A stretch of DNA of 58,013 nt, from contig WVYQ01000034.1 in NCBI GenBank assembly GCA_011772865.1, positions 154,572 through 212,584 on the forward strand, read 5' to 3'. This DNA is from Woeseiaceae bacterium (GTDB taxonomy: Bacteria > Pseudomonadota > Gammaproteobacteria > Steroidobacterales > Woeseiaceae). The notes beneath the pieces are model-generated. The model was not told where the DNA came from and did not search any database. It worked only from the letters and a program-made list of their open reading frames with translations. Below, piece by piece: positions 1 through 58,013 of the stretch. Position 1 is the first letter of the stretch, and every line of letters begins with the position of its first letter. The translations under genes were made by a program, and so were the position numbers.

Positions 1-431
1 GCCCGCTCTGTTTCCTCGTCGATCGACTGGTAGTCGATCCAGCGGTAACCGTGGCTCGCGATCTCCCAGTCCGCTTCCTGCATTGCCGCTACGGCTTCGG
101 GGTTCCTGTCCATCGCCATCGCAACCCCGAATACCGTGACTGGAAATTCCCGCTCGGTGAACAGCCGGTGCAACCGCCAGAACCCGGCGCGGGCGCCATA
201 CTCGTAGAGCGATTCCATGTTCATGTGACGCTGGCCCTGGACAGGCACGGCACCAACGATGTCGGACAGGAATGCCTCGGATGCGGCGTCGCCGTGCAGA
301 ACGCAGCTCTCACCACCCTCCTCGTAGTTCACGACGAACTGCACAGCGACCCTGGCATCGCCTGGCCAGTCCGCCGCAGGCGGATGGCCGTGATAGCCAC
401 GCAGGTCCCTCGGGTATCGTTCATCGCCCAT
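1..431 (-). CDS. puuE: Allantoinase PuuE, polysaccharide-deacetylase type (N-terminal part, cut by window edge)
   Basis: Reading the minus strand from an ATG at 431 gives 143 residues without a stop up to the window edge. The protein begins MGDERYPRDL and contains VQFVVNYEEGGE, SLYEYGARAGFWR and EIASHGYRWIDYQ, which are hallmarks of the PuuE family: metal-dependent allantoinases of the polysaccharide deacetylase fold that hydrolyse allantoin to allantoate in the cytoplasm. The family usually exceeds 300 residues, so over half lies outside the window. Its ATG overlaps the puuD stop (TGATG), which implies translational coupling and makes it the sixth gene of the purine operon. The gene is not a DAL1-type allantoinase. 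The OHCU decarboxylase expected between HIU hydrolase and allantoinase is not in the window and may lie further left. Confidence 0.88.
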   Translation of the reverse strand, partial: MGDERYPRDLRGYHGHPPAADWPGDARVAVQFVVNYEEGGESCVLHGDAASEAFLSDIVGAVPVQGQRHMNMESLYEYGARAGFWRLHRLFTEREFPVTVFGVAMAMDRNPEAVAAMQEADWEIASHGYRWIDYQSIDEETER

Positions 432-1618
432 CACTGGCTCTCCAGCGACCGGTACCAGCGATCGATCAACTCGCGCTCCGCCTCGCTGATGTTGGTCAGG
501 TTGCCGATCGGCATCACCCGGGTAACGACGGTCTGCTGATGTATCCGCAGGGCCTCGGCGACGATCTGCGCCTCCGTGTCCAGCACGACGCCACCGGGCG
601 CCGCTGGGAACGCCGGGTGCGTGGGCTGGGCCGAATGGCAGGACGTGCAACGGTGCAACACAACAGAACGAACTTCTTCGAACGCGACGGCTTCTCCCGA
701 CGCCGCGCTGGCCCTCGGCGCGATGAGCGCGGCGACCCCGGCCAGCAGCACGCCGGCAAAGATCAGCGGCCAGGGCGAAGCCTTGCCCGAGTGCCGGGCG
801 ACGAAGTAAATGCGGATCAGCGCCCCGGCGAGCGAAATAGCAATCAGGATCGCCCAGTTGTATTCGTGGTTGTAGGTCATGGCGTAGTGATTACTCGTCA
901 TGACAAACAGGACAGGCAGTGTGAAGTAGGTATTGTGTACCGAACGCTGCTTGGCCCTGATGCCGTCTTGTGCGTCCGGCGCCTCACCTCTCTCCGCGGC
1001 TGCAACCATGCGCTTCTGTCCCGGGATAATGACGAAGAACACGTTGGCCACCATGATCGTGCCGAGCACCGTGCCAAAATGGATATACGCCCCGCGCCCG
1101 CTGAACAGCTCGCAAAGTCCCCAGGCGAGAACCCCGGTCAACACGAACAGGACGCTGGCGAACAGCCCTTCGTTTTCGCCGAGCCGGGACTTGCACAGCA
1201 GATCGTAGACCAGCCAGCTGACAACGATGATGCCTGCGGCCAGGGCTACAGCCGCGACCGGTGACAACTCGGCGACGGCCGGATCGATCAGGTACACCTG
1301 CGCCCCGTACCAGTAGACGAGTACGAGCAGGAACATGCCCGAGAGCCATGTCGAGTAGGCCTCCCACTTGAACCAGTGCAGCGTCTCCGGAATTCGCGGC
1401 GGCGCAACCTGGTATTTCTGCGCATGATAGAAGCCGCCACCGTGGACCGACCAGACCTCCCCGCCGACGCCCATGTCCGCGTCAGAGGACGACTTCGGCG
1501 CCTCTAGATGATCATCGAGCCAGATGAAATAGAACGAAGCTCCGATCCATGCGATCCCGGTAATGAAATGCACCCAGCGTGCAAGCAGGTTCAGCCAATC
1601 GACAACATACGCTTCCAT
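431..1618 (-). CDS. puuD: Urate hydroxylase PuuD, membrane protein with C-terminal cytochrome c domain
   Basis: The 395-residue protein starts with a PuuD-type membrane domain (WVHFITGIAWIGASFYFIWLD, then several hydrophobic segments up to about residue 300) and ends in a small haem domain with CTSCH at 324-328 and a likely axial Met at 369 (VMPIGNLTN). PuuD proteins oxidise urate to 5-hydroxyisourate without a soluble urate oxidase and pass electrons to the respiratory chain through the cytochrome domain. The gene sits one base after xdhC and overlaps puuE, so urate made by XDH is consumed by the next gene product. HIU, its product, is the substrate of the first gene of the operon (uraH). 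The transmembrane and haem portions both look intact. The C-terminal domain must face the periplasm for haem attachment. Confidence 0.93.
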   Translation of the reverse strand: MEAYVVDWLNLLARWVHFITGIAWIGASFYFIWLDDHLEAPKSSSDADMGVGGEVWSVHGGGFYHAQKYQVAPPRIPETLHWFKWEAYSTWLSGMFLLVLVYWYGAQVYLIDPAVAELSPVAAVALAAGIIVVSWLVYDLLCKSRLGENEGLFASVLFVLTGVLAWGLCELFSGRGAYIHFGTVLGTIMVANVFFVIIPGQKRMVAAAERGEAPDAQDGIRAKQRSVHNTYFTLPVLFVMTSNHYAMTYNHEYNWAILIAISLAGALIRIYFVARHSGKASPWPLIFAGVLLAGVAALIAPRASAASGEAVAFEEVRSVVLHRCTSCHSAQPTHPAFPAAPGGVVLDTEAQIVAEALRIHQQTVVTRVMPIGNLTNISEAERELIDRWYRSLESQ

Positions 1619-1619
1619 G

Positions 1620-2669
1620 CTAGCGGCGTCTCTTCAGTGGCCGCACATTGGCCGGGAATTTCGGCTCAGCGGCCCGGTTCACGCGTTCCCAGGCCTGCAG
1701 GACCTCGGCAGCCGCGGCGACGGCAATCTCGGCGGGTTTCTTGCCCGTGATCCCGTCGACGCCAATCGGGCACACGAGCTGCTCGATATCGCGCTCCTGC
1801 ATGCCTTCTGCCCGAAAACGCTTCTCGAACCGCCGCCGTTTGCTGATGGACCCGATCAGCCCGCAGTAAACGGCATCACCACGACGGAGAATGCGGTTGC
1901 AGATCTCGTAGTCGATCGCGTGGCTATGTGTCATGACAAGAAAGCAGCTCCCCGGCGGCATCGCGGCAACTTCGAGCGCTGGCTCGGACGACTCTATCGC
2001 TCGCACATTGGCCGGCGTGTCGCGGAAAATGTTGCGACGGCTATCGATCCAGCGCACGTTGCAATCAAGTGCGGACAGGGATCGCACGACGGCCGACCCG
2101 ACATGCCCGGCGCCGAACACGGCAATGTTGAAGTCGGTACCCACGACATCCTCGAAGAACCAGTCGCCAATGCGATGTGCGCGCCGGCCCGTCTCGAGAC
2201 CCTCACGTGCCGTCGTAACGACGTCGGGCTGCGCCGTAGCCGCGTCACCGAAGGCATCGGTGGTCGTAATGATGCATTTGTCGGTGTCACCCCTGAGGTG
2301 CGTTACGATCACAGCGGGCTCGCGCTGGCCGTGCAAGGTCCTGAGATCACGCAGCCAGCCCGGTAACCGGCTTGCGATCGGCTCAAACAGGATATCCACG
2401 ACGCCACCGCAGCACTGCCCCATCGACGATCCGAGCGGAAACTTGCGCAAGGCCGGAGTCTCGTCGTCCCCGAGCATGCCTGCGGCGATCCGCGTGCACT
2501 GGTACTCGAGTTGTCCGCCACCGATCGTGCCGATCGTTGCATCCGCTGAAACGATCATCTTGGCCCCGACCTCGCGCGGAGCAGAGCCGCGAATTCCGGC
2601 GACGGTTACGAGCACTGCTCGCTCGCCGGCAGCAGTCAGGTCGCAGAGCTCGTCGATCCATTCATTCAT
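1620..2669 (-). CDS. xdhC: Xanthine dehydrogenase accessory protein XdhC
   Basis: The product of 349 residues starts MNEWIDELCD. The N-terminal XdhC/CoxI domain shows AVLVTVAGIRGSAPREVGAKM and GTIGGGQLEYQC, and the C-terminal Rossmann domain shows VFGAGHVGSAVV and CPIGVDGITGKKPAEIAVA. XdhC binds and sulfurates the molybdenum cofactor and loads it into XdhB. I chose the ATG at 2669 because it overlaps the xdhB stop (ATGA) and removes a long unrelated N-terminal extension that is antisense-like sequence. The order xdhA-xdhB-xdhC is the standard bacterial arrangement. Confidence 0.94.
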   Translation of the reverse strand: MNEWIDELCDLTAAGERAVLVTVAGIRGSAPREVGAKMIVSADATIGTIGGGQLEYQCTRIAAGMLGDDETPALRKFPLGSSMGQCCGGVVDILFEPIASRLPGWLRDLRTLHGQREPAVIVTHLRGDTDKCIITTTDAFGDAATAQPDVVTTAREGLETGRRAHRIGDWFFEDVVGTDFNIAVFGAGHVGSAVVRSLSALDCNVRWIDSRRNIFRDTPANVRAIESSEPALEVAAMPPGSCFLVMTHSHAIDYEICNRILRRGDAVYCGLIGSISKRRRFEKRFRAEGMQERDIEQLVCPIGVDGITGKKPAEIAVAAAAEVLQAWERVNRAAEPKFPANVRPLKRRR

Positions 2670-4963
2670 CGCTGGCCACCCTCGATCGCCCGCAACACGG
2701 CCTCCGGGGTTGCCGGAGCCTGGAGGTCCGGCAGCGGGCATTCTGCCGTCGCAATCGCGTCGCGTATTGCGTAAAACGCTGAAATGCCCAACATGAGCGG
2801 CGGCTCTCCGACCGCCTTCGAGCGATATATCGTATCCTCGCGATTCGGCGAGTTGTTGAGAAGCTCGACACGAAAGTCGGGGGGCAGGTCGGAGCAGGTC
2901 GGAATCTTGTAGGTCGACGGCGCGTGGGTCGTCAGCTCGCCAGACTCGTTCCAACACAATTCCTCCGAAGTCAGCCAGCCGACGCCTTGTATGAAGCCGC
3001 CTTCTACCTGGCCGAGGTCGACCGCCGGGTTCAGCGAGTCGCCGCAGTCATGCAGGATGTCGGCGCGCAACAAGCGATACTCGCCCGTCAGCGTATCGAC
3101 AATCACTTCCGATACTGCCGCACCGTATGCAAAGTAGAAGAACGGCCGGCCTGAAAACGTCTCGCGATCGTAGTGAATCTTGGGTGTGCGATAGAAACCT
3201 GTCGCCGACATCGACACGCGATTGAACCAGGCCAGCTGAACGATGTCCTCGAAGCCGTGTTTCTCGGTGCCGACGGTAACCATGTCGTTGCCGAAATCGA
3301 TCTTGTTTTCCGCGACATTGAAGTGTGTTGCGGCGAACTCGGTGAGCCGGGCGCGAATCTTCGCAGCCGCCTTTTGAGCGGCCTTGCCATTGATGTCCGA
3401 ACCACTCGAGGCGGCCGTCGCCGACGCGTTCGGCACGCGACTCGTATCGGCCGCGTTGATCCGGATTCTGTCGATACCGATGCCAAGCTCGTCCGCCACG
3501 ACCTGCGCCACCTTGATGTAGAGCCCCTGGCCCATTTCGGTGCCGCCATGATTGAGATGGACGCTGCCGTCCTTGTAGACGTGCACGAGAGCACCTGCCT
3601 GGTTCAGGTGTGTCGCGGTGAATGAGATCCCGAACTTGACCGGTGTCAGCGCGATGCCGCGCTTCAGGATCGTACTCCGCGCATTGAAGTTACGCACAGC
3701 CGTGCGCCGTTTCTCGTACTTGGCATCCTGCTCGAGCCTGTCGACGATCTCGGTAATGATGTTGTCTTCGAGTTTCTGCCCGTATTGCGTCGTGTCGCGT
3801 TCACCAATGCCATAGAAATTCGCGCGCCTCACCGAAAGCGGGTCTTTTCCGAGCGTACGTGCGATATCGTCGATCACGTACTCGATTGCAAACATGCCCT
3901 GCGGCCCACCGAATCCCCGGAAAGCCGTATTCGATACGGTGTTGGTCTTGCAGCGGTGCGATTCGATGCCGATGTTTTCGAGGAAATACGCGTTGTCGCA
4001 ATGAAACATCGTCCGATCGTTGACCGGACCGGAGAGATCTGCCGATACACCACAGCGCGATGCGAAGGTGAATCGGATGCCGAGAATTTTTCCGTCATCG
4101 TCGAATCCGGCGTCATAGTCGATGACAAAGTCGTGTCGCTTTCCCGTCATGATCATGTCGTCGTCACGGTCAAGCCTGAGCTTGCACGCCCTGCCCGTCT
4201 TCACGGCCATCAAGGCGGCGATGCAGGCTATCGTCGCTGCCTGGCTTTCCTTGCCACCAAAGCCGCCGCCCATCCTGCGGCAAATGCAGACAACGTCCTT
4301 TGCCTCAAGGCCTGTTGCCGCTGCAACCAGGTTTTGAACCTCGTCGGGGTGCTGAGTTGAACTGTAGACCGTCAGCGTATGGTCCTCGCCCGGCACGGCC
4401 ATCGCGACGTGGCCTTCCAGATAAAACTGATCCTGGCCCCCGAGATCGAGCCGCCGTTGGACCCTGTTCGGCGCTTCGGCCAGCGCCTGCTCAGGGTTAC
4501 CGCGTTGCAGGGTTTCACTGGGCAACACGAACGATCCCTTTTCGACCGCCGTGTCGGTATCGAGAATCGGGTCGAGTTCTTCGTACTCGATGCCTGCCCG
4601 CCTGGCCGCCTTGCGCGCCTGGTCGACGTTTTCAGCGGCGACCGCGAATATCGGCTGTCCGGCATACTCGACAACGTCGGGATTGAATATCTTCTCGTCG
4701 TGAACGATCGGCCCGCAATTATTCTCGCCCGGGATATCGGCAGCCGTGTAGACCGCGACGACACCATCGGCCGCAAGAACGTCCGCAAGATCGAGGTTCG
4801 CGATCTTCGCGTGCGCCCTGGCGCTCATTCCTACAGCCATGTGCAGCAGTCCGCGCGGCTCTGGCAGATCGTCCGTATATGCGGCGCTCCCCGACACGTG
4901 CATCCGAGCACTGTCGTGGGCCAGGGGCTTGCCCGATACTGTTGCGCTACCGGCCATACGCAT
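2666..4963 (-). CDS. xdhB: Xanthine dehydrogenase molybdopterin-binding (large) subunit XdhB
   Basis: The 765-residue protein carries the aldehyde oxidase/xanthine dehydrogenase hammerhead and molybdopterin domains. Visible signatures are GGQDQFYLEGH, MGGGFGGKE, FRGFGGPQG, a QG-rich cofactor loop and near the C-terminus AVGEPPLMLG, whose Glu is the catalytic base of the family. With XdhA it oxidises hypoxanthine and xanthine to urate in the cytoplasm with NAD+ as acceptor. The reading frame overlaps the end of xdhA by 17 bases if the ATG at 4963 is used, or 11 bases from the ATG at 4957 (MAGSATV), and the stop overlaps xdhC. No key residue appears lost. Members of this family also include other purine or aldehyde hydroxylases, but the neighbours PuuD, UraH and PuuE settle the substrate. 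Confidence 0.95.
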   Translation of the reverse strand: MRMAGSATVSGKPLAHDSARMHVSGSAAYTDDLPEPRGLLHMAVGMSARAHAKIANLDLADVLAADGVVAVYTAADIPGENNCGPIVHDEKIFNPDVVEYAGQPIFAVAAENVDQARKAARRAGIEYEELDPILDTDTAVEKGSFVLPSETLQRGNPEQALAEAPNRVQRRLDLGGQDQFYLEGHVAMAVPGEDHTLTVYSSTQHPDEVQNLVAAATGLEAKDVVCICRRMGGGFGGKESQAATIACIAALMAVKTGRACKLRLDRDDDMIMTGKRHDFVIDYDAGFDDDGKILGIRFTFASRCGVSADLSGPVNDRTMFHCDNAYFLENIGIESHRCKTNTVSNTAFRGFGGPQGMFAIEYVIDDIARTLGKDPLSVRRANFYGIGERDTTQYGQKLEDNIITEIVDRLEQDAKYEKRRTAVRNFNARSTILKRGIALTPVKFGISFTATHLNQAGALVHVYKDGSVHLNHGGTEMGQGLYIKVAQVVADELGIGIDRIRINAADTSRVPNASATAASSGSDINGKAAQKAAAKIRARLTEFAATHFNVAENKIDFGNDMVTVGTEKHGFEDIVQLAWFNRVSMSATGFYRTPKIHYDRETFSGRPFFYFAYGAAVSEVIVDTLTGEYRLLRADILHDCGDSLNPAVDLGQVEGGFIQGVGWLTSEELCWNESGELTTHAPSTYKIPTCSDLPPDFRVELLNNSPNREDTIYRSKAVGEPPLMLGISAFYAIRDAIATAECPLPDLQAPATPEAVLRAIEGGQR

Positions 4964-6467
4964 ACACCGTCTGTTCTACCTCACCAAGGGTTTCGAGGTA
5001 AAAGCGGCGCAATAAATTCTGCGCCGCGCGCAGGCGGTAGCCCGCCGATGCGCGCATGTCGGAAATTGGCTCGAAGTCCTGCGCAAGCCCCTTACAGGCC
5101 GCTGCGATCGTCTCTTCGTTCCACAACTTGCCGGCAACCGCGGACTCGCAGTTCTCGGCTCGCCGGACTGTCGTCGCCATGCCGCCACAGGCCATACGAA
5201 AAGTGACGACGCGATCGCCATCGAGCTCGAGGCAGTACGCGTTGCAGACCGCCGAGATATCCTGGTCGAAGCGCTTGGAGAGTTTGTGGCTGCGCAGGAG
5301 TACATCATCACCCAGCACGGGTACATGAACCGATTCGACAAACTCCGCCTCGCGCAGATCCTTGACCTGGTAGTCGAGATAGAACGCGTCGAGCGGCACC
5401 TCGCGCCGGCTGCGGCCGCGGCGAAGGGTCAGCGTCGTCCCCGCAACCATCAGGGCCGGCATCGCATCGCCGATCGGCGATCCGTTTGCGATGTTGCCGC
5501 CGAGTGTGCCGGCATTGCGTATCGGCGGAGAAGCAAATCGCCGAAACAGCTCGTCGAGACCCGGGTATTGCTCGACAATCAACACCATCGCGTCGGCAAG
5601 AGATACCGCCGCGCCGATATCGATGTGCGTGGCGGTGGCATTGACCTCGTTGAGCTCGGCGACCCGGCCTGTGTAAATCACGGTATCAAGCTCGCGGTGC
5701 TGCTTCGTCACCCACAGGCCGATATCCGTCCCTCCGGCGAGTATCGTCGCATCGGGATGGCTGGCGAGGAGTCCGGCGAGTTCGTCGGATGTCAACGGCG
5801 CGAAAAACCTTTTGCCGGAACCTTGAAACTGCAAGCCGGTCGTGCGTGAAAGCTGCTTGAGCCGCTCGATACGGTCCCCCGGCGGCGGCAGTTTTTTCGC
5901 AGCAGCCGGTTGTCGCAACCAGTCGGTATCCACACCGTGGTCGTACATCGCCTCGGCCGCCGAGATTATGGGCCTGTAGCCAGTGCACCGGCACAGGTTG
6001 CCTGCGAGCGCATCGTCGATTTCCTGTCGTGATGGCTTGGGGTTGGTCTTGTACAGCGCGAACAATGACATCACAAAGCCGGGTGTGCAAAAGCCGCACT
6101 GCGAGCCATGGTGTTCGACCATGGCCTGCTGTACAGGATGCATTTCTCCATCCCGAACGAGCGACTCGACCGTGATCAGTTCCTTGCCGTCAAGTGTCGG
6201 TAAAAACTGAATACAGGAGTTGACGGCGCGAACTGCGACGTCTTCGCCGTTACGATCCAGCTCGACGATGTTGACAGTGCACGCTCCGCAATCGCCTTCG
6301 GCACAGCCTTCCTTGGTGCCGGTCTTGCCGAGATCCTCGCGCAGGAATTGCAACACCGTCCGCGTCGGATCGACGTCGCGGAGTTCGTACAGCTCCCCGT
6401 CGATAACAAACCGAATGGTGTCGGACGTCGTGTCGATACCGTTAACCCCCTTGACCGTAGCTCTCAA
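4947..6467 (-). CDS. xdhA: Xanthine dehydrogenase small subunit XdhA (2x[2Fe-2S], FAD)
   Basis: The 506-residue subunit has a plant-type ferredoxin domain (C55, C60, C63 in CAEGDCGAC, C85), a second [2Fe-2S] domain (C124 and C127 in CGFC, C159 and C161 in CRC) and from about residue 190 a FAD domain with AGGTDIGLWV and GGNIANGSPIGD. It carries electrons from the molybdenum site of XdhB to FAD and NAD+. The only plausible start is TTG at 6467, whose bases overlap the TGA of uraH (TTGA); there is no ATG or GTG between it and the ferredoxin domain. The rare start codon in a coupling overlap may keep XdhA synthesis tied to translation of uraH. Confidence 0.94.
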   Translation of the reverse strand: MRATVKGVNGIDTTSDTIRFVIDGELYELRDVDPTRTVLQFLREDLGKTGTKEGCAEGDCGACTVNIVELDRNGEDVAVRAVNSCIQFLPTLDGKELITVESLVRDGEMHPVQQAMVEHHGSQCGFCTPGFVMSLFALYKTNPKPSRQEIDDALAGNLCRCTGYRPIISAAEAMYDHGVDTDWLRQPAAAKKLPPPGDRIERLKQLSRTTGLQFQGSGKRFFAPLTSDELAGLLASHPDATILAGGTDIGLWVTKQHRELDTVIYTGRVAELNEVNATATHIDIGAAVSLADAMVLIVEQYPGLDELFRRFASPPIRNAGTLGGNIANGSPIGDAMPALMVAGTTLTLRRGRSRREVPLDAFYLDYQVKDLREAEFVESVHVPVLGDDVLLRSHKLSKRFDQDISAVCNAYCLELDGDRVVTFRMACGGMATTVRRAENCESAVAGKLWNEETIAAACKGLAQDFEPISDMRASAGYRLRAAQNLLRRFYLETLGEVEQTVYAYGR

Positions 6468-6811
6468 CTACCCCGGTACGTCGAGTAGCTCCACGGTGAT
6501 ACCAATAGCGGGACGTGATAGTGCTCGTCGTCGCACATCGCAAAACGAATGACCACCGTCTCAAGAAAGGCCGGGTCGTCGAGTTCCGCACTCCGCGCAC
6601 GGAAATACGCGCCGATGTCGAACTCGAGTTCATACTCGCCAGTTGCGAGCAGCTCGTCGGCAAGCAACGGGTGTTCGCTGCGCCCATCGTCGTTCGTCAC
6701 GGCGGCCGCCTTGAGTTGCCGCCCGCCGTCGAGCGCGTACAGCCTTATATCCACCCCTGAGGCCGGGATGCCGTTCGCAGTATCGAGCACATGTGTCGTG
6801 AGCCGTCCCAT
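6464..6811 (-). CDS. uraH: 5-hydroxyisourate hydrolase (transthyretin-like)
   Basis: A 115-residue protein starting MGRLTTHVLDTANG and ending with the diagnostic YRGS tetrapeptide (TYRGS). LTTHVLDTANG and YHVPLLVSPWSYSTYRGS are family signatures of HIU hydrolases, which open the ring of 5-hydroxyisourate made by PuuD to give OHCU. The length fits the cytoplasmic bacterial family of about 110-120 residues, with no signal peptide. It is the first gene of the xdh-puu operon, so the order of genes is not the order of the pathway. I chose the ATG at 6811; another in-frame ATG at 6820 lies inside a perfect -10 hexamer (see that feature), which argues against it. Confidence 0.94.
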   Translation of the reverse strand: MGRLTTHVLDTANGIPASGVDIRLYALDGGRQLKAAAVTNDDGRSEHPLLADELLATGEYELEFDIGAYFRARSAELDDPAFLETVVIRFAMCDDEHYHVPLLVSPWSYSTYRGS

Positions 6812-6818
6812 GAGGACC

Positions 6819-6824
6819 ATTATA
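6819..6824 (-). promoter_or_regulatory. Candidate -10 element (TATAAT) of the uraH-xdh-puu operon
   Basis: The minus strand reads TATAAT, a perfect sigma-70 -10 hexamer, ending seven bases before the uraH ATG at 6811. Transcription would begin close to 6811-6813, so the message would be leaderless or almost so. That fits the absence of a Shine-Dalgarno sequence before this ATG. No convincing -35 hexamer is visible 16-18 bases upstream, so activation by a protein is possible. The site lies in the 66-base gap that also holds the start of the divergent GMC operon. Confidence 0.4.
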
Positions 6825-6877
6825 CGTTCGTGTGCTACTGTCTTGCCTCGTCCATTTTCGAATAAAACAATAACAAG

Positions 6878-7486
6878 GTGGGTACTCGCGTGAGCCCAGA
6901 AGACCTGTCCCGACGGATGTTCCTGAAGTCCTCCGGCGCACTTGCCGGAGCGAGCTATTTGCGCATCCTGGCACCGGGACTTGCTGTCATTGCGCAAGCC
7001 GCCTGTACGGCGCGGGACGCGGAAGCGCCGTTTGCCGTCCTGGGCGCCGAAGAGGCTCGTGACTTTGCAGCCATCGCCGCGCGAATCATTCCGACCACCG
7101 ACACGCCCGGCGCAACCGAAGCTGGCGTGATCCACTTCATCGACCGCGCGTTCGGCGCTGAAATGAGTGGCCAGCTCGAATTTGCCCGAAACAGCATGAC
7201 TGAGTTCAATAACGCCCTCAGGGGCAAACATGGAGACACGGCGCGGCTCGATGAGCTCGACGAAGAGACGCAGGACGATTTCCTCACGTCCCAGGAACAA
7301 ACGCCGCTGTTCAACATGGTCCGGACGATGACGATTTTCGGCTTCTTCGCCATGGAAAAATACGGCGGCAACAAGGGCAAGGTCGGATGGGATCTCCTCG
7401 GTTTCGACGGCAATCACGGGCCCTGGACCTACCCGTTCGGCTATTACGATGCCGAGGTGCACGGGGGCACCAACGATGGCGAGTAA
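6878..7486 (+). CDS. Gluconate 2-dehydrogenase subunit 3 family protein with Tat-like signal
   Basis: The 202-residue product has a twin-arginine-like N-terminus (SRRMFLKSSGALAGASYL) and then the body of the gluconate 2-dehydrogenase subunit 3 family (AIAARIIPTTDTPGATEAGVIHFID). Subunit 3 proteins accompany FAD-dependent GMC dehydrogenases and assist their folding and Tat export as a complex. The next gene is such a GMC flavoprotein and overlaps this one by 11 bases. Two GTG starts are possible, 6878 and 6890; an AAGGTG stretch at 6875-6880 is well placed as ribosome binding site for 6890, which would shorten the protein by four residues. No cytochrome c subunit gene follows, unlike classical three-subunit gluconate dehydrogenases. 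Confidence 0.85.
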   Translation: MGTRVSPEDLSRRMFLKSSGALAGASYLRILAPGLAVIAQAACTARDAEAPFAVLGAEEARDFAAIAARIIPTTDTPGATEAGVIHFIDRAFGAEMSGQLEFARNSMTEFNNALRGKHGDTARLDELDEETQDDFLTSQEQTPLFNMVRTMTIFGFFAMEKYGGNKGKVGWDLLGFDGNHGPWTYPFGYYDAEVHGGTNDGE

Positions 7487-9140
7487 GACGTTCGATACTC
7501 GCAAGGAAGTCGACTTCGTTGTCATCGGGTCCGGCTCTGCCGGCGGGATTCTCGCCAAAGAGTTGTCGACCGCAGGCTTTTCCACGGTCGTGCTGGAACA
7601 AGGCCCCTATCGCAATGCCGCCGACTTCACCCACGATGAATATTCGGTCTTGATCCAGTCGGAACTTCTCGGCGGCGGCAATGACGTGCATGGCCAGACG
7701 TTTCGCCATTACGAACACGAGACTGCCGGGCCGCCACGGGACCGCATTACACCAATCCGATACGCGCCTGGCGTCGGCGGCAGCAGTGTCCATTTCACGG
7801 CGAATTTCTGGCGGCTGCGGCCCGTGGACTTTCAGGAGCGCAGCCTGATCGGCCCGATTTCGGGCACGAATTTTACGGACTGGCCGATCACCTACGAGGA
7901 ACTCGAGCCCTATTACACGAGGGTCGACTGGGAGATCGGCGTATCCGGCGCGCCGGGGCCTTTCGACGCCCCTCGTTCGAAGCCGTTTCCGATGCCACCG
8001 ATGCCGATCAAGTCGTCAGGCGTGCTCATGGAAAAGGCCGCGGCGGAGCTGGGTTGGCATGCCCAGCCGGAGCCGCATGCCATCCTGTCGCAGCCTCACA
8101 ACGGACGTGCGGGCTGCGTGAGTTGCGGTTACTGCATGTGGTTCGGCTGCGAGGCCGGCGCGAAATCGTCGACGCTCGTCGCCATGATTCCACTTGCCGA
8201 AGCCAGTGGTAACTGCGAGATCCGTCCCGAGTCGACCGTCATCCGCATTGACACGGACGACCGGGGACGCGCCAGCGAAGTCGTTTACCTCGACAGGGAC
8301 GGCGTCGAACAGGCGCAAAAGACCAAAGCTGTCGTACTGTCGGCCAACGGCGCCGAGTCGGCGAGACTGCTGTTGATGTCGGCCAGCCCGCAACACCCCG
8401 ATGGCCTGGCCAATTCGAGCGGTTTTGTCGGCCGTAACCTGATGTTCAACCAGCACTCCCTCGCGACCGGCGTCTACGAGCACCCGCTCAACGACTACAA
8501 GGGCGTGCAGGTCTCGCGCATCATTCATGACTTTTACGATACTGACGAGAAACGTGGTTTCTACGGCGGGGGTGGCATCGATGCCCGGCCGCTGTTTTCA
8601 GCGACGCCGATATTCCATGCCCTGCTCGGCACCGACCCGAACGCGCCGCGGTGGGGCAAGGGCTACAAAGACGTCCTGGCGCATGATTTCACAAGGACAC
8701 TGTGTTTCGTCGGCAGTAACACGTCTCTCGCGATGGATCGAAATAACGTGACGCTTGACCCTGAGAGCAAAGACGCGTCGGGGCGCCCTGCGATTCGGCT
8801 GACCTACATGGATCACGATGACGATCTCGCAACGGCGGCATTTTTCGAAGATCGCTGCGCCGAGTTGCACGATGCGGCCGGCGCGATGAAGATGTGGCGC
8901 TTCGGAATCCGCCCGAACACCGGCGGCGAACACCTGCTCGGCACCTGCCGCATGGGTAATGATCCGGCGACATCCGTCGTCGACAGCAAACATCGCAGTC
9001 ACGACGTGCCCAATTTGTTCATCTGTGACGGTAGCAGCATGGTGACGTCGGGCCGCGGACAGCCGACCATGACAATCATGGCGCTGGCGTTCCGGGCGGC
9101 GGATCACATCAAGGCGGCGGCAGGCGCCGGCGAAATCTAA
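7476..9140 (+). CDS. GMC-family FAD-dependent oxidoreductase (dehydrogenase large subunit)
   Basis: The 554-residue protein has an N-terminal dinucleotide fold (DFVVIGSGSAGGILAKEL), a GMC substrate domain and the C-terminal GMC_oxred_C segment (HLLGTCRMG, then a GRGQPTMTIMALAFRAADHI end). GMC dehydrogenases oxidise alcohols or sugar acids with FAD. The ATG at 7476 overlaps the end of the subunit 3 gene. The protein has no signal peptide of its own, as expected if it is co-exported with the Tat signal of its partner. A cluster of cysteines near CVSCGYCMWFGCEAGA (around residue 220) is of the kind seen in the gluconate/sorbitol dehydrogenase branch. The substrate cannot be told from the sequence. 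Confidence 0.88.
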   Translation: MASKTFDTRKEVDFVVIGSGSAGGILAKELSTAGFSTVVLEQGPYRNAADFTHDEYSVLIQSELLGGGNDVHGQTFRHYEHETAGPPRDRITPIRYAPGVGGSSVHFTANFWRLRPVDFQERSLIGPISGTNFTDWPITYEELEPYYTRVDWEIGVSGAPGPFDAPRSKPFPMPPMPIKSSGVLMEKAAAELGWHAQPEPHAILSQPHNGRAGCVSCGYCMWFGCEAGAKSSTLVAMIPLAEASGNCEIRPESTVIRIDTDDRGRASEVVYLDRDGVEQAQKTKAVVLSANGAESARLLLMSASPQHPDGLANSSGFVGRNLMFNQHSLATGVYEHPLNDYKGVQVSRIIHDFYDTDEKRGFYGGGGIDARPLFSATPIFHALLGTDPNAPRWGKGYKDVLAHDFTRTLCFVGSNTSLAMDRNNVTLDPESKDASGRPAIRLTYMDHDDDLATAAFFEDRCAELHDAAGAMKMWRFGIRPNTGGEHLLGTCRMGNDPATSVVDSKHRSHDVPNLFICDGSSMVTSGRGQPTMTIMALAFRAADHIKAAAGAGEI

Positions 9141-9153
9141 CCTGGAGATTGCA

Positions 9154-9600
9154 ATGAAACGTATCCTGATTCTCGTCTGTGGCGGATTTCTACTCTCGGG
9201 CTGTGAAGTCAAGGTCGATCACAAGGCTGATGTCGACTGGATCAGTGAGCCGGGCATGGAAGACATGCCGTTTTCGGCCGCCGTACGAGTGGATAACCTG
9301 CTGTTCCTTTCCGGCGCCATCGGTTACGACGCCGAGGCCCAGGCGCTCGTGGAAGGCGGTATTCAGCCCGAAACCAGGAAGACGCTCGAAAATATCGCCG
9401 CAACGCTCGAGGCGAACGGCTCGTCGATGGATCGGGTCGTCAAGTGCACGGTGTTTCTCGCCGACATGTCGGAATGGGGCGCAATGAACGAAGTTTACGT
9501 CACGTTTTTCCCCAACAAGCCGGCGCGAAGCGCACTCGGCGCCAACGGCCTTGCGCTGAACGCTCGTACCGAGATCGAGTGTATCGCGGTGGTTGACTAG
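9154..9600 (+). CDS. RidA/YjgF-family protein with lipoprotein signal peptide
   Basis: The 148-residue product is a complete RidA-fold protein: LLFLSGAIGYD, TRKTLENIAATLE, VVKCTVFLADM, PARSALGANGLAL and EIECIAVV are all present, including the conserved Arg in ARSA and Glu in EIECI that bind the imine/carboxylate substrate in active RidA enzymes. In front is a lipobox signal (ILILVCGGFLLSGC, Cys17). RidA proteins normally hydrolyse reactive enamines in the cytoplasm; this one is predicted to be anchored outside the inner membrane. It begins 13 bases after the GMC gene and is probably cotranscribed, so it may act on the unstable oxidation product of that enzyme, which is inference. Confidence 0.85.
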   Translation: MKRILILVCGGFLLSGCEVKVDHKADVDWISEPGMEDMPFSAAVRVDNLLFLSGAIGYDAEAQALVEGGIQPETRKTLENIAATLEANGSSMDRVVKCTVFLADMSEWGAMNEVYVTFFPNKPARSALGANGLALNARTEIECIAVVD

Positions 9601-9604
9601 CTAC

Positions 9605-11422
9605 CTAGTCCTGGGCGGCCGCGAGTTTCGCCGCCCTCGCGGCAAGTGCGCGGATGCGCTTGTCATCGAGCACGTCGCCCATCGCCTCGGTCAGGGCTTC
9701 TTCACTGAGTCCGCCGAGCGCATTGCGCCAGCCCTGGCCTACTTCGTATGGCACCGCCTTGAAGCGCGGCGCAATGCCCTTGCGTGTCGAGAAAGCGTTG
9801 TCGTGACCCACCAGCATCAACTGCCAGAAGTCCAGGCCGTAAAGAACGTTACTCACGTTGCGTCCTTCGTTGTAGGTCAAAACGTCCCAGACCGTCATCG
9901 CATTCCATTGCTCGGGTAACGGACACCATGCGCCGCCGCCGCTTCCTTCCTGTTGACGCTGCGCTTCGTTAATCCAGTTCTTCGGCAAGAATTGCAGCGA
10001 CCCGTGCTTGCCATCGACTTCCCGCACAACGGCGACCGGCACCATTTCGAGGTCGATGAGACGATCGAGCCGATAGGCGGCTACCTCCGGATAGAATCCG
10101 CGGCCCTTGCGGCTTGCGAATACAGCCTCAACGGTCGCAACGCCGTCGCTGACCGACAAGATCGTGCGCCCCAGTTCGTCCTGCCGGCTGACGACGATAT
10201 CGCCGTTCGTCAGCAAGTTTTCGAGTTGTTCGTGGGTGAGCCTGCCCTGGGGCCGTGTGCCGACATTGCGCGGATGCGGCATTGGGGCAACGCGCGTTTC
10301 GCCATCCTGGTTAGCGACAGACAGGCCGGATTCGTCGATGACCAGCGCATTGGCGCTTCCGCCGTAGTAATTGTTGAGCATGCCCGTGTCGATCTCGACG
10401 ATTCTCCCGTCCATTCGTTCCAGCACTTTTCGGCCCGGTGTCGGCGTATGGCCGATAACGACTCGATCGGCGCCGATCGCCTCGAGCGTAGCGGTCAGCT
10501 TGTCATATTCGATGAGTTCGCTACAGACCACGTTGCCGCGATACCAGAGCGGGCCGTCGAGGGCATGCAGTTCCGACTCATTGAGCGCTTTGACGGTATC
10601 AATCGAGTGCAGGACATCCGCCGATATTTCAAGCGGCGGCATGAACTTCGAGAGCAGCACGGCATGATCGTGGAAATTGTCGGTCGGCAGCAGAGCACCG
10701 ACCTGATACGTGACTTCGAGTTGTCTCACGTACTCTTCCATTTCCCCGATCAGGCGTCCATTGACGCCATCAAGCCCGATATTCCCGATCAGCGGTGACA
10801 GGCCACCATGAACGAAAGCGGTGCGGTTAATGACCACGATGGCGGGCCTATCCAGCAGCCACGCGCCGTACTTGCCGTCACTCGCAAATGCCCTGCGATG
10901 CGCAAAGAACCCGAGTGGATACTTCTGGCGGAATAACGTGGCCAGGCCCTCGGGTGTCTGGCCCAATGCTGGCCGCACCTCGGCGAAAACTCTGAACCAA
11001 TGTTCGCGATCGCCAACCAGCTCCTCCTCGGCGAATGCGGCGTATTCGGCAGCGGAGACGTATCGCAGATCGCCCACGAGATTCATCGCTTCGTGGTTGC
11101 CGATCAGTACATGGACCCGACCACCGTTCGCCTCGGCCTCTGGTTCGAGCCGCATCAGGAGATCCATCGCCGATCGAGAATCCGGCCCACGATCGAGGAT
11201 GTCGCCGACAATCACCAGATGGGCATCGCCTGCGCTCCAGGCCAGATCGGCGTCGACAACGTCAGCCGCTGCAAGCGCCTGCACCATCGCATCATAGGCG
11301 CCATGGATGTCGGAAATAGCGACGATCCGGCTCACCCCGTCGAACTGCCACTCGGCCGAGCGGGCTGGCGTGGCCAGGACCGCCAGGAGAAGAATCGCTG
11401 TTTTGATCAGGACTTTATGCAA
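9605..11422 (-). CDS. Exported calcineurin-like (PPP-type) metallophosphoesterase
   Basis: The 605-residue protein starts with a cleavable signal peptide (hydrophobic residues 4-20, then ARSAEW). The phosphoesterase core follows: D38 and H40 in SDIHG, D74 and D77 in GDILDRG, N109-H110-E111 in GNHEAMN, and GHTPTPG further on, all ligands of a two-metal centre. About 200 residues after the core (roughly 400-605) have no domain I recognise. The substrate is unknown; family members hydrolyse phosphoproteins, diadenosine tetraphosphate or nucleotides. The gene converges on the RidA gene with a 4-base gap and is divergent from the CotH-like gene. Confidence 0.82.
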   Translation of the reverse strand: MHKVLIKTAILLLAVLATPARSAEWQFDGVSRIVAISDIHGAYDAMVQALAAADVVDADLAWSAGDAHLVIVGDILDRGPDSRSAMDLLMRLEPEAEANGGRVHVLIGNHEAMNLVGDLRYVSAAEYAAFAEEELVGDREHWFRVFAEVRPALGQTPEGLATLFRQKYPLGFFAHRRAFASDGKYGAWLLDRPAIVVINRTAFVHGGLSPLIGNIGLDGVNGRLIGEMEEYVRQLEVTYQVGALLPTDNFHDHAVLLSKFMPPLEISADVLHSIDTVKALNESELHALDGPLWYRGNVVCSELIEYDKLTATLEAIGADRVVIGHTPTPGRKVLERMDGRIVEIDTGMLNNYYGGSANALVIDESGLSVANQDGETRVAPMPHPRNVGTRPQGRLTHEQLENLLTNGDIVVSRQDELGRTILSVSDGVATVEAVFASRKGRGFYPEVAAYRLDRLIDLEMVPVAVVREVDGKHGSLQFLPKNWINEAQRQQEGSGGGAWCPLPEQWNAMTVWDVLTYNEGRNVSNVLYGLDFWQLMLVGHDNAFSTRKGIAPRFKAVPYEVGQGWRNALGGLSEEALTEAMGDVLDDKRIRALAARAAKLAAAQD

Positions 11423-11482
11423 AGTGAACCCTTACCGACTAAAATTGAATCATGCCGACGTTTCCACAGACTAGGCAAACAA

Positions 11483-12532
11483 ATGCAGTTTAGGACTTCG
11501 ACTCCCGTTATTGTATCGTTGTTCCTCGCCGCTGCAGTCTACGGAAAGGATATCAAGGATTACGATCCTCTGTTTCAGAGCGATGAGACGCTCGAGGCGG
11601 AAGTCGAGGGCCCGTTCGTATACCTGGCGCGCGAACGTCCCGAAGAAGAAGAAGCCGACGGCAAGTTCCGATATACGGATGCCGACGGCACAATAATTGA
11701 ATTCGATGTCTTGCTGCGTGCGCGCGGCAACTGGCGCCTCAAACCGGAGATTTGCCGGTTCCCGCCACTGCGCTTCAATTTCAAAAAATCGCAGACCGAT
11801 GACACCCTGTTCGACAAGCAGGACAAACTCAAAGTCATCACCCACTGCCAGAGTAACTCACTTTATGCGCAATCGATCGTCAGCGAATACCTTGCGTATC
11901 GGATCTGGAACTTGCTGAGCGATTACAGCTTTCGCGTCCGGCTCGTGAATATGACCTACATCTACACCGACCGGAATCAGACGCGGCATTCCTACGCCGT
12001 ATTTCTCGAGCACAAGGACCGGCTCGGCAAGCGTATAGGCGGCGAGCCCGTGTTAACCGAGCGTGTGCCTGTAGGATCCCTGTATCCGGCCGATCTCAAC
12101 CTGGCGTCGGTTTTTCAATTCTTTCTCGGTAACACCGATTTTTCGCCAATCGCTACTGCCCCCGACGAGGATTGTTGTCACAACCAGGTTCTTTTTACCA
12201 GCGAGGCAGGGCTTTATCGAACAGTTCCCTTCGACTTCGATCAGACCGGCTTCGTAAATGCCAGACATGCCGCACCGAACCCTCGGTTCGGGCTCGCTAG
12301 TGTCAGGCAGCGGCTTTACCGTGGTCGCTGCGTTAACAATGAATTGTTGCCCGCGACCCTGCAGCTTTTTCGTGACAGGCAATCAGATATTGTCGCCCTC
12401 GTCGAGAACCAGGCGGAACTGACATCCGCTACAAGGCGAAACCTGCTCAAGTACATTGAAGATTTCTACAAGCTGATCGACAAACCGAAGCGGGTTGAAG
12501 ACAAGATTATCGAGGATTGTCTTGTGGACTAG
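11483..12532 (+). CDS. Secreted CotH-kinase-like protein (remote similarity)
   Basis: A protein of 349 residues with a signal peptide (MQFRTSTPVIVSLFLAAAVYG). I recognise no named family by close match, but the ordered motifs look like those of CotH kinases: RGNW at 81-84 where CotH has RGN, an aromatic/charged strand with YAVFLEH at 171-177 (CotH: GxYxLxE), GNTD at 216-219 followed by HN at 233-234 (CotH: N-x-D then N), and VPFDFDQTG at 248-256 like the Mg-binding D-x-D of CotH. Two vicinal cysteines (231-232) and a Cys91/Cys122 pair suggest disulphides. A DUF4956 gene, a common neighbour of CotH genes, lies one gene away. The start at 11483 places the signal peptide correctly; the upstream in-frame codons belong to sequence antisense to the phosphoesterase. 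Confidence 0.55.
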   Translation: MQFRTSTPVIVSLFLAAAVYGKDIKDYDPLFQSDETLEAEVEGPFVYLARERPEEEEADGKFRYTDADGTIIEFDVLLRARGNWRLKPEICRFPPLRFNFKKSQTDDTLFDKQDKLKVITHCQSNSLYAQSIVSEYLAYRIWNLLSDYSFRVRLVNMTYIYTDRNQTRHSYAVFLEHKDRLGKRIGGEPVLTERVPVGSLYPADLNLASVFQFFLGNTDFSPIATAPDEDCCHNQVLFTSEAGLYRTVPFDFDQTGFVNARHAAPNPRFGLASVRQRLYRGRCVNNELLPATLQLFRDRQSDIVALVENQAELTSATRRNLLKYIEDFYKLIDKPKRVEDKIIEDCLVD

Positions 12533-13484
12533 CCGGACCGCTCGAGCCAGACGTGATCCAGTCGACAATAATCTTGCTGACCCGTGGGTGGATGTAATAA
12601 CCCACCGAACTATGCGGATTCGACTTGCCGTAGCGAACGGCGAGATTATAGACGCGGTAATCGTTTACAGCGCTTACGAGATGCTGATCCATCATCTTCT
12701 TGAAGTCGTCGGCCAACGTATTGTCGTGACACGAATAGTCGTCCTCGGCAGCAACATTGTCCCAGGAAATGACATTGGTCGGGTATCGGCCTTCGACCTT
12801 CTCCTTTGCTCCCTTGAGAAACTTACGTATGTGCATGTCGCCGAGTGGCGCACCGAGCATCAGCCAGTTGTCGACTTTCGCATCGCCGATCCTGTCCTTG
12901 TACTGTTCCTCATGCGATAACTCCCACAAGACATCGTAGGCAATCAAACAGCCAAGCCCGTGTGTCATCAGCAGGATCTTTTCGCCGCGCTCCAGGTGAT
13001 CGCAAAGCTTGTCACGCACCCTTGCCCGCAGATCCTCCGCGAAACCGGACGTGCCGACGAGGTATTCCGCACAGTCCCTGGACACCCATCGGATGAGCGG
13101 GATGGTCATCCCAATCGCGCCCAGGACGGGCGCCAGGATATCGGCGACGAATTCGCGCAACGCGGATTTACCGGGCAGACGGTCGTACTGGCGAATGCCG
13201 AAACGCTTGCGCTGCGAAATCGCGCACAGAGCTGCCAGGGCATTCCTGCGGTCTCCTTCGTCGAGGACCGGATCGTACCGTTTACCGAACGACTCGAGCA
13301 TCTGATTCGTCAGGTCACCGTAGTAAGCCATGTCCTTGGAGACGCTGTCGAAGGCATCGACGCTGTCGGGGTAGTCGCGTGCGACGCCAGCCCTGAGTGC
13401 AGCCAGGGAAATCTCCATAAGCGATGACTCGGCAGGTTTGAAGTCCCTGCCGTGCACAATCAGGATGCTGCGATTAGTCGTCAT
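12507..13484 (-). CDS. Alpha/beta-hydrolase-fold protein lacking the nucleophile serine
   Basis: The 325-residue protein (ATG at 13484; in-frame ATGs at 13490 and 13502 are alternatives) shows an alpha/beta hydrolase layout: SILIVHGRD at the N-terminus, a helix-rich middle, the nucleophile-elbow region ILLMTHGLGCLIAYDVLW at 170-187, then VDNWLMLGAPLG and a C-terminal HSSVGYY that could supply the catalytic His. In active members the elbow reads xHSxG; here it is T-H-G-L-G, with Gly176 in the place of Ser, encoded GGG at 12957-12959. It has no signal peptide. It overlaps the DUF4956 gene by 11 bases and the convergent CotH-like gene by 26 bases. The function is unknown and may not be catalytic. 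Confidence 0.65.
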   Translation of the reverse strand: MTTNRSILIVHGRDFKPAESSLMEISLAALRAGVARDYPDSVDAFDSVSKDMAYYGDLTNQMLESFGKRYDPVLDEGDRRNALAALCAISQRKRFGIRQYDRLPGKSALREFVADILAPVLGAIGMTIPLIRWVSRDCAEYLVGTSGFAEDLRARVRDKLCDHLERGEKILLMTHGLGCLIAYDVLWELSHEEQYKDRIGDAKVDNWLMLGAPLGDMHIRKFLKGAKEKVEGRYPTNVISWDNVAAEDDYSCHDNTLADDFKKMMDQHLVSAVNDYRVYNLAVRYGKSNPHSSVGYYIHPRVSKIIVDWITSGSSGPASPQDNPR

Positions 13485-14127
13485 ACTCATCGTCACCTGC
13501 ATCCCTGCGCGTCAGCATCGTAAGAAAACGGCCCGAGAGCGTCTTGCCGTACTCAAGCCGCCAGATCACCATGGTAGAAAACACGAAAGCAATGGAAATT
13601 ACGGTCGCAACCCCGAGCGCACCGATGCCAGAGCCAAGCCCCACGCCAATCGAAACGAAGATATACATGGCGTCCGATGGCTGACTCAGGGCAAATCGAA
13701 ACCGGACAGCGGCAACAATGCCGGCAAGGCTGAAAGCGAGCGCGAGACTGTTCAGCACGATCATCGATATGCCGGTAACGACAACCGGCAGGATCATGAT
13801 TGTCTGCACGAAAGACTGGTCGATGCGACGGGCCCTGCTCGTAATGAAATACGCCCATGTAACGGGAATCGTCAGGATAACCGCGCCGACACAGGCAATT
13901 GCCAGCTGCACCCAGCTCTGGGGTGAATGGACGGTATCCTTGGTAAAGGAATATATCGGCTCGAAAGTGTCAGACTGAATCCCGGCCAGGAACTCGATGC
14001 CGCCGATCGGAAAATACTGACCAAGCCCCGGATATCGCGACAACAGGTACCACATCATCGTGATCCAGAAAGTGTAGTAAAAGACGATCAGCGTCAGCGG
14101 GATCGCCAGCCCACCCGATTTTCGCAC
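13474..14127 (-). CDS. DUF4956 family membrane protein
   Basis: The product has 217 residues. I start it at GTG 14127 because a strong ribosome binding site (GGAGAGGAG, within 14131-14140) precedes it and because the hydrophobic protein begins there; longer readings add unrelated antisense sequence. Hydrophobic segments lie near residues 6-27, 75-100 and 115-175. The central part, GISMIVLNSLALAFSLAGIVAAVRFR and IGVGLGSGIGALGVA, has the pattern of DUF4956 proteins. These are integral membrane proteins of unknown function often encoded beside CotH kinases and VTC-type polyphosphate polymerases. Here a CotH-like gene is close by but no VTC domain gene is seen. The C-terminus is acidic (DAGDDEYDD). 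Confidence 0.7.
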   Translation of the reverse strand: MRKSGGLAIPLTLIVFYYTFWITMMWYLLSRYPGLGQYFPIGGIEFLAGIQSDTFEPIYSFTKDTVHSPQSWVQLAIACVGAVILTIPVTWAYFITSRARRIDQSFVQTIMILPVVVTGISMIVLNSLALAFSLAGIVAAVRFRFALSQPSDAMYIFVSIGVGLGSGIGALGVATVISIAFVFSTMVIWRLEYGKTLSGRFLTMLTRRDAGDDEYDD

Positions 14128-14250
14128 GACACTCCTCTCCTTTTGGGTTGCGACACGATACCGCCCGCGTTGGACTACAGCAAATTCCCGGCAACCTGTG
14201 GCTGCCGGTGGTAGGCTATGCGGCGATTTTTTGACTAATTCCAAACCACG

Positions 14251-15228
14251 ATGAACCACTCGGTGCAGCTGCTCGGAATCAGCAACGCAATTGTAGACGT
14301 TCTTGCGCACATTGATGACACATTCCTGGGCAAGATCGGCGCCGTTCCCGGATCGATGACGCTCGTCGATATGGATCGCGCACGCGAAATCTACGCGAAC
14401 ATGGGCCCTGCAACGGAGATGTCGGGCGGGTCGGTTGCGAACACGATCGCCGGGTTCGCAAATTTGGGCGGTTCTGCGGCATACATTGGTCGGGTAAAAG
14501 CCGACCAGCTCGGCGGTATATTCAATCACGACATGCGCTCGCTCGGCGTGGATATTCGCCTGGCCGCAGCGACAAACGGCGCCCCAACGGCACGCAGCCT
14601 TATCCTGATTACAGCGGATGGCCAGCGTACGATGCAGACTTACCTCGGCGCATGCACCGAGCTCAGCACGGACGACATCACGCCCGAGAGCATGGGCAGC
14701 CCGAAAGCCGTATTGATCGAGGGCTACGTCTGGGATTTGCCGGAAGGTCCAGATCTCACGGCAAAAGCGATCGATATCGCGAAAAAGAACGGCACGGCCG
14801 TGGCATTGTCGCTGTCAGATTCGTTTTGCGTCGAGCGGCATCGCGATTCATTCAATCACGCCGTGCGTAACGGCGTCGACATCGTCGTGGCGGACGAGGA
14901 CGAAGTTAGCGCTTTGGTGCAGACCGAGGACTTCGACGACACACTGGATGCGCTCGACGCTTATGACAACCTCTTCGCGATCACGCGGTCGGACAAAGGT
15001 TCGGTTATCGTTCAAGGCGACGAGCGCATCGTACAGGCCGCAACGCCCGTCGACGAGGTTATCGATACGACCGGTGCGGGCGACGCATACACGGCAGGAT
15101 TCCTCTTTGGCTGGGTCAACGACAAGCCGCTCGCGGAGTGCGCAAAGATCGGTACGTTTTGCGGCACAACGGTTATTCAGCAAGTCGGCGCCCGGATCGA
15201 ACCCGGGCTGCTGGACAACTATTCCTGA
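14251..15228 (+). CDS. Adenosine kinase (PfkB/ribokinase family)
   Basis: The 325-residue sugar kinase has the N-terminal PfkB pattern (GGSVANTIAGFANLGGSAAYIGRVKAD) and the ATP/catalytic signature DTTGAGDAYTAGFLFG near residue 275, whose second Asp is the catalytic base. The sequence is of the bacterial adenosine kinase subgroup (MSGGSVANTIAG, HDMRSLGVDI) rather than ribokinase, which phosphorylates adenosine to AMP with ATP in the cytoplasm. In this window it would salvage adenosine imported by the CNT transporters. The gene is divergent from DUF4956 and its last 10 bases overlap the convergent PQQ dehydrogenase gene. Inosine-guanosine kinase is the main alternative. Confidence 0.82.
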   Translation: MNHSVQLLGISNAIVDVLAHIDDTFLGKIGAVPGSMTLVDMDRAREIYANMGPATEMSGGSVANTIAGFANLGGSAAYIGRVKADQLGGIFNHDMRSLGVDIRLAAATNGAPTARSLILITADGQRTMQTYLGACTELSTDDITPESMGSPKAVLIEGYVWDLPEGPDLTAKAIDIAKKNGTAVALSLSDSFCVERHRDSFNHAVRNGVDIVVADEDEVSALVQTEDFDDTLDALDAYDNLFAITRSDKGSVIVQGDERIVQAATPVDEVIDTTGAGDAYTAGFLFGWVNDKPLAECAKIGTFCGTTVIQQVGARIEPGLLDNYS

Positions 15229-17210
15229 GGCAGCGCAAAAGCGATCAGCTTGTCGTCGATTGGCAGGCCTATTCGCGAATTTCCGCCGGCATAGATCACG
15301 ACGTACTGGCGTTCCTCCCAGACGTAGGTCATCGGGGTTGCGTTGCCCGACGTCGGCAAGCGCCCTTTCCAGAGTTCCTCGCCAGTCTCGATACTGAACG
15401 CGCGCAGGTAATAGTCCAACGTGGACGCAATGAAGATGACGTCGCCTGCTGTCGCAATCGGGCCCCCGATCGTCGGCGTGCCGACCTCGAGCGGCAGGCC
15501 CACAAAGTCCTCGAGTGTGCCGAGAGCGCGTCGCCAGACGATCTGTCCCGAATCGACGTTGACGGCCGCGAGGACGCCCCACGGCGGAGGCGCGCAAGGA
15601 AGACCCAGGGGCGACAGCACGAGCGCGCGGCGATCCGAGAACGGCACGCCGTGCATGGGTTCGACATCGTCGTCCGGGTATTCCCGCCGGATGCGATCGA
15701 AGTCGCTTTGCGGGTACAGCGACACGGCATGCGCCATGCTGGACATGTTGATGACGAGCAGGTTGCGGCGAGGGTCGTAGGCTGCACCACCCCAGTTCGC
15801 TCCGCCTCCGGTAAACGGGTAAAACAGCGTCCCCTGGCGCGACGGGGGCGTGAATAACCCCTCCGCGCGCAGTCCGGCAAGTGCCTTTTCGCACGCCCGC
15901 TTGTCGAACCAGGTCAGCCCGAACGCATCGTCGGGATCGAGGGTGCTGGGCACGATCCCGGGGGTCGCCGTCGGTATCGGTTGCGTCGGTGACATCCTCT
16001 CACCGTCAATATCGGAAGCCGGCATCGGACGTTCCGCGACGGGTAGGAACGGTTTACCCGTGTCGCGATCGAGGACGAAAACATGACCGGTCTTGGTGAC
16101 CTGCGCCACAACATCATGCTGCTCGCCGTCACGCCACACCGTGTAAAGACCCGGTTGCGCCGGCAGGTCATAGTCCCATACGTCGTGGTGTACGACCTGG
16201 TAGGCCCAGCGGACCGATCCGTCCGATGCATCGAGCGCGACGACGGAATTGGCATGACGATTGTCGCCTGGCCGCCGGCCACCGTAGAAGTCCGGGCTCG
16301 GGCTCGACGTCGGCACGAATACGAGCCCACGCTCGTGATCCACGGACATCGGCGCCCATGCGTTTGCATGGCCCTCGACGGGCGGCTCGCTGCCTTGCCA
16401 GTCCGGACTGCCACTCTCGCGTGGGATTGGATCGAACTCCCACAGCGACTCGCCGCTCCGTACATCGAACGCCCTGACCGTTCCGTGCGGCGCAGTGACC
16501 CGCTGGTTGTCGGAAATCGACGAACCCACAACGACAAAGTTGCCGATCACAACGGGCGGCGAAGTGATCTGAAACTCGCCTGGCCAGATCAGCTCCATGC
16601 CGACATTCAGCTTAATCTCTCCGCCGGCGCCAAATGCCCGGCACGAAGCTCCGGTACGAGCATCAACGGCGATAATGCGGCCGTCATTCGTGCCCATCAG
16701 GATACGGGATGGACATTCGGGCGCGTCACCACTCCAGTGCACGACACCGCGGCACACGAATTTGTTGGCCGGCTGTTGGCCAAGGTCGATATCCGCGTCA
16801 AATCGCCATTGCTCGGATCCGGTTCCCGGATCCAGAGCGATGATTTCGTTGAACGGCGTGCAGAAGACGAGCTTGCCATCGACCAGTATTGGCGTGCCCT
16901 CGGTGATGCTGCTGCCCAGTCCGCGAACCTTATTGTCGAGATCGCCGGTGCTGAACTGCCAGGCCACCTCGAGCTTTGCAACATTGCTGGTATCGATCAA
17001 CGCCGCGGAACTGAATCGATGCCCGCCGGGATCGTTGCCATAATGCGGCCACCCCGGTGGGGGCAACTCGACGTCGCCACCGTGCATCTGCGCCACGCCC
17101 TCGATATCGAGTGCATGTGCGCCGAACAGGTAACGATAGCCGCTCCCGCCCAGCAGGATCATGATCGACGCGACGCCAACCAGCGCCAGCAGCCATTTCA
17201 GGGAGCGCAT
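15219..17210 (-). CDS. Membrane-anchored PQQ-dependent dehydrogenase (glucose/quinate dehydrogenase type)
   Basis: The 663-residue quinoprotein has one N-terminal membrane anchor (about residues 7-28) and an eight-bladed propeller. Family markers include WPHYGNDPGGHRFS at the start of the propeller, HANAWAPMSVDHERGLVFVPT, HHDVWDYDLPAQPGLY, VTKTGHVFVLDRDTG and NWGGAAYDP. It should oxidise a sugar or cyclic polyol in the periplasm and feed electrons to ubiquinone. It has only one anchor helix, unlike five in E. coli glucose dehydrogenase, and has no CxxCH haem site. No PQQ biosynthesis genes are in the window. It lies 146 bases downstream of the truncated ALDH gene on the same strand and may have its own promoter. 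Confidence 0.87.
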   Translation of the reverse strand: MRSLKWLLALVGVASIMILLGGSGYRYLFGAHALDIEGVAQMHGGDVELPPPGWPHYGNDPGGHRFSSAALIDTSNVAKLEVAWQFSTGDLDNKVRGLGSSITEGTPILVDGKLVFCTPFNEIIALDPGTGSEQWRFDADIDLGQQPANKFVCRGVVHWSGDAPECPSRILMGTNDGRIIAVDARTGASCRAFGAGGEIKLNVGMELIWPGEFQITSPPVVIGNFVVVGSSISDNQRVTAPHGTVRAFDVRSGESLWEFDPIPRESGSPDWQGSEPPVEGHANAWAPMSVDHERGLVFVPTSSPSPDFYGGRRPGDNRHANSVVALDASDGSVRWAYQVVHHDVWDYDLPAQPGLYTVWRDGEQHDVVAQVTKTGHVFVLDRDTGKPFLPVAERPMPASDIDGERMSPTQPIPTATPGIVPSTLDPDDAFGLTWFDKRACEKALAGLRAEGLFTPPSRQGTLFYPFTGGGANWGGAAYDPRRNLLVINMSSMAHAVSLYPQSDFDRIRREYPDDDVEPMHGVPFSDRRALVLSPLGLPCAPPPWGVLAAVNVDSGQIVWRRALGTLEDFVGLPLEVGTPTIGGPIATAGDVIFIASTLDYYLRAFSIETGEELWKGRLPTSGNATPMTYVWEERQYVVIYAGGNSRIGLPIDDKLIAFALPQE

Positions 17211-17356
17211 CGGTTCAGATCGGCCATGAGGCCGCAGCGCACGTCATGACCCGGCTCGGAGTCACGAAGATAGGCGTAGCGATCCCGGCTATCGCGATTG
17301 CCACAAGCAATCTCTGCCGCGCACCGCGGTGCGAGGCTGGATGCGTGTCGAGCGCG

Positions 17357-18235
17357 TTATACACCAATTGGATGCCAGGTCGTTTTGACTTCCTGCGTAT
17401 CTCTTATCAGGTACGGGTGTTGTGCGGATGATTTGAACCAGTCGGTCCTGGTTCTGGAAACGACGCGCTTGATGTTATCGGCGGCAGCATGTTGCAGCGA
17501 CTGCGCGGTCTTGCGGTCAGCATCGCAATAAATAATGGCATTCACATCCATGTGCGACGCAAACTGGCCCGTCAGCTCCGAGCGGTGTCCGGTCAGGATG
17601 TTGACGACGCCGCCCGGTACGTCCGAGGCATGTAGCACCTCGGCGAAACTGACCGCGCATAGCGGTAACTTTTCGGACGCCAGCACGATGCAGGTGTTAC
17701 CACCCACGATCGTCGGCGCGACATTGGATACCAGTCCGAGCAGTCCACTGTCGTTGGGCGCGAGCATCGAGACGACGCCCGTCGGCTCGAGAATCGAGAA
17801 ATTGAAGTGCGATGAACTGACCGGGTTTACAGCGCTGAATACCTGCTGATACTTGTCGGCCCAACCGGCAAAATAAATCAGCCGGTCGATCGACAAGTCG
17901 ACTTCTTTCTCCGCGGCGCGCTGCCCGACGCCTTGCAAAACGAGCTCGGCGATGAACTGGTCGCGCCGGCCTTCGAGCATTTCGGCGACGCGGTACAGGA
18001 CCTGGCCACGCAGATACGCAGAAGCCTTTGCCCAGCCGGGCTGCGCTTTCCGTGCAGCGACAACCGCATTGCGAAAGTCCTTGCGGCTGCTGCGGCAGAC
18101 ATTCGCGATCACCCCGCCTTTACTGTCTTCGAGCGCAAAATAGCGACCCGACTCGGTGCGCGGAAACTTGCCGTCGATATAAATCTTGTAGGTCTTTGCA
18201 ACGCTGAGGCGCTTGCTCCCCGATTTCTGAGCCAT
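17357..18235 (-). CDS. Truncated aldehyde dehydrogenase-like protein (ALDH16 C-terminal-domain type)
   Basis: The 292-residue protein matches the N-terminal, NAD-binding half of aldehyde dehydrogenases (YKIYIDGKFPRTESGRYF, WAKASAYLRGQVLYRVAEML, LEPTGVVSMLAPND, VSNVAPTIVGGNTCIVLASE) but stops before the region that would carry the catalytic Cys and the C-terminal half. It starts two bases after the stop of a complete ALDH, with GGAGG eight bases before its ATG. In the ALDH16 family, one chain holds a full ALDH domain followed by a second, truncated, catalytically dead ALDH domain; the combined length here (489 plus 292) matches that layout, split into two genes. The role may be structural, forming a heteromer with its neighbour. 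Its ATG is not in the reading frame of the upstream gene, so a simple missing stop would not fuse them. Confidence 0.8.
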   Translation of the reverse strand: MAQKSGSKRLSVAKTYKIYIDGKFPRTESGRYFALEDSKGGVIANVCRSSRKDFRNAVVAARKAQPGWAKASAYLRGQVLYRVAEMLEGRRDQFIAELVLQGVGQRAAEKEVDLSIDRLIYFAGWADKYQQVFSAVNPVSSSHFNFSILEPTGVVSMLAPNDSGLLGLVSNVAPTIVGGNTCIVLASEKLPLCAVSFAEVLHASDVPGGVVNILTGHRSELTGQFASHMDVNAIIYCDADRKTAQSLQHAAADNIKRVVSRTRTDWFKSSAQHPYLIRDTQEVKTTWHPIGV

Positions 18236-18237
18236 GT

Positions 18238-19707
18238 TTAAGCCTCCAGCCTCAGGTAAGCGTCGAGTCCGTGTAAACCGCCTTCACGCCCCATGCCGCT
18301 CTCTTTGTATCCGCCGAACGGTGATGTCGGATCGAACTTGTTGAACGTGTTGGCCCAGACCACGCCCGCGCGCACGCTCTGCGTCATCTTGAAGATCTTG
18401 GCGCCCTTGTCCGTCCAGACACCGCCGGAGAGCCCGTAGGGCGTGTTATTGGCCTTCGTCAGGGCCTCGTCAAACGTGCGGAAGGTCTGGATTGCGAGAA
18501 CAGGACCGAATATCTCCTCCTGCACGACACGATTCGACTGCGATACGCCGGTGAATAGCGTCGGCCGGCACCAGTAACCCTTATCCGGAACGGGACAGGA
18601 GCTCTGGTACATTTCCCCGCCTTCTCCCTGGCCGATGGCGAGATAAGACTCGATTGTGTCGAGCTGCTGCCTAGAGTTGATGGCGCCGATGTCCGTATTC
18701 TTGTCGAGCGGGTCGCCGACGATCAGGGTTTCCATGCGATCCTTGAGCTTCTGGATCACCTCTTCGGCAACCGATTCCTGCACGAATAGCCGCGAACCGG
18801 CGCAGCAGACATGCCCCTGGTTGAAGAAGATTCCATTGATGATTCCTTCGACCGCCTGGTCGATCGCCGCATCGGCAAAAATGATGTTCGCCGCCTTGCC
18901 GCCGAGCTCGAGCGTGTACTTCTTGTTGGTGCCGGCAAGGGCTTGCTGAATAATGCGCCCGACCTCGGTCGACCCGGTGAATGCAATCTTGTCGACGCCC
19001 GGATGGTTGACAATGGCGGCGCCCGTTTCCCCGGCGCCGGTGACGATGTTGACGACACCATCGGGAATTCCTGCGTCGGCAACGACCTCGGCGAGCTTCA
19101 TCGCGGTCAGCGGCGTGGTTTCCGCAGGCTTGAGCACGACCGTATTTCCGCAGGCCAGCGCCGGAGCAATCTTCCAGGCCGCCATCAGCAACGGGAAATT
19201 CCAGGGAATGATCTGTCCTGCCACGCCGAGCGGCCGAGCCTTGCGGCCCGGGAACGCGTATTCGAGCTTGTCGGCCCAACCCGCGTAGTAAAAAAAGTGA
19301 GCAGCCGCCAGCGGCACATCCACGTCACGGGATTCGCGAATCGGTTTGCCGCCATCGAGCGATTCGATGGCGGCGAACTCACGACTGCGCTCCTGCATGA
19401 TGCGGGCAATCCTGTAGATATACTTGCCGCGCTCCGCCGGCTTCATGCGTACCCACGGACCGTAAGCCTTGCGGGCCGCTTTGACGGCCTTGTCGACGTC
19501 TGCGTCCGACGCCAGCGCGACGCGACTCAGTTTTTCCTCGGTCGCCGGATTGACCGTATCGAAATACTTGCCCTTCTCCGGCGCGACAAAATCGCCGCCA
19601 ATGAACAGTCCGTACCGTTTCCTGACCTTGATGTGATCGGTGCTCTCGGGGGCGGGCGAATACTGCCAGCCAGCGTCGAAAGCCAATTTGTTTTCGGGGG
19701 TCGCCAT
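18238..19707 (-). CDS. NAD(P)-dependent aldehyde dehydrogenase (catalytic, ALDH16 N-terminal-domain type)
   Basis: The 489-residue enzyme is a complete ALDH: PWNFPL with Asn170, FTGSTEVG at 243-250, the base Glu267 in LELGGK and the nucleophile Cys301 in NQGHVCCAGSR are present, followed by EIFGPV and a C-terminal oligomerisation tail. Because it directly follows deoC (35 bases), its probable substrate is acetaldehyde from deoxyribose-5-phosphate cleavage, oxidised to acetate. The same pairing with a truncated ALDH in the next gene points to the ALDH16 family. A broader aldehyde range is possible. No signal peptide is present. Confidence 0.9.
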   Translation of the reverse strand: MATPENKLAFDAGWQYSPAPESTDHIKVRKRYGLFIGGDFVAPEKGKYFDTVNPATEEKLSRVALASDADVDKAVKAARKAYGPWVRMKPAERGKYIYRIARIMQERSREFAAIESLDGGKPIRESRDVDVPLAAAHFFYYAGWADKLEYAFPGRKARPLGVAGQIIPWNFPLLMAAWKIAPALACGNTVVLKPAETTPLTAMKLAEVVADAGIPDGVVNIVTGAGETGAAIVNHPGVDKIAFTGSTEVGRIIQQALAGTNKKYTLELGGKAANIIFADAAIDQAVEGIINGIFFNQGHVCCAGSRLFVQESVAEEVIQKLKDRMETLIVGDPLDKNTDIGAINSRQQLDTIESYLAIGQGEGGEMYQSSCPVPDKGYWCRPTLFTGVSQSNRVVQEEIFGPVLAIQTFRTFDEALTKANNTPYGLSGGVWTDKGAKIFKMTQSVRAGVVWANTFNKFDPTSPFGGYKESGMGREGGLHGLDAYLRLEA

Positions 19708-19742
19708 TGTTGTTCGCGGCTACAGCCGCTCCTGTTCTTTAT

Positions 19743-20669
19743 CTAGTCTTTCGAAAAATAATCCGGTGACTGGTACACGCCGGTCTTCTGCTTTTGCAGT
19801 TGCATCAGGACGTCGTTGGCCAGCGAACTGGCGCCGAAGCGGAACCAATCCGGCGTCATCCAGGCATTGCCGAGCGTTTCCCGAAGCATCACGAGGTAAT
19901 GCACGGCCAGCTTGGCGCTCGAGATCCCGCCGGCTGGCTTCATGCCGACCATACGGCCCGTGTCGTAATAATAATCCCGAATCGCCTGCAGCATGACCAG
20001 CGTGACCTGCATTGTTGCAGCCGGCTGGATCTTGCCGGTCGAGGTCTTGATGAAATCGGCGCCGGCGTGCATCGCCAGGACGCTGGCCTTGCGCACCCGA
20101 TCGAGCGTGCCGAGTTCGCCGGTTTCGAGGATGACCTTGAGGTGCGCGTCGCCGCAAGCTTCCTTGATTGCCACGATCTCGTCGAAAACGCGGCCGTGGT
20201 GGCCGGCCAGGAATTCGCCGCGCGAAATCACCATGTCGATTTCATTGGCACCCGCCGCGACGGCCATGCGCGTGTCCTCGAGCTTGACCGAAAGCGGTGC
20301 CTGGCCGCTCGGAAACGCAGTCGCCACGGACGCAATATTGATGTCGCGACCGGCCAGTGCTTCCCTCGCAACGCCGACCATGGTCGGGTACACACACACC
20401 GCTGCGACATGCGGCAGGTCCGGCAGCGCATCATGCAGGTGAATCGCCTTCTGGCACAGTTGTCGCACCTTGCCCGGTGTGTCCTGACCCTCCAGTGTCG
20501 TCAGGTCAATCATCGACAGGACAAGCTTCAGCGCCTCGATCTTCGACGCCGTCTTGATGCTGCGACTCTGGAAGCGCGCCACGCGTTCGTTGACACCGAC
20601 CTCGTCGACCGCGGGAACCGCGCTCAGGTCCGGGAGGCGCGTGGTGGTGTCTACAGCAGTCAGGCTCAT
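19743..20669 (-). CDS. deoC: Deoxyribose-phosphate aldolase DeoC
   Basis: The 308-residue class I aldolase has the Schiff-base lysine K208 in FIKTSTGK, the second active-site lysine K244 in GMKPAGGI, and the proton-relay Asp145 in NEIDMVIS; KVILETGEL is also typical. It splits 2-deoxyribose-5-phosphate into glyceraldehyde-3-phosphate and acetaldehyde in the cytoplasm. It is about 50 residues longer than the E. coli enzyme at the N-terminus, as in the longer DERA branch that includes the animal enzyme. It lies 11 bases after deoD and before the ALDH gene, so deoxyribose of purine deoxynucleosides can be converted to GAP and acetate by one operon once DeoB (encoded at 51798-53000) isomerises the phosphate. 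Confidence 0.96.
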   Translation of the reverse strand: MSLTAVDTTTRLPDLSAVPAVDEVGVNERVARFQSRSIKTASKIEALKLVLSMIDLTTLEGQDTPGKVRQLCQKAIHLHDALPDLPHVAAVCVYPTMVGVAREALAGRDINIASVATAFPSGQAPLSVKLEDTRMAVAAGANEIDMVISRGEFLAGHHGRVFDEIVAIKEACGDAHLKVILETGELGTLDRVRKASVLAMHAGADFIKTSTGKIQPAATMQVTLVMLQAIRDYYYDTGRMVGMKPAGGISSAKLAVHYLVMLRETLGNAWMTPDWFRFGASSLANDVLMQLQKQKTGVYQSPDYFSKD

Positions 20670-20680
20670 CGTCTCTTGCC

Positions 20681-21388
20681 TCAGGCGATTACCGTTTCCA
20701 GCGCCACGAGGACCATTTCATCGAACGTCGTCTGCCGCTCCTCGGCCGACAGGTGGGCACCCGAGGGAATGTCGTCGCTAACCGTGCAAATCGCCAGCGC
20801 CTCGGCATCGTGCTCTGCCGCAATCGGATAGATCCCGGCGGCCTCCATTTCGATGCCGTAGACGTTGTAGCGCGCCATCGTGTCAAACATTGCCGTGTCA
20901 GGCGTGTAAAAAAGATCGGCCGAGAACAGGTTGCCGACATGGTGCCGGACCTTGTGGCGCTCGGCGGCGGCGACCGCCTTGCTGACGAGGTCGAAGGTCG
21001 CTATCGCGGCATAGTCGTAGCCGCCGAACCGGATGCGATTGATGTTCGCATCCGTGCACGCCCCGAGCCCGATGATGATGTCCCGGAGTTTTACGTCAGG
21101 GTGCGAGGTTCCGCAGCTCCCGACCCGGATGACGCGCCGCACGCCGTACTCCGCAATCAGCTCGGTGGCATAGATCGACGCGGATGGAATGCCCATGCCG
21201 TGCGCCATGACCGACACCGGATGTCCCTTGTAGGAACCCGTGAATCCCCACATGTTGCGCACGTCGGTGACGCGTCGCGCGTCGTCGAAATAGCTGTCAG
21301 CAATGTATTGCGCCCTGAGCGGATCGCCCGGCATCAACACAGTTTCGGCGAAATCCCCGGGCGCAGCGTTCATGTGCTTGGTGGCCAT
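20681..21388 (-). CDS. deoD: Purine nucleoside phosphorylase DeoD
   Basis: The 235-residue protein is colinear with hexameric DeoD of enteric bacteria: MATKHMNA with the active-site His5, [14 protein letters not shown] with the phosphate-binding Arg25, [50 protein letters not shown] and TVSDDI with the catalytic Asp. It phosphorolyses (deoxy)adenosine, inosine and guanosine to base plus (deoxy)ribose-1-phosphate. I start at the ATG at 21388; the longer upstream reading has no similarity. It is the first gene of deoD-deoC-ALDH-truncated ALDH and is divergent from a TonB receptor gene across 115 bases. Confidence 0.96.
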
Positions 21389-21468
21389 ACGGCATTGTAC
21401 CCGCTGTCCGTCGCCTGAGTACCACAGATTCCGGCCGATCGGGGTGCACAAATACCACTGAACAGCGC

Positions 21469-21474
21469 TATACT
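21469..21474 (+). promoter_or_regulatory. Candidate -10 element (TATACT) upstream of the TonB receptor gene
   Basis: TATACT matches the sigma-70 -10 consensus at five of six positions and lies 29 bases before the ATG of the TonB receptor at 21504, leaving a short leader with an AGGAG ribosome site at 21491-21495. The -35 region (TGCACA at 21445-21450) is weak. The gap also has to hold the control region of the divergent deoD operon. Confidence 0.3.
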
Positions 21475-21503
21475 TCCGACACCGATCATGAGGAGAACCG
21501 CTA

Positions 21504-23741
21504 ATGTGTGGCACAAACACAACAACTAACAATAATCCCGCCTCACGTCTGCTGTTGAGCGCAGTGGGGGTGGTGGTGGCGCTTGCCGGGCTTTATGCCG
21601 GGCCGGCCACTGCGCAGGGAATCGTTCTTGATGAAGTCATCGTCACGGCGCAAAAGCGCGAGCAGACGCTCGAAGACGTGCCCGCGTCGGTTTCGGCCAT
21701 CTCGGGCGAGACCGTTCGCGACCTGCTCGGCGCCGCCGAGAACATTCGTGCACTGACGAATCGCGTTCCGAGCCTGAACGTCGAGTCGTCCAACGGCCGC
21801 ACGCAGCCGCGTTTCTACCTCCGCGGTCTCGGCAATATCGACTTCGACAACAATGCGGCGCAGCCGGTAGGCATGGTCTTCGACGACATTTTCCTCGAGA
21901 GCAACGTCCTGCGCAGCCTGCCGCTTTTTGACATCCAGCGCGTCGAAGTCCTCAAAGGCCCGCAGGGTTCGCTGTTCGGCCGCAACACGAACGCAGGTCT
22001 CGTCAAGATCGATTCGGTGAAGCCGTCGGACGATCGTGATGCCTACGTCAGTCTCGCTTACGGCGACCATGACACCGTTGCCTTCGAAGCCGCAACGAAC
22101 GTGCAGGCTTCCGAAAACGTGGACATGCGTGGCTCGGTCAAGTACCAGCGCCGCAGCAACTGGATCGACAACATCGCTAACGGGTCGGGCAACGACTATG
22201 GCGAGTTCGACGAACTCGGTTACCGCCTGCAGTTCCTGTATGACGCCGGCGGCACGTTCAGCGGTCTCCTGAAGCTCCACGGCTTCCACCAGGAAGGCAC
22301 TCAGCCGCAGGTGTTCTATGCCAATGGGCTCGAGGTCGGCAGCAAGGGCGTACGGTCCGGATTCGACGAGACCCAGGCAAATCACGACTCGGCGGCGGGC
22401 GCCGGTATGGAGCTCGATCACTTCGGCGTCATGCTGAATCTCGAGTGGGACCTCGAAAGCTTTACGATTACGTCCATCACGGGCGTCGACGAGCTCGAAA
22501 ACTTCCAGTTCACCGACGTGGATGGCGGCGTGTCGACCTTCGATGACAACGACATCGGCCGGCTGGGTTTCAGCACGTTCCCGGTAGCGACCGGCGACGG
22601 CCTTGACGACCACACCCAGTTCACCCAGGAAATTCGCCTGTCGACCGAGACGGAGAACATGTTCTTCCAGGGCGGCATCTTCGTCCTCAACGAAGACATG
22701 ATAATTCGCAGTCAGGACTTCGCGAACGGCTTCACCGATTTTGTTGACCAACGGACGGATTCGTTCGCCGTTTTCGGCCAGGTCGAACTGATGGCCACCG
22801 ACAGCTTCTCGATCGTAGCCGGGGCGCGTTTCACGTTCGACGAGAAGGACCTGTTCGTGATTCCGGGCCCCAACTCGTCCGCGGTCGCCGATTCGATCAA
22901 TGTTCAGGATGACTATCTGAGCTGGGATCTGGCCTTCGTTTTCGATATCAGTGAAGACTGGAGCCTGTATGGTCGCCTCGCGAATGCCTCGCGTGGTCCG
23001 GTGACGATCGGCCGGTTCGGCTTCGTAAGCTCGGCCGAGACCGAGACATCCGACTCGATCGAATTCGGTTTCAAGAGCACGCTGTTCGGCGGTCGCGGTC
23101 GCTGGAACCTTTCCGCATACTCCTTCAACGTTGACGACCAGCAGCTTTCGGCAACGGGTGGCGGCGCCAACGTGAATCGCCTGCTCAACGCCGATGGCGT
23201 AAAAGGCAATGGCTTCGAAACCGACTTCGAGATCCTCTTTACCGACAACCTGCTGTTCATCGCCAATGCGAGCTACAACAACACCGAGATCGACGACCCT
23301 GATCTCAATGATCTGGCCTGCGGTTCGGCGCCGAGCTGCACCAAGCTCGACCCGATCCTGGTTGTGGGTGGTGGTCCGTTCGGCGAGGACGTCGTCGCGA
23401 TCGACGGCAACCCGCTGCCGCGCGCGCCGGAATGGATGTACAACCTGATCCTGCAGTGGAACCTGCCGGTTGGCGAGGGCGATTTCTACATCCACACGGA
23501 CTGGAACTATCGTGACGATTCCAACCTGTTCCTGCACGAGTCGGTAGAGTTTGTCGCAGACTCGAGGTGGCTTGGCGGCCTGAGGATCGGGTATCGTTCC
23601 GACAATGGACTGGACGTCGCACTCGTTGGCCGCAACATCACCGATGAAATTTCGGTCGATGGCGGTATTAACTTCAATAACCTCACGATCTTTATCAATG
23701 AACCAGCCTTCTGGGGCGTGGAGGTGCGCAAGGACTGGTAA
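21504..23741 (+). CDS. TonB-dependent outer-membrane receptor (possible nucleoside/nucleotide receptor)
   Basis: The 745-residue protein has a signal peptide (to about ATAQG, residue 38), a TonB box ([17 protein letters not shown]), a plug domain with [19 protein letters not shown] and a 22-strand-type barrel ending in the usual C-terminal aromatic (KDW). It belongs to the FecA/CirA-like receptors with the VTAQKR box common in marine proteobacteria and imports a substrate across the outer membrane with TonB-ExbBD energy. The substrate is unknown; divergence from deoD and the nearby nucleotidase genes suggest nucleosides, nucleotides or oligonucleotides, which is inference. An AGGAG ribosome site lies eight bases before the ATG. 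Confidence 0.88.
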
Positions 23742-23760
23742 GTCCCGCGCATTGCGTAGT

Positions 23761-24684
23761 ATGAGAAGAGCCCGGTACCGCTGGTACCGGGCTTCTTTTT
23801 TGTTTCCGCTTATCGCAATCGCCGCCTGTGGAGCTCCTTCCGATCCCGGGCCGTCGACGATCGTGGGCTACCTGCAGAATCACAACATCAGCGAGGCCAG
23901 CGGTATCGCGCGCTCGCAACGCTATCCCGGTGTCTTCTGGGTGGTCAATGACGATGGCCCATCGGTCCTGTACGCGATCGATGCAACGGGCAAGGATCTT
24001 GGCCGGGTGAATGTCAAGGACGCCAGCAATCGCGACTGGGAGGATATTGCGTCATTTACGCTCGACGGCGTCCCGTACCTGCTCGCGGCTGATATCGGCG
24101 ACAACGACGGCGATCGCAAGGACGTGCGCATCTATGTGATCGAGGAGCCCGAGGCAGGCGACAAGAAAGTCGATTACGCCTGGCGCATCGAGTTCACCTA
24201 CCCTGAAGGCCCGCGGGATGCAGAGGCTATTGCCGTGGACACGGAGAATCGGCGCGTCCTCGTTCTGACCAAGCGTGATGTCCCGGCTCTGCTCTATTCG
24301 CTCCCGCTCGAGCCGGAATCGAAGAAACGCCAGTACGCCGTACGCCTCGGTGTGGTCGACAGCCTGCCGCAACCCAGTCGCCAGGATCTGGAATTTGCTC
24401 GCAAAATCAATGAATTGCACTGGCAACCGACGAGCATGGATCTGTCGAACGACGGCACAAAGGCAGTCGTGCTGACCTATGGCGGCGTCTATCTCTACCG
24501 GCGCACTCCGGGCGAAGATTGGTTGGACGCCATGCATCGCCCGCCCGCGGTTATCAGCAAGACGCGGAATCGGCAAGCCGAGGCGGCCGCGTTCAACCCG
24601 GATGCCGACGCTGTCTACATTACGCTGGAACAGCGCAATGCGCCGGTGTTCAGGCTGCCAATCGACGGCGAAACGCGTCAATGA
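23761..24684 (+). CDS. Lipoprotein, predicted beta-propeller, function unknown
   Basis: The 307-residue product has a lipobox signal (FPLIAIAACG, Cys23) and then repeated strands typical of a propeller (ISEASGIARSQRYPGVFWVVNDDG, YAIDATGKDLGRV, DWEDIASF, YLLAADIGDNDGDR, DAEAIAVD). Proteins of this type are found beside extracytoplasmic phosphatases or nucleases, but I cannot name an activity. The ATG at 23761 puts the terminator hairpin within codons 3-11. A TTG at 23800 (FPLIAIAAC, right after the T-run) would leave a very short signal sequence. The stop overlaps the next gene by ATGA, so it is coupled to the nuclease/phosphatase-fold lipoprotein. Confidence 0.72.
   Translation: MRRARYRWYRASFLFPLIAIAACGAPSDPGPSTIVGYLQNHNISEASGIARSQRYPGVFWVVNDDGPSVLYAIDATGKDLGRVNVKDASNRDWEDIASFTLDGVPYLLAADIGDNDGDRKDVRIYVIEEPEAGDKKVDYAWRIEFTYPEGPRDAEAIAVDTENRRVLVLTKRDVPALLYSLPLEPESKKRQYAVRLGVVDSLPQPSRQDLEFARKINELHWQPTSMDLSNDGTKAVVLTYGGVYLYRRTPGEDWLDAMHRPPAVISKTRNRQAEAAAFNPDADAVYITLEQRNAPVFRLPIDGETRQ
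23769..23793 (+). terminator. Rho-independent terminator after the TonB receptor, inside the next gene's start
   Basis: An 11-base-pair perfect stem (AGCCCGGTACC, loop GCT, GGTACCGGGCT) is followed by TCTTTTTT. It is a textbook intrinsic terminator 28 bases after the receptor stop. It lies within codons 3-11 of the downstream lipoprotein gene if that gene starts at the ATG at 23761, so it would either stop most transcripts before the lipoprotein or hide its start in a hairpin. Confidence 0.85.
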
Positions 24685-25739
24685 TAGCGCCGAGCCGACG
24701 TATTGGTATCCTGGCGACCGCGCTTTGCGCGACGGGCTGCACGGAACCCGTTACGGACGAGACGCCAGCTGCTGTCACGGTCATGGCTTTCAATGTGCAG
24801 AACCTGTTCGACAACCTCGACGACCCGGACAAGGACGACAAGGCCTACCTGCCGTTCGATGCGAAGCAGAACGACGCGCACATTGCCGAATGCAATACGA
24901 TTGCCGTCGAATCCTGGCGCAACGAGTGCCTGTACCTCGACTGGGATGATGCCGCTCTCGATCACAAGCTCGCGACTGTCGCCGAGGCTATACGCCAGGT
25001 GGCGGATGGCCGCGGGCCGGACATCGTCGCCCTGCAGGAAGTCGAAAACCTGGCGATTCTCGAGCGCCTGCGCACCGAGTATCTTGACGACAGCGGCTAT
25101 CTGCCCGGCCTCCTGATCGAAGGCACCGACACGCGTGGTGTCGACGTGGCTTTCCTCACTCGCCTTCCGACATCCGGGCCGCCGGTGCTGCATCCTTTCG
25201 ACCTGCCCGATGAATTCGCGGATCGCGCGGGCGATACCCGCGGGCTGATCGAGGCGACGTTCGAACTTCCCGACGGCTCGAAGCTCACGGGCTACTCGGT
25301 GCACTTTCCCGCACCGTTTCATCCGACCGAAATGCGAGTACTCGCTTTCGAACATTTGCAGCGTGTGAGGGCCGAGCTTCCCGCAGGTCACAACGTCTTC
25401 GCGGCCGGGGATTTCAATACGACGAGCACCGAGGATGCATCAGAGGACATGCTTGATCGCTTCGTGCGGAATGACTGGCTCGTGTCGAATGATTACTGCA
25501 ACGGTTGCCCTGGTACGCACCACTATGCCAGGGACGACGCCTGGTCCTTCCTCGACATGGTGATTTTCGCACCCTCAGCCAGTCCCGAGAATGCCTGGCA
25601 AATCAGCAACGTCGAGCTCGCAATCGAGGTCCCCGCACAGGTAACGATCGATAGCACGCCCAACCGTTACCACTCGGCCGAGCGCACCGGTGTCTCGGAT
25701 CACTGGCCGGTCGTAATGACGCTCGAGAAGCGCCCATAA
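24681..25739 (+). CDS. Endonuclease/exonuclease/phosphatase-family lipoprotein
   Basis: The 352-residue protein starts with a lipobox signal (IGILATALCATGC, Cys20). The EEP (DNase I-like) fold is shown by MAFNVQNLFD with metal-ligand Asn38, DIVALQEVEN with its Glu, GVDVAFLTR, GYSVHFPAP, FAAGDFNTTS and the C-terminal SDHWPVVM, so the catalytic set is complete. It is predicted to act in the periplasm or at the outer membrane on nucleic acids or phosphodiesters. It is the best candidate in the window for the nuclease that would release nucleotides for the downstream nucleotidases. The family also includes phospholipases and inositol phosphatases, so DNA as substrate is inference from context. 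Confidence 0.83.
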   Translation: MIAPSRRIGILATALCATGCTEPVTDETPAAVTVMAFNVQNLFDNLDDPDKDDKAYLPFDAKQNDAHIAECNTIAVESWRNECLYLDWDDAALDHKLATVAEAIRQVADGRGPDIVALQEVENLAILERLRTEYLDDSGYLPGLLIEGTDTRGVDVAFLTRLPTSGPPVLHPFDLPDEFADRAGDTRGLIEATFELPDGSKLTGYSVHFPAPFHPTEMRVLAFEHLQRVRAELPAGHNVFAAGDFNTTSTEDASEDMLDRFVRNDWLVSNDYCNGCPGTHHYARDDAWSFLDMVIFAPSASPENAWQISNVELAIEVPAQVTIDSTPNRYHSAERTGVSDHWPVVMTLEKRP

Positions 25740-25740
25740 A

Positions 25741-25766
25741 AAAGGCCAGCCCGGGGGCTGGCCTTT
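25741..25766. terminator. Bidirectional rho-independent terminator between convergent genes
   Basis: The stem AAAGGCCAGCC / GGCTGGCCTTT with a four-base loop lies just after the EEP lipoprotein stop and 20 bases from the stop of the opposite-strand Oar-like receptor. The A-run on one side and T-run on the other allow termination from both directions. Confidence 0.85.
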
Positions 25767-25785
25767 GGTGCTGCTCGAAGATCCC

Positions 25786-28700
25786 CTATCTGAACCGGAT
25801 ATCCAGTCCAAGTCGAACCTCCCACAGTGAGCGGAACGAGTCCCGCGACGTCGGGTTCCGTGCACTGAAGTCTTCGTAAATGTACTGGCCCGAAGGGGTC
25901 AGTCCGCTTACGTCAACAACGTCTCGCGAGAAAAACTCGGAGTCGTACTGCCAGCCCCAGTCATCGTTGAGCAGGTTCGTGAAGTTGTAGATCTTCAGGA
26001 AAACGCGTCCCTTGAGCTCCGACATCCCGAGCGGGATCTCCTGGTCGACACGAAGATCGACGCGCGAACTGGCACTCGTCGTGACCGAGTTACGCGGAGC
26101 GAACTGGCCGCCCTTGAGACCTCTAGCCTTAATCCAGTCGAAGAATTCGGCAACCGGGAAGTTGGCGTCGTAAACAACATTCGGATCGCTCGGGCCATCC
26201 GGCACGTACAGCAGGTGGCGGCGTGACCGGCCTTCCTGCAGCACATCGAAGGAGTCCAACGTGTAGGAGTTGGGCTGACCTTCCTGGTAGAAGCCGATCA
26301 GCGTGAAGCGCGTCAGGTTGTCCCCGAAGAACTCACGTGCGTAGTCCATGCGCATCGTCAAGCGATTGCGACGAACGTAGTTCGACGGTCCCGGCCGCGG
26401 GTTGTTGATGTCGTTCGTGGCGAGGTTGTCGAAGCTGCTGCCCGACGTGAATGACGTCATCGGGCTGACATCCCGCGCGTCGGTCCAGGCATAGCCGAAC
26501 AACAGGTCCATGCCCCAGTCCCAGCTCTTGTTGAGCACTACCGAGATCACTTCCGCGGTGCTGTCCTTGTTCGCGTTCGTGAGCATCAGGTTGTTCTCAC
26601 CGGTACCCGGTATCGCATCATAGATGGGCGCACCGGCTGTCGTTGTACCAACGATTTCCTGAGAGACGTTGTTATAGATCGCGCCTTTCTTGAGTATCGT
26701 GTACATGTAGTCGATGTCAGCCGTCCATCCGCCCCAGGGCAGCTCCCACGTTGCGCCCAGTGAGTACTTCCACTCGCGCGGCATCTCGTAATTCGGATCG
26801 AGCAGGGTCGTGAAAAAGATCGAACCGCTATCCACATCGGTTGCCGCGACTTCGTCGTACAATGTCGTCGGAACCAGGCCACCGCCCCCGGTCTGTGTCA
26901 GGGGTTCATCCCCGCCAGGATAGACGAGCACGTTACCGAAGTAGTTCTCGCGCTCCTGTACGTTGGTAATGCCGTCGTTACTCCAGGCATTCGACACCCA
27001 GACGTTCGGGTTACCGCCCGAGAACAGGCCGGCGCCGCCCCGCAGAGTCAGCGTATCGTTGACACCCCAGTTGAAACCGAGGCGTGGCATCAAGATGTTG
27101 AGCCCGTCGAGGCCCGCGTCGTTGCGGATGCCGATGGCCGTAGAAAGCGCATCGTTGTAGTTCGGCGAGTCGTCACTCGTGAACCAGTCGAAACGCAAGC
27201 CTGCCGTCAGCGTGAAGTCGCTGTTCGGGAAGTAGATTTCGTCCGCAAGATAGAGCGAGTTCTTGACGTTGACGAAATCGGCTGCCGCGTCGATCGGGTT
27301 ATTGGATCCACCGCCGCTGCCATAGTAGACCCGGCTCGGGCGACCGAGGACGAACTTGTCAACACCTGTCGTACCGCAAGTCGGATCATCGTGGCGGCCT
27401 TGAGCATCCAGCGCATCACAGGCTGCCGGGTTGCCACTCGAATCGTCCCAGTAGTCCCATTCGCCGCCGTTGGAGTGCTGCACGAAGATGTTGAATACGC
27501 GCAGCTCCTCACGCTCGTAACCAACGCTGATCGCATGGTCGCCGGCCAGCCAGAGACCAGACACCTTGATCAGTTCGGAATCGGTAAACAGCCGGTTAGC
27601 CTGGCGCGAATCGTCGGCGCCGAGGTAAATCGTGTTGTTACCGAGCTCGATCTGGTGGTCGCCCATCTCCTTCGGACCAACGGTCACCTGCGAGTCGTTC
27701 ATACGGGAATCGCTGTAGTAGATCTGGCTCGAGAACGAATCGGTCCACTGCGAGTCGAGCCAGAACGTGGTCGTCGTGGACTCGGCGCCCTTGGTGTAGA
27801 AGTGATTCGCAAATTCGAACTCGTTCGAGTCGCCATCTGACGCCCGAGTTTCAGCGCCGTCGTAATAGTTGTAGATGCCGGTCAGGCTATGGGCATCATT
27901 GATTTGCCAGTCCAGGCGCACCAGGTAATTTTCGCTTTCCAGCGAACCGTTGCCGGGCATGCCACCGGTGTCGTAATTCCATAAGGACTGGGCAGCGGCA
28001 TCGATCGCGTTGAAATCCGCCTGCGACAACCAGGGCCGCTCTTCGCCATTACCCGAGCCGGCATAACCCATCGCGAGGAACAGCGGTTGCTCGGTCTCTT
28101 CGTAAGCCGCAAAGAAATGCAGCCTGTCCTGGATAATCGGCCCACCGATGCTGAGACCGATTTTTTCGCGTGTGTAGTCTTCCGGCGCGGAGAGGTCCAG
28201 GCCGTCGAGCTCATCGGCAATCAGGCTCTGGTCCGTGAATTCGTAAAAAACGTTGGCCACGTATTCGTTCGTGCCGCTCTTGGTAACGGCGTTGATATTA
28301 CACGCAGAGAAACCACCGTATTTCGGGTCGAACGGTGCAAGTTCGACGGACACTTGCTGGATCGCGTCATACGGGAACGGCATTCCGGTCGCGGTCGAAT
28401 AGCCGTTATTGTTCAGCCCGAAACGATCGTTGTGGCTCACGCCGTCCAGTGTCGTGCTGTTGAAGCGCGGATGCTTGCCCAGGCAGTTCGTCTGTGTTCC
28501 CCTGCCGTCGAAGTCGAGACTCATGCGGGGGTCGACTGCATAGACCTCCTTGATGTCGCGCTCGAAAGCTACAGCGGCATCCAGGTCCTGCAACCCGAAG
28601 GTTGCAGCCGGTCCGATAGCCGTGTCGAACTTCTCCGGAATCCGGCCGGTCGTTATGATCTCTTCGATCGTCCGCTCGACAAGAACGGTCAGGTTATAGG

Positions 28701-28995
28701 GCTCGCCAAGCGCGATGTAACTTACATCGACAGGATCGCCACCCTCGACAGATACCTGGTAGGGCCCGCCAACAGGCAGCCTGGGGGCCAGGAATGTGCC
28801 GGTATCGTTCGTTCGGAACGAGTTGCTGACACCCGTTCGCATATCGGTAACGACGACAGATGCGCCTGCTACCGGGGCGCCATCCTGGTCGATTACTCGG
28901 CCACGCATCGAGGATGCGGTCTCTTGAGCTTGTGCGAACGCCGGCAACAGCAAGATCGCAGCAAGCGGCAACAGCTTACTGAAGACTCTATTCAT
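25786..28995 (-). CDS. Oar-like TonB-dependent receptor with carboxypeptidase-regulatory-like N-domain
   Basis: At 1069 residues this is the largest protein of the window. A signal peptide (ending AFAQAQE, about residue 24) is followed by a carboxypeptidase-regulatory-like beta domain (MRGRVIDQDGAPVAGASVVVTD, 30-51), a plug region (TTLDGVSHNDRFGLNNNGYS, VSVELAPFDPKYGGFSACNINAVTKSGTNEY) and a very large barrel. This architecture is that of Oar-type receptors, thought to move big substrates or proteins. The ATG is preceded by AGAGGAAT. Convergent with the nuclease-like lipoprotein and upstream of the 5'-nucleotidase, it may serve long nucleic acid fragments; the substrate is unproven. The C-terminus ends RFR after a typical final strand (VRLGLDIRFR). 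Confidence 0.88.
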   Translation of the reverse strand: MNRVFSKLLPLAAILLLPAFAQAQETASSMRGRVIDQDGAPVAGASVVVTDMRTGVSNSFRTNDTGTFLAPRLPVGGPYQVSVEGGDPVDVSYIALGEPYNLTVLVERTIEEIITTGRIPEKFDTAIGPAATFGLQDLDAAVAFERDIKEVYAVDPRMSLDFDGRGTQTNCLGKHPRFNSTTLDGVSHNDRFGLNNNGYSTATGMPFPYDAIQQVSVELAPFDPKYGGFSACNINAVTKSGTNEYVANVFYEFTDQSLIADELDGLDLSAPEDYTREKIGLSIGGPIIQDRLHFFAAYEETEQPLFLAMGYAGSGNGEERPWLSQADFNAIDAAAQSLWNYDTGGMPGNGSLESENYLVRLDWQINDAHSLTGIYNYYDGAETRASDGDSNEFEFANHFYTKGAESTTTTFWLDSQWTDSFSSQIYYSDSRMNDSQVTVGPKEMGDHQIELGNNTIYLGADDSRQANRLFTDSELIKVSGLWLAGDHAISVGYEREELRVFNIFVQHSNGGEWDYWDDSSGNPAACDALDAQGRHDDPTCGTTGVDKFVLGRPSRVYYGSGGGSNNPIDAAADFVNVKNSLYLADEIYFPNSDFTLTAGLRFDWFTSDDSPNYNDALSTAIGIRNDAGLDGLNILMPRLGFNWGVNDTLTLRGGAGLFSGGNPNVWVSNAWSNDGITNVQERENYFGNVLVYPGGDEPLTQTGGGGLVPTTLYDEVAATDVDSGSIFFTTLLDPNYEMPREWKYSLGATWELPWGGWTADIDYMYTILKKGAIYNNVSQEIVGTTTAGAPIYDAIPGTGENNLMLTNANKDSTAEVISVVLNKSWDWGMDLLFGYAWTDARDVSPMTSFTSGSSFDNLATNDINNPRPGPSNYVRRNRLTMRMDYAREFFGDNLTRFTLIGFYQEGQPNSYTLDSFDVLQEGRSRRHLLYVPDGPSDPNVVYDANFPVAEFFDWIKARGLKGGQFAPRNSVTTSASSRVDLRVDQEIPLGMSELKGRVFLKIYNFTNLLNDDWGWQYDSEFFSRDVVDVSGLTPSGQYIYEDFSARNPTSRDSFRSLWEVRLGLDIRFR

Positions 28996-29284
28996 CGGTA
29001 TTCCTCTGCTTTTCGTTTAATACGATTCGTTATTCTTGGGCCGCTTCGTGCGCGACAAGCCATTGTCGGACAAATACAACAGCTGTGCACTTGGCGAGCC
29101 GAGGATGCACCGTATTGTCGCTCTTTGAATACAACGTGACAAGTTTGTTGAGGCGCTATGCAGGGCTTCCGAATACTGATTTGTAAAGCACTTGCACTTC
29201 CCTCTTTAAGCGCTTGTTTTCGTTGGCGCAAAGCTTCCGAAACTGCGGGCCTGGTCAGGATCTTGTTGTTGGTTTTTTACCACA
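28996..29284. other. Longest intergenic region (289 bases), no gene seen
   Basis: This gap lies upstream of the Oar-like receptor and downstream of the 5'-nucleotidase gene, both on the minus strand, so it should hold the receptor promoter and the end of the nucleotidase message. I see the ribosome site of the receptor, a short GACAA/TTGTC inverted repeat near 29054-29068 and an AAGCGCTT palindrome at 29208-29215 that resembles LacI-family half sites. None is strong enough to call, and I see no convincing terminator hairpin or small gene. Confidence 0.5.
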
Positions 29285-30892
29285 TCAGAAACAGGCAGCG
29301 TCGGGCGCGTCGCGCTCGCGAATTCGTGGCGCGGCCGGATCGACCGGTGTCCCCACAGCCTGCCCCTCGCCCTGGGCGCGCAGGATCGCGTCCAGCACCA
29401 GGTATTTGAGTTCCGCGCCGGTTCGAGAACCTTCGCGTCCTGCAGGCACCTCGTAACCGTCGCCGCCTCGATAGAGAAAGTCGGGCAATACGACCGTATA
29501 CATCCGCTCGGGATCAATCTCCGCCCAGGCGTCGCCTCCAGGCACCATCAAGCTGACAATACGCGACCCTGGCGGGCGGCTGCGATCGACACAGACCCGG
29601 AAACCCGCGATCTGCGGAAAATAGCCCTGGCTCGTGCCATCACCGCGAAAGCCGACCTCCATCAAGGCCCGAAACTCACCGCCGGTCATCGACACGTAGC
29701 GCAGGAACGATGAATAACCGAATGTGCGGGCGATGTCCTCGAACGTGATGTCACCGGCAATGAAATCATCGATACGCAAGGAGCCACTGTTGATGAACGC
29801 GAGGTCAGCGGCTGGCTCGCCGAACGCGGAGAGCATCTGGTCGACGATGAAATTCGCCCATGCACTCTCGCGCGCGCGGACTGTTTCCTCGGTTGCATCC
29901 ATCGGGAACGCGGCATTTCCGACACGCGCTTCGAGGAACGGGAATTTCTCCAGCAGCCGGCCGCGCCATTTCTGATCGAGTTGCGCATAGTCCGGATCGG
30001 GTGCGATGCCTGTCCCCATCTCGACCACGTCCGCCTCGACGACGGGCAGGCCCTGAGCGTCGAACGCGAGGTCGATGCGCCAGATGACGCGCGCGTTCGA
30101 CGCGCTTTTCATGACCGGCGCCTGCCCTGTGCTGCCAGGGCTGTACTGCGGTTCGTGTTCGTGGCCACCGACGATGAACGCGAGGCGCGGATAGCGGGCC
30201 TTGAGCTTCGCCATCGCGACGTCCGTTTCGAGGTGCACGTGCGTCAACCCGATGATCACATCCACGCCGGCGGCATCCAGTGCGGCGACTGTCCGCTCGG
30301 CTGTCCTGGTGTAATCACGGTCAATGGGCGCGTAGGCGCGATCGTTACCACCATCTTCCCCATGCAGCGTTACCGAGAAGACGCCCACAGTCTTGCCCGC
30401 TGCCTCGAACGTGAACGCGCTACTGAGCATGCCGTCGACGTCCGCGTCGCCGGTAATGAACACGACGTTGTCGCTGACCCAGTCGAAATCCGACGCCTTG
30501 ACCGCGTTCACGATCGCTTCGGGCGTTCGCCGGTCGAGTTCGTGGTTACCCAGTGTCACGTACATCGGTGCGAGCGCGTCGACGTAGTTCATCGCCTCGA
30601 CCATCTGCAGTCCGTCCCAGATCTGGCTCTCGAGTGACGGATACAGGAAATCGCCGCCGTGCGTGACGTGCACCTCCCTGCCCTCGCTCTGCAGGTCGCG
30701 GATCAGCGTTACGACACGACCGAATCCACCGCGCGTGCCGTCCTCGACAGCGCCGACACGATAGGTATCGTTGAGGTGAATAAAGGTCAGCCCCGCGGAT
30801 TCGTCTGCAGTAGACTCGGGGGTCGCGGCGCAACCCGCGAGAAAGACAATTACAGATACTAGGAACTGTGTGATGGCAGATCGATTTCTCAT
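29285..30892 (-). CDS. 5'-nucleotidase/bifunctional metallophosphatase lipoprotein (UshA-like)
   Basis: The 535-residue protein has a lipobox signal (VIVFLAGC, Cys21), then the two-metal phosphatase domain: D42 in LNDTY, D81 in GGDFL, N116-H117 in GNHELD, a THVHLE motif and GGHEHEP, and a C-terminal nucleotidase substrate domain (AFINSGSLR, YSSFLRYVSMTGGEF, LPDFLYRGGDGY). The first metal motif is NDTY rather than the NDxH of E. coli UshA; Tyr here is usual in the CG11883-like branch. It should strip phosphate from 5'-nucleotides outside the inner membrane, giving nucleosides for uptake. Its ATG at 30892 lies inside the start of the opposite-strand phosphatase gene, and no good ribosome site precedes it. 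Confidence 0.9.
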   Translation of the reverse strand: MRNRSAITQFLVSVIVFLAGCAATPESTADESAGLTFIHLNDTYRVGAVEDGTRGGFGRVVTLIRDLQSEGREVHVTHGGDFLYPSLESQIWDGLQMVEAMNYVDALAPMYVTLGNHELDRRTPEAIVNAVKASDFDWVSDNVVFITGDADVDGMLSSAFTFEAAGKTVGVFSVTLHGEDGGNDRAYAPIDRDYTRTAERTVAALDAAGVDVIIGLTHVHLETDVAMAKLKARYPRLAFIVGGHEHEPQYSPGSTGQAPVMKSASNARVIWRIDLAFDAQGLPVVEADVVEMGTGIAPDPDYAQLDQKWRGRLLEKFPFLEARVGNAAFPMDATEETVRARESAWANFIVDQMLSAFGEPAADLAFINSGSLRIDDFIAGDITFEDIARTFGYSSFLRYVSMTGGEFRALMEVGFRGDGTSQGYFPQIAGFRVCVDRSRPPGSRIVSLMVPGGDAWAEIDPERMYTVVLPDFLYRGGDGYEVPAGREGSRTGAELKYLVLDAILRAQGEGQAVGTPVDPAAPRIRERDAPDAACF

Positions 30893-31670
30893 TCTATTGT
30901 TCGCGGCGATTCTTATTACCGGCTGTCAAGCCGAAACTGTTTCTCATTCTCCACAAAATGACCTCGGATTGTTATGGGTAAATCATGCAGCCGAATACTC
31001 GGCCATCACGATGCAAGTGTATCAGGCAGCCGAGCGCGACCTGCCGTCGCTCGTCGCCGACGATTCGTGGAGCGCGATGCCGGGACATCCGGTGGATCCG
31101 GCACTGCCGCCTGCCGTCATTCTTGACGTTGATGAAACGACGATCAGCAACGCAAAGTTCCAGATCGCGTTCGAGCGGCCGATGGAACAGTGGAAACTCG
31201 AGAAGTGGAACGACGAGCACATATCTGATCCTGTTCCAGGCGTCGTGCGGTTCGTCAATGCGGCACAAGCGGCGGGTGTCACCGTGTTTTTTGTGACCAA
31301 CCGCCCCTGTGACAACCGCGACAACGGCCCCGACCCCTGTCCGCAAAAGAAAGACACCGTGCGTGACATTGGCGAACTCGGAATCAGCACCGACGAGGAT
31401 CATGTCCTGCTGGCCGGCGAGAATGGCTGGGACCGCGCCAAGATCGCCCGCCGCAAATTCGTCGCCGAGACCCACCGGGTGATCATGATTTTCGGGGACG
31501 ACCTGGGCGACTTTGCGCCCTGCGTGCGCATCAGCCTGTACGGGCCGTGCACCGCCCCTGCCAGCAAAGAGAGCCGCGCGCAGTTGGTTTGGGAGCACCA
31601 GGAATTGTGGGGGCGCGGGTGGTACATCCTGCCCGGGCCGATGCATGGCTCCTGGACCTCTTTCCGATGA
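30873..31670 (+). CDS. Class C (lipoprotein e(P4)-type) HAD acid phosphatase
   Basis: The 265-residue protein has a lipobox signal (LLFAAILITGC, Cys18) and the HAD core of class C acid phosphatases: D85 and D87 in ILDVDETTISN, VFFVTNRPC, KIARRKFV and GDDLGDF. Relatives such as the Haemophilus e(P4) protein dephosphorylate nucleoside monophosphates including NMN at the outer membrane. With the divergent 5'-nucleotidase it gives two independent extracytoplasmic nucleotidases. I chose the ATG at 30873, which has AGGA at 30861-30864 eight bases upstream; a GTG three bases earlier is possible. The gene start overlaps the nucleotidase start by 20 bases, head to head. Confidence 0.9.
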   Translation: MADRFLILLFAAILITGCQAETVSHSPQNDLGLLWVNHAAEYSAITMQVYQAAERDLPSLVADDSWSAMPGHPVDPALPPAVILDVDETTISNAKFQIAFERPMEQWKLEKWNDEHISDPVPGVVRFVNAAQAAGVTVFFVTNRPCDNRDNGPDPCPQKKDTVRDIGELGISTDEDHVLLAGENGWDRAKIARRKFVAETHRVIMIFGDDLGDFAPCVRISLYGPCTAPASKESRAQLVWEHQELWGRGWYILPGPMHGSWTSFR

Positions 31671-31729
31671 TGTGAATAGGCGAATAAGCCGCTAAAATCA
31701 AAGGTCTAGCCAACAGTTGGGGGAACACG

Positions 31730-32600
31730 ATGGCGAAAGTAAAGTGCGGTCTCATCCAGATGTCGCTCAAGGGCGATGGCACGATGCAACCCGAGGCCAT
31801 TCGCGATGCGATGATCGAGGCGCATATCCCGTACATTGAAGATGCCGCCAAACAGGGCGTGCAGGTCCTGTGCTTCCAGGAAGTCTTCACACAACCTTAC
31901 TTTTGCCCGAGCCAGGACAGGAAATGGTACTCGGCTGCCGAAACGATCCCGGACGGATATACGACCGCATTGATGCGCGAGTATGCGAAAAAGCACAACA
32001 TGGTCATCGTCGTGCCGATCTACGAGGAGGAAATGCCCGGCGTCTACTACAACGCGGCAGCCGTGATCGACGCCGATGGCGCCTACCTCGGCAAGTACCG
32101 CAAGACACACATCCCGCAAGTCGACCCCGGTTTCTACGAGAAGTTTTTCTTCAAGCCGGGCGACTCGGGCTGGCCCGTGTTCGACACCGCGTACGTCAAA
32201 CTCGGCATTTACATCTGCTATGACCGCCACTTCCCGGAGGGCTGGCGAGCACTGGCGCTCAATGGCGCAGAGTACATCGTCAACCCGTCGGCGACTGTCG
32301 CGGGGCTCAGCAAGTACCTCTGGGAGCTCGAGCAACCGGCCTCGGCTGCGGCAAACGGCGTCTTCATCGGCGCGATCAACCGCGTGGGCACCGAGGAACC
32401 CTGGGCGACCTCGCACAACATGGGCGAGTTCTACGGATCGAGTTACATCGTCAATCCGCGCGGCACGATCGAGGCGCAGGCGAGTTATGGCGACGATGAG
32501 TTGCTCGTACACGAGATTGATCTCGACATGGTTCGCGAGGTACGCAATACGTGGCAGTTCTTCCGCGACCGCCGCCCCGAAACCTACGGGCCATTGACGG

Positions 32601-32608
<8 letters not shown>
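31730..32608 (+). CDS. Beta-ureidopropionase (carbon-nitrogen hydrolase)
   Basis: This 292-residue nitrilase-superfamily amidohydrolase has the catalytic triad Glu51 (FQEVF), Lys125 (GKYRKTHIP) and Cys163 (GIYICYDRHFPE). In this operon it should hydrolyse N-carbamoyl-beta-alanine (from uracil) and N-carbamoyl-beta-aminoisobutyrate (from thymine) to the beta-amino acid, CO2 and ammonia, the last step of reductive pyrimidine breakdown. N-carbamoylputrescine amidase is the main alternative by sequence, but the neighbours dihydropyrimidinase, PreT and PreA decide for the pyrimidine role. GGGGGA is well placed before the ATG. It is the first gene of the pyrimidine operon and overlaps the NCS1 gene by eight bases. 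Confidence 0.9.
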
Positions 32609-35518
<2,910 letters not shown>

Positions 35519-35531
35519 TCGCGGAGCGCCC

Positions 35532-36842
35532 GTGCCCGATATCCGCCCCCATCGCCTCGACCAGGCCGAGATCGACAAGAACTTTGCCGACCTGCACCCG
35601 CCGTTGAAGCGCTCCGAGGCGCTGATCGAGGCCGATCGCTGCTACTTCTGTTTCGATGCGCCGTGCACGCAGGTTTGCCCCACCGGCATCGACATTCCGG
35701 CGTTCATCCAGAAGATACGCTCCGACAATATCCGCGGTTCGGCGCGCACGATCCTCGAAGAAAACATCATGGGCGGCATGTGCGCCCGCGTGTGCCCCAC
35801 AGAGGTGCTGTGCGAGGAGGCCTGCGTGCGCAATACGCACGAGGACAAGCCGGTCGAGATCGGGCTGTTGCAGCGCTATGCAACGGACCCGGTCATCGCG
35901 GCCGGCACGCAACTGTTCGCGCGGGCGCCTGCCTCGGGCAAGCGTGTTGCCGTCGTCGGCGCCGGACCGGCAGGGCTTTCCTGCGCGCATCGGCTCGCGA
36001 TGCTGGGCCACGAGGTGAAGGTTTTCAACCGCGACCCCAAACGAGGCGGGCTCAACGAATACGGGATAGCCGCCTACAAGACCGTCGACGACTTCGCTCA
36101 GCGCGAGATCGAGTACATCCTGGGCATCGGCGGCATCGAGGTCGAAGACGGCGTCGCCCTTGGCAAGGATTTCTCACTGGCGGCTCTGCGCGATGCTTAC
36201 GACGCCGTATTCCTCGGGCTGGGCCTCGCACTGGTCAATGACCTCAACATCGATAACGAAGACCTGCCGGGCGTGGAGAACGCGATCGACTACATTGCGA
36301 AACTGCGGCAGGCGGACGACAAGTCATCGTTGCCGGTCGGCCGCAATGTCGTCGTCATCGGCGGCGGCATGACGGCCATCGACATCGCCGTGCAGTCGAA
36401 ACGACTCGGCGCGGAAAACGTCCATATCGTTTATCGCCGCGGCCCGGACGACATGAGTGCATCGGAGTTCGAACAGCAACTCGCGAAGACGAGTGGTGTC
36501 GCCGTGCATCACTGGCTGCACCCCAAGGCTGTGCATGGCGTAGGCCATGTCGAATTTGTCGAGTTCGACAAGAACGGTCAGCCCGTTACGATGGAAGCCG
36601 ACGTGGTCTTCAAGGCCATCGGCCAGCGGATGGCGGACCGGGAGCTCGCCGGCGAACTGCAGGGCATCGACCTCGAGTACGGCAAGATCGTCGTCGACGA
36701 CCAGCAGGCAACGTCCCTGCCCGGCGTCTGGGCCGGCGGCGATTGCGTAACCGGCGGCGAAGACCTGACCGTCAGCGCCGTGGAGCATGGCAAGGTCGCC
36801 GCGCTTGCGATCGACCGCTACCTGGGAGGCGACAATGGCTGA
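35532..36842 (+). CDS. preT: NAD-dependent dihydropyrimidine dehydrogenase subunit PreT
   Basis: The 436-residue protein begins at GTG 35532 with GGAG six bases upstream. Its N-terminal domain has the Fe-S cysteines CYFCFDAPCTQVCPTGID and CARVCPTEVLCEEAC, followed by a FAD fold (VAVVGAGPAGLSCAHRLA) and a NAD fold (VVVIGGGMTAIDIAVQ) with a closing GGDCVTGG. It moves electrons from NADH to the PreA subunit. The longer frame upstream is antisense-like and overlaps hydA, so I reject it. PreT resembles the N-terminal half of mammalian dihydropyrimidine dehydrogenase. It overlaps preA by eight bases. Confidence 0.95.
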   Translation: MPDIRPHRLDQAEIDKNFADLHPPLKRSEALIEADRCYFCFDAPCTQVCPTGIDIPAFIQKIRSDNIRGSARTILEENIMGGMCARVCPTEVLCEEACVRNTHEDKPVEIGLLQRYATDPVIAAGTQLFARAPASGKRVAVVGAGPAGLSCAHRLAMLGHEVKVFNRDPKRGGLNEYGIAAYKTVDDFAQREIEYILGIGGIEVEDGVALGKDFSLAALRDAYDAVFLGLGLALVNDLNIDNEDLPGVENAIDYIAKLRQADDKSSLPVGRNVVVIGGGMTAIDIAVQSKRLGAENVHIVYRRGPDDMSASEFEQQLAKTSGVAVHHWLHPKAVHGVGHVEFVEFDKNGQPVTMEADVVFKAIGQRMADRELAGELQGIDLEYGKIVVDDQQATSLPGVWAGGDCVTGGEDLTVSAVEHGKVAALAIDRYLGGDNG

Positions 36843-38106
36843 CCTCAAGTCTGATTTTCTCGGCATCACGTCGCCAAACCCGTTCTGGCTGGCATCAGCG
36901 CCGCCAACCGACAAGGCCTATAACGTCAACCGCGCGTTCGAAGCCGGTTGGGGAGGCGCCGTCTGGAAGACGCTTGGCGAGGCCGGTCCACCGATCGTCA
37001 ACGTCAGCGGCCCACGCTATAGCGCCCTGCATAGCAACGAACGCAGGGTCATCGGCTTCAACAATATCGAGCTGATCACCGACCGGCCCCTGGAGACCAA
37101 TCTCGAGGAAATCCGGCAGATCAAGCGCGACTGGCCCGATCGGGCGCTGGTCGTTTCGGTGATGTTGCCGATGAACGAAAAGGCCTGGGCCGATCACGTG
37201 CCGATGATCGAGGACACGGGCGCCGATGCACTCGAACTCAACTTCGGCTGTCCGCACGGGATGTCCGAGCGCGGCATGGGCGCAGCCGTCGGCCAGGTGC
37301 CCGAATACATCCAGATGGCGACCGAGTGGTGCAAGAAAGCGGCCAGCGTTCCGGTTATCGTCAAGCTGACACCCAATGTGACGAATATCCTGCCGCCCGC
37401 GAAGGCCGCGAAGGATGGCGGCGCCGACGCCGTGTCATTGATCAACACGGTCAACTCGATCATGCACGTCAATTACGACACGTTGACGATGTACCCGACG
37501 ACCGACGGCATGGGCACGCATGGCGGCTACTGCGGCGAGGCCGTCAAGCCGATTGCGCTCAACATGGTGGCCGAAATAGCGCGCACTGCCGACACGAGCG
37601 ACCTTCCGATATCCGGAATCGGCGGCATTACCGACTGGCGCGATGCCGTGGACTTCCTGGCGCTCGGCGCCAGTAATGTCCAGGTCTGCACGGCCGCAAT
37701 GGTGTACGGCTTCAAGATCATCGATGACCTGACGGACGGACTGAACACCTTCCTCGATGACAAGGGCATGACCGCCGTTGACGAACTCGTCGGCAAGGCC
37801 GTGCCGAGTGTCACCGACTGGCAATACCTGAACCTCAACTACGTCGAAAAAGCAGTCATTGACCAGGAGCTGTGCATCAAGTGCGGCCGCTGCCACATTG
37901 TCTGCGAAGACACATCGCACCAGGCGATTACACACACCGTCAACGGCGAGCGAAAATTCGAAGTCATCGACGAGGAATGCGTCGGTTGCAACCTGTGTGT
38001 CAGTGTGTGCCCGGTCGACAGCTGCATTACGATGCAGCATGTGCCCGACGACGAGCAGCCGCTCGACTGGACGCGACACCCCAACAACCCGATGAGAAAG
38101 ACCTGA
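36835..38106 (+). CDS. preA: NAD-dependent dihydropyrimidine dehydrogenase subunit PreA
   Basis: The 423-residue subunit has an FMN barrel of the dihydroorotate dehydrogenase type (SAPPTDKAYNVNRAFEAGWGG, NFGCPHGMSERGMGAAVGQ, KLTPNVT, ISGIGGI, GASNVQVCTA) and a C-terminal double [4Fe-4S] domain (CIKCGRCHIVC and CVGCNLCVSVCPVDSC). It reduces uracil and thymine to the dihydro-pyrimidines. In mammalian DPD the catalytic Cys lies in ACGQ; here the same position is Val (AVGQ), as I recall for E. coli PreA. The stop overlaps the cytidine deaminase start (TGATG). Confidence 0.95.
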   Translation: MADLKSDFLGITSPNPFWLASAPPTDKAYNVNRAFEAGWGGAVWKTLGEAGPPIVNVSGPRYSALHSNERRVIGFNNIELITDRPLETNLEEIRQIKRDWPDRALVVSVMLPMNEKAWADHVPMIEDTGADALELNFGCPHGMSERGMGAAVGQVPEYIQMATEWCKKAASVPVIVKLTPNVTNILPPAKAAKDGGADAVSLINTVNSIMHVNYDTLTMYPTTDGMGTHGGYCGEAVKPIALNMVAEIARTADTSDLPISGIGGITDWRDAVDFLALGASNVQVCTAAMVYGFKIIDDLTDGLNTFLDDKGMTAVDELVGKAVPSVTDWQYLNLNYVEKAVIDQELCIKCGRCHIVCEDTSHQAITHTVNGERKFEVIDEECVGCNLCVSVCPVDSCITMQHVPDDEQPLDWTRHPNNPMRKT

Positions 38107-38501
38107 TGACCGACGATGAACTGCTCGACATAGCCCGGAAGGTACGAGACAAGGCTCACTGCCCCTATTCGGACTTCAGCGTTGGTGCGGCTCTCGTCGA
38201 CGAGAACGGCAACGTGCATGTCGGCTGCAATGTTGAAAACGCGGCCTACTCCAATGTCAGCTGCGCCGAAGCCGGCGCGATCAGCGCGATGGTGGCCGGG
38301 GGTGGAACACGCATCGTGAAGATTGCCGTGGCCGGCGGCAACAAGGGCGAGAAGTCGCGCGCCTGCACGCCTTGCGGCGGCTGCCGTCAGCGCATTGACG
38401 AATTCGCCGACGACAATACCCACATCATCGTCAAAGATGACGACGAAAACTGGCACAGCTACACGATGGACGAACTGCTGCCGTCGTCTTTTCATCTATA
38501 G
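38106..38501 (+). CDS. cdd: Cytidine deaminase
   Basis: The 131-residue enzyme has the zinc motif CAE (Cys53, Glu55) and PCGGC (Cys90, Cys93), and NVENAAYSNVSCAE, all as in small tetrameric cytidine deaminases. It converts cytidine and deoxycytidine to uridine and deoxyuridine, feeding cytosine nucleosides into the uracil route encoded just upstream. Start and stop of neighbouring frames overlap (TGATG), so it is translated with preA. No nucleoside phosphorylase is in this operon; deoA and the nucleoside hydrolase lie in the minus-strand operon further right. Confidence 0.95.
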   Translation: MTDDELLDIARKVRDKAHCPYSDFSVGAALVDENGNVHVGCNVENAAYSNVSCAEAGAISAMVAGGGTRIVKIAVAGGNKGEKSRACTPCGGCRQRIDEFADDNTHIIVKDDDENWHSYTMDELLPSSFHL

Positions 38502-38513
38502 ACCGGTGGCGCG

Positions 38514-40352
38514 ATGTCACTCATCAGTGAACTAAAACGACGCAACGTGTTTCGCGTAGGCATTGCCTACGTGGTCGTGGCCTGGCTGCTGCTGCAAATA
38601 TCGGACACGCTCGTTCCTGCGTTGCGCCTTCCGGATTGGTTCAACTCGGGCGTCGCGCTGCTCCTCATTTTGGGTTTTCCGATTGCCCTCCTGTTTGCGT
38701 GGGCTTTTGAATTGACGCCCGAGGGGCTGAAAAAAGAAAAGGACGTTGTTCGCAGCGAGTCCGTCACGCAGGTTACGGGTCGAAAACTCGATAAAGTCAT
38801 CATCGGGCTGCTCGCCGTGACTTTGGGATACTTCGTGCTCGACAAATTTGTGTTCGAGTCGGCCCCGGACGTCGCCGTCGATGAAATCACCGCAGGTGGT
38901 GGTGCAAAGACTGTGGCTGTCCTGCCCTTTGTCCCCATGAGCTCTGGCGACGACGACGAATACTTCGCCGACGGGCTTACCGAGGAGATACTCAACGTTC
39001 TTGCAAAGCTTCCTGAGCTACAGGTAACAGCACGTACCTCGTCGTTCTTTTTTAAAGGGCAAAACATTCCGATTCCCGAGATCGCGGAGCAGCTCAATGT
39101 CGAACACGTTGTCGAAGGATCAATTCGCAGGGATGCGGAACAGGTTCGTATCACCGCGCAGCTGATCCGCGCCGCTGACGGTTTCCATTTATGGTCGCAG
39201 CACTATGACCGGACGATCGATAGTATTTTTGCTGTGCAGGAAGATATTGCAGAGAACATCGCCGCGGCGCTGGATGTCGTGCTCGACGACGGCGCTCGGG
39301 AGATGATGCGCAAGACCGGCATTCGTGACGTCGAAGCCTTTATCAGCTATCAGAAAGGACTGGAGGCATTTGCAGCAGCCCATGCGAATCTCGAGAACAT
39401 TACGGACGCGCTCGCCATCGCGAACGAGCATTTTGACCGGGCACTGCAGAGTGCCCCGGACCTGGTATCTGCGCGCATCTTGAAAACCGATCTCGCAGGT
39501 CATGTCGTTTTCGATATTGCCGCCAGGTTTCGCGACGAGAAATACGCCGGCGAAGGGCGCGAGGCGCTCGCTGCGCATCAGAAGGAAGCGGATCTCGCGC
39601 GGCAAGCCATGCCCCCGGGCAATCAACGCGACATTCTGAATCTCGAGAGAGCGTTATTTAGCGATGACTGGACAGCAGTCCCGGCCCGCATCAAAAAAGC
39701 AATGCAACCGGGCAAATGCCCGGCGCTGAACTGGATCAATGAGTTTATCGGCCAGTACGGCTGGGCCGAAGAGATCATCCGGAAACACCGCGAGGCGCTG
39801 GTCTGTGATCCACTGGGTTTTGCGGCAGGTGCTTTCATTCCGGTCTTGTATATCTGGCTCGAGGACGGCGACTCCGCGATACAGGAAATCGAAAACGTGA
39901 AAGCAAGGGACGCCGCGCACTCTTGGATGGATGACGCGCTGTACCTTGCGACGCTGGCTGCCGGGCGATTTGACGATCCGGTACTGCAGACCGAGCAGCC
40001 GGAAGACGGCTGGTTCCGATATGACCGGCGCATACCGTATGAGGCTCTGGCGGGGGATCCGGAACTCGCCTGGCAGCTTGCCGAAGAGCACTGGTCCGCA
40101 GACGACGCAGATGATTGGTCTTCGCTGATCGTCGCGGCCATCGTCGGAAATCGCGAAATAGCGAATGAACTGGCTGCACGGATAGATGGGCGCCCAGGCA
40201 GTTCACTTGCCCTCAGCGCAGCCGTATTTCAATGCTTTTGTGGCGCGCCCTTCGATCTCGAAGCGACGCCGAACTACAAAGCCCGCATTGAAGAAGCCGG
40301 CTTTGCCTGGCCGCCTGACAAGCCGATCGATTACCCGACGAAGACCTGGTAA
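38514..40352 (+). CDS. Membrane-anchored TolB/FlgO-like domain protein, C-terminal TPR-like repeats (copy 1)
   Basis: The 612-residue protein begins [26 protein letters not shown], with hydrophobic segments near 15-32, 45-66 and 100-115, then a periplasmic TolB-amino-terminal-like domain (VAVLPFVPMSSGDDDEYFADGLTEEILN, about 130-245, ending FHLWSQHYDR) and a helical region of weak TPR-like repeats to the end. Relatives are common in gammaproteobacteria and are often annotated as TPR or adenylate-cyclase-like proteins, but no cyclase domain is here. It starts 12 bases after cdd, so it is the last gene of the pyrimidine operon. A paralogue with the same domain order is at 49988-51805, also last in a nucleoside operon. 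The function is unknown. Confidence 0.75.
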   Translation: MSLISELKRRNVFRVGIAYVVVAWLLLQISDTLVPALRLPDWFNSGVALLLILGFPIALLFAWAFELTPEGLKKEKDVVRSESVTQVTGRKLDKVIIGLLAVTLGYFVLDKFVFESAPDVAVDEITAGGGAKTVAVLPFVPMSSGDDDEYFADGLTEEILNVLAKLPELQVTARTSSFFFKGQNIPIPEIAEQLNVEHVVEGSIRRDAEQVRITAQLIRAADGFHLWSQHYDRTIDSIFAVQEDIAENIAAALDVVLDDGAREMMRKTGIRDVEAFISYQKGLEAFAAAHANLENITDALAIANEHFDRALQSAPDLVSARILKTDLAGHVVFDIAARFRDEKYAGEGREALAAHQKEADLARQAMPPGNQRDILNLERALFSDDWTAVPARIKKAMQPGKCPALNWINEFIGQYGWAEEIIRKHREALVCDPLGFAAGAFIPVLYIWLEDGDSAIQEIENVKARDAAHSWMDDALYLATLAAGRFDDPVLQTEQPEDGWFRYDRRIPYEALAGDPELAWQLAEEHWSADDADDWSSLIVAAIVGNREIANELAARIDGRPGSSLALSAAVFQCFCGAPFDLEATPNYKARIEEAGFAWPPDKPIDYPTKTW

Positions 40353-40358
40353 CCCGCC

Positions 40359-40502
40359 TTATCGCTTGTCGAGCGTAACGTCGCGCACGCCGCCATTCGA
40401 GTTCGCAAGGCACAAGACTTTTGCAGCGTGGCCTCTCGGTAACGTAAGCGTTGCGACAACCGCTACTCTGATCGGGCCTTCGGTTTTCCTGTCAATGCTC
40501 AT
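40359..40502 (-). CDS. Small ORF of 47 codons, coupled to ribokinase
   Basis: The frame starts at an ATG whose bases overlap the TGA of the ribokinase gene (ATGA), the same coupling used between other genes of this operon, and ends seven bases from the end of the convergent TPR gene. The product begins MSIDRKTEGPIRVAVV, has a mildly hydrophobic middle and ends in charged residues (RDVTLDKR). I recognise no family and there is no obvious signal peptide or membrane segment. It fills a 146-base gap that would otherwise be empty. It may be a real small protein or chance; codon choice is less GC-biased than in its neighbours. Confidence 0.35.
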   Translation of the reverse strand: MSIDRKTEGPIRVAVVATLTLPRGHAAKVLCLANSNGGVRDVTLDKR

Positions 40503-41356
40503 ATTGCGGCATCCTCCATGAGCCGGAGCACCTCCTGCCGCGTCGGCAACGAGGGCTGGGCGCCCAGCGTGCGGGTTGCTGCGGCGCCGGCGGCGCAGGC
40601 AAAGCGTAATGCGGACTCCGGCTGCTGGCCCTCGACGAGCGCGAGTGCCAATGCCGCAGTAAACGTGTCACCTGCGGCCGTTGTATCGATGGCATCGACG
40701 CGCGGCGGCTTTACACGAGCAAGATCTTCCCCGTTTCTGGTCAGCACGGCGCCGGCAGCACCGAAAGTCGTGGCTATCATCCCCGAACATGCGTCGAGGC
40801 TCTCGCCGTACCATGCGGCCTCGGTCTCGTTGACGATGATCAGGTCCGCTCGCTGCAACACCGATACATCCACATGCTGTGCCGGCGCAAGATTGACACA
40901 GAAAAATCCGCCGAACTCCGCGCCCGCCCGGGCCACCGTGTCGGTGGGGACCTCGAGCTGGCAGATCATTGCCTCGGCGTCGGGAATCCGGAGCAGGTCG
41001 GTGGCCAGTTTTTTGTTAGCGCCAGGCGCCACGACGATGTGATTTTCTCCGGACGGATCAACTGCGATCAATGCGGTTCCTGTCGATATATCGGCTTCGA
41101 CGCGAACCTCCGACAAGTCGACACCACCTTCGCGCAGCAGGGCCAGCGCTTCATCGGCTGCCGAATCGTCACCGACACAGGCCAGCAGCTGAACTTCGGC
41201 GCCGAGGCGCTTCGCCGCCAGTGCCTGGTTGGCGCCTTTGCCACCCGGGAAGCGATTGAGCTCGGCGTCGGTCACGGTCTCGCCCGGCGCCGGCAATTTC
41301 TTCACCGTGGCAACGAGATCGAGGTTGACCGAACCTATGACGACGATCGAACTCAT
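40499..41356 (-). CDS. rbsK: Ribokinase
   Basis: The 285-residue sugar kinase opens with VIGSVNLDLVATVKKLPAPGETV and RFPGGKGANQALAAKRLGA, and closes with the ATP-site signature DAIDTTAAGDTFTAALALAL, whose last Asp is the catalytic base. It phosphorylates ribose to ribose-5-phosphate. The ATG overlaps the stop of the nucleoside hydrolase gene (ATGA), so ribose freed by that hydrolase is handed directly to this kinase. DTTAAGD replaces the more usual DTTGAGD, a variant common in ribokinases. Confidence 0.93.
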   Translation of the reverse strand: MSSIVVIGSVNLDLVATVKKLPAPGETVTDAELNRFPGGKGANQALAAKRLGAEVQLLACVGDDSAADEALALLREGGVDLSEVRVEADISTGTALIAVDPSGENHIVVAPGANKKLATDLLRIPDAEAMICQLEVPTDTVARAGAEFGGFFCVNLAPAQHVDVSVLQRADLIIVNETEAAWYGESLDACSGMIATTFGAAGAVLTRNGEDLARVKPPRVDAIDTTAAGDTFTAALALALVEGQQPESALRFACAAGAAATRTLGAQPSLPTRQEVLRLMEDAAI

Positions 41357-42300
41357 GGCCGATCACCGTAACTCGCAAGCCGCTCGGTCAGTAATGCGTA
41401 GAAACCATCACTGTCCACCGCATATACCCAATGTACGTTCCTCGGCCTGTCGGTCACATGCCAGAAATCGACAGCAGTGTGCCCGAGCGTCAGCTCCGAT
41501 TGTGTTTCGATCGATACATTGCAGTCTTTGCCGCTAAACAGATCGGGCTTGATCAACCACGCCACCGTGCACGGATCGTGTAATGGCGCGCCGGGCGCCG
41601 AATACTTGCTCATGTCGTAGCGCTCGAAGAAACCAATCATGCCGGCAGTCGCCTCGGCAACCGGGTTGCTCAACGCTTTTATACGCTGCACGCGATCTTT
41701 CGTCGACAACACCTGGTGGGTCACGTCGAGCCCCATTTGCGTTATCGGCCTGCCGCAGCGAAACACGATATCGGCCGCGTCCGGGTCCACGAGGATATTG
41801 AACTCGGCCGAGGGCGTGCGGTTGCCACCCTCCCGCATCGCACCACCCATCAGCACGATGCGCTCGATCTTCGGGAGAATAGCCGGCTCGCGATCGATCG
41901 CTGTGCCGATGTTGGTCAGCGGTCCGGTCGGCACGAGCATTATCGAATCGTCGTCAGCAGCCAGCAACGTCTCGATAATGAAATCCACACCATGCTGCGA
42001 CTGCAAGGGTGTCGCCGGTTCAAACACATCGATCCCGTCGATACCGGTCTCGCCATGGATGTATTCCGCGGTCTTGAGCGGTCGCTGCATCGGCCGGTCG
42101 CAGCCGGCGAACACAGGCACGTCGCTGACGCCCGCGATATCGCACATCATTCGCGCGTTTCGGTGCGTCAGTTCGAGCGGCACGTTGCCGCCGACCGTCG
42201 TAACGCCAAGGACCTCGAGTTCCGGTGACGCGAATGCAAGAAACAGGGCGACAGCATCGTCCTGCCCAGGATCGCAGTCGATGATGATCTTGCGTGTCAC
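41353..42300 (-). CDS. Inosine/uridine-preferring nucleoside hydrolase
   Basis: The 315-residue enzyme has the calcium-binding aspartate cluster D8, D10, D14, D15 in DCDPGQDDAVA, then LMGGAM, FNILVDPDAA and, near residue 240, LHDPCTVAW, all conserved in the IUNH family. It hydrolyses ribonucleosides to base and free ribose. The substrate range (pyrimidine or purine) cannot be read from the sequence; the dioxygenase, DeoA and the pyrimidine genes nearby lean to pyrimidine. There is no signal peptide, so it acts in the cytoplasm. It follows the CNT transporter by four bases and overlaps rbsK. Confidence 0.94.
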   Translation of the reverse strand: MTRKIIIDCDPGQDDAVALFLAFASPELEVLGVTTVGGNVPLELTHRNARMMCDIAGVSDVPVFAGCDRPMQRPLKTAEYIHGETGIDGIDVFEPATPLQSQHGVDFIIETLLAADDDSIMLVPTGPLTNIGTAIDREPAILPKIERIVLMGGAMREGGNRTPSAEFNILVDPDAADIVFRCGRPITQMGLDVTHQVLSTKDRVQRIKALSNPVAEATAGMIGFFERYDMSKYSAPGAPLHDPCTVAWLIKPDLFSGKDCNVSIETQSELTLGHTAVDFWHVTDRPRNVHWVYAVDSDGFYALLTERLASYGDRP

Positions 42301-42304
42301 TTGC

Positions 42305-43528
42305 TCAGAAGGTCAGCATCAGGCCCGCGAGCGCCGCGCTCATCAGGTTCGACAGTGAAGCCGCCAGGACCGCCTTGATGCCGAGCTGCCCGATCAGGTC
42401 GCGCTTTTCGGGCACCAGCACGCCGAGACCGCCGAGCAGGATCGCGATCGATGACAGGTTGGCGAAGCCGCACAATGAAAATGTCGTGACGGCGATCGTG
42501 CGCGGGCTCATACCGGCCAGGTAGTCGTTGAGGTGCGAAAACGCGACGAACTCGTTGAGGATGATTTTTTCCCCGAATAGCGCTCCGGCCGCCTCGGCTT
42601 CGGCCCAGGGCACGCTGAGCAGGTACATCAGCGGCTGGAAGATCTTGCCTAGGATCAGCTGCAGCGTGACGCCCTCGATGCCGACCAGGCTGAACAGGCC
42701 GCCGACGAGCCCGTTGAAAAGCGCGATCAGGGCGACGAAAGCCACGAGCATCGCGCCGATGTTGACGGCCAGGCGGAGCCCGTCGGACGTTCCCGTCGCG
42801 GCCGCAAGAATGACGTTCTTGTGGCGACTCGGCTCCATCTTGAACCGCTCGTGCGCACCGGCCGGGACAACCTCATCATCGGGCATGACGATCTTCGCCA
42901 TGAGCAACCCGCCCGGCGCCGCCATGAATGCCGCCGCCAGCAGGTACTTGAGTTCGGCGCCCATCAGCGTGTAGCCGGCCAGGACCGTGCCGGCAATCGA
43001 CGCAAGACCCGAGACCATGACCGTGAACATCTGCGGCTCGGTCAGGCCGCGCAGGTAAGGTTTGACGACGAGCGGCGCCTCGGTCTGGCCGACGAAGATA
43101 TTCGCCGCCGCGTTCATCGACTCGATACCGCCCGTGCCGATGATCTTGTGCAAAGCGCCACCGACGATTCGGACGACCCACTCCATGACGCGCAGGTGAT
43201 ACAGCACCGACATAAGGGCGGCAAAAAATATGATGATCGGGAGTACGTTTATCGCGAAGCTGAAGCCGACAATGTTCGTGTCGGCCAGCGGACCGAACAC
43301 CATGTCGATGCCGGCCTTCGAGAAGTTGATGACGGCCATGACGCCGCGGCTCATCGTATCGATCGTATTCTGTCCCCACGTCGAGTACAGCACGAACGCG
43401 GCGATCAGGGCCTGCAGCGCAAACGCCGCAACAACGATACGCAGGTTGATTGCCTTGCGGTTGCTCGAGAACGCGACCGCGATAGCCAGTATCACGACGA
43501 TGCCGATGATGCCGATGTAATTGCCCAC
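42305..43528 (-). CDS. CNT (NupC)-family nucleoside transporter, copy 1
   Basis: The 407-residue polytopic protein has CNT family signatures: [55 protein letters not shown] and [20 protein letters not shown] carriers import nucleosides with H+ or Na+. It lies between deoA (62-base gap) and the nucleoside hydrolase, and a second CNT of equal length is at 53008-54237. The 62-base gap is the largest in this operon and may hold an internal promoter or processing site. Confidence 0.94.
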   Translation of the reverse strand: MGNYIGIIGIVVILAIAVAFSSNRKAINLRIVVAAFALQALIAAFVLYSTWGQNTIDTMSRGVMAVINFSKAGIDMVFGPLADTNIVGFSFAINVLPIIIFFAALMSVLYHLRVMEWVVRIVGGALHKIIGTGGIESMNAAANIFVGQTEAPLVVKPYLRGLTEPQMFTVMVSGLASIAGTVLAGYTLMGAELKYLLAAAFMAAPGGLLMAKIVMPDDEVVPAGAHERFKMEPSRHKNVILAAATGTSDGLRLAVNIGAMLVAFVALIALFNGLVGGLFSLVGIEGVTLQLILGKIFQPLMYLLSVPWAEAEAAGALFGEKIILNEFVAFSHLNDYLAGMSPRTIAVTTFSLCGFANLSSIAILLGGLGVLVPEKRDLIGQLGIKAVLAASLSNLMSAALAGLMLTF

Positions 43529-43590
43529 GTCCCTACCCCCGAATCTTCTTGTTATTGCGCGGCGGCCCTAGGATACCGCAATCGTCGGAG

Positions 43591-44904
43591 CTAGCCGGAT
43601 AATTTCTCGTGTATGACTCGCCCGGTTTCCGGTGCTTCTTCCTGAACAGTGCAGGCGCCCAACAACAGCCGCTCGGCTTCCGCAGCGGTATCTTCGGATG
43701 CCGCGTGGATTATCGCCAGCGGTGTTTCATTGTCGAGCAAGGTGCCAATGCTCGCTACATCAGTGAATCCGACCGACAGATCGAGTTTCTCGCCCACCTG
43801 ATGACGACCGCCACCCAACTCGATGATCGCATTGCCCACTGCACGTACATTCACCTCCGCGAGGAATCCACTCGTGTGTACGGCACGTGTCACCGGCGCT
43901 GTGGCAAGGTACTTCGAGCTGTTCGTCACGAAGCCCCGCGGCCCGCCCAGAGCAGCAACCATCTCGTCGAAGCGTTCCGCGGCCTGCCCACTGGTAATCG
44001 CTTTCTCGCATCGCGCAATCGCCCGCTCGATATCGTCCTCGGTGCCGGTCACCAGCAGCATCTGGGCGCACAGTTGCATGACGACCTCGTCCAGACGCGA
44101 GTCTCGATAGTCGTTTCGCAGGTAGGCGACCGACTCGGCAATCTCCACGGCGTTGCCTGCCGTGGTGCCCAACACCTCGTTCATATCGGTGATGACGACC
44201 GTCGTTCTGAGATTCGCTTTTGCTGCCGTCGCAATGATGCTTTGCGATAACCGGACCGCGCGTTCGTGGGACGACATGAAAGCGCCGGATCCGACCTTGA
44301 CGTCCATGACCAGGGCGTCGAGACCGGCGGCGATCTTCTTCGACAATATGGACGCTGTAATTAGCGGTATGGACTCGATAGTCGCCGTTACGTCCCGAAT
44401 CGCATAGAGTCGACGGTCAGCCGGCGCGAGATCCGCTGTCTGCCCGATGATCGCGCAGCCCACCGACTTGACAACATTCCTGAAGGTCTCGAAATCCGGT
44501 GCCGTGTTGTACCCGGGAATCGCCTCGGCCTTGTCGGTCGTTCCGCCGGTGTGGCCGAGGCCGCGCCCGGATATCATCGGAACATAGCACCCACAAGCCG
44601 CCACGATTGGCGCAAGGAGAAAGCTGACTTTGTCACCGACGCCACCGGTCGAATGCTTGTCGACGACAGGGCCATCGAGACCGGCATCGCTCCAGTCGAG
44701 CACGGTTCCGGACGCCGCCATGCCCATCGTGAGCCGGGCAGCCTCTTCAAACGTCATCGAATTCAGACAAATCGCCATTGCAAGCGCCGCGACCTGCTCG
44801 ATGGGCAAGGATTCGTCGGCCAGCCCGTCGACAAAGTACTGGATCTGCTCTTCGGACAGCTCCCCGCCGTCACGCTTGGTGCGGATCACGTCGGTGAACA
44901 GCAT
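43591..44904 (-). CDS. deoA: Thymidine phosphorylase
   Basis: The 437-residue protein is a complete type II pyrimidine nucleoside phosphorylase: KHSTGGVGDKVSF, SGRGLGHTGGTTDKAEAIPGY, DVTATIESIPLI, ASILSKKIAAGLDALVMDVKVGSGAFM. It converts thymidine and deoxyuridine to base and 2-deoxyribose-1-phosphate, which DeoB isomerises and DeoC cleaves. Its ATG overlaps the stop of the PhyH dioxygenase gene (TGATG). The family member pdp acts also on uridine; the full DeoA length (about 440) favours thymidine. Confidence 0.96.
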   Translation of the reverse strand: MLFTDVIRTKRDGGELSEEQIQYFVDGLADESLPIEQVAALAMAICLNSMTFEEAARLTMGMAASGTVLDWSDAGLDGPVVDKHSTGGVGDKVSFLLAPIVAACGCYVPMISGRGLGHTGGTTDKAEAIPGYNTAPDFETFRNVVKSVGCAIIGQTADLAPADRRLYAIRDVTATIESIPLITASILSKKIAAGLDALVMDVKVGSGAFMSSHERAVRLSQSIIATAAKANLRTTVVITDMNEVLGTTAGNAVEIAESVAYLRNDYRDSRLDEVVMQLCAQMLLVTGTEDDIERAIARCEKAITSGQAAERFDEMVAALGGPRGFVTNSSKYLATAPVTRAVHTSGFLAEVNVRAVGNAIIELGGGRHQVGEKLDLSVGFTDVASIGTLLDNETPLAIIHAASEDTAAEAERLLLGACTVQEEAPETGRVIHEKLSG

Positions 44905-45788
44905 CAGGCTTCGAATCCGCGCAACGGCAACTCGTCACTGCGCTGCAACCAGTTGTCCTCGGGGTAGTGACAGGCGCGGTCGATGACGTGCAGCGTATAA
45001 GCGTGCCTGGATTTGCTTGACGTATTCGGTCCACTCATGTGCGGAGTCCTGCCGTTGAAGATGACGAGCGTGCCAGCGGGCGCCTCCGCGGGTAACCTGA
45101 GGTGCATCGGGTACGGCGTTTCATCGAGTATTTCGTCGAGAATGCGGCCATCCGCAAAACGATGGTTTCGCTTTCGCAGTGGCGACTTGTGTCCGCCCGG
45201 AATGAAATACATACATCCGTTTTCGACAGTGGCGTCTTCGAGCGCAAACCAGAATCCGACACAGGACTCCGGCTCGGTATAAATGTAAGCGGAATCCTGG
45301 TGACAGACGACTTCGCCGCCAATGCGGGGCGGTTTGAAGATGTACATCGACTGTATGATCGCCGGGTCCTGGAAGCCGATGCTGCGCACGGCCTGTGCCA
45401 GTTTTGGCGTGCGCGAAAACGCGTCGAACGCCGGGTCGAGGTCGTGCATCGCGTGCCCCATCTTGTTGAGACAGTCCTCTTTCGCCTGGCGCAACTGGCC
45501 GGACCCATCGAAGGCATCGCTTTCCAGGAAAAACCGGATCTTGTCGCCGGATTCGGCGAAATAGTCGTCAGCCTGGTGCTCATCCGTCCTGGTCGAAAAT
45601 ACCGTGCTCACGCTTGCAGGGTCGAATGCGTCGGCCATCTCCAGCGCGCGTTGCCGCAGCGCAGCGCAGGCCTCGACATCGGCGAAGTCCCGCAGAATCA
45701 GCACACCGCTCTCCCTGTAATCCGCAATCATCTCGGGAGACAGGAGGCCGTCCTGCGGCGCTGGGTATTTGGGCAGATGGTCACTCAT
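44904..45788 (-). CDS. PhyH-family Fe(II)/2-oxoglutarate dioxygenase, PHYHD1-like
   Basis: The 294-residue protein has the double-stranded beta-helix Fe site H163-x-D165 (VCHQDSAYIYTEP) and H250 (GRTPH), with Arg261 placed to bind 2-oxoglutarate. The segments CHQDSAYIYTEP, FALEDATVENGCMYFIPGGH and the ending in which SRHAYTLH is followed by PEDNWLQ closely resemble animal PHYHD1, whose substrate is not established. It is the first gene of the operon with thymidine phosphorylase, nucleoside transporter, nucleoside hydrolase and ribokinase and is coupled to deoA by TGATG. Fungal Fe/2OG enzymes hydroxylate deoxynucleosides, so a nucleoside substrate is plausible but not shown. I chose the ATG at 45788 because the longer reading has no similarity. 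Confidence 0.85.
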   Translation of the reverse strand: MSDHLPKYPAPQDGLLSPEMIADYRESGVLILRDFADVEACAALRQRALEMADAFDPASVSTVFSTRTDEHQADDYFAESGDKIRFFLESDAFDGSGQLRQAKEDCLNKMGHAMHDLDPAFDAFSRTPKLAQAVRSIGFQDPAIIQSMYIFKPPRIGGEVVCHQDSAYIYTEPESCVGFWFALEDATVENGCMYFIPGGHKSPLRKRNHRFADGRILDEILDETPYPMHLRLPAEAPAGTLVIFNGRTPHMSGPNTSSKSRHAYTLHVIDRACHYPEDNWLQRSDELPLRGFEA

Positions 45789-45816
45789 ATTAGTGCGTGC
45801 TTTATTCTGGCAATTG

Positions 45817-45845
45817 GCTATAGTTGAGTTTAAGACAGCGGGCAA
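45817..45845 (-). promoter_or_regulatory. Candidate sigma-70 promoter of the PhyH-deoA-CNT-NH-rbsK operon
   Basis: On the minus strand a -35-like TTGCCC (45840-45845) and a -10-like TATAGC (45817-45822) are separated by exactly 17 bases, each with four of six consensus bases. The start of transcription would fall near 45810, about 22 bases before the ATG of the dioxygenase gene. It is the only well-spaced pair I find in this 107-base divergent gap. Confidence 0.4.
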
Positions 45846-45895
45846 TTAATCGAAATTGCTACGCGGTCCGACATTATCCACTTGGGGGATTAAGA

Positions 45896-48085
45896 ATGAA
45901 GAAGAAAAACCTTGGCGTCTATCTGTGGGCGCCTGTTCTGACCACCCTCGCCCTGCCACAACTCGCACTCGCACAGGATGACGGGGACGACAGGTTCGAG
46001 GAAATCACAGTTACCGCAACCAAGCGCGAGGAAAGCATCTACGAAGTTCCGATCGCAATGAGTGCCTTCACGGGCGACAACCTGGCAACACAGGGCATTA
46101 CCGACCTCACCGACATTGGCAAATTTGTGCCAAACATGAATGTAACCGGATTCTCGGCAGGTCACGTCTCCTCGGTTAATCCGTTCATTCGCGGCATCGG
46201 CCTGCAGGATCACCTGATCCTGACGGACCCGGGCGTCAGCGTCTATGTCGACGGCGTTTATCTCGGCCGCCAGGTGGGCCAGAACTGGAGCCTCTCGAAC
46301 ATCGATCGCGTCGAAGTACTGCGCGGCCCGCAAGGGACACTGTACGGACGTAACTCGATTGGTGGCGCTATCAACATCATCACGAAAACCCCCGGTTCAT
46401 TCGAGGGGGCAAGAGTAGGCCTCGAAGTGGGTTCGCGAGGCCGCCTGAATGGTGACTTCTACGGCGACGCGAACTTGTCAGACAACCTCGCCGTGTCGTT
46501 TACCGGCGGCTACAAGAGCCGCGACGGGCTTGGCAAGTTTGTCAACCTGCCGAACGCCGATGTCGAAGTCGGCGAATCGCAGGAAGTGTTCGGCAGATTG
46601 GCGTTCCGTTACGCGACGGATAACTTTTCGATCGTCGTCGCGGCAGACGCCAATGATCTGAGGGGCGGTTTGCGTCCGTACACGACTCTGATCGATGAAC
46701 TCGGTGCCGAATGTCGCGCGACAGCGCCGAACCCGGCCGTGGATTGCATAGACATCAATGGCCCTGTGTATGAGGCCGGCTATCGCAACTCCGATGTCGC
46801 CAGCGATCCCTACGACAACAACACGGGCCAGCAGAGCCAGACCCACGTCAGCAACGCAGCCGAGGGCCTGTCGGTCACGGCCGACTGGGACTTCAACAAT
46901 AATCTTGCCGGCAAGATCATCGCGAGCACGCGTCATTCCGAGTACAAGTCGGGTCTCGACGACGATGCTTTCTTCGATGACTTCCTGTCGTTCCCGGAAA
47001 CCGGCGAGGCCGACCAGGACTCGTTCGAATTCCAGCTGAGCGGCGACTTCGGCGGGTGGGATTTTGTCGGCGGCCTCTACTACTTCACGGAAGAAGGTGA
47101 AAACCGCCAGGTCGATTACACGTTCAACGGTGGTGCCCCAAGCTTCTTCCTCGTTGACCAGGACGTGACTAGCCAGGCCATTTACGCCAATGTCGGCTTC
47201 GATGTCTCTGATTCGTTCCGGATCGCGGCTGGCGCGCGGTACACCGAGGACGAGAAAGACGCATTCACGCAATGCTGCATCAACCCGCAGGATGACGGGT
47301 CCGCAGACTTCGACGAGCTGAGCTGGGAACTTTCGGCTAACTGGGACGTGGGCGATAGCATGAGCATGTACGCTGCAGTCCAGAGCGGCTACCAGTCGGG
47401 CCAGTTCCCGGCGCGGCCGTTTTGCCTGTTCGGCGTTCCGGAATGCTTCCAGGCCACCGACAACATCACCGCGATCAACTACGAAGTCGGCCTCAAGGGC
47501 GAGATCGGCGGCTGGATGCAGATGAGCGCGGCGATCTTCAACACCGACTACTCGGATCTGCCCTACCAGGTCAGCACGACAGGAGGCGGCGGTTTCTCCA
47601 CGGTCAATCTCGTCGTTGACCAGACCTCGTTCGGATTCGAGTGGGAAAGCACGATGTACTTCAGCGACGACTTCCTGTTCCACGCGACGCTCGGTTACAT
47701 CGATGTTGACGTGGATCAACAGCAAGGCGTGAAACCGGTCGCGCCGCTGACGCCAGAGCTAACGTATTCCCTGAGTCCGGAATACCGTATTTCGCTCTCC
47801 AGTGGAGCGACTGTAACGTTCCGCGCGGACTACGCGTATCGCGATGAGATGTGGGGTGAGCCGAGTTCCGACCCTGGGCGCTTTACGAAAATCGAGGACC
47901 GCAGCATCCTCAACGCAAACATCGCTTATCGCACGCCTGACGACAGCATGACCGTGGCACTGTATGGCCGCAATATCAGCGATGAGCGCTATTCGAACGC
48001 GAAGCTGAATACAGACACTTATGTCCTGCAAATCATGAGCAATGACGCGAGTGAATTCGGCATCAGCATCGTCAAGGATTTCTGA
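45896..48085 (+). CDS. TonB-dependent outer-membrane receptor (third)
   Basis: The 729-residue protein has a signal peptide ending LALAQDD, a TonB box (EEITVTATKREESIYEVP), a plug with VEVLRGPQGTLYGRNSIGGAINIITKTPG, and a barrel ending in VKDF. An ATG at 45896 with GGGGGAT upstream is the correct start. It is divergent from the dioxygenase-deoA operon and upstream of the lipoprotein deaminase homologue, so it probably imports a nucleoside-related compound. It shares the VTATKRE-type box with receptor 21504-23741 but is a separate lineage by sequence. Confidence 0.9.
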   Translation: MKKKNLGVYLWAPVLTTLALPQLALAQDDGDDRFEEITVTATKREESIYEVPIAMSAFTGDNLATQGITDLTDIGKFVPNMNVTGFSAGHVSSVNPFIRGIGLQDHLILTDPGVSVYVDGVYLGRQVGQNWSLSNIDRVEVLRGPQGTLYGRNSIGGAINIITKTPGSFEGARVGLEVGSRGRLNGDFYGDANLSDNLAVSFTGGYKSRDGLGKFVNLPNADVEVGESQEVFGRLAFRYATDNFSIVVAADANDLRGGLRPYTTLIDELGAECRATAPNPAVDCIDINGPVYEAGYRNSDVASDPYDNNTGQQSQTHVSNAAEGLSVTADWDFNNNLAGKIIASTRHSEYKSGLDDDAFFDDFLSFPETGEADQDSFEFQLSGDFGGWDFVGGLYYFTEEGENRQVDYTFNGGAPSFFLVDQDVTSQAIYANVGFDVSDSFRIAAGARYTEDEKDAFTQCCINPQDDGSADFDELSWELSANWDVGDSMSMYAAVQSGYQSGQFPARPFCLFGVPECFQATDNITAINYEVGLKGEIGGWMQMSAAIFNTDYSDLPYQVSTTGGGGFSTVNLVVDQTSFGFEWESTMYFSDDFLFHATLGYIDVDVDQQQGVKPVAPLTPELTYSLSPEYRISLSSGATVTFRADYAYRDEMWGEPSSDPGRFTKIEDRSILNANIAYRTPDDSMTVALYGRNISDERYSNAKLNTDTYVLQIMSNDASEFGISIVKDF

Positions 48086-48106
48086 TCTGGCCAAATCGGA
48101 AAAACG

Positions 48107-48133
48107 AAAGAGCCGGTCAGTGACCGGCTCTTT
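48107..48133 (+). terminator. Rho-independent terminator after the third TonB receptor
   Basis: AAAGAGCCGGTCA and TGACCGGCTCTTT form a near-perfect stem around a short CAGTG-type loop, followed by a run of T. It separates the receptor from the deaminase-like gene, which starts at 48190. Confidence 0.85.
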
Positions 48134-48189
48134 TTTTCGCGCGTTGCATTCGTGGAGCCGATGCTACAATTGCCCGAAGAGGAGCCCGA

Positions 48190-49593
48190 ATGACAAGAAT
48201 AACCACCTGTTTCACAACGCTTTTCCTCGCTATCAGCTTGGCAGCCTGCCAGGCGCAGGAGTCCATCGACCTGATCGTCGAAGGCGATCACGTCGTCACG
48301 ATGGATAGCGACATGACTGTGATCGAAAACGGCGCGGTCGCAATCGATGACGGCGTGATCCTTGAGGTCGGTGCGGCAAGTGATATCAGCGAGGCCTACT
48401 CCTCGAGCACCACCCTGCCAGGCGCCAATCGGATCGTCATGCCGGGGCTCGTCAACGGCCACTCGCATGCCGCGATGACGCTGCTGCGCGGCGTCGCCGA
48501 CGACCTGGCGCTCATGGACTGGCTCAACAACTACATCTTCCCGGCCGAGGTCGAGTTCGTCGACGCAGAATTCGTGCGCATCGGCACCGAGCTCGCGTGC
48601 TGGGAGATGATTCGCGGCGGGACGACGACGTTCGTCGACATGTACTACTACCCGGACACGATTGCCGAGGTCGTCGACAGCTGCGGCATGCGCGCGCTGA
48701 TCTCGGCAACCGTCATCGATCAGCGCAGCCCGGATGCCGAGGACGCGGCCGACTCCATTCGTAAGGGCAACGGCTTCATTGAGCGCTGGCTGGACAAGAA
48801 CCCTCGCATTACGCCGATTTTCGGCCCCCATGCCAACTACACGTTGAACGCCGAGCAGCTACAGGCAACGCGAGAAGCGGCGATGCAGTATGGCGTGCCC
48901 ATCAGCATTCACATGTCGGAGTCGCCATTCGAGGTGCAGTATTCGAAAGACACCTACGGCATGACGAGTATCGAGCTGTTCGAGTCGATCGGGTTCTTTG
49001 ACGGGCCGACGATCGCCGCCCACGTCGTCTGGCCGACAGATGCTGAAATCCCGATTCTTGCCGAGCGCAACGTTGGCGTCATCCACAACCCGACGTCGAA
49101 CATGAAAATCGCGTCGGGAATCTCGCCGGTCGCCGACATGCTCGCGGCCGGTGTGCGTGTCGGGCTCGGCACCGATGGCGCCGCGAGCAACAACGACCTC
49201 GATATGTGGGAGGAAATGCGTCTCGCCGCCTTTCTGCAAAAGGTCGAGCAAATGAACCCGGAAGTCTTGTCTGCGGAGACGGTTCTGCGCATGGCAACCA
49301 GCGGCGGGGCGGCGGCGATCGGTCTCGGCGACACGATCGGCTCGCTCGAGGCCGGCAAGCGCGCCGACCTGATCCAGGTCGCGTTCGAGGATATTCACCA
49401 CATTCCGACCTACGACGTCGTGTCGCACCTCGTCTACGTCAACGACGAGCAGGATGTGGCGTCGGTCGTGGTTGACGGTGTCGTACTCATGAACGAACGC
49501 GAGATGTTGACCATCGACACCGACCGGGTCGCCCGCGAAGCGGCCGAACTCGCCGCACGCATTCAAGCTGCACTCGACGAGAGGAACCAGTAA
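48190..49593 (+). CDS. MTA/SAH-deaminase-family amidohydrolase with lipoprotein signal
   Basis: The 467-residue protein has a lipobox signal (LFLAISLAAC, Cys20), and then a complete TIM-barrel amidohydrolase of the MtaD type: H91 and H93 in NGHSHAAM, FGPHANYTLN, SIHMSESPFEV, IAAHVVWPTD and GTDGAASNNDLDMWEEMRLA. Cytoplasmic relatives deaminate methylthioadenosine, S-adenosylhomocysteine or adenosine to the inosine form. A lipoprotein signal in this family is unusual and predicts deamination of adenine nucleosides outside the inner membrane before uptake. Lipobox and barrel are in one frame with no sign of a gene fusion. The true substrate is not known; other members deaminate guanine or triazines. 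Confidence 0.85.
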   Translation: MTRITTCFTTLFLAISLAACQAQESIDLIVEGDHVVTMDSDMTVIENGAVAIDDGVILEVGAASDISEAYSSSTTLPGANRIVMPGLVNGHSHAAMTLLRGVADDLALMDWLNNYIFPAEVEFVDAEFVRIGTELACWEMIRGGTTTFVDMYYYPDTIAEVVDSCGMRALISATVIDQRSPDAEDAADSIRKGNGFIERWLDKNPRITPIFGPHANYTLNAEQLQATREAAMQYGVPISIHMSESPFEVQYSKDTYGMTSIELFESIGFFDGPTIAAHVVWPTDAEIPILAERNVGVIHNPTSNMKIASGISPVADMLAAGVRVGLGTDGAASNNDLDMWEEMRLAAFLQKVEQMNPEVLSAETVLRMATSGGAAAIGLGDTIGSLEAGKRADLIQVAFEDIHHIPTYDVVSHLVYVNDEQDVASVVVDGVVLMNEREMLTIDTDRVAREAAELAARIQAALDERNQ

Positions 49594-49991
49594 TGCTGCG
49601 TGACATCGGCGCGTTTGTTGCAGGCCTGGCGGTCTCTTTCGGCGTTATCCTGGGTGTGCAGATGATCGGCCACGCAATCTGGCCACCGCCGGCCGATCTC
49701 GACTGGAACAACACCGAAGTCGTGCAGACCTATGTCTCGCAGCTGCCATTCCTCGCACTGCTTTTCCCGATCGCTTCCTACTTCCTGGGTGCGCTGGCCG
49801 GGCCCCTGGTTGGCGCCAGGATCGGCACCGTGAAACCGCTCATCTTAGTCGGCGTTATCGGGCTCGTGCTGCTTGCCGCTACGGTCGCCAACCTGATCCA
49901 GATCCCGCATCCGGTTTGGTTCTCTGTCCTCGCGGTCGCGGCAGTGATTATCGGCAGCTGGCTGGCGCTACAACTCGCCGCAAAGCGCTAG
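49593..49991 (+). CDS. Small membrane protein, four predicted transmembrane segments
   Basis: The 132-residue product has hydrophobic segments near 8-27, 52-72, 80-100 and 105-126 and no other motif that I recognise. Its ATG overlaps the stop of the amidohydrolase (TAATG), so it is translated with it. The stop overlaps the convergent TolB/TPR gene by four bases. The function is unknown. Confidence 0.7.
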   Translation: MLRDIGAFVAGLAVSFGVILGVQMIGHAIWPPPADLDWNNTEVVQTYVSQLPFLALLFPIASYFLGALAGPLVGARIGTVKPLILVGVIGLVLLAATVANLIQIPHPVWFSVLAVAAVIIGSWLALQLAAKR

Positions 49992-51805
49992 TCGCACTCG
50001 AAATCGTCCTCCCCGAGGGGGCGGCACTGCGGCGGGAAGCCGGCCTCGCGCCAGTACTCGAATACTCCCGACTCGCGGATGAAGTACTTGAACTCGGCAC
50101 TTTGCCGGTAACGTTGCATCATCGGGTCCCACAGCACGAGGGGCTCGGGCGTCCGCCAGCCCGTGCCGATCGGGTGGACGATGAAACTGCCAATTTCCAG
50201 CAGCCCTTCGTTATTCGTAGCCAGGTAGTCGCGAATCGACTCGATCAGCTCGCCGTGGTCCTGGCCGGGATCGAGATAGGCCTGCCACAGCTCGTCGTGA
50301 CGCCGCCAGCCGCGCAACATGAAGTGGCCGTTCGTAGCCGTCTTGAACGCCAGTTCCTGGCCGGTGCGGGCCAGCGACGGGAAGTAAGCGAACTCCACCT
50401 TCGCGGAACTCGTGTTCAGGGCCTCGAGATATGCCGCGTTCGACGCCTCGTCGTCGCCGAGGGCGCCGAGCACCGCAATGTAGTTCTCGGCGCAGGGCCG
50501 GTAGTACGGCTCGTAGCGGATACAGGCTTCGAAGTCCGCCAGCGCCGACTGCAGGTCGCCAGCAAGCACGTAGGTCAGGCCGCGCCAGGTCAGGGCCTCG
50601 GCATTGCGCGGCTGGATCGCCAGCGCCCGGTCGTAGCTCGCAATGATCCCGGCGATGTCATAACGGCCTGACAGGCCCCTGGCGTTCACGCTTTTGATAT
50701 GGCCAATAACCGCAATCGCGGTGGCGCTGTCCGGCTCGAGCTGTATCGCGCGGTTGGCATATTCGGTGGCGCGCTGCCGGGACTCCTCCAGCGTCGTGTC
50801 GACGTAGCCGTATTCCCTGGCCAGCAACTGTAACGCCGCGCGCACTTCCCAGGCTTGTGAGAACCCCGGGTCGAGCTCGACCGCACGCGCCAGCAGCTCA
50901 TCGGCAACGTCCAGGTCGACGCGATCGTGAAACATCGGCATCGCCTGCAGGAACAGCTCGTAGGCATCGAGGTTGCGGGTCGTTATCGCCACGTGGACCG
51001 GCTCGATGCGGCCCACGCCGAGCGCATCGCTCAGCGCGGCAACGATTGCATTGGCAATGTCGTCCTGGATTTCGAATATATTCTCGGCCGTCAGCGGCCG
51101 GTCGTAGGTGTCCGACCACAGGTGCTTGTCGTCGCTCGAGTCGATCAGCTGCGCAGTCACGCGAATCGTGCTGCCGGACTTTCTTACCGATCCTTCGAGC
51201 ACATGGCGGACCTTGAGTTGTGCGGCAATCTCCGGGATGCCGAGCTCGCGGCCCTTGAACTGGAACGACGACGTCCGCGACGTGACATCCAGTCCGTCCA
51301 CGCCGACGAGGACATTGAGAATCTCCTCTGAAATGCCGTCGGAGAAGTACTCCTGGTCGCCCGCCGGAGACAGGTCGGCAAACGGCAGCACCGCAATCGA
51401 CGTGTCGTCGACCGGGCCTCGCTCCGCGCTGGTCGCTGCTTCCCCTGGCGACTCGGGCGCATCGGACAGCTGCTGCCAGACGATCATGGCGCCAAGCAGC
51501 GCCAGGCCGACGATGATCGCAACGTCAAGCTTTCGTCCCGTAAGCTCGGTGATGCTTTGGCCTTCCGGCACCGCCTCGGTTCGCACGACGCCTTCGGGGG
51601 TCAGTTCGAACGCCCAGGCAAAAATCACCGCGACGGGCAGACCGATGATGAGCAGCGCCACGATCAGCCCGTCGAACCACGCCGGCAGCCCGATGGCTTC
51701 TTCGAGCGTCGTCGCCACCTGCGCCAGTAACCAGCCGACGACGACATAGACGCCGGCAACGCGAAACACGTTGCGGCGCTTGAGTTCGGCGAACAGCTTA
51801 TTCAC
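49988..51805 (-). CDS. Membrane-anchored TolB-like domain protein with TPR repeats (copy 2)
   Basis: The 605-residue protein has the same plan as 38514-40352: [27 protein letters not shown], helices near 17-34, 45-66 and 92-110, a TolB-like domain ([28 protein letters not shown], about 135-250) and TPR repeats from about 285 ([43 protein letters not shown]). The repeats are better preserved than in copy 1. It overlaps deoB by eight bases and is the last gene of the minus-strand set that starts with the cytochrome oxidase genes. A stress or envelope-sensing role has been suggested for related proteins, but nothing here proves it. Confidence 0.78.
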
Positions 51806-53000
51806 TCAGGAAGCTCGTTCCGTACTCGGTCGGCGGCAGGTCGAAAAATGCTGCGACGGTCTGACCGATGTCGGCGAAGGTCTCCCGTTTGCCGAGCGCG
51901 CCAGGCTCGATGCCCTTGCCGTAAGCAAGAACCGGGATACGTTCACGCGTATGGTCGGTGCCCTGCCAGGTGGGGTCGCAGCCGTGGTCGGCGCACAGAA
52001 ACAGGATGTCATCATCCTGCATCACTTCGAGCAGCTCGGGCAGCCGCGAGTCGAAGTACTCGAGCGCTTCTGCGTAACCATCGATGTCGCGCCGGTGGCC
52101 ATAGAGCATGTCGAAATCGACGAAATTGGTGAAGACAATCGACCGATCGCCGGCATCTCGTAGCGCGTCGAGCGTCGCATCGAAAAGCGCTGCATTGCCG
52201 GTCGCCTTGACCTTCTTCGTGATGCCCTTGTGCGCATAGATGTCGGCGATCTTGCCGATGCTGATCACATCCCCGCCCGCCGCGACAAGCTTGTCGAGCA
52301 CCGTGTCCGCGTGCGGCGGCGTCGTCAGGTCGCGGCGGTTGCCCGTGCGTACATACGTGTCCGGACTGTCCCCGACGAACGGACGCGCAATAACGCGGCC
52401 GATCTTGTACTCATCGACGAGTTCCCTCGCGATGTCACAAAGCGCATACAGCCGGTCGAGGCCGAACGCCTCTTCGTGCGCGGCGATCTGGAACACGCTG
52501 TCGGCCGAGGTGTAGAAGATCGGTTTGCCCGTGCGCACGTGCTCGTCGCCGAGTTCGGCGATGATGGTCGTGCCCGACGCGTGGCAGTTACCGAGATAGC
52601 CGGGCAGATTCGCGCGCTCCACGAGCGCATCGAGCAATTCCGCCGGGAAGGTGTTCTCCCTGTCGGTAAAGTAGCCCCAGTCGAACATTACCGGCACACC
52701 GGCGATCTCCCAGTGCCCGCTCGGCGTGTCCTTGCCGCTCGAGAGCTCCTCGGCAAAACCGTATGCCCCCACGATATCGACATCGGCTTCGGCGCCAGCC
52801 GGGAACTTGCCCGTGCTGTCCCGGCTCGCATGATAGAGCCCGAGCCTGGCCAGGTTGGGAAGCGTCAGCGGCGTGCCGGCCGCGGCGCGCTCGCGCGCTA
52901 TGTGGCCGAACGTATCCGACCCGGCGTCACCAAATCGATCGGCATCATCGGTAGCGCCGATTCCGAAGGAGTCGAGCATGAGGATGATGGCTCTACCCAT
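51798..53000 (-). CDS. deoB: Phosphopentomutase
   Basis: The 400-residue enzyme begins [25 protein letters not shown], with Asp10 as a metal ligand, and has [12 protein letters not shown] with the phospho-accepting Thr, [28 protein letters not shown] and [19 protein letters not shown], all of the DeoB family. It interconverts (deoxy)ribose-1-phosphate and -5-phosphate, joining DeoA and DeoD to DeoC. The ATG at 53000 is clear; the longer reading adds antisense-like residues. It follows the second CNT gene by seven bases. It is the one deo gene that is transcribed with the respiratory genes. Confidence 0.96.
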
Positions 53001-53007
53001 AGGTCCC

Positions 53008-54237
53008 TCAAGCCGCCTGCAAAGCAAAGAACAGCCCTGCAAGCGAGGCATTCATCAGGTTGACGAGTGTACCCCCAATCACGGCCCTGAGACCAAGTCT
53101 TGCAATGTCGTGACGTCGCTCCGGCACGATCGCCCCTAGCCCGCCGAGCAGAATGGCGATCGAGGAAAGGTTGGCGAAGCCGCACAGAGCAAACGTTACG
53201 ACCAGCTGTGTCTGTGGCGACAGCGTCTCCTTGATCCCGACGAAATTCACGTAGGCATAGAACTCGTTAATGACGAGCTTCTGGCCGATCAGGCTCCCTG
53301 CCTCCGCCGCCTCGCCCCACGGCACGCCGATCACGAGCGCGACCGGGAAGAACAGCTTGCCGAGCAGCCACTGCAAGGTAAGCCCCTCCATGCCGAACCA
53401 GCCGCCGATACCGGTCAGGATGCCGTTGATCACGGCTACTATCGCGACGAAGGCCACAAGCATCGCGCCAACACTGAGCGCGACCTGGAGGCCGGTCATC
53501 GCACCGTTGCCAATCGCCTCGAAGATGTTGACAGGCGGGTCTTCGTCGCCGGTGTATTTTGGATCGAACGCGATCTGTCGCTGCTCGGTCTCGGGCATCA
53601 TGATCTTGGCCATCAGCAGTCCGCCAGGGGCCGCCATGAAGCTTGCGGTGATCAGGTATTTCAGGTCGACGCCGAGTTGTGCGAAGCCCATCATCACGGC
53701 GCTGGCGATCGTCGCGCATCCGCCAACCATTACGGCAAAAAGCTCGGACTGCGTCATGTCCTTGAGGTATGGCCGGATCACGAGAGGCGCATCGGTATGG
53801 CCCACAAAGATATTGGATACCGCCGAGATCGACTCGGGCTGGCTCGTGCCGAGCAGCTTGTGCAGCCAGCCGCCCAGCGTACCGACAACACGCTGCATGA
53901 TGCCGAGGTAATAAAGCACCGACATCATGGCGCCGATGAAGACGATTACGGGAAGCACGTTGAGCGCCACGGTAAAACCGAGGTTTTGCTCGAAGTTTTC
54001 GCCAAAGACGAACCTGATTCCGTCCTTCGCATAATTGATCACGTGCTGGACAGCACGAACCGCCGCATTGAGTGCCTGGCCCCCCTGGGGCACGTAGAGA
54101 ACCAGTGCGGCGATGCCCGACTGGATGGCGACAGCGACGAGTACCGTGCGGCGGTTAATGGCGGCGCGGTTGGTCGATAGCAACCAACCGATGCCGAGCA
54201 TCGCAAGGACGCCCGCGATGCTGACGAGGATGGTCAC
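53008..54237 (-). CDS. CNT (NupC)-family nucleoside transporter, copy 2
   Basis: The 409-residue protein is a CNT nucleoside carrier: [72 protein letters not shown]. It starts with GTG immediately after the TAG of the cytochrome oxidase subunit IV gene (TAGGTG), so it is cotranscribed with the oxidase. It shares the overall pattern with copy 1 but has many substitutions, so the two probably differ in nucleoside preference. Confidence 0.94.
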
Positions 54238-54579
54238 CTAGTGATGGGGCGTCTCCGGTACGAACGTGCTCTCGCCGAAGGATTCGACGCGGGTGTCCTC
54301 GACGTAGAAACCTTCATACGCCATGAGCCAGATCAGCACGAGAATCGCAACCGGCGGCCCCAGGATCGCAAACTTGAGTGCGAGCCGTTCCCAGCCCATG
54401 TGCATAAAAATCCAGACGATACCGCCGGCCTTCAGGAACATGAACAGCAGGATCAGGAAGTGGCGCAATGCGCCCCGATCCATGAAATCGGTGGCGTACG
54501 AGAACGCACTCAGCACGAACAGCGCGCCCCACATGATCCAGTAAATCTTCAGTGGATGTTGTTGTCCTTCTGCAGCCAT
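54238..54579 (-). CDS. Cytochrome c oxidase subunit IV family protein
   Basis: A 113-residue protein with three hydrophobic helices (about 12-30, 41-61 and 70-90) and the pattern of bacterial COX IV proteins (YWIMWGALFVLSAFSYATDF, FLKAGGIVWIFMHM). These small subunits stabilise haem-copper oxidases. It comes 11 bases after a subunit III gene and touches the CNT gene. Confidence 0.85.
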   Translation of the reverse strand: MAAEGQQHPLKIYWIMWGALFVLSAFSYATDFMDRGALRHFLILLFMFLKAGGIVWIFMHMGWERLALKFAILGPPVAILVLIWLMAYEGFYVEDTRVESFGESTFVPETPHH

Positions 54580-54590
54580 GCGGGCGCTCC

Positions 54591-55262
54591 TTACCAGAGA
54601 TAGAAGAATGCGAAGATGAAGACCCAGACGAGGTCGACGAAGTGCCAGTACAGGCCGGCGATCTCGACAATCTCGTAGTTGCCGCCCCGCTTTTCGTAGA
54701 AGCCGTTACGCACCCGGAACGCCACGATGAGCAGGTAAATGACACCGGCGGAGACGTGCATGCCGTGGAAACCGGTAATCATGAAGAAGCTCGAGCCGAA
54801 CTGCGCGGCGCCGAACGGGTTCTCCCAGGGCCGCACGCCCTCGAGGATCAGCTTGGTCCACTCGAACGCCTGCATGCCAACGAAGGTCGCGCCGAGTACG
54901 GCAGTAGCGAGCATGAGCCAGAAGGTCTTCTTGCGGTCCTTGCGATACCCCATGTTGACGGCGAGCGCCATGGTCCCCGAGGAAGTAATCAGAACGAATG
55001 TCATGATCGCGATCAGCAGCAGCGGCACACTCTGACCCATGACGGTCAATCCGAACACCTCGGACGGATTGGGCCACGGGTCCGTCGTGGAGATGCGCAC
55101 CATCATGTAGCCCACGAGGAAGCAGCTGAAAATAAAGGTGTCGCTGAGCAGGAAGATCCACATCATGGCCTTGCCCCAGGGCACGCCAAACACCTGCTTG
55201 TCGCGCGACCAGTCGTGGACGACTCCGGCGCCTCCAGTTGGTTCGATTACTGCTTCTGACAT
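54591..55262 (-). CDS. ctaE: Cytochrome c oxidase subunit III
   Basis: The 223-residue protein has five or more membrane helices and COX3 hallmarks: GKAMMWIFLLSDTFIFSCFLVGY, AFEWTKL, GFHGMHVSAGVIYL and a last helix YWHFVDLVWVFIFAFFYLW. The start at 55262 is chosen because the longer frame is out of family. A second COX3-like protein is encoded just upstream, so the complex may have a split or doubled subunit III. Confidence 0.9.
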   Translation of the reverse strand: MSEAVIEPTGGAGVVHDWSRDKQVFGVPWGKAMMWIFLLSDTFIFSCFLVGYMMVRISTTDPWPNPSEVFGLTVMGQSVPLLLIAIMTFVLITSSGTMALAVNMGYRKDRKKTFWLMLATAVLGATFVGMQAFEWTKLILEGVRPWENPFGAAQFGSSFFMITGFHGMHVSAGVIYLLIVAFRVRNGFYEKRGGNYEIVEIAGLYWHFVDLVWVFIFAFFYLW

Positions 55263-55290
55263 AGATAACCTCAGATCAAACGAAATAGCT

Positions 55291-55953
55291 TCAGGTCGAC
55301 AACATGAATCCGAACAAAATAAGCCACACGAACAGCAGGAAGTGCCAGTAGATCGTGCAGAGCTCGATACTTTGCTTGACCGTATCGGGGTCACGGCCGC
55401 CATAAGCCCTCACCGTTGCCCTCACCCAGACGTACATGCCACCCAGGATATGCAGGCCGTGCACGGCGGTCAGCAAATAGAAAAACGCGTTCGACGGATT
55501 GGCGGTCAGGGTCTGCCCGGCAGCATAGAGCTGCAACCACGCGATGTATTGCCCAACGAGAAATGCAGTCGTCAGCACACCTGCCAATACCAGGCCCGGA
55601 CGTATGCGCGCCGCATTGCCGCCCACGGCATGGTTCCGGGTCCACTGGAACGCGACGCTGGCAAAGACGAGCACGGCCGTGTTGGCCCATAGCAATTGCG
55701 GCTCGGTCATCGGGATCCAGTCGCCCAGTTCCATCCTGAGCGCATAAGCACTCAGGATCAGAGCAAAAAACGATGTCGCAACCGCGAGAAACGTCGCCAG
55801 GGCAACGAGCTTGGGCCGGGCATTGAACGGGGCCTGGTACGCCGACTCATCAACAGCGTCAGCAACCCAGGGCGTGGTGTTGAATGACTGCTTGAGCAGC
55901 CAGCCCAGCAACGTGGCGAGCATGATCGCCAGTACGATAAGGCCTATTTCCAT
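55291..55953 (-). CDS. Second cytochrome c oxidase subunit III-like protein
   Basis: The 220-residue membrane protein ends in the COX3 pattern (LLTAVHGLHILGGMYVW, then IELCTIYWHFLLFVWLILFGF) and contains AFQWTRNHAV, but its N-terminal helix (MEIGLIVLAIMLATLLGWLL) differs from normal subunit III. It lies three bases after the subunit I gene and 28 before ctaE. Such paired COX3-like genes are known in oxidase operons of proteobacteria. Confidence 0.82.
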   Translation of the reverse strand: MEIGLIVLAIMLATLLGWLLKQSFNTTPWVADAVDESAYQAPFNARPKLVALATFLAVATSFFALILSAYALRMELGDWIPMTEPQLLWANTAVLVFASVAFQWTRNHAVGGNAARIRPGLVLAGVLTTAFLVGQYIAWLQLYAAGQTLTANPSNAFFYLLTAVHGLHILGGMYVWVRATVRAYGGRDPDTVKQSIELCTIYWHFLLFVWLILFGFMLST

Positions 55954-55956
55954 TCC

Positions 55957-57723
55957 CTAGTGCTCCGGTACCCCGTGCTGGCGTCCTGCGGGCGCGTCCT
56001 CTGGCGGCACGTTTTGCGGAATGAAGTCGTCCGGATAACCGGGCACGCTATAGTCGTATGCCCAGCGATGGCACTCGGGCAAGTCGTGGCCCCAGTTGCC
56101 GTGCTTCGGCGGCGTATCGGGCGTCTGCCACTCGAGCGTCGTTGCATCCCACGGGTTTGGATCCGCCTTCTTGCCGCTCTTCAGGCTCCAGAACACGTTG
56201 ATGAAGAACAGTATCTGCGTAAAGGCAACGAACAGCGCCGACAACGTGATCCAGGCGTTCAGATCCTGGGCGGAGGCTGGCATGAAGTCCGTGTTGCCCA
56301 TGGCGAAGTAGCGCCGCGGCACACCCTGGAAGCCGAGGTAGTGCATCGGCAGGTAGATCGCGTACGTCCCCAGGAACGTCATCCAGAAATGCCACTTGCC
56401 GAGCGTCTCGTTGTACATCTTGCCCGTGATCTTCGGCCACCAGTGATAGATGGCGCCGAACACGACGAGCACGGGCGACACGCCCATGACCATGTGGAAG
56501 TGAGCGACCACAAAATAGGTATCGGACAGCGGCAGGTCGATCGTGACGTTACCGAGGAAAAGGCCTGTCAGTCCGCCATGAATGAAGGTGAAGATGAAGC
56601 CGATTGCGAACAGCATCGGCACCCTGAGATGAATATTGCCTTCCCAGAGCGTCAGCACCCAGTTGTAGACCTTGAGCGCGGTGGGCACAGCAATAATCAG
56701 CGTTGTCGTGGCAAAGAAGAATCCGAAGTAGGGGTTCATGCCGCTGACGTACATGTGGTGCGCCCACACGATGAAGCTCAGGCCGCCGATCGCGATGATC
56801 GCCCAGACCATCATGCGATAGCCGAAAATGTTCTTGCGCGCATGCGTGGACAACAGGTCGGACACGATACCGAATGCGGGCAGCGCGACGATATAGACCT
56901 CGGGATGACCGAAGAACCAGAACAAGTGCTGGAACAGGATCGGGCTGCCTCCCGTATAACCGGGGTCCTGGCCAAACGAGCTAATGGCCGGCATGAAGAA
57001 ACTCGTCATCAGCGTCTTGTCCAGCAGCATCATGATCGCGCTGACGAGCAGCGCCGGGAATGCCAGCAGGCCAAGAACCGTGGCAATGAAAATGCCCCAC
57101 ACCGACAGCGGCATGCGCATCAACGTCATGCCACGGCAGCGCGCCTGCAGGACGGTCGTGACGTAATTGAGGCCGCCCATCGTGAACGCGATGATGAAGA
57201 CGCCCAAGGATGCCAGCATCAGGATGATGCCCCAGTCGGTTCCCGGCGTACCCTGCATGATGGCTTGTGGTGGATACAGCGTCCAGCCGGCCCCGGTCGA
57301 ACCGCCCGGCACGAAGAAGCTGGCCAGCAGGATGATGACCGAGAGCAGGTACACCCAGAAACTGAGCATGTTCATGTACGGGAACACCATGTCGCGCGAA
57401 CCGCACATGAGCGGGATCAGGTAGTTGCCGAAGCCGCCCAGGAACAGCGCGGTCAGCAGGTAGATCACCATGATCATCCCGTGCATCGTGACGAACTGGT
57501 AGTAGTTCTCAGGAGTAATGAACGAGAACGTGTCGGGGAACCCGAGCTGCAGCCGCATCATCGCCGAGAGGATCAGCGCGATGACGCCGACAAAGATCGC
57601 CGTGATTCCGTACTGAATCGCGATGACCTTGTGGTCCTGGCTCCAGATGTACTTGGTGATGAACGTGTCCGGATCGTGATGCTCGATATCGTGATCGCGA
57701 TCAGCTATAGCAACGTATCCCAT
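55957..57723 (-). CDS. ctaD: Cytochrome c oxidase subunit I (aa3 type, A1 family)
   Basis: The 588-residue haem-copper subunit has twelve helices, the low- and high-spin haem histidines, the CuB Tyr-His pair and proton channel residue in FWFFGHPEVYIVALPAFG, WAHHMYVSG, the K-channel segment IIAVPTALKVYNW and AHFHMVMG. The GHPEVY motif and the Asn in GGFGNYLIPLM classify it as an A1-type oxidase. It is the terminal oxidase for aerobic respiration and is encoded in the same operon as nucleoside transporter and deoB. Confidence 0.95.
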   Translation of the reverse strand: MGYVAIADRDHDIEHHDPDTFITKYIWSQDHKVIAIQYGITAIFVGVIALILSAMMRLQLGFPDTFSFITPENYYQFVTMHGMIMVIYLLTALFLGGFGNYLIPLMCGSRDMVFPYMNMLSFWVYLLSVIILLASFFVPGGSTGAGWTLYPPQAIMQGTPGTDWGIILMLASLGVFIIAFTMGGLNYVTTVLQARCRGMTLMRMPLSVWGIFIATVLGLLAFPALLVSAIMMLLDKTLMTSFFMPAISSFGQDPGYTGGSPILFQHLFWFFGHPEVYIVALPAFGIVSDLLSTHARKNIFGYRMMVWAIIAIGGLSFIVWAHHMYVSGMNPYFGFFFATTTLIIAVPTALKVYNWVLTLWEGNIHLRVPMLFAIGFIFTFIHGGLTGLFLGNVTIDLPLSDTYFVVAHFHMVMGVSPVLVVFGAIYHWWPKITGKMYNETLGKWHFWMTFLGTYAIYLPMHYLGFQGVPRRYFAMGNTDFMPASAQDLNAWITLSALFVAFTQILFFINVFWSLKSGKKADPNPWDATTLEWQTPDTPPKHGNWGHDLPECHRWAYDYSVPGYPDDFIPQNVPPEDAPAGRQHGVPEH

Positions 57724-57737
57724 GGGTCTACCCTGTC

Positions 57738-58013
57738 CTAAAGCGTATTGATGTAAGCGACGAGGTCCTTGATGGCCTGCTCATCTCTGAAGTTTTTGGC
57801 CATGAAGCTCATCTGGAAACCATAGAAATCCTGCGGGTGCGAACCGCGAATCCCGTCCCTGAATAGGTTTAACTGGCGCTCGATGTACCAGTCGGTCATG
57901 CCGGCGAGACGTGGCGCATTCATCGCCCGGATGCCCATGCCGTCGGCGCCGTGGCAGTACGCGCAAATCGTGTACGTGTCCTTGCCGTTCTCGGCGTTGC
58001 CCTCGACCGTCGC
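57738..58013 (-). CDS. C-terminal class I cytochrome c domain (cut by window edge; probably end of CoxB)
   Basis: Reading from 58013 to the stop at 57738 gives 91 residues that contain CAYCH, GADGMG, APRLAGMTDWYIERQL, HPQDFYGFQMSFMA and AYINTL, which is a complete mono-haem cytochrome c. The start is outside the window. It is 14 bases from the subunit I gene, where subunit II is expected, so this is probably the cytochrome c extension of a caa3-like CoxB; a free cytochrome c gene is the alternative. Confidence 0.75.
   Translation of the reverse strand, partial: ATVEGNAENGKDTYTICAYCHGADGMGIRAMNAPRLAGMTDWYIERQLNLFRDGIRGSHPQDFYGFQMSFMAKNFRDEQAIKDLVAYINTL

Follow-up and report, generated by a model that had tools for sequence, protein, structure and literature searches.

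The window analysed here, a 58,013-nucleotide stretch of the genome of a Woeseiaceae bacterium, contains an island of nucleotide, nucleoside and base genes that extends from a guanine deaminase gene, ~3.7 kb to the left of the window, to the end of CNT2 at 54237 (Table 1). Gene families were assigned with Pfam and NCBIfam profiles, the majority of the matches being above the curated cut-offs, and XdhA and XdhB were recognized from their translations. The genes listed in a preliminary description of this DNA were found where it had placed them, and that inventory is confirmed. It includes three outer-membrane receptors; two CNT and one NCS1 carriers, all three above the Pfam cut-off; DeoA, DeoB, DeoC and DeoD, all above their profile cut-offs; and the reductive pyrimidine pathway, in which PreA and dihydropyrimidinase score above the cut-offs, PreT is assigned from its family and neighbour, and beta-ureidopropionase from its PDB matches. 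The best of these matches, 2vhh, we take to be fly beta-alanine synthase; it is followed by 8pt4 and 6ftq, both named beta-ureidopropionase. With TIGR00804 (cut-off 442 bits), the two CNT carriers score 461 and 439 bits, the latter value placing CNT1 slightly below the cut-off, and NCS1 reaches 322 against a TIGR00800 cut-off of 353. The xanthine-to-allantoate genes reported to the left of position 6811 are present, but the purine route had been drawn too short: the PuuE-type ORF runs on past the left edge of the window, and the purine genes there comprise PuuE, a UraD-like ORF (read by eye), ureidoglycolate lyase and guanine deaminase.

Table 1. Genes of the island within the window, with the basis of each assignment
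Feature	Position	Strand	Basis
PuuE-type allantoinase / polysaccharide deacetylase, truncated at window edge	3..542	-	PF01522 9.3e-08
PuuD-type membrane urate oxidase	431..1618	-	PF06181 1.6e-131
XdhC (start picked inside ORF 1620-2957)	1620..2420	-	PF13478, PF02625
XdhB, xanthine dehydrogenase large subunit	2666..4963	-	translation
XdhA, xanthine dehydrogenase small subunit	4947..6467	-	translation
5-hydroxyisourate (HIU) hydrolase	6464..6811	-	PF00576 6.4e-35 on ORF 6464-7585
Adenosine kinase-like PfkB kinase	14251..15228	+	PF00294; best PDB match 3ubo, E 6.6e-92
Short aldehyde dehydrogenase (~half of Pfam profile)	17357..18235	-	PF00171, profile 12-233 of 461
Aldehyde dehydrogenase	18238..19707	-	PF00171 3.4e-165
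DeoC, deoxyribose-phosphate aldolase	19743..20669	-	TIGR00126 above cut-off
DeoD, purine nucleoside phosphorylase	20681..21388	-	TIGR00107 above cut-off
TBDT1, TonB-dependent receptor	21504..23741	+	PF00593, PF07715
orf24, lipoprotein without Pfam match	23760..24684	+	Pfam scan
EEP-fold lipoprotein, candidate nuclease/phosphodiesterase	24690..25739	+	PF19580, PF03372
TBDT2, Oar-type outer-membrane receptor	25786..28995	-	PF25183, PF13620
5'-nucleotidase lipoprotein	29285..30892	-	PF02872, PF00149; lipoprotein-like start
P4-like acid phosphatase lipoprotein	30870..31670	+	PF03767 8.1e-20; TIGR01533 below cut-off
Beta-ureidopropionase	31730..32608	+	PF00795; PDB 2vhh 2.9e-58, 8pt4 6.2e-56
NCS1 nucleobase/allantoin-type transporter	32601..34082	+	PF02133 2.4e-92; TIGR00800 below cut-off
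Dihydropyrimidinase	34076..35518	+	TIGR02033 602 bits, above cut-off
PreT-type dihydropyrimidine dehydrogenase subunit	35537..36842	+	PF14691, PF07992; family and adjoining PreA
PreA, dihydropyrimidine dehydrogenase subunit	36838..38106	+	NF006183 above cut-off
Cytidine deaminase (Cdd)	38106..38501	+	TIGR01354 above cut-off
Ribokinase-like PfkB kinase	40499..41356	-	PF00294; below TIGR02152 cut-off
Nucleoside hydrolase	41353..42300	-	PF01156 1e-99
CNT1 nucleoside transporter	42305..43528	-	PF07662, PF01773; TIGR00804 slightly below cut-off
DeoA, thymidine phosphorylase	43591..44904	-	TIGR02643 above cut-off
PhyH, PHYHD1-type 2OG dioxygenase, predicted 2'-O-methyl nucleoside demethylase	44904..45845	-	PDB 2opw 1.5e-63
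TBDT3, TonB-dependent receptor	45824..48085	+	PF07715
Exported lipoprotein deaminase, MTA/SAH/adenosine deaminase group (TRZ/ATZ-type)	48190..49593	+	PF01979; PDB 4f0r 2.7e-96
DeoB, phosphopentomutase	51798..53003	-	TIGR01696 above cut-off
CNT2 nucleoside transporter	53008..54237	-	TIGR00804 above cut-off

A PHYHD1-type dioxygenase

The operon PhyH-deoA-CNT1-hydrolase-ribokinase, in which PhyH and deoA overlap in TGATG and the nucleoside hydrolase and ribokinase genes overlap by 4 bases, is headed by a PHYHD1-type gene that the preliminary description had not named. PHYHD1 enzymes have been described as demethylating free 2'-O-methyl nucleosides, with K102, H105, Q139, W277 and F/Y161 named as ribose contacts, and several bacterial homologues as active demethylases (PMC12709175). 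PhyH, whose best PDB match is PHYHD1 itself (residues 35-308), is clearly related to it over the whole domain and carries the H-X-D...H iron triad as H182, D184 and H269. K102, H105, Q139, H156 and D158 are invariant across 38 distinct full-length relatives, of which 37 have the distal His and W277 (one gap), and the F/Y161 contact is Y in 27 and F in 11; S154 is not conserved and is V in the window protein. The genome encodes two further PF05721 proteins, which retain the iron triad but have none of K, H, Q and W, in a weak alignment with one gap at Q. PhyH is absent from 7 of 32 complete deoA loci, at which its co-occurrence with the nucleoside hydrolase is not significant (Fisher P 0.16). 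We predict that PhyH is a 2'-O-methyl nucleoside demethylase.

It is unlikely, if still plausible, that PhyH acts instead on a biosynthetic substrate or is a pyrimidine deoxyribonucleoside 2'-hydroxylase that feeds the nucleoside hydrolase, an activity which occurs in fungi. The translational coupling to deoA would fit such a role, as would the varied names borne by PF05721 relatives in the PDB and the single plasmid relative of PhyH (43%), which sits among methyltransferases without nucleoside genes; the match to PHYHD1, the conserved ribose contacts and the active bacterial homologues reported in PMC12709175 argue against it.

Receptors and exported hydrolases

PF07715 plug domains number 29 genome-wide and 2 in the 40 kb of 14251..54237, where 0.36 are expected (Poisson P ~0.05), TBDT2 standing outside this count because it has no PF07715 match; receptor density alone is a weak argument against chance. 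TBDT2 is kept in 6 of 12 spanned relatives, and TBDT3 occupies a variable slot (5 of 13). In the sister family, TBDT1 is the receptor that adjoins the exported deaminase (genomes G057 and G044). The cross-lineage context of TBDT2 is not visible from the window. On Pseudoalteromonas plasmids, its relatives adjoin an S1/P1 nuclease and UshA in 12/12 records, all of one lineage; in another single genus, a CNT-like gene adjoins in 3/3 genomes; and a Halieaceae MAG has a relative in a locus with a nuclease, a nucleotidase, DeoD and adenosine deaminase. No nuclease or nucleotidase was found near the receptor in 5 of 22 TBDT2-related plasmid records. In a review of TonB-dependent receptors, the passages containing 'nucleoside' deal with the Tsx porin (PMC11658791).

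Export was judged from lipoprotein-like starts, and the lipobox proteins of the island are predicted to be outer-membrane lipoproteins. The 'nuclease/phosphatase-fold lipoprotein' of the preliminary description does belong to the EEP superfamily, but it is not an ExeM/NucH DNase (NF033681 18.8 bits against a cut-off of 300), and no PDB sequence match was found for it. Its residues N35, E117, H205, D241, N243, D289, D337 and H338, presumably the EEP active site, are invariant in 8 sequences, and in two genomes (G030 and G027) ORFs of 644 and 627 aa match both orf24 and the EEP protein, as a fusion. Similarly, the 'P4-type phosphatase' is P4-like only and not e(P4) proper, since it scores 118 bits against a TIGR01533 cut-off of 216. 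The exported deaminase has the lipobox Cys and the His/Asp/Glu set; at two other loci with this deaminase, nucleoside genes were not seen among the ORFs scanned, 6 of 8 at L138 and 2 at L145. The only clear secreted DNase that we found, a predicted ExeM/NucH protein (G000:C13:238537-240195; NF033681 512.8 bits, cut-off 300), lies outside the window, 29.7 kb past CNT2; it occurs in this genome and in 12/15 relatives, in 7/15 on the same contig at a distance of 21-44 kb.

These exported proteins might serve primarily to capture phosphate, with the cytosolic genes recycling the cell's own nucleosides, a reading compatible with carbon and nitrogen use that we regard as rather improbable. The 5'-nucleotidase, P4-like phosphatase and EEP proteins are all of phosphoesterase families, and in three further TBDT2-related records, distant receptors on Bacteroides and Parabacteroides plasmids, other phosphoesterases adjoin. 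However, carbon and nitrogen catabolism, two CNT carriers and NCS1 would then be superfluous in the island, and neither a phosphate transporter nor a Pho regulator was found among the island proteins scanned.

Retention in related genomes

Comparison with related genomes, as the preliminary description had proposed, showed that same-genus relatives keep much of the gene order and that a compact core, adoK-ALDH-ALDH-deoC-deoD-TBDT1-deaminase-deoB-CNT2, persists in the sister family, which belongs to the same taxonomic order; the refuting outcome named in that description, linkage confined to this one genome, did not occur. Overall synteny does not exceed the level of housekeeping regions in this genus: in raw terms the island scores no better than the windows around two anchor genes of the genome, purA and pyrG. 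The retention of individual genes is a stronger argument against chance than receptor density, as is gene content. In 11 relatives, 179 of 227 nucleic-acid genes are retained vs 18 of 63 passenger genes (168/216 vs 18/63 without the paralogous CNTs), and in all 16 relatives the figures are 232/320 and 25/88. XdhA and XdhB are each kept in 5/5 spanned relatives, and the short aldehyde dehydrogenase in 8/9.

That the island is an ordinary conserved neighbourhood, in which several housekeeping salvage and nitrogen-recycling operons came by chance to adjoin in an ancestor with slow rearrangement, with unrelated receptors for iron, vitamins or peptides, accords with the equally conserved control windows, the marginal receptor density, the variable TBDT slots and the failure of a sequence search to find a shared operator for the island operons, but is very improbable given that nucleic-acid genes persist where passenger genes disappear, that nucleoside genes and TBDT1 are kept in sister-family loci, and that TBDT2 relatives elsewhere adjoin nuclease, nucleotidase or CNT-like genes.

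A model of nucleic-acid scavenging and its relation to known systems

Taken together, the clustering of receptors, exported hydrolases, transporters and catabolic genes and their retention in the genus and, as a core, in the sister family suggest that the island is quite probably a dedicated catabolic module for nucleic-acid scavenging in Woeseiaceae, as previously proposed. Under this model, for which we infer substrates, localisation, flow and regulation, the polymer would be cut by the ExeM/NucH lipoprotein and possibly also by the EEP lipoprotein, phosphate would be removed by the 5'-nucleotidase and P4-like lipoproteins, and adenosine-type nucleosides would be substrates of the exported deaminase. 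Nucleotides, nucleosides or short oligomers would cross the outer membrane via the TonB receptors, and CNT1, CNT2 and NCS1 would import nucleosides and bases. Inside, PhyH would strip 2'-O-methyl groups, enabling the nucleoside hydrolase and phosphorylases to act; deoxyribose would be consumed by DeoA, DeoD, DeoB and DeoC, with acetaldehyde from DeoC presumably passing to the aldehyde dehydrogenase at 18238..19707, and ribose would go to the ribokinase. Pyrimidines would be degraded by Cdd, PreTA, dihydropyrimidinase and ureidopropionase, and purines by guanine deaminase, Xdh and PuuD onwards. Such a module might support growth on DNA or RNA.

More tentatively, and with somewhat less than even confidence, TBDT2 could represent an Oar-type receptor family for nucleic-acid breakdown products, with members in Woeseiaceae, Pseudoalteromonas, the Halieaceae MAG and one other family of gammaproteobacteria, within a full RNA-eating pathway whose first step is PHYHD1-type demethylation; the 2'-O-methylated nucleosides would stem from rRNA and tRNA. 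In surveys of marine sediments, Woeseiales are reported to make up 1-22% of the 16S sequences retrieved (PMC7082342). Little is known of what they live on, and no passage on nucleic-acid catabolism was found in the Woeseiales papers searched. If the module works as proposed, Woeseiales would be direct players in sedimentary DNA and RNA recycling, and if the wider reading of TBDT2 and PhyH holds, feeding on nucleic acids would be central to the life of bacteria that are among the commonest on the seafloor. Two assignments become testable: that of a family of TonB receptors to nucleotides or oligonucleotides, and that of PHYHD1-type 2'-O-methyl nucleoside demethylation to an operon setting in bacteria.

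Like SusCD-type polysaccharide utilisation loci, the island joins outer-membrane TonB receptors, exported hydrolases and catabolism, here presumably targeting nucleic acid, and with its transporters it is 'PUL-like' to this extent. However, no SusD-family match was found among the island proteins scanned, so that it does not qualify as SusCD-type, and with neither a common operator nor, among the same proteins, a regulator-family match, the term is unproven in the regulatory sense. The extracellular-DNA route of Vibrio cholerae similarly leads from secreted nucleases through nucleotidases to NupC nucleoside carriers, but crosses the outer membrane by the OmpK pore, TonB not being mentioned in the available text of the review (PMC4723616). 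PhyH shares its PHYHD1-type sequence and matching ribose-contact residues with the PHYHD1/FJS demethylases; the bacterial enzyme described came from a soil metagenome library, the phrase 'genomic context' being absent from the main text (PMC12709175), whereas in Woeseiaceae the gene comes first in an operon for nucleoside catabolism, as seen in many relatives of this genome. A close parallel is with the 'DNA-degradation loci' of Ca. Izemoplasmatales, described as clustering an extracellular nuclease, further nucleases, phosphohydrolases and transporters with co-located xanthine dehydrogenase and purine deaminase genes, and likened by their authors to polysaccharide utilisation loci (PMC8289736). 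Compared by gene functions rather than gene homology, those loci have ABC transporters, whereas the Woeseiaceae island has TonB receptors, lipoproteins and CNT/NCS1 carriers, together with the PuuD route, the reductive pyrimidine pathway, DeoABCD and the PHYHD1-type enzyme, and can be regarded as a TonB-equipped variant of the published DNA-degradation loci.

Gene content and limits of the island

The preliminary description had proposed a dedicated scavenging locus for nucleotides, nucleosides and bases. We catalogued the ORFs of the window and ran most candidate genes against Pfam and NCBIfam. For these, the gene inventory proved correct and the nucleic-acid gene island as such is confirmed, whereas its interpretation is supported in part. 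The P4-type phosphatase, the ribokinase and the NCS1 transporter pass Pfam and score below NCBIfam cut-offs, as does CNT1, by 3 bits. The adenosine kinase assignment is backed by PDB chain 3ubo, and the amidase is nearest to PDB chains that are named, or taken to be, beta-ureidopropionase.

Outward from the left edge of the window lie the rest of PuuE, an ORF judged by eye to be UraD and a further ORF taken for allantoicase, with position as the sole basis; farther left come a ureidoglycolate lyase and guanine deaminase, beyond which transport genes and a hut operon are found. On the right, a cytochrome oxidase (cox) cluster, read from translations, flanks CNT2. Because the left end thus falls at guanine deaminase and the right end at CNT2, before the oxidase cluster, the island spans about 58 kb of the 3.26 Mb genome (46 contigs, 85% complete), in which the window occupies G000:C13:154572-212584.

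Coordinates of features (window positions unless a sequence is named)
Feature	Position	Strand	Description
Dehydrogenase pair	6878-9140	+	gluconate dehydrogenase subunit 3-like and GMC oxidoreductase; between purine genes and adoK
adoK	14251-15228		PfkB kinase
PQQ dehydrogenase	15219-17210	-	glucose/quinate family; between adoK and aldehyde dehydrogenases
Short aldehyde dehydrogenase	17357-18235	-	about half of Pfam profile
TBDT1	21504-23741		outer-membrane receptor
orf24	23760-24684		lipoprotein
EEP	24690-25739		lipoprotein
TBDT2	25786-28995		outer-membrane receptor, Oar type
TPR1	38514-40352	+	membrane TPR-type protein
CNT1	42305-43528		nucleoside transporter
PhyH	44904-45845	-	PHYHD1-type 2-oxoglutarate dioxygenase
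TBDT3	45824-48085		outer-membrane receptor
TGCTACA	~48161		-10-like box
Deaminase	48190-49593		exported lipoprotein
TPR2	49988-51805	-	membrane TPR-type protein
CNT2	53008-54237		nucleoside transporter
DNase	G000:C13:238537-240195		ExeM/NucH; own genome
L138 deaminase	L138 10001-11416		contig binned as Holophagae

Gene order and selective retention

We scanned named genomes using an alignment of 14 exported deaminases as the query. Of the 247 matching stretches, 221 were relatives; the best 80 of these 221 are mostly titled Woeseiaceae, Woeseia or unclassified (gamma)proteobacterial MAGs, and the closest two among them, both Woeseiaceae MAGs, show 88% identity. Of 60 related genomes, 46 contain CNT relatives. 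Mapping by tblastn of 16 relatives and the best 80 of the 221 named loci gave a common order, of which each relative represents a fetched part: xdh-puu, adoK, ALDH-ALDH-deoC-deoD, TBDT1, orf24, EEP, TBDT2, nucleotidases, pyd cassette, cdd, rbsK-nh-CNT1-deoA-PhyH, TBDT3, deaminase, deoB, CNT2, cox (ALDH, aldehyde dehydrogenase; nh, nucleoside hydrolase). Parts of the island are gained or lost as cassettes: bup-NCS1-dhp-preT-preA is missing in the stretches of four relatives (G022, G005, G021 and G007). The run adoK-ALDH-ALDH-deoC-deoD-TBDT1-deaminase-deoB-CNT2 is contiguous in G057, from another family of the order (the fetched part of G044, of the same family, agrees), and adoK-nh-CNT1-deaminase adjoins cox in three named loci (L148, L149, L152). 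The deoC of two relatives, G030 and G027, matched partially (36-39%) and may have been replaced by a distant aldolase.

Two 60 kb windows of the same genome, anchored on purA and pyrG and compared with relatives likewise, served as controls. Per relative, 12-23 of 38 ORFs could be located for one control and 14-30 of 45 for the other, versus 8-29 of 36 for the island, in counts where some stretches stop at contig ends and the automatic ORFs include spurious ones. Because the control windows are equally conserved, the conserved order is not special to the island, and linkage per se, to which the preliminary description had looked, is rejected as strong evidence.

What is distinctive of the island is not order but which genes get lost. 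In the covered spans of 11 relatives, nucleic-acid genes fill 179 of 227 cells and the passengers 18 of 63 (Fisher P 2.6e-13, which is not a true probability because the genomes are related). Counted as passengers are the genes for GMC, gluconate dehydrogenase subunit 3, RidA, a metallophosphatase, three uncharacterised ORFs, the PQQ dehydrogenase and the two TPR proteins. The three TBDTs, placed in neither class like orf24 and a small membrane ORF, are kept in 14 of 30. The first count covered 13 of the 16 mapped relatives (the short G036, G051 and G044 excluded), 11 of which enter this headline figure; across all 16, the values are 232/320 versus 25/88. Since the paralogous CNT1 and CNT2 (~48%) could each be counted as the other, the count over 11 relatives was repeated without both, giving 168/216 versus 18/63.

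Among the passengers, the GMC pair is retained in three of six spanned relatives. The PQQ dehydrogenase is perhaps a recent insertion because it is absent from all eight spanned relatives; a 47% relative lies at another place in the G044 stretch. TPR1 and TPR2 each appear in 0 of 13 spans of the retention count; TPR2 relatives (61-69%) are present in the named loci L075, L092 and L110, and TPR1 was found by tblastn in none of the mapped loci. Despite its partial profile match, the short aldehyde dehydrogenase is retained beside its full-length neighbour in 8 of the 9 relatives whose spans cover it.

No regulator family was matched among the island proteins scanned, and dyad and 8-mer enrichment found no shared motif or common operator, yielding only -10-like promoter boxes and words common to divergent neighbours. 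In the window, the -10-like box TGCTACA precedes the exported deaminase gene by about 30 bases; 11 of the 15 genomes compared have this box ahead of the gene.

Receptors and exported enzymes

At 27% identity, TBDT1 and TBDT3 are distantly related. With a cut-off of E 1e-120, a search of 369 genomes from the class found relatives of TBDT2 only in the own genome and in three genomes that belong to a single genus of another family. Each of these three has a CNT-like gene (32-35% to CNT2 by tblastn) 0.20-0.26 kb from the receptor, and in two a second (51-52% to CNT1) lies about 1.2 kb off on the opposite side; in G304, the one scanned, the next gene is assigned by Pfam to the uridine kinase family. 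A Halieaceae MAG (L142) carries a TBDT2 relative (54%) whose locus also includes dihydropyrimidinase, a piece of NCS1 at the edge, a TetR/YcdC-like regulator, DeoD, 5'-nucleotidase, S1/P1 nuclease, adenosine deaminase, the exported deaminase and UPRTase.

In the plasmid collection, TBDT2 matched 22 records. The 12 Pseudoalteromonas records, at 38-40% identity except for one at 31%, are counted as one event of a single lineage. Every one of them encodes an S1/P1 nuclease upstream of the receptor, at a distance of one or two genes, as well as UshA within 10 kb; 10 were assigned by annotation, and two unannotated records by tblastn. The ten other records are at 24-32% identity: two show a weak UshA-like stretch (21-25%) near the receptor, two from Bacteroides (L221, L224) an EEP-family gene adjoining a distant Oar-type receptor, and one from Parabacteroides an ectonucleotide pyrophosphatase. 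No nuclease or nucleotidase was found near the receptor in five of the ten (Sphingomonas, Spirosoma, Novosphingobium, Sphingobium and Persicobacter, the last three judged by tblastn only); in the Spirosoma record phospholipase C adjoins a second Oar-type receptor. Seven of the plasmid records (H19, H20, H23, H24, H26, H27 and H33) lack annotation in this region, and their neighbourhoods were assessed solely by tblastn with query sequences of our own. These neighbourhoods support a nucleotide-related role for the close TBDT2 relatives and, perhaps, phosphoester substrates across the wider group. The receptor-EEP pair of the Bacteroides records echoes the TBDT2-EEP neighbourhood of the window.

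In the 14 aligned deaminases the lipobox Cys is present in nearly all and H91, H93, H214, H241, E244, H278 and D329 are invariant, presumably the amidohydrolase ligand set; among solved structures, an MTA/SAH deaminase comes nearest. Lipoprotein-like signals are likewise present at the N-termini of EEP, the 5'-nucleotidase, the P4-like protein and orf24. In E. coli, an Asp after the lipobox Cys bears on the membrane destination of lipoproteins; because it is absent from all five window lipoproteins, this rule suggests the outer membrane. A 69% identical deaminase in L138, where nucleoside genes were not seen among the neighbours, reflects either transfer or misbinning.

EEP is not an ExeM/NucH member (18.8 bits against 300), and PDB searches with its single sequence or a profile gave no match that would place its subfamily; in G030 and G027, orf24 and EEP form a single ORF. 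An ExeM/NucH DNase with a lipoprotein-like start, judged by eye, is encoded elsewhere on the contig. It is present in 12 of 15 relatives searched and missing from three, on the same contig in seven, 21-44 kb from CNT2 (deoB in G027), and on other contigs in five; since background synteny is high, this linkage has little weight alone. Neither Endonuclease_1 nor S1/P1 nuclease was found in the own genome.

A PHYHD1-type dioxygenase and known systems

PhyH is the first gene of its operon, and its stop overlaps the deoA start (TGATG); CNT1 follows deoA at 62 bases and the nucleoside hydrolase at 4, which ribokinase overlaps by 4. Its best PDB match is PHYHD1 2opw (1.5e-63), followed by EvdO2 (1.2e-20) and phytanoyl-CoA dioxygenase 2a1x (1.9e-09); we take 2opw and 2a1x to be human. 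According to a 2025 paper (PMC12709175), PHYHD1 and bacterial relatives demethylate free 2'-O-methyl nucleosides using 2-oxoglutarate, with docked ribose contacts at K102, H105, Q139 and W277, base stacking by F161 (Tyr in bacterial enzymes) and purine contact by S154. Among 38 distinct full-length relatives (own genome and named copies of fetched genomes excluded), the H-x-D pair and the K, H and Q positions never vary. The distal His and W are present in 37, the remaining relative having a gap; at position 161, Tyr is found in 27 and Phe in 11, and there is no conservation at S154. Two further PF05721 proteins in the genome keep the iron triad and match none of K/H/Q/W, in a weak alignment gapped once, at Q.

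Since canonical nucleoside hydrolases hold their substrate by the 2'- and 3'-hydroxyls of the ribose, any 2'-O-methyl nucleosides that derive from rRNA and tRNA would have to be demethylated first, as predicted for PhyH, for the hydrolase to act. Special hydrolases accepting such nucleosides are cited in the 2025 paper (PMC12709175). PhyH occurs in 25 of 32 complete deoA loci and is not significantly associated there with the nucleoside hydrolase (P 0.16), ribokinase or preA. These loci derive from 97 sequences less 15 taken as duplicates (among them L104, assigned to G028, itself outside the set, and so dropped without a duplicate present), 46 having deoA; the deaminase frequency of 31/32 is biased, most named loci there having been fetched by deaminase. 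A class-wide search for PhyH at E 1e-50 matched 2 of 275 genomes, the own and one of the same genus, and a plasmid search gave one Azospirillum record with methyltransferase surroundings.

Two specific predictions arise from the island that laboratory work can settle. The confidences given to the rival readings exclude neither one another nor the main reading. In term searches of three Woeseiales papers (PMC7082342, PMC7451513, PMC12175321), 'nuclease' and 'purine' never occur, and the listed 'nucleic' or 'nucleotid' passages are methods, legends, data statements or references. Among the matches listed in open-access PMC, no title or abstract opening concerns a TonB receptor for nucleosides. 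The concept of a nucleic-acid locus is already known because Wasmund et al. (PMC8289736) described DNA-degradation loci in Izemoplasmatales and likened them to PULs. Taken together, the results partly support a TonB-equipped nucleic-acid catabolic island of Woeseiaceae, a variant of these published DNA-degradation loci.
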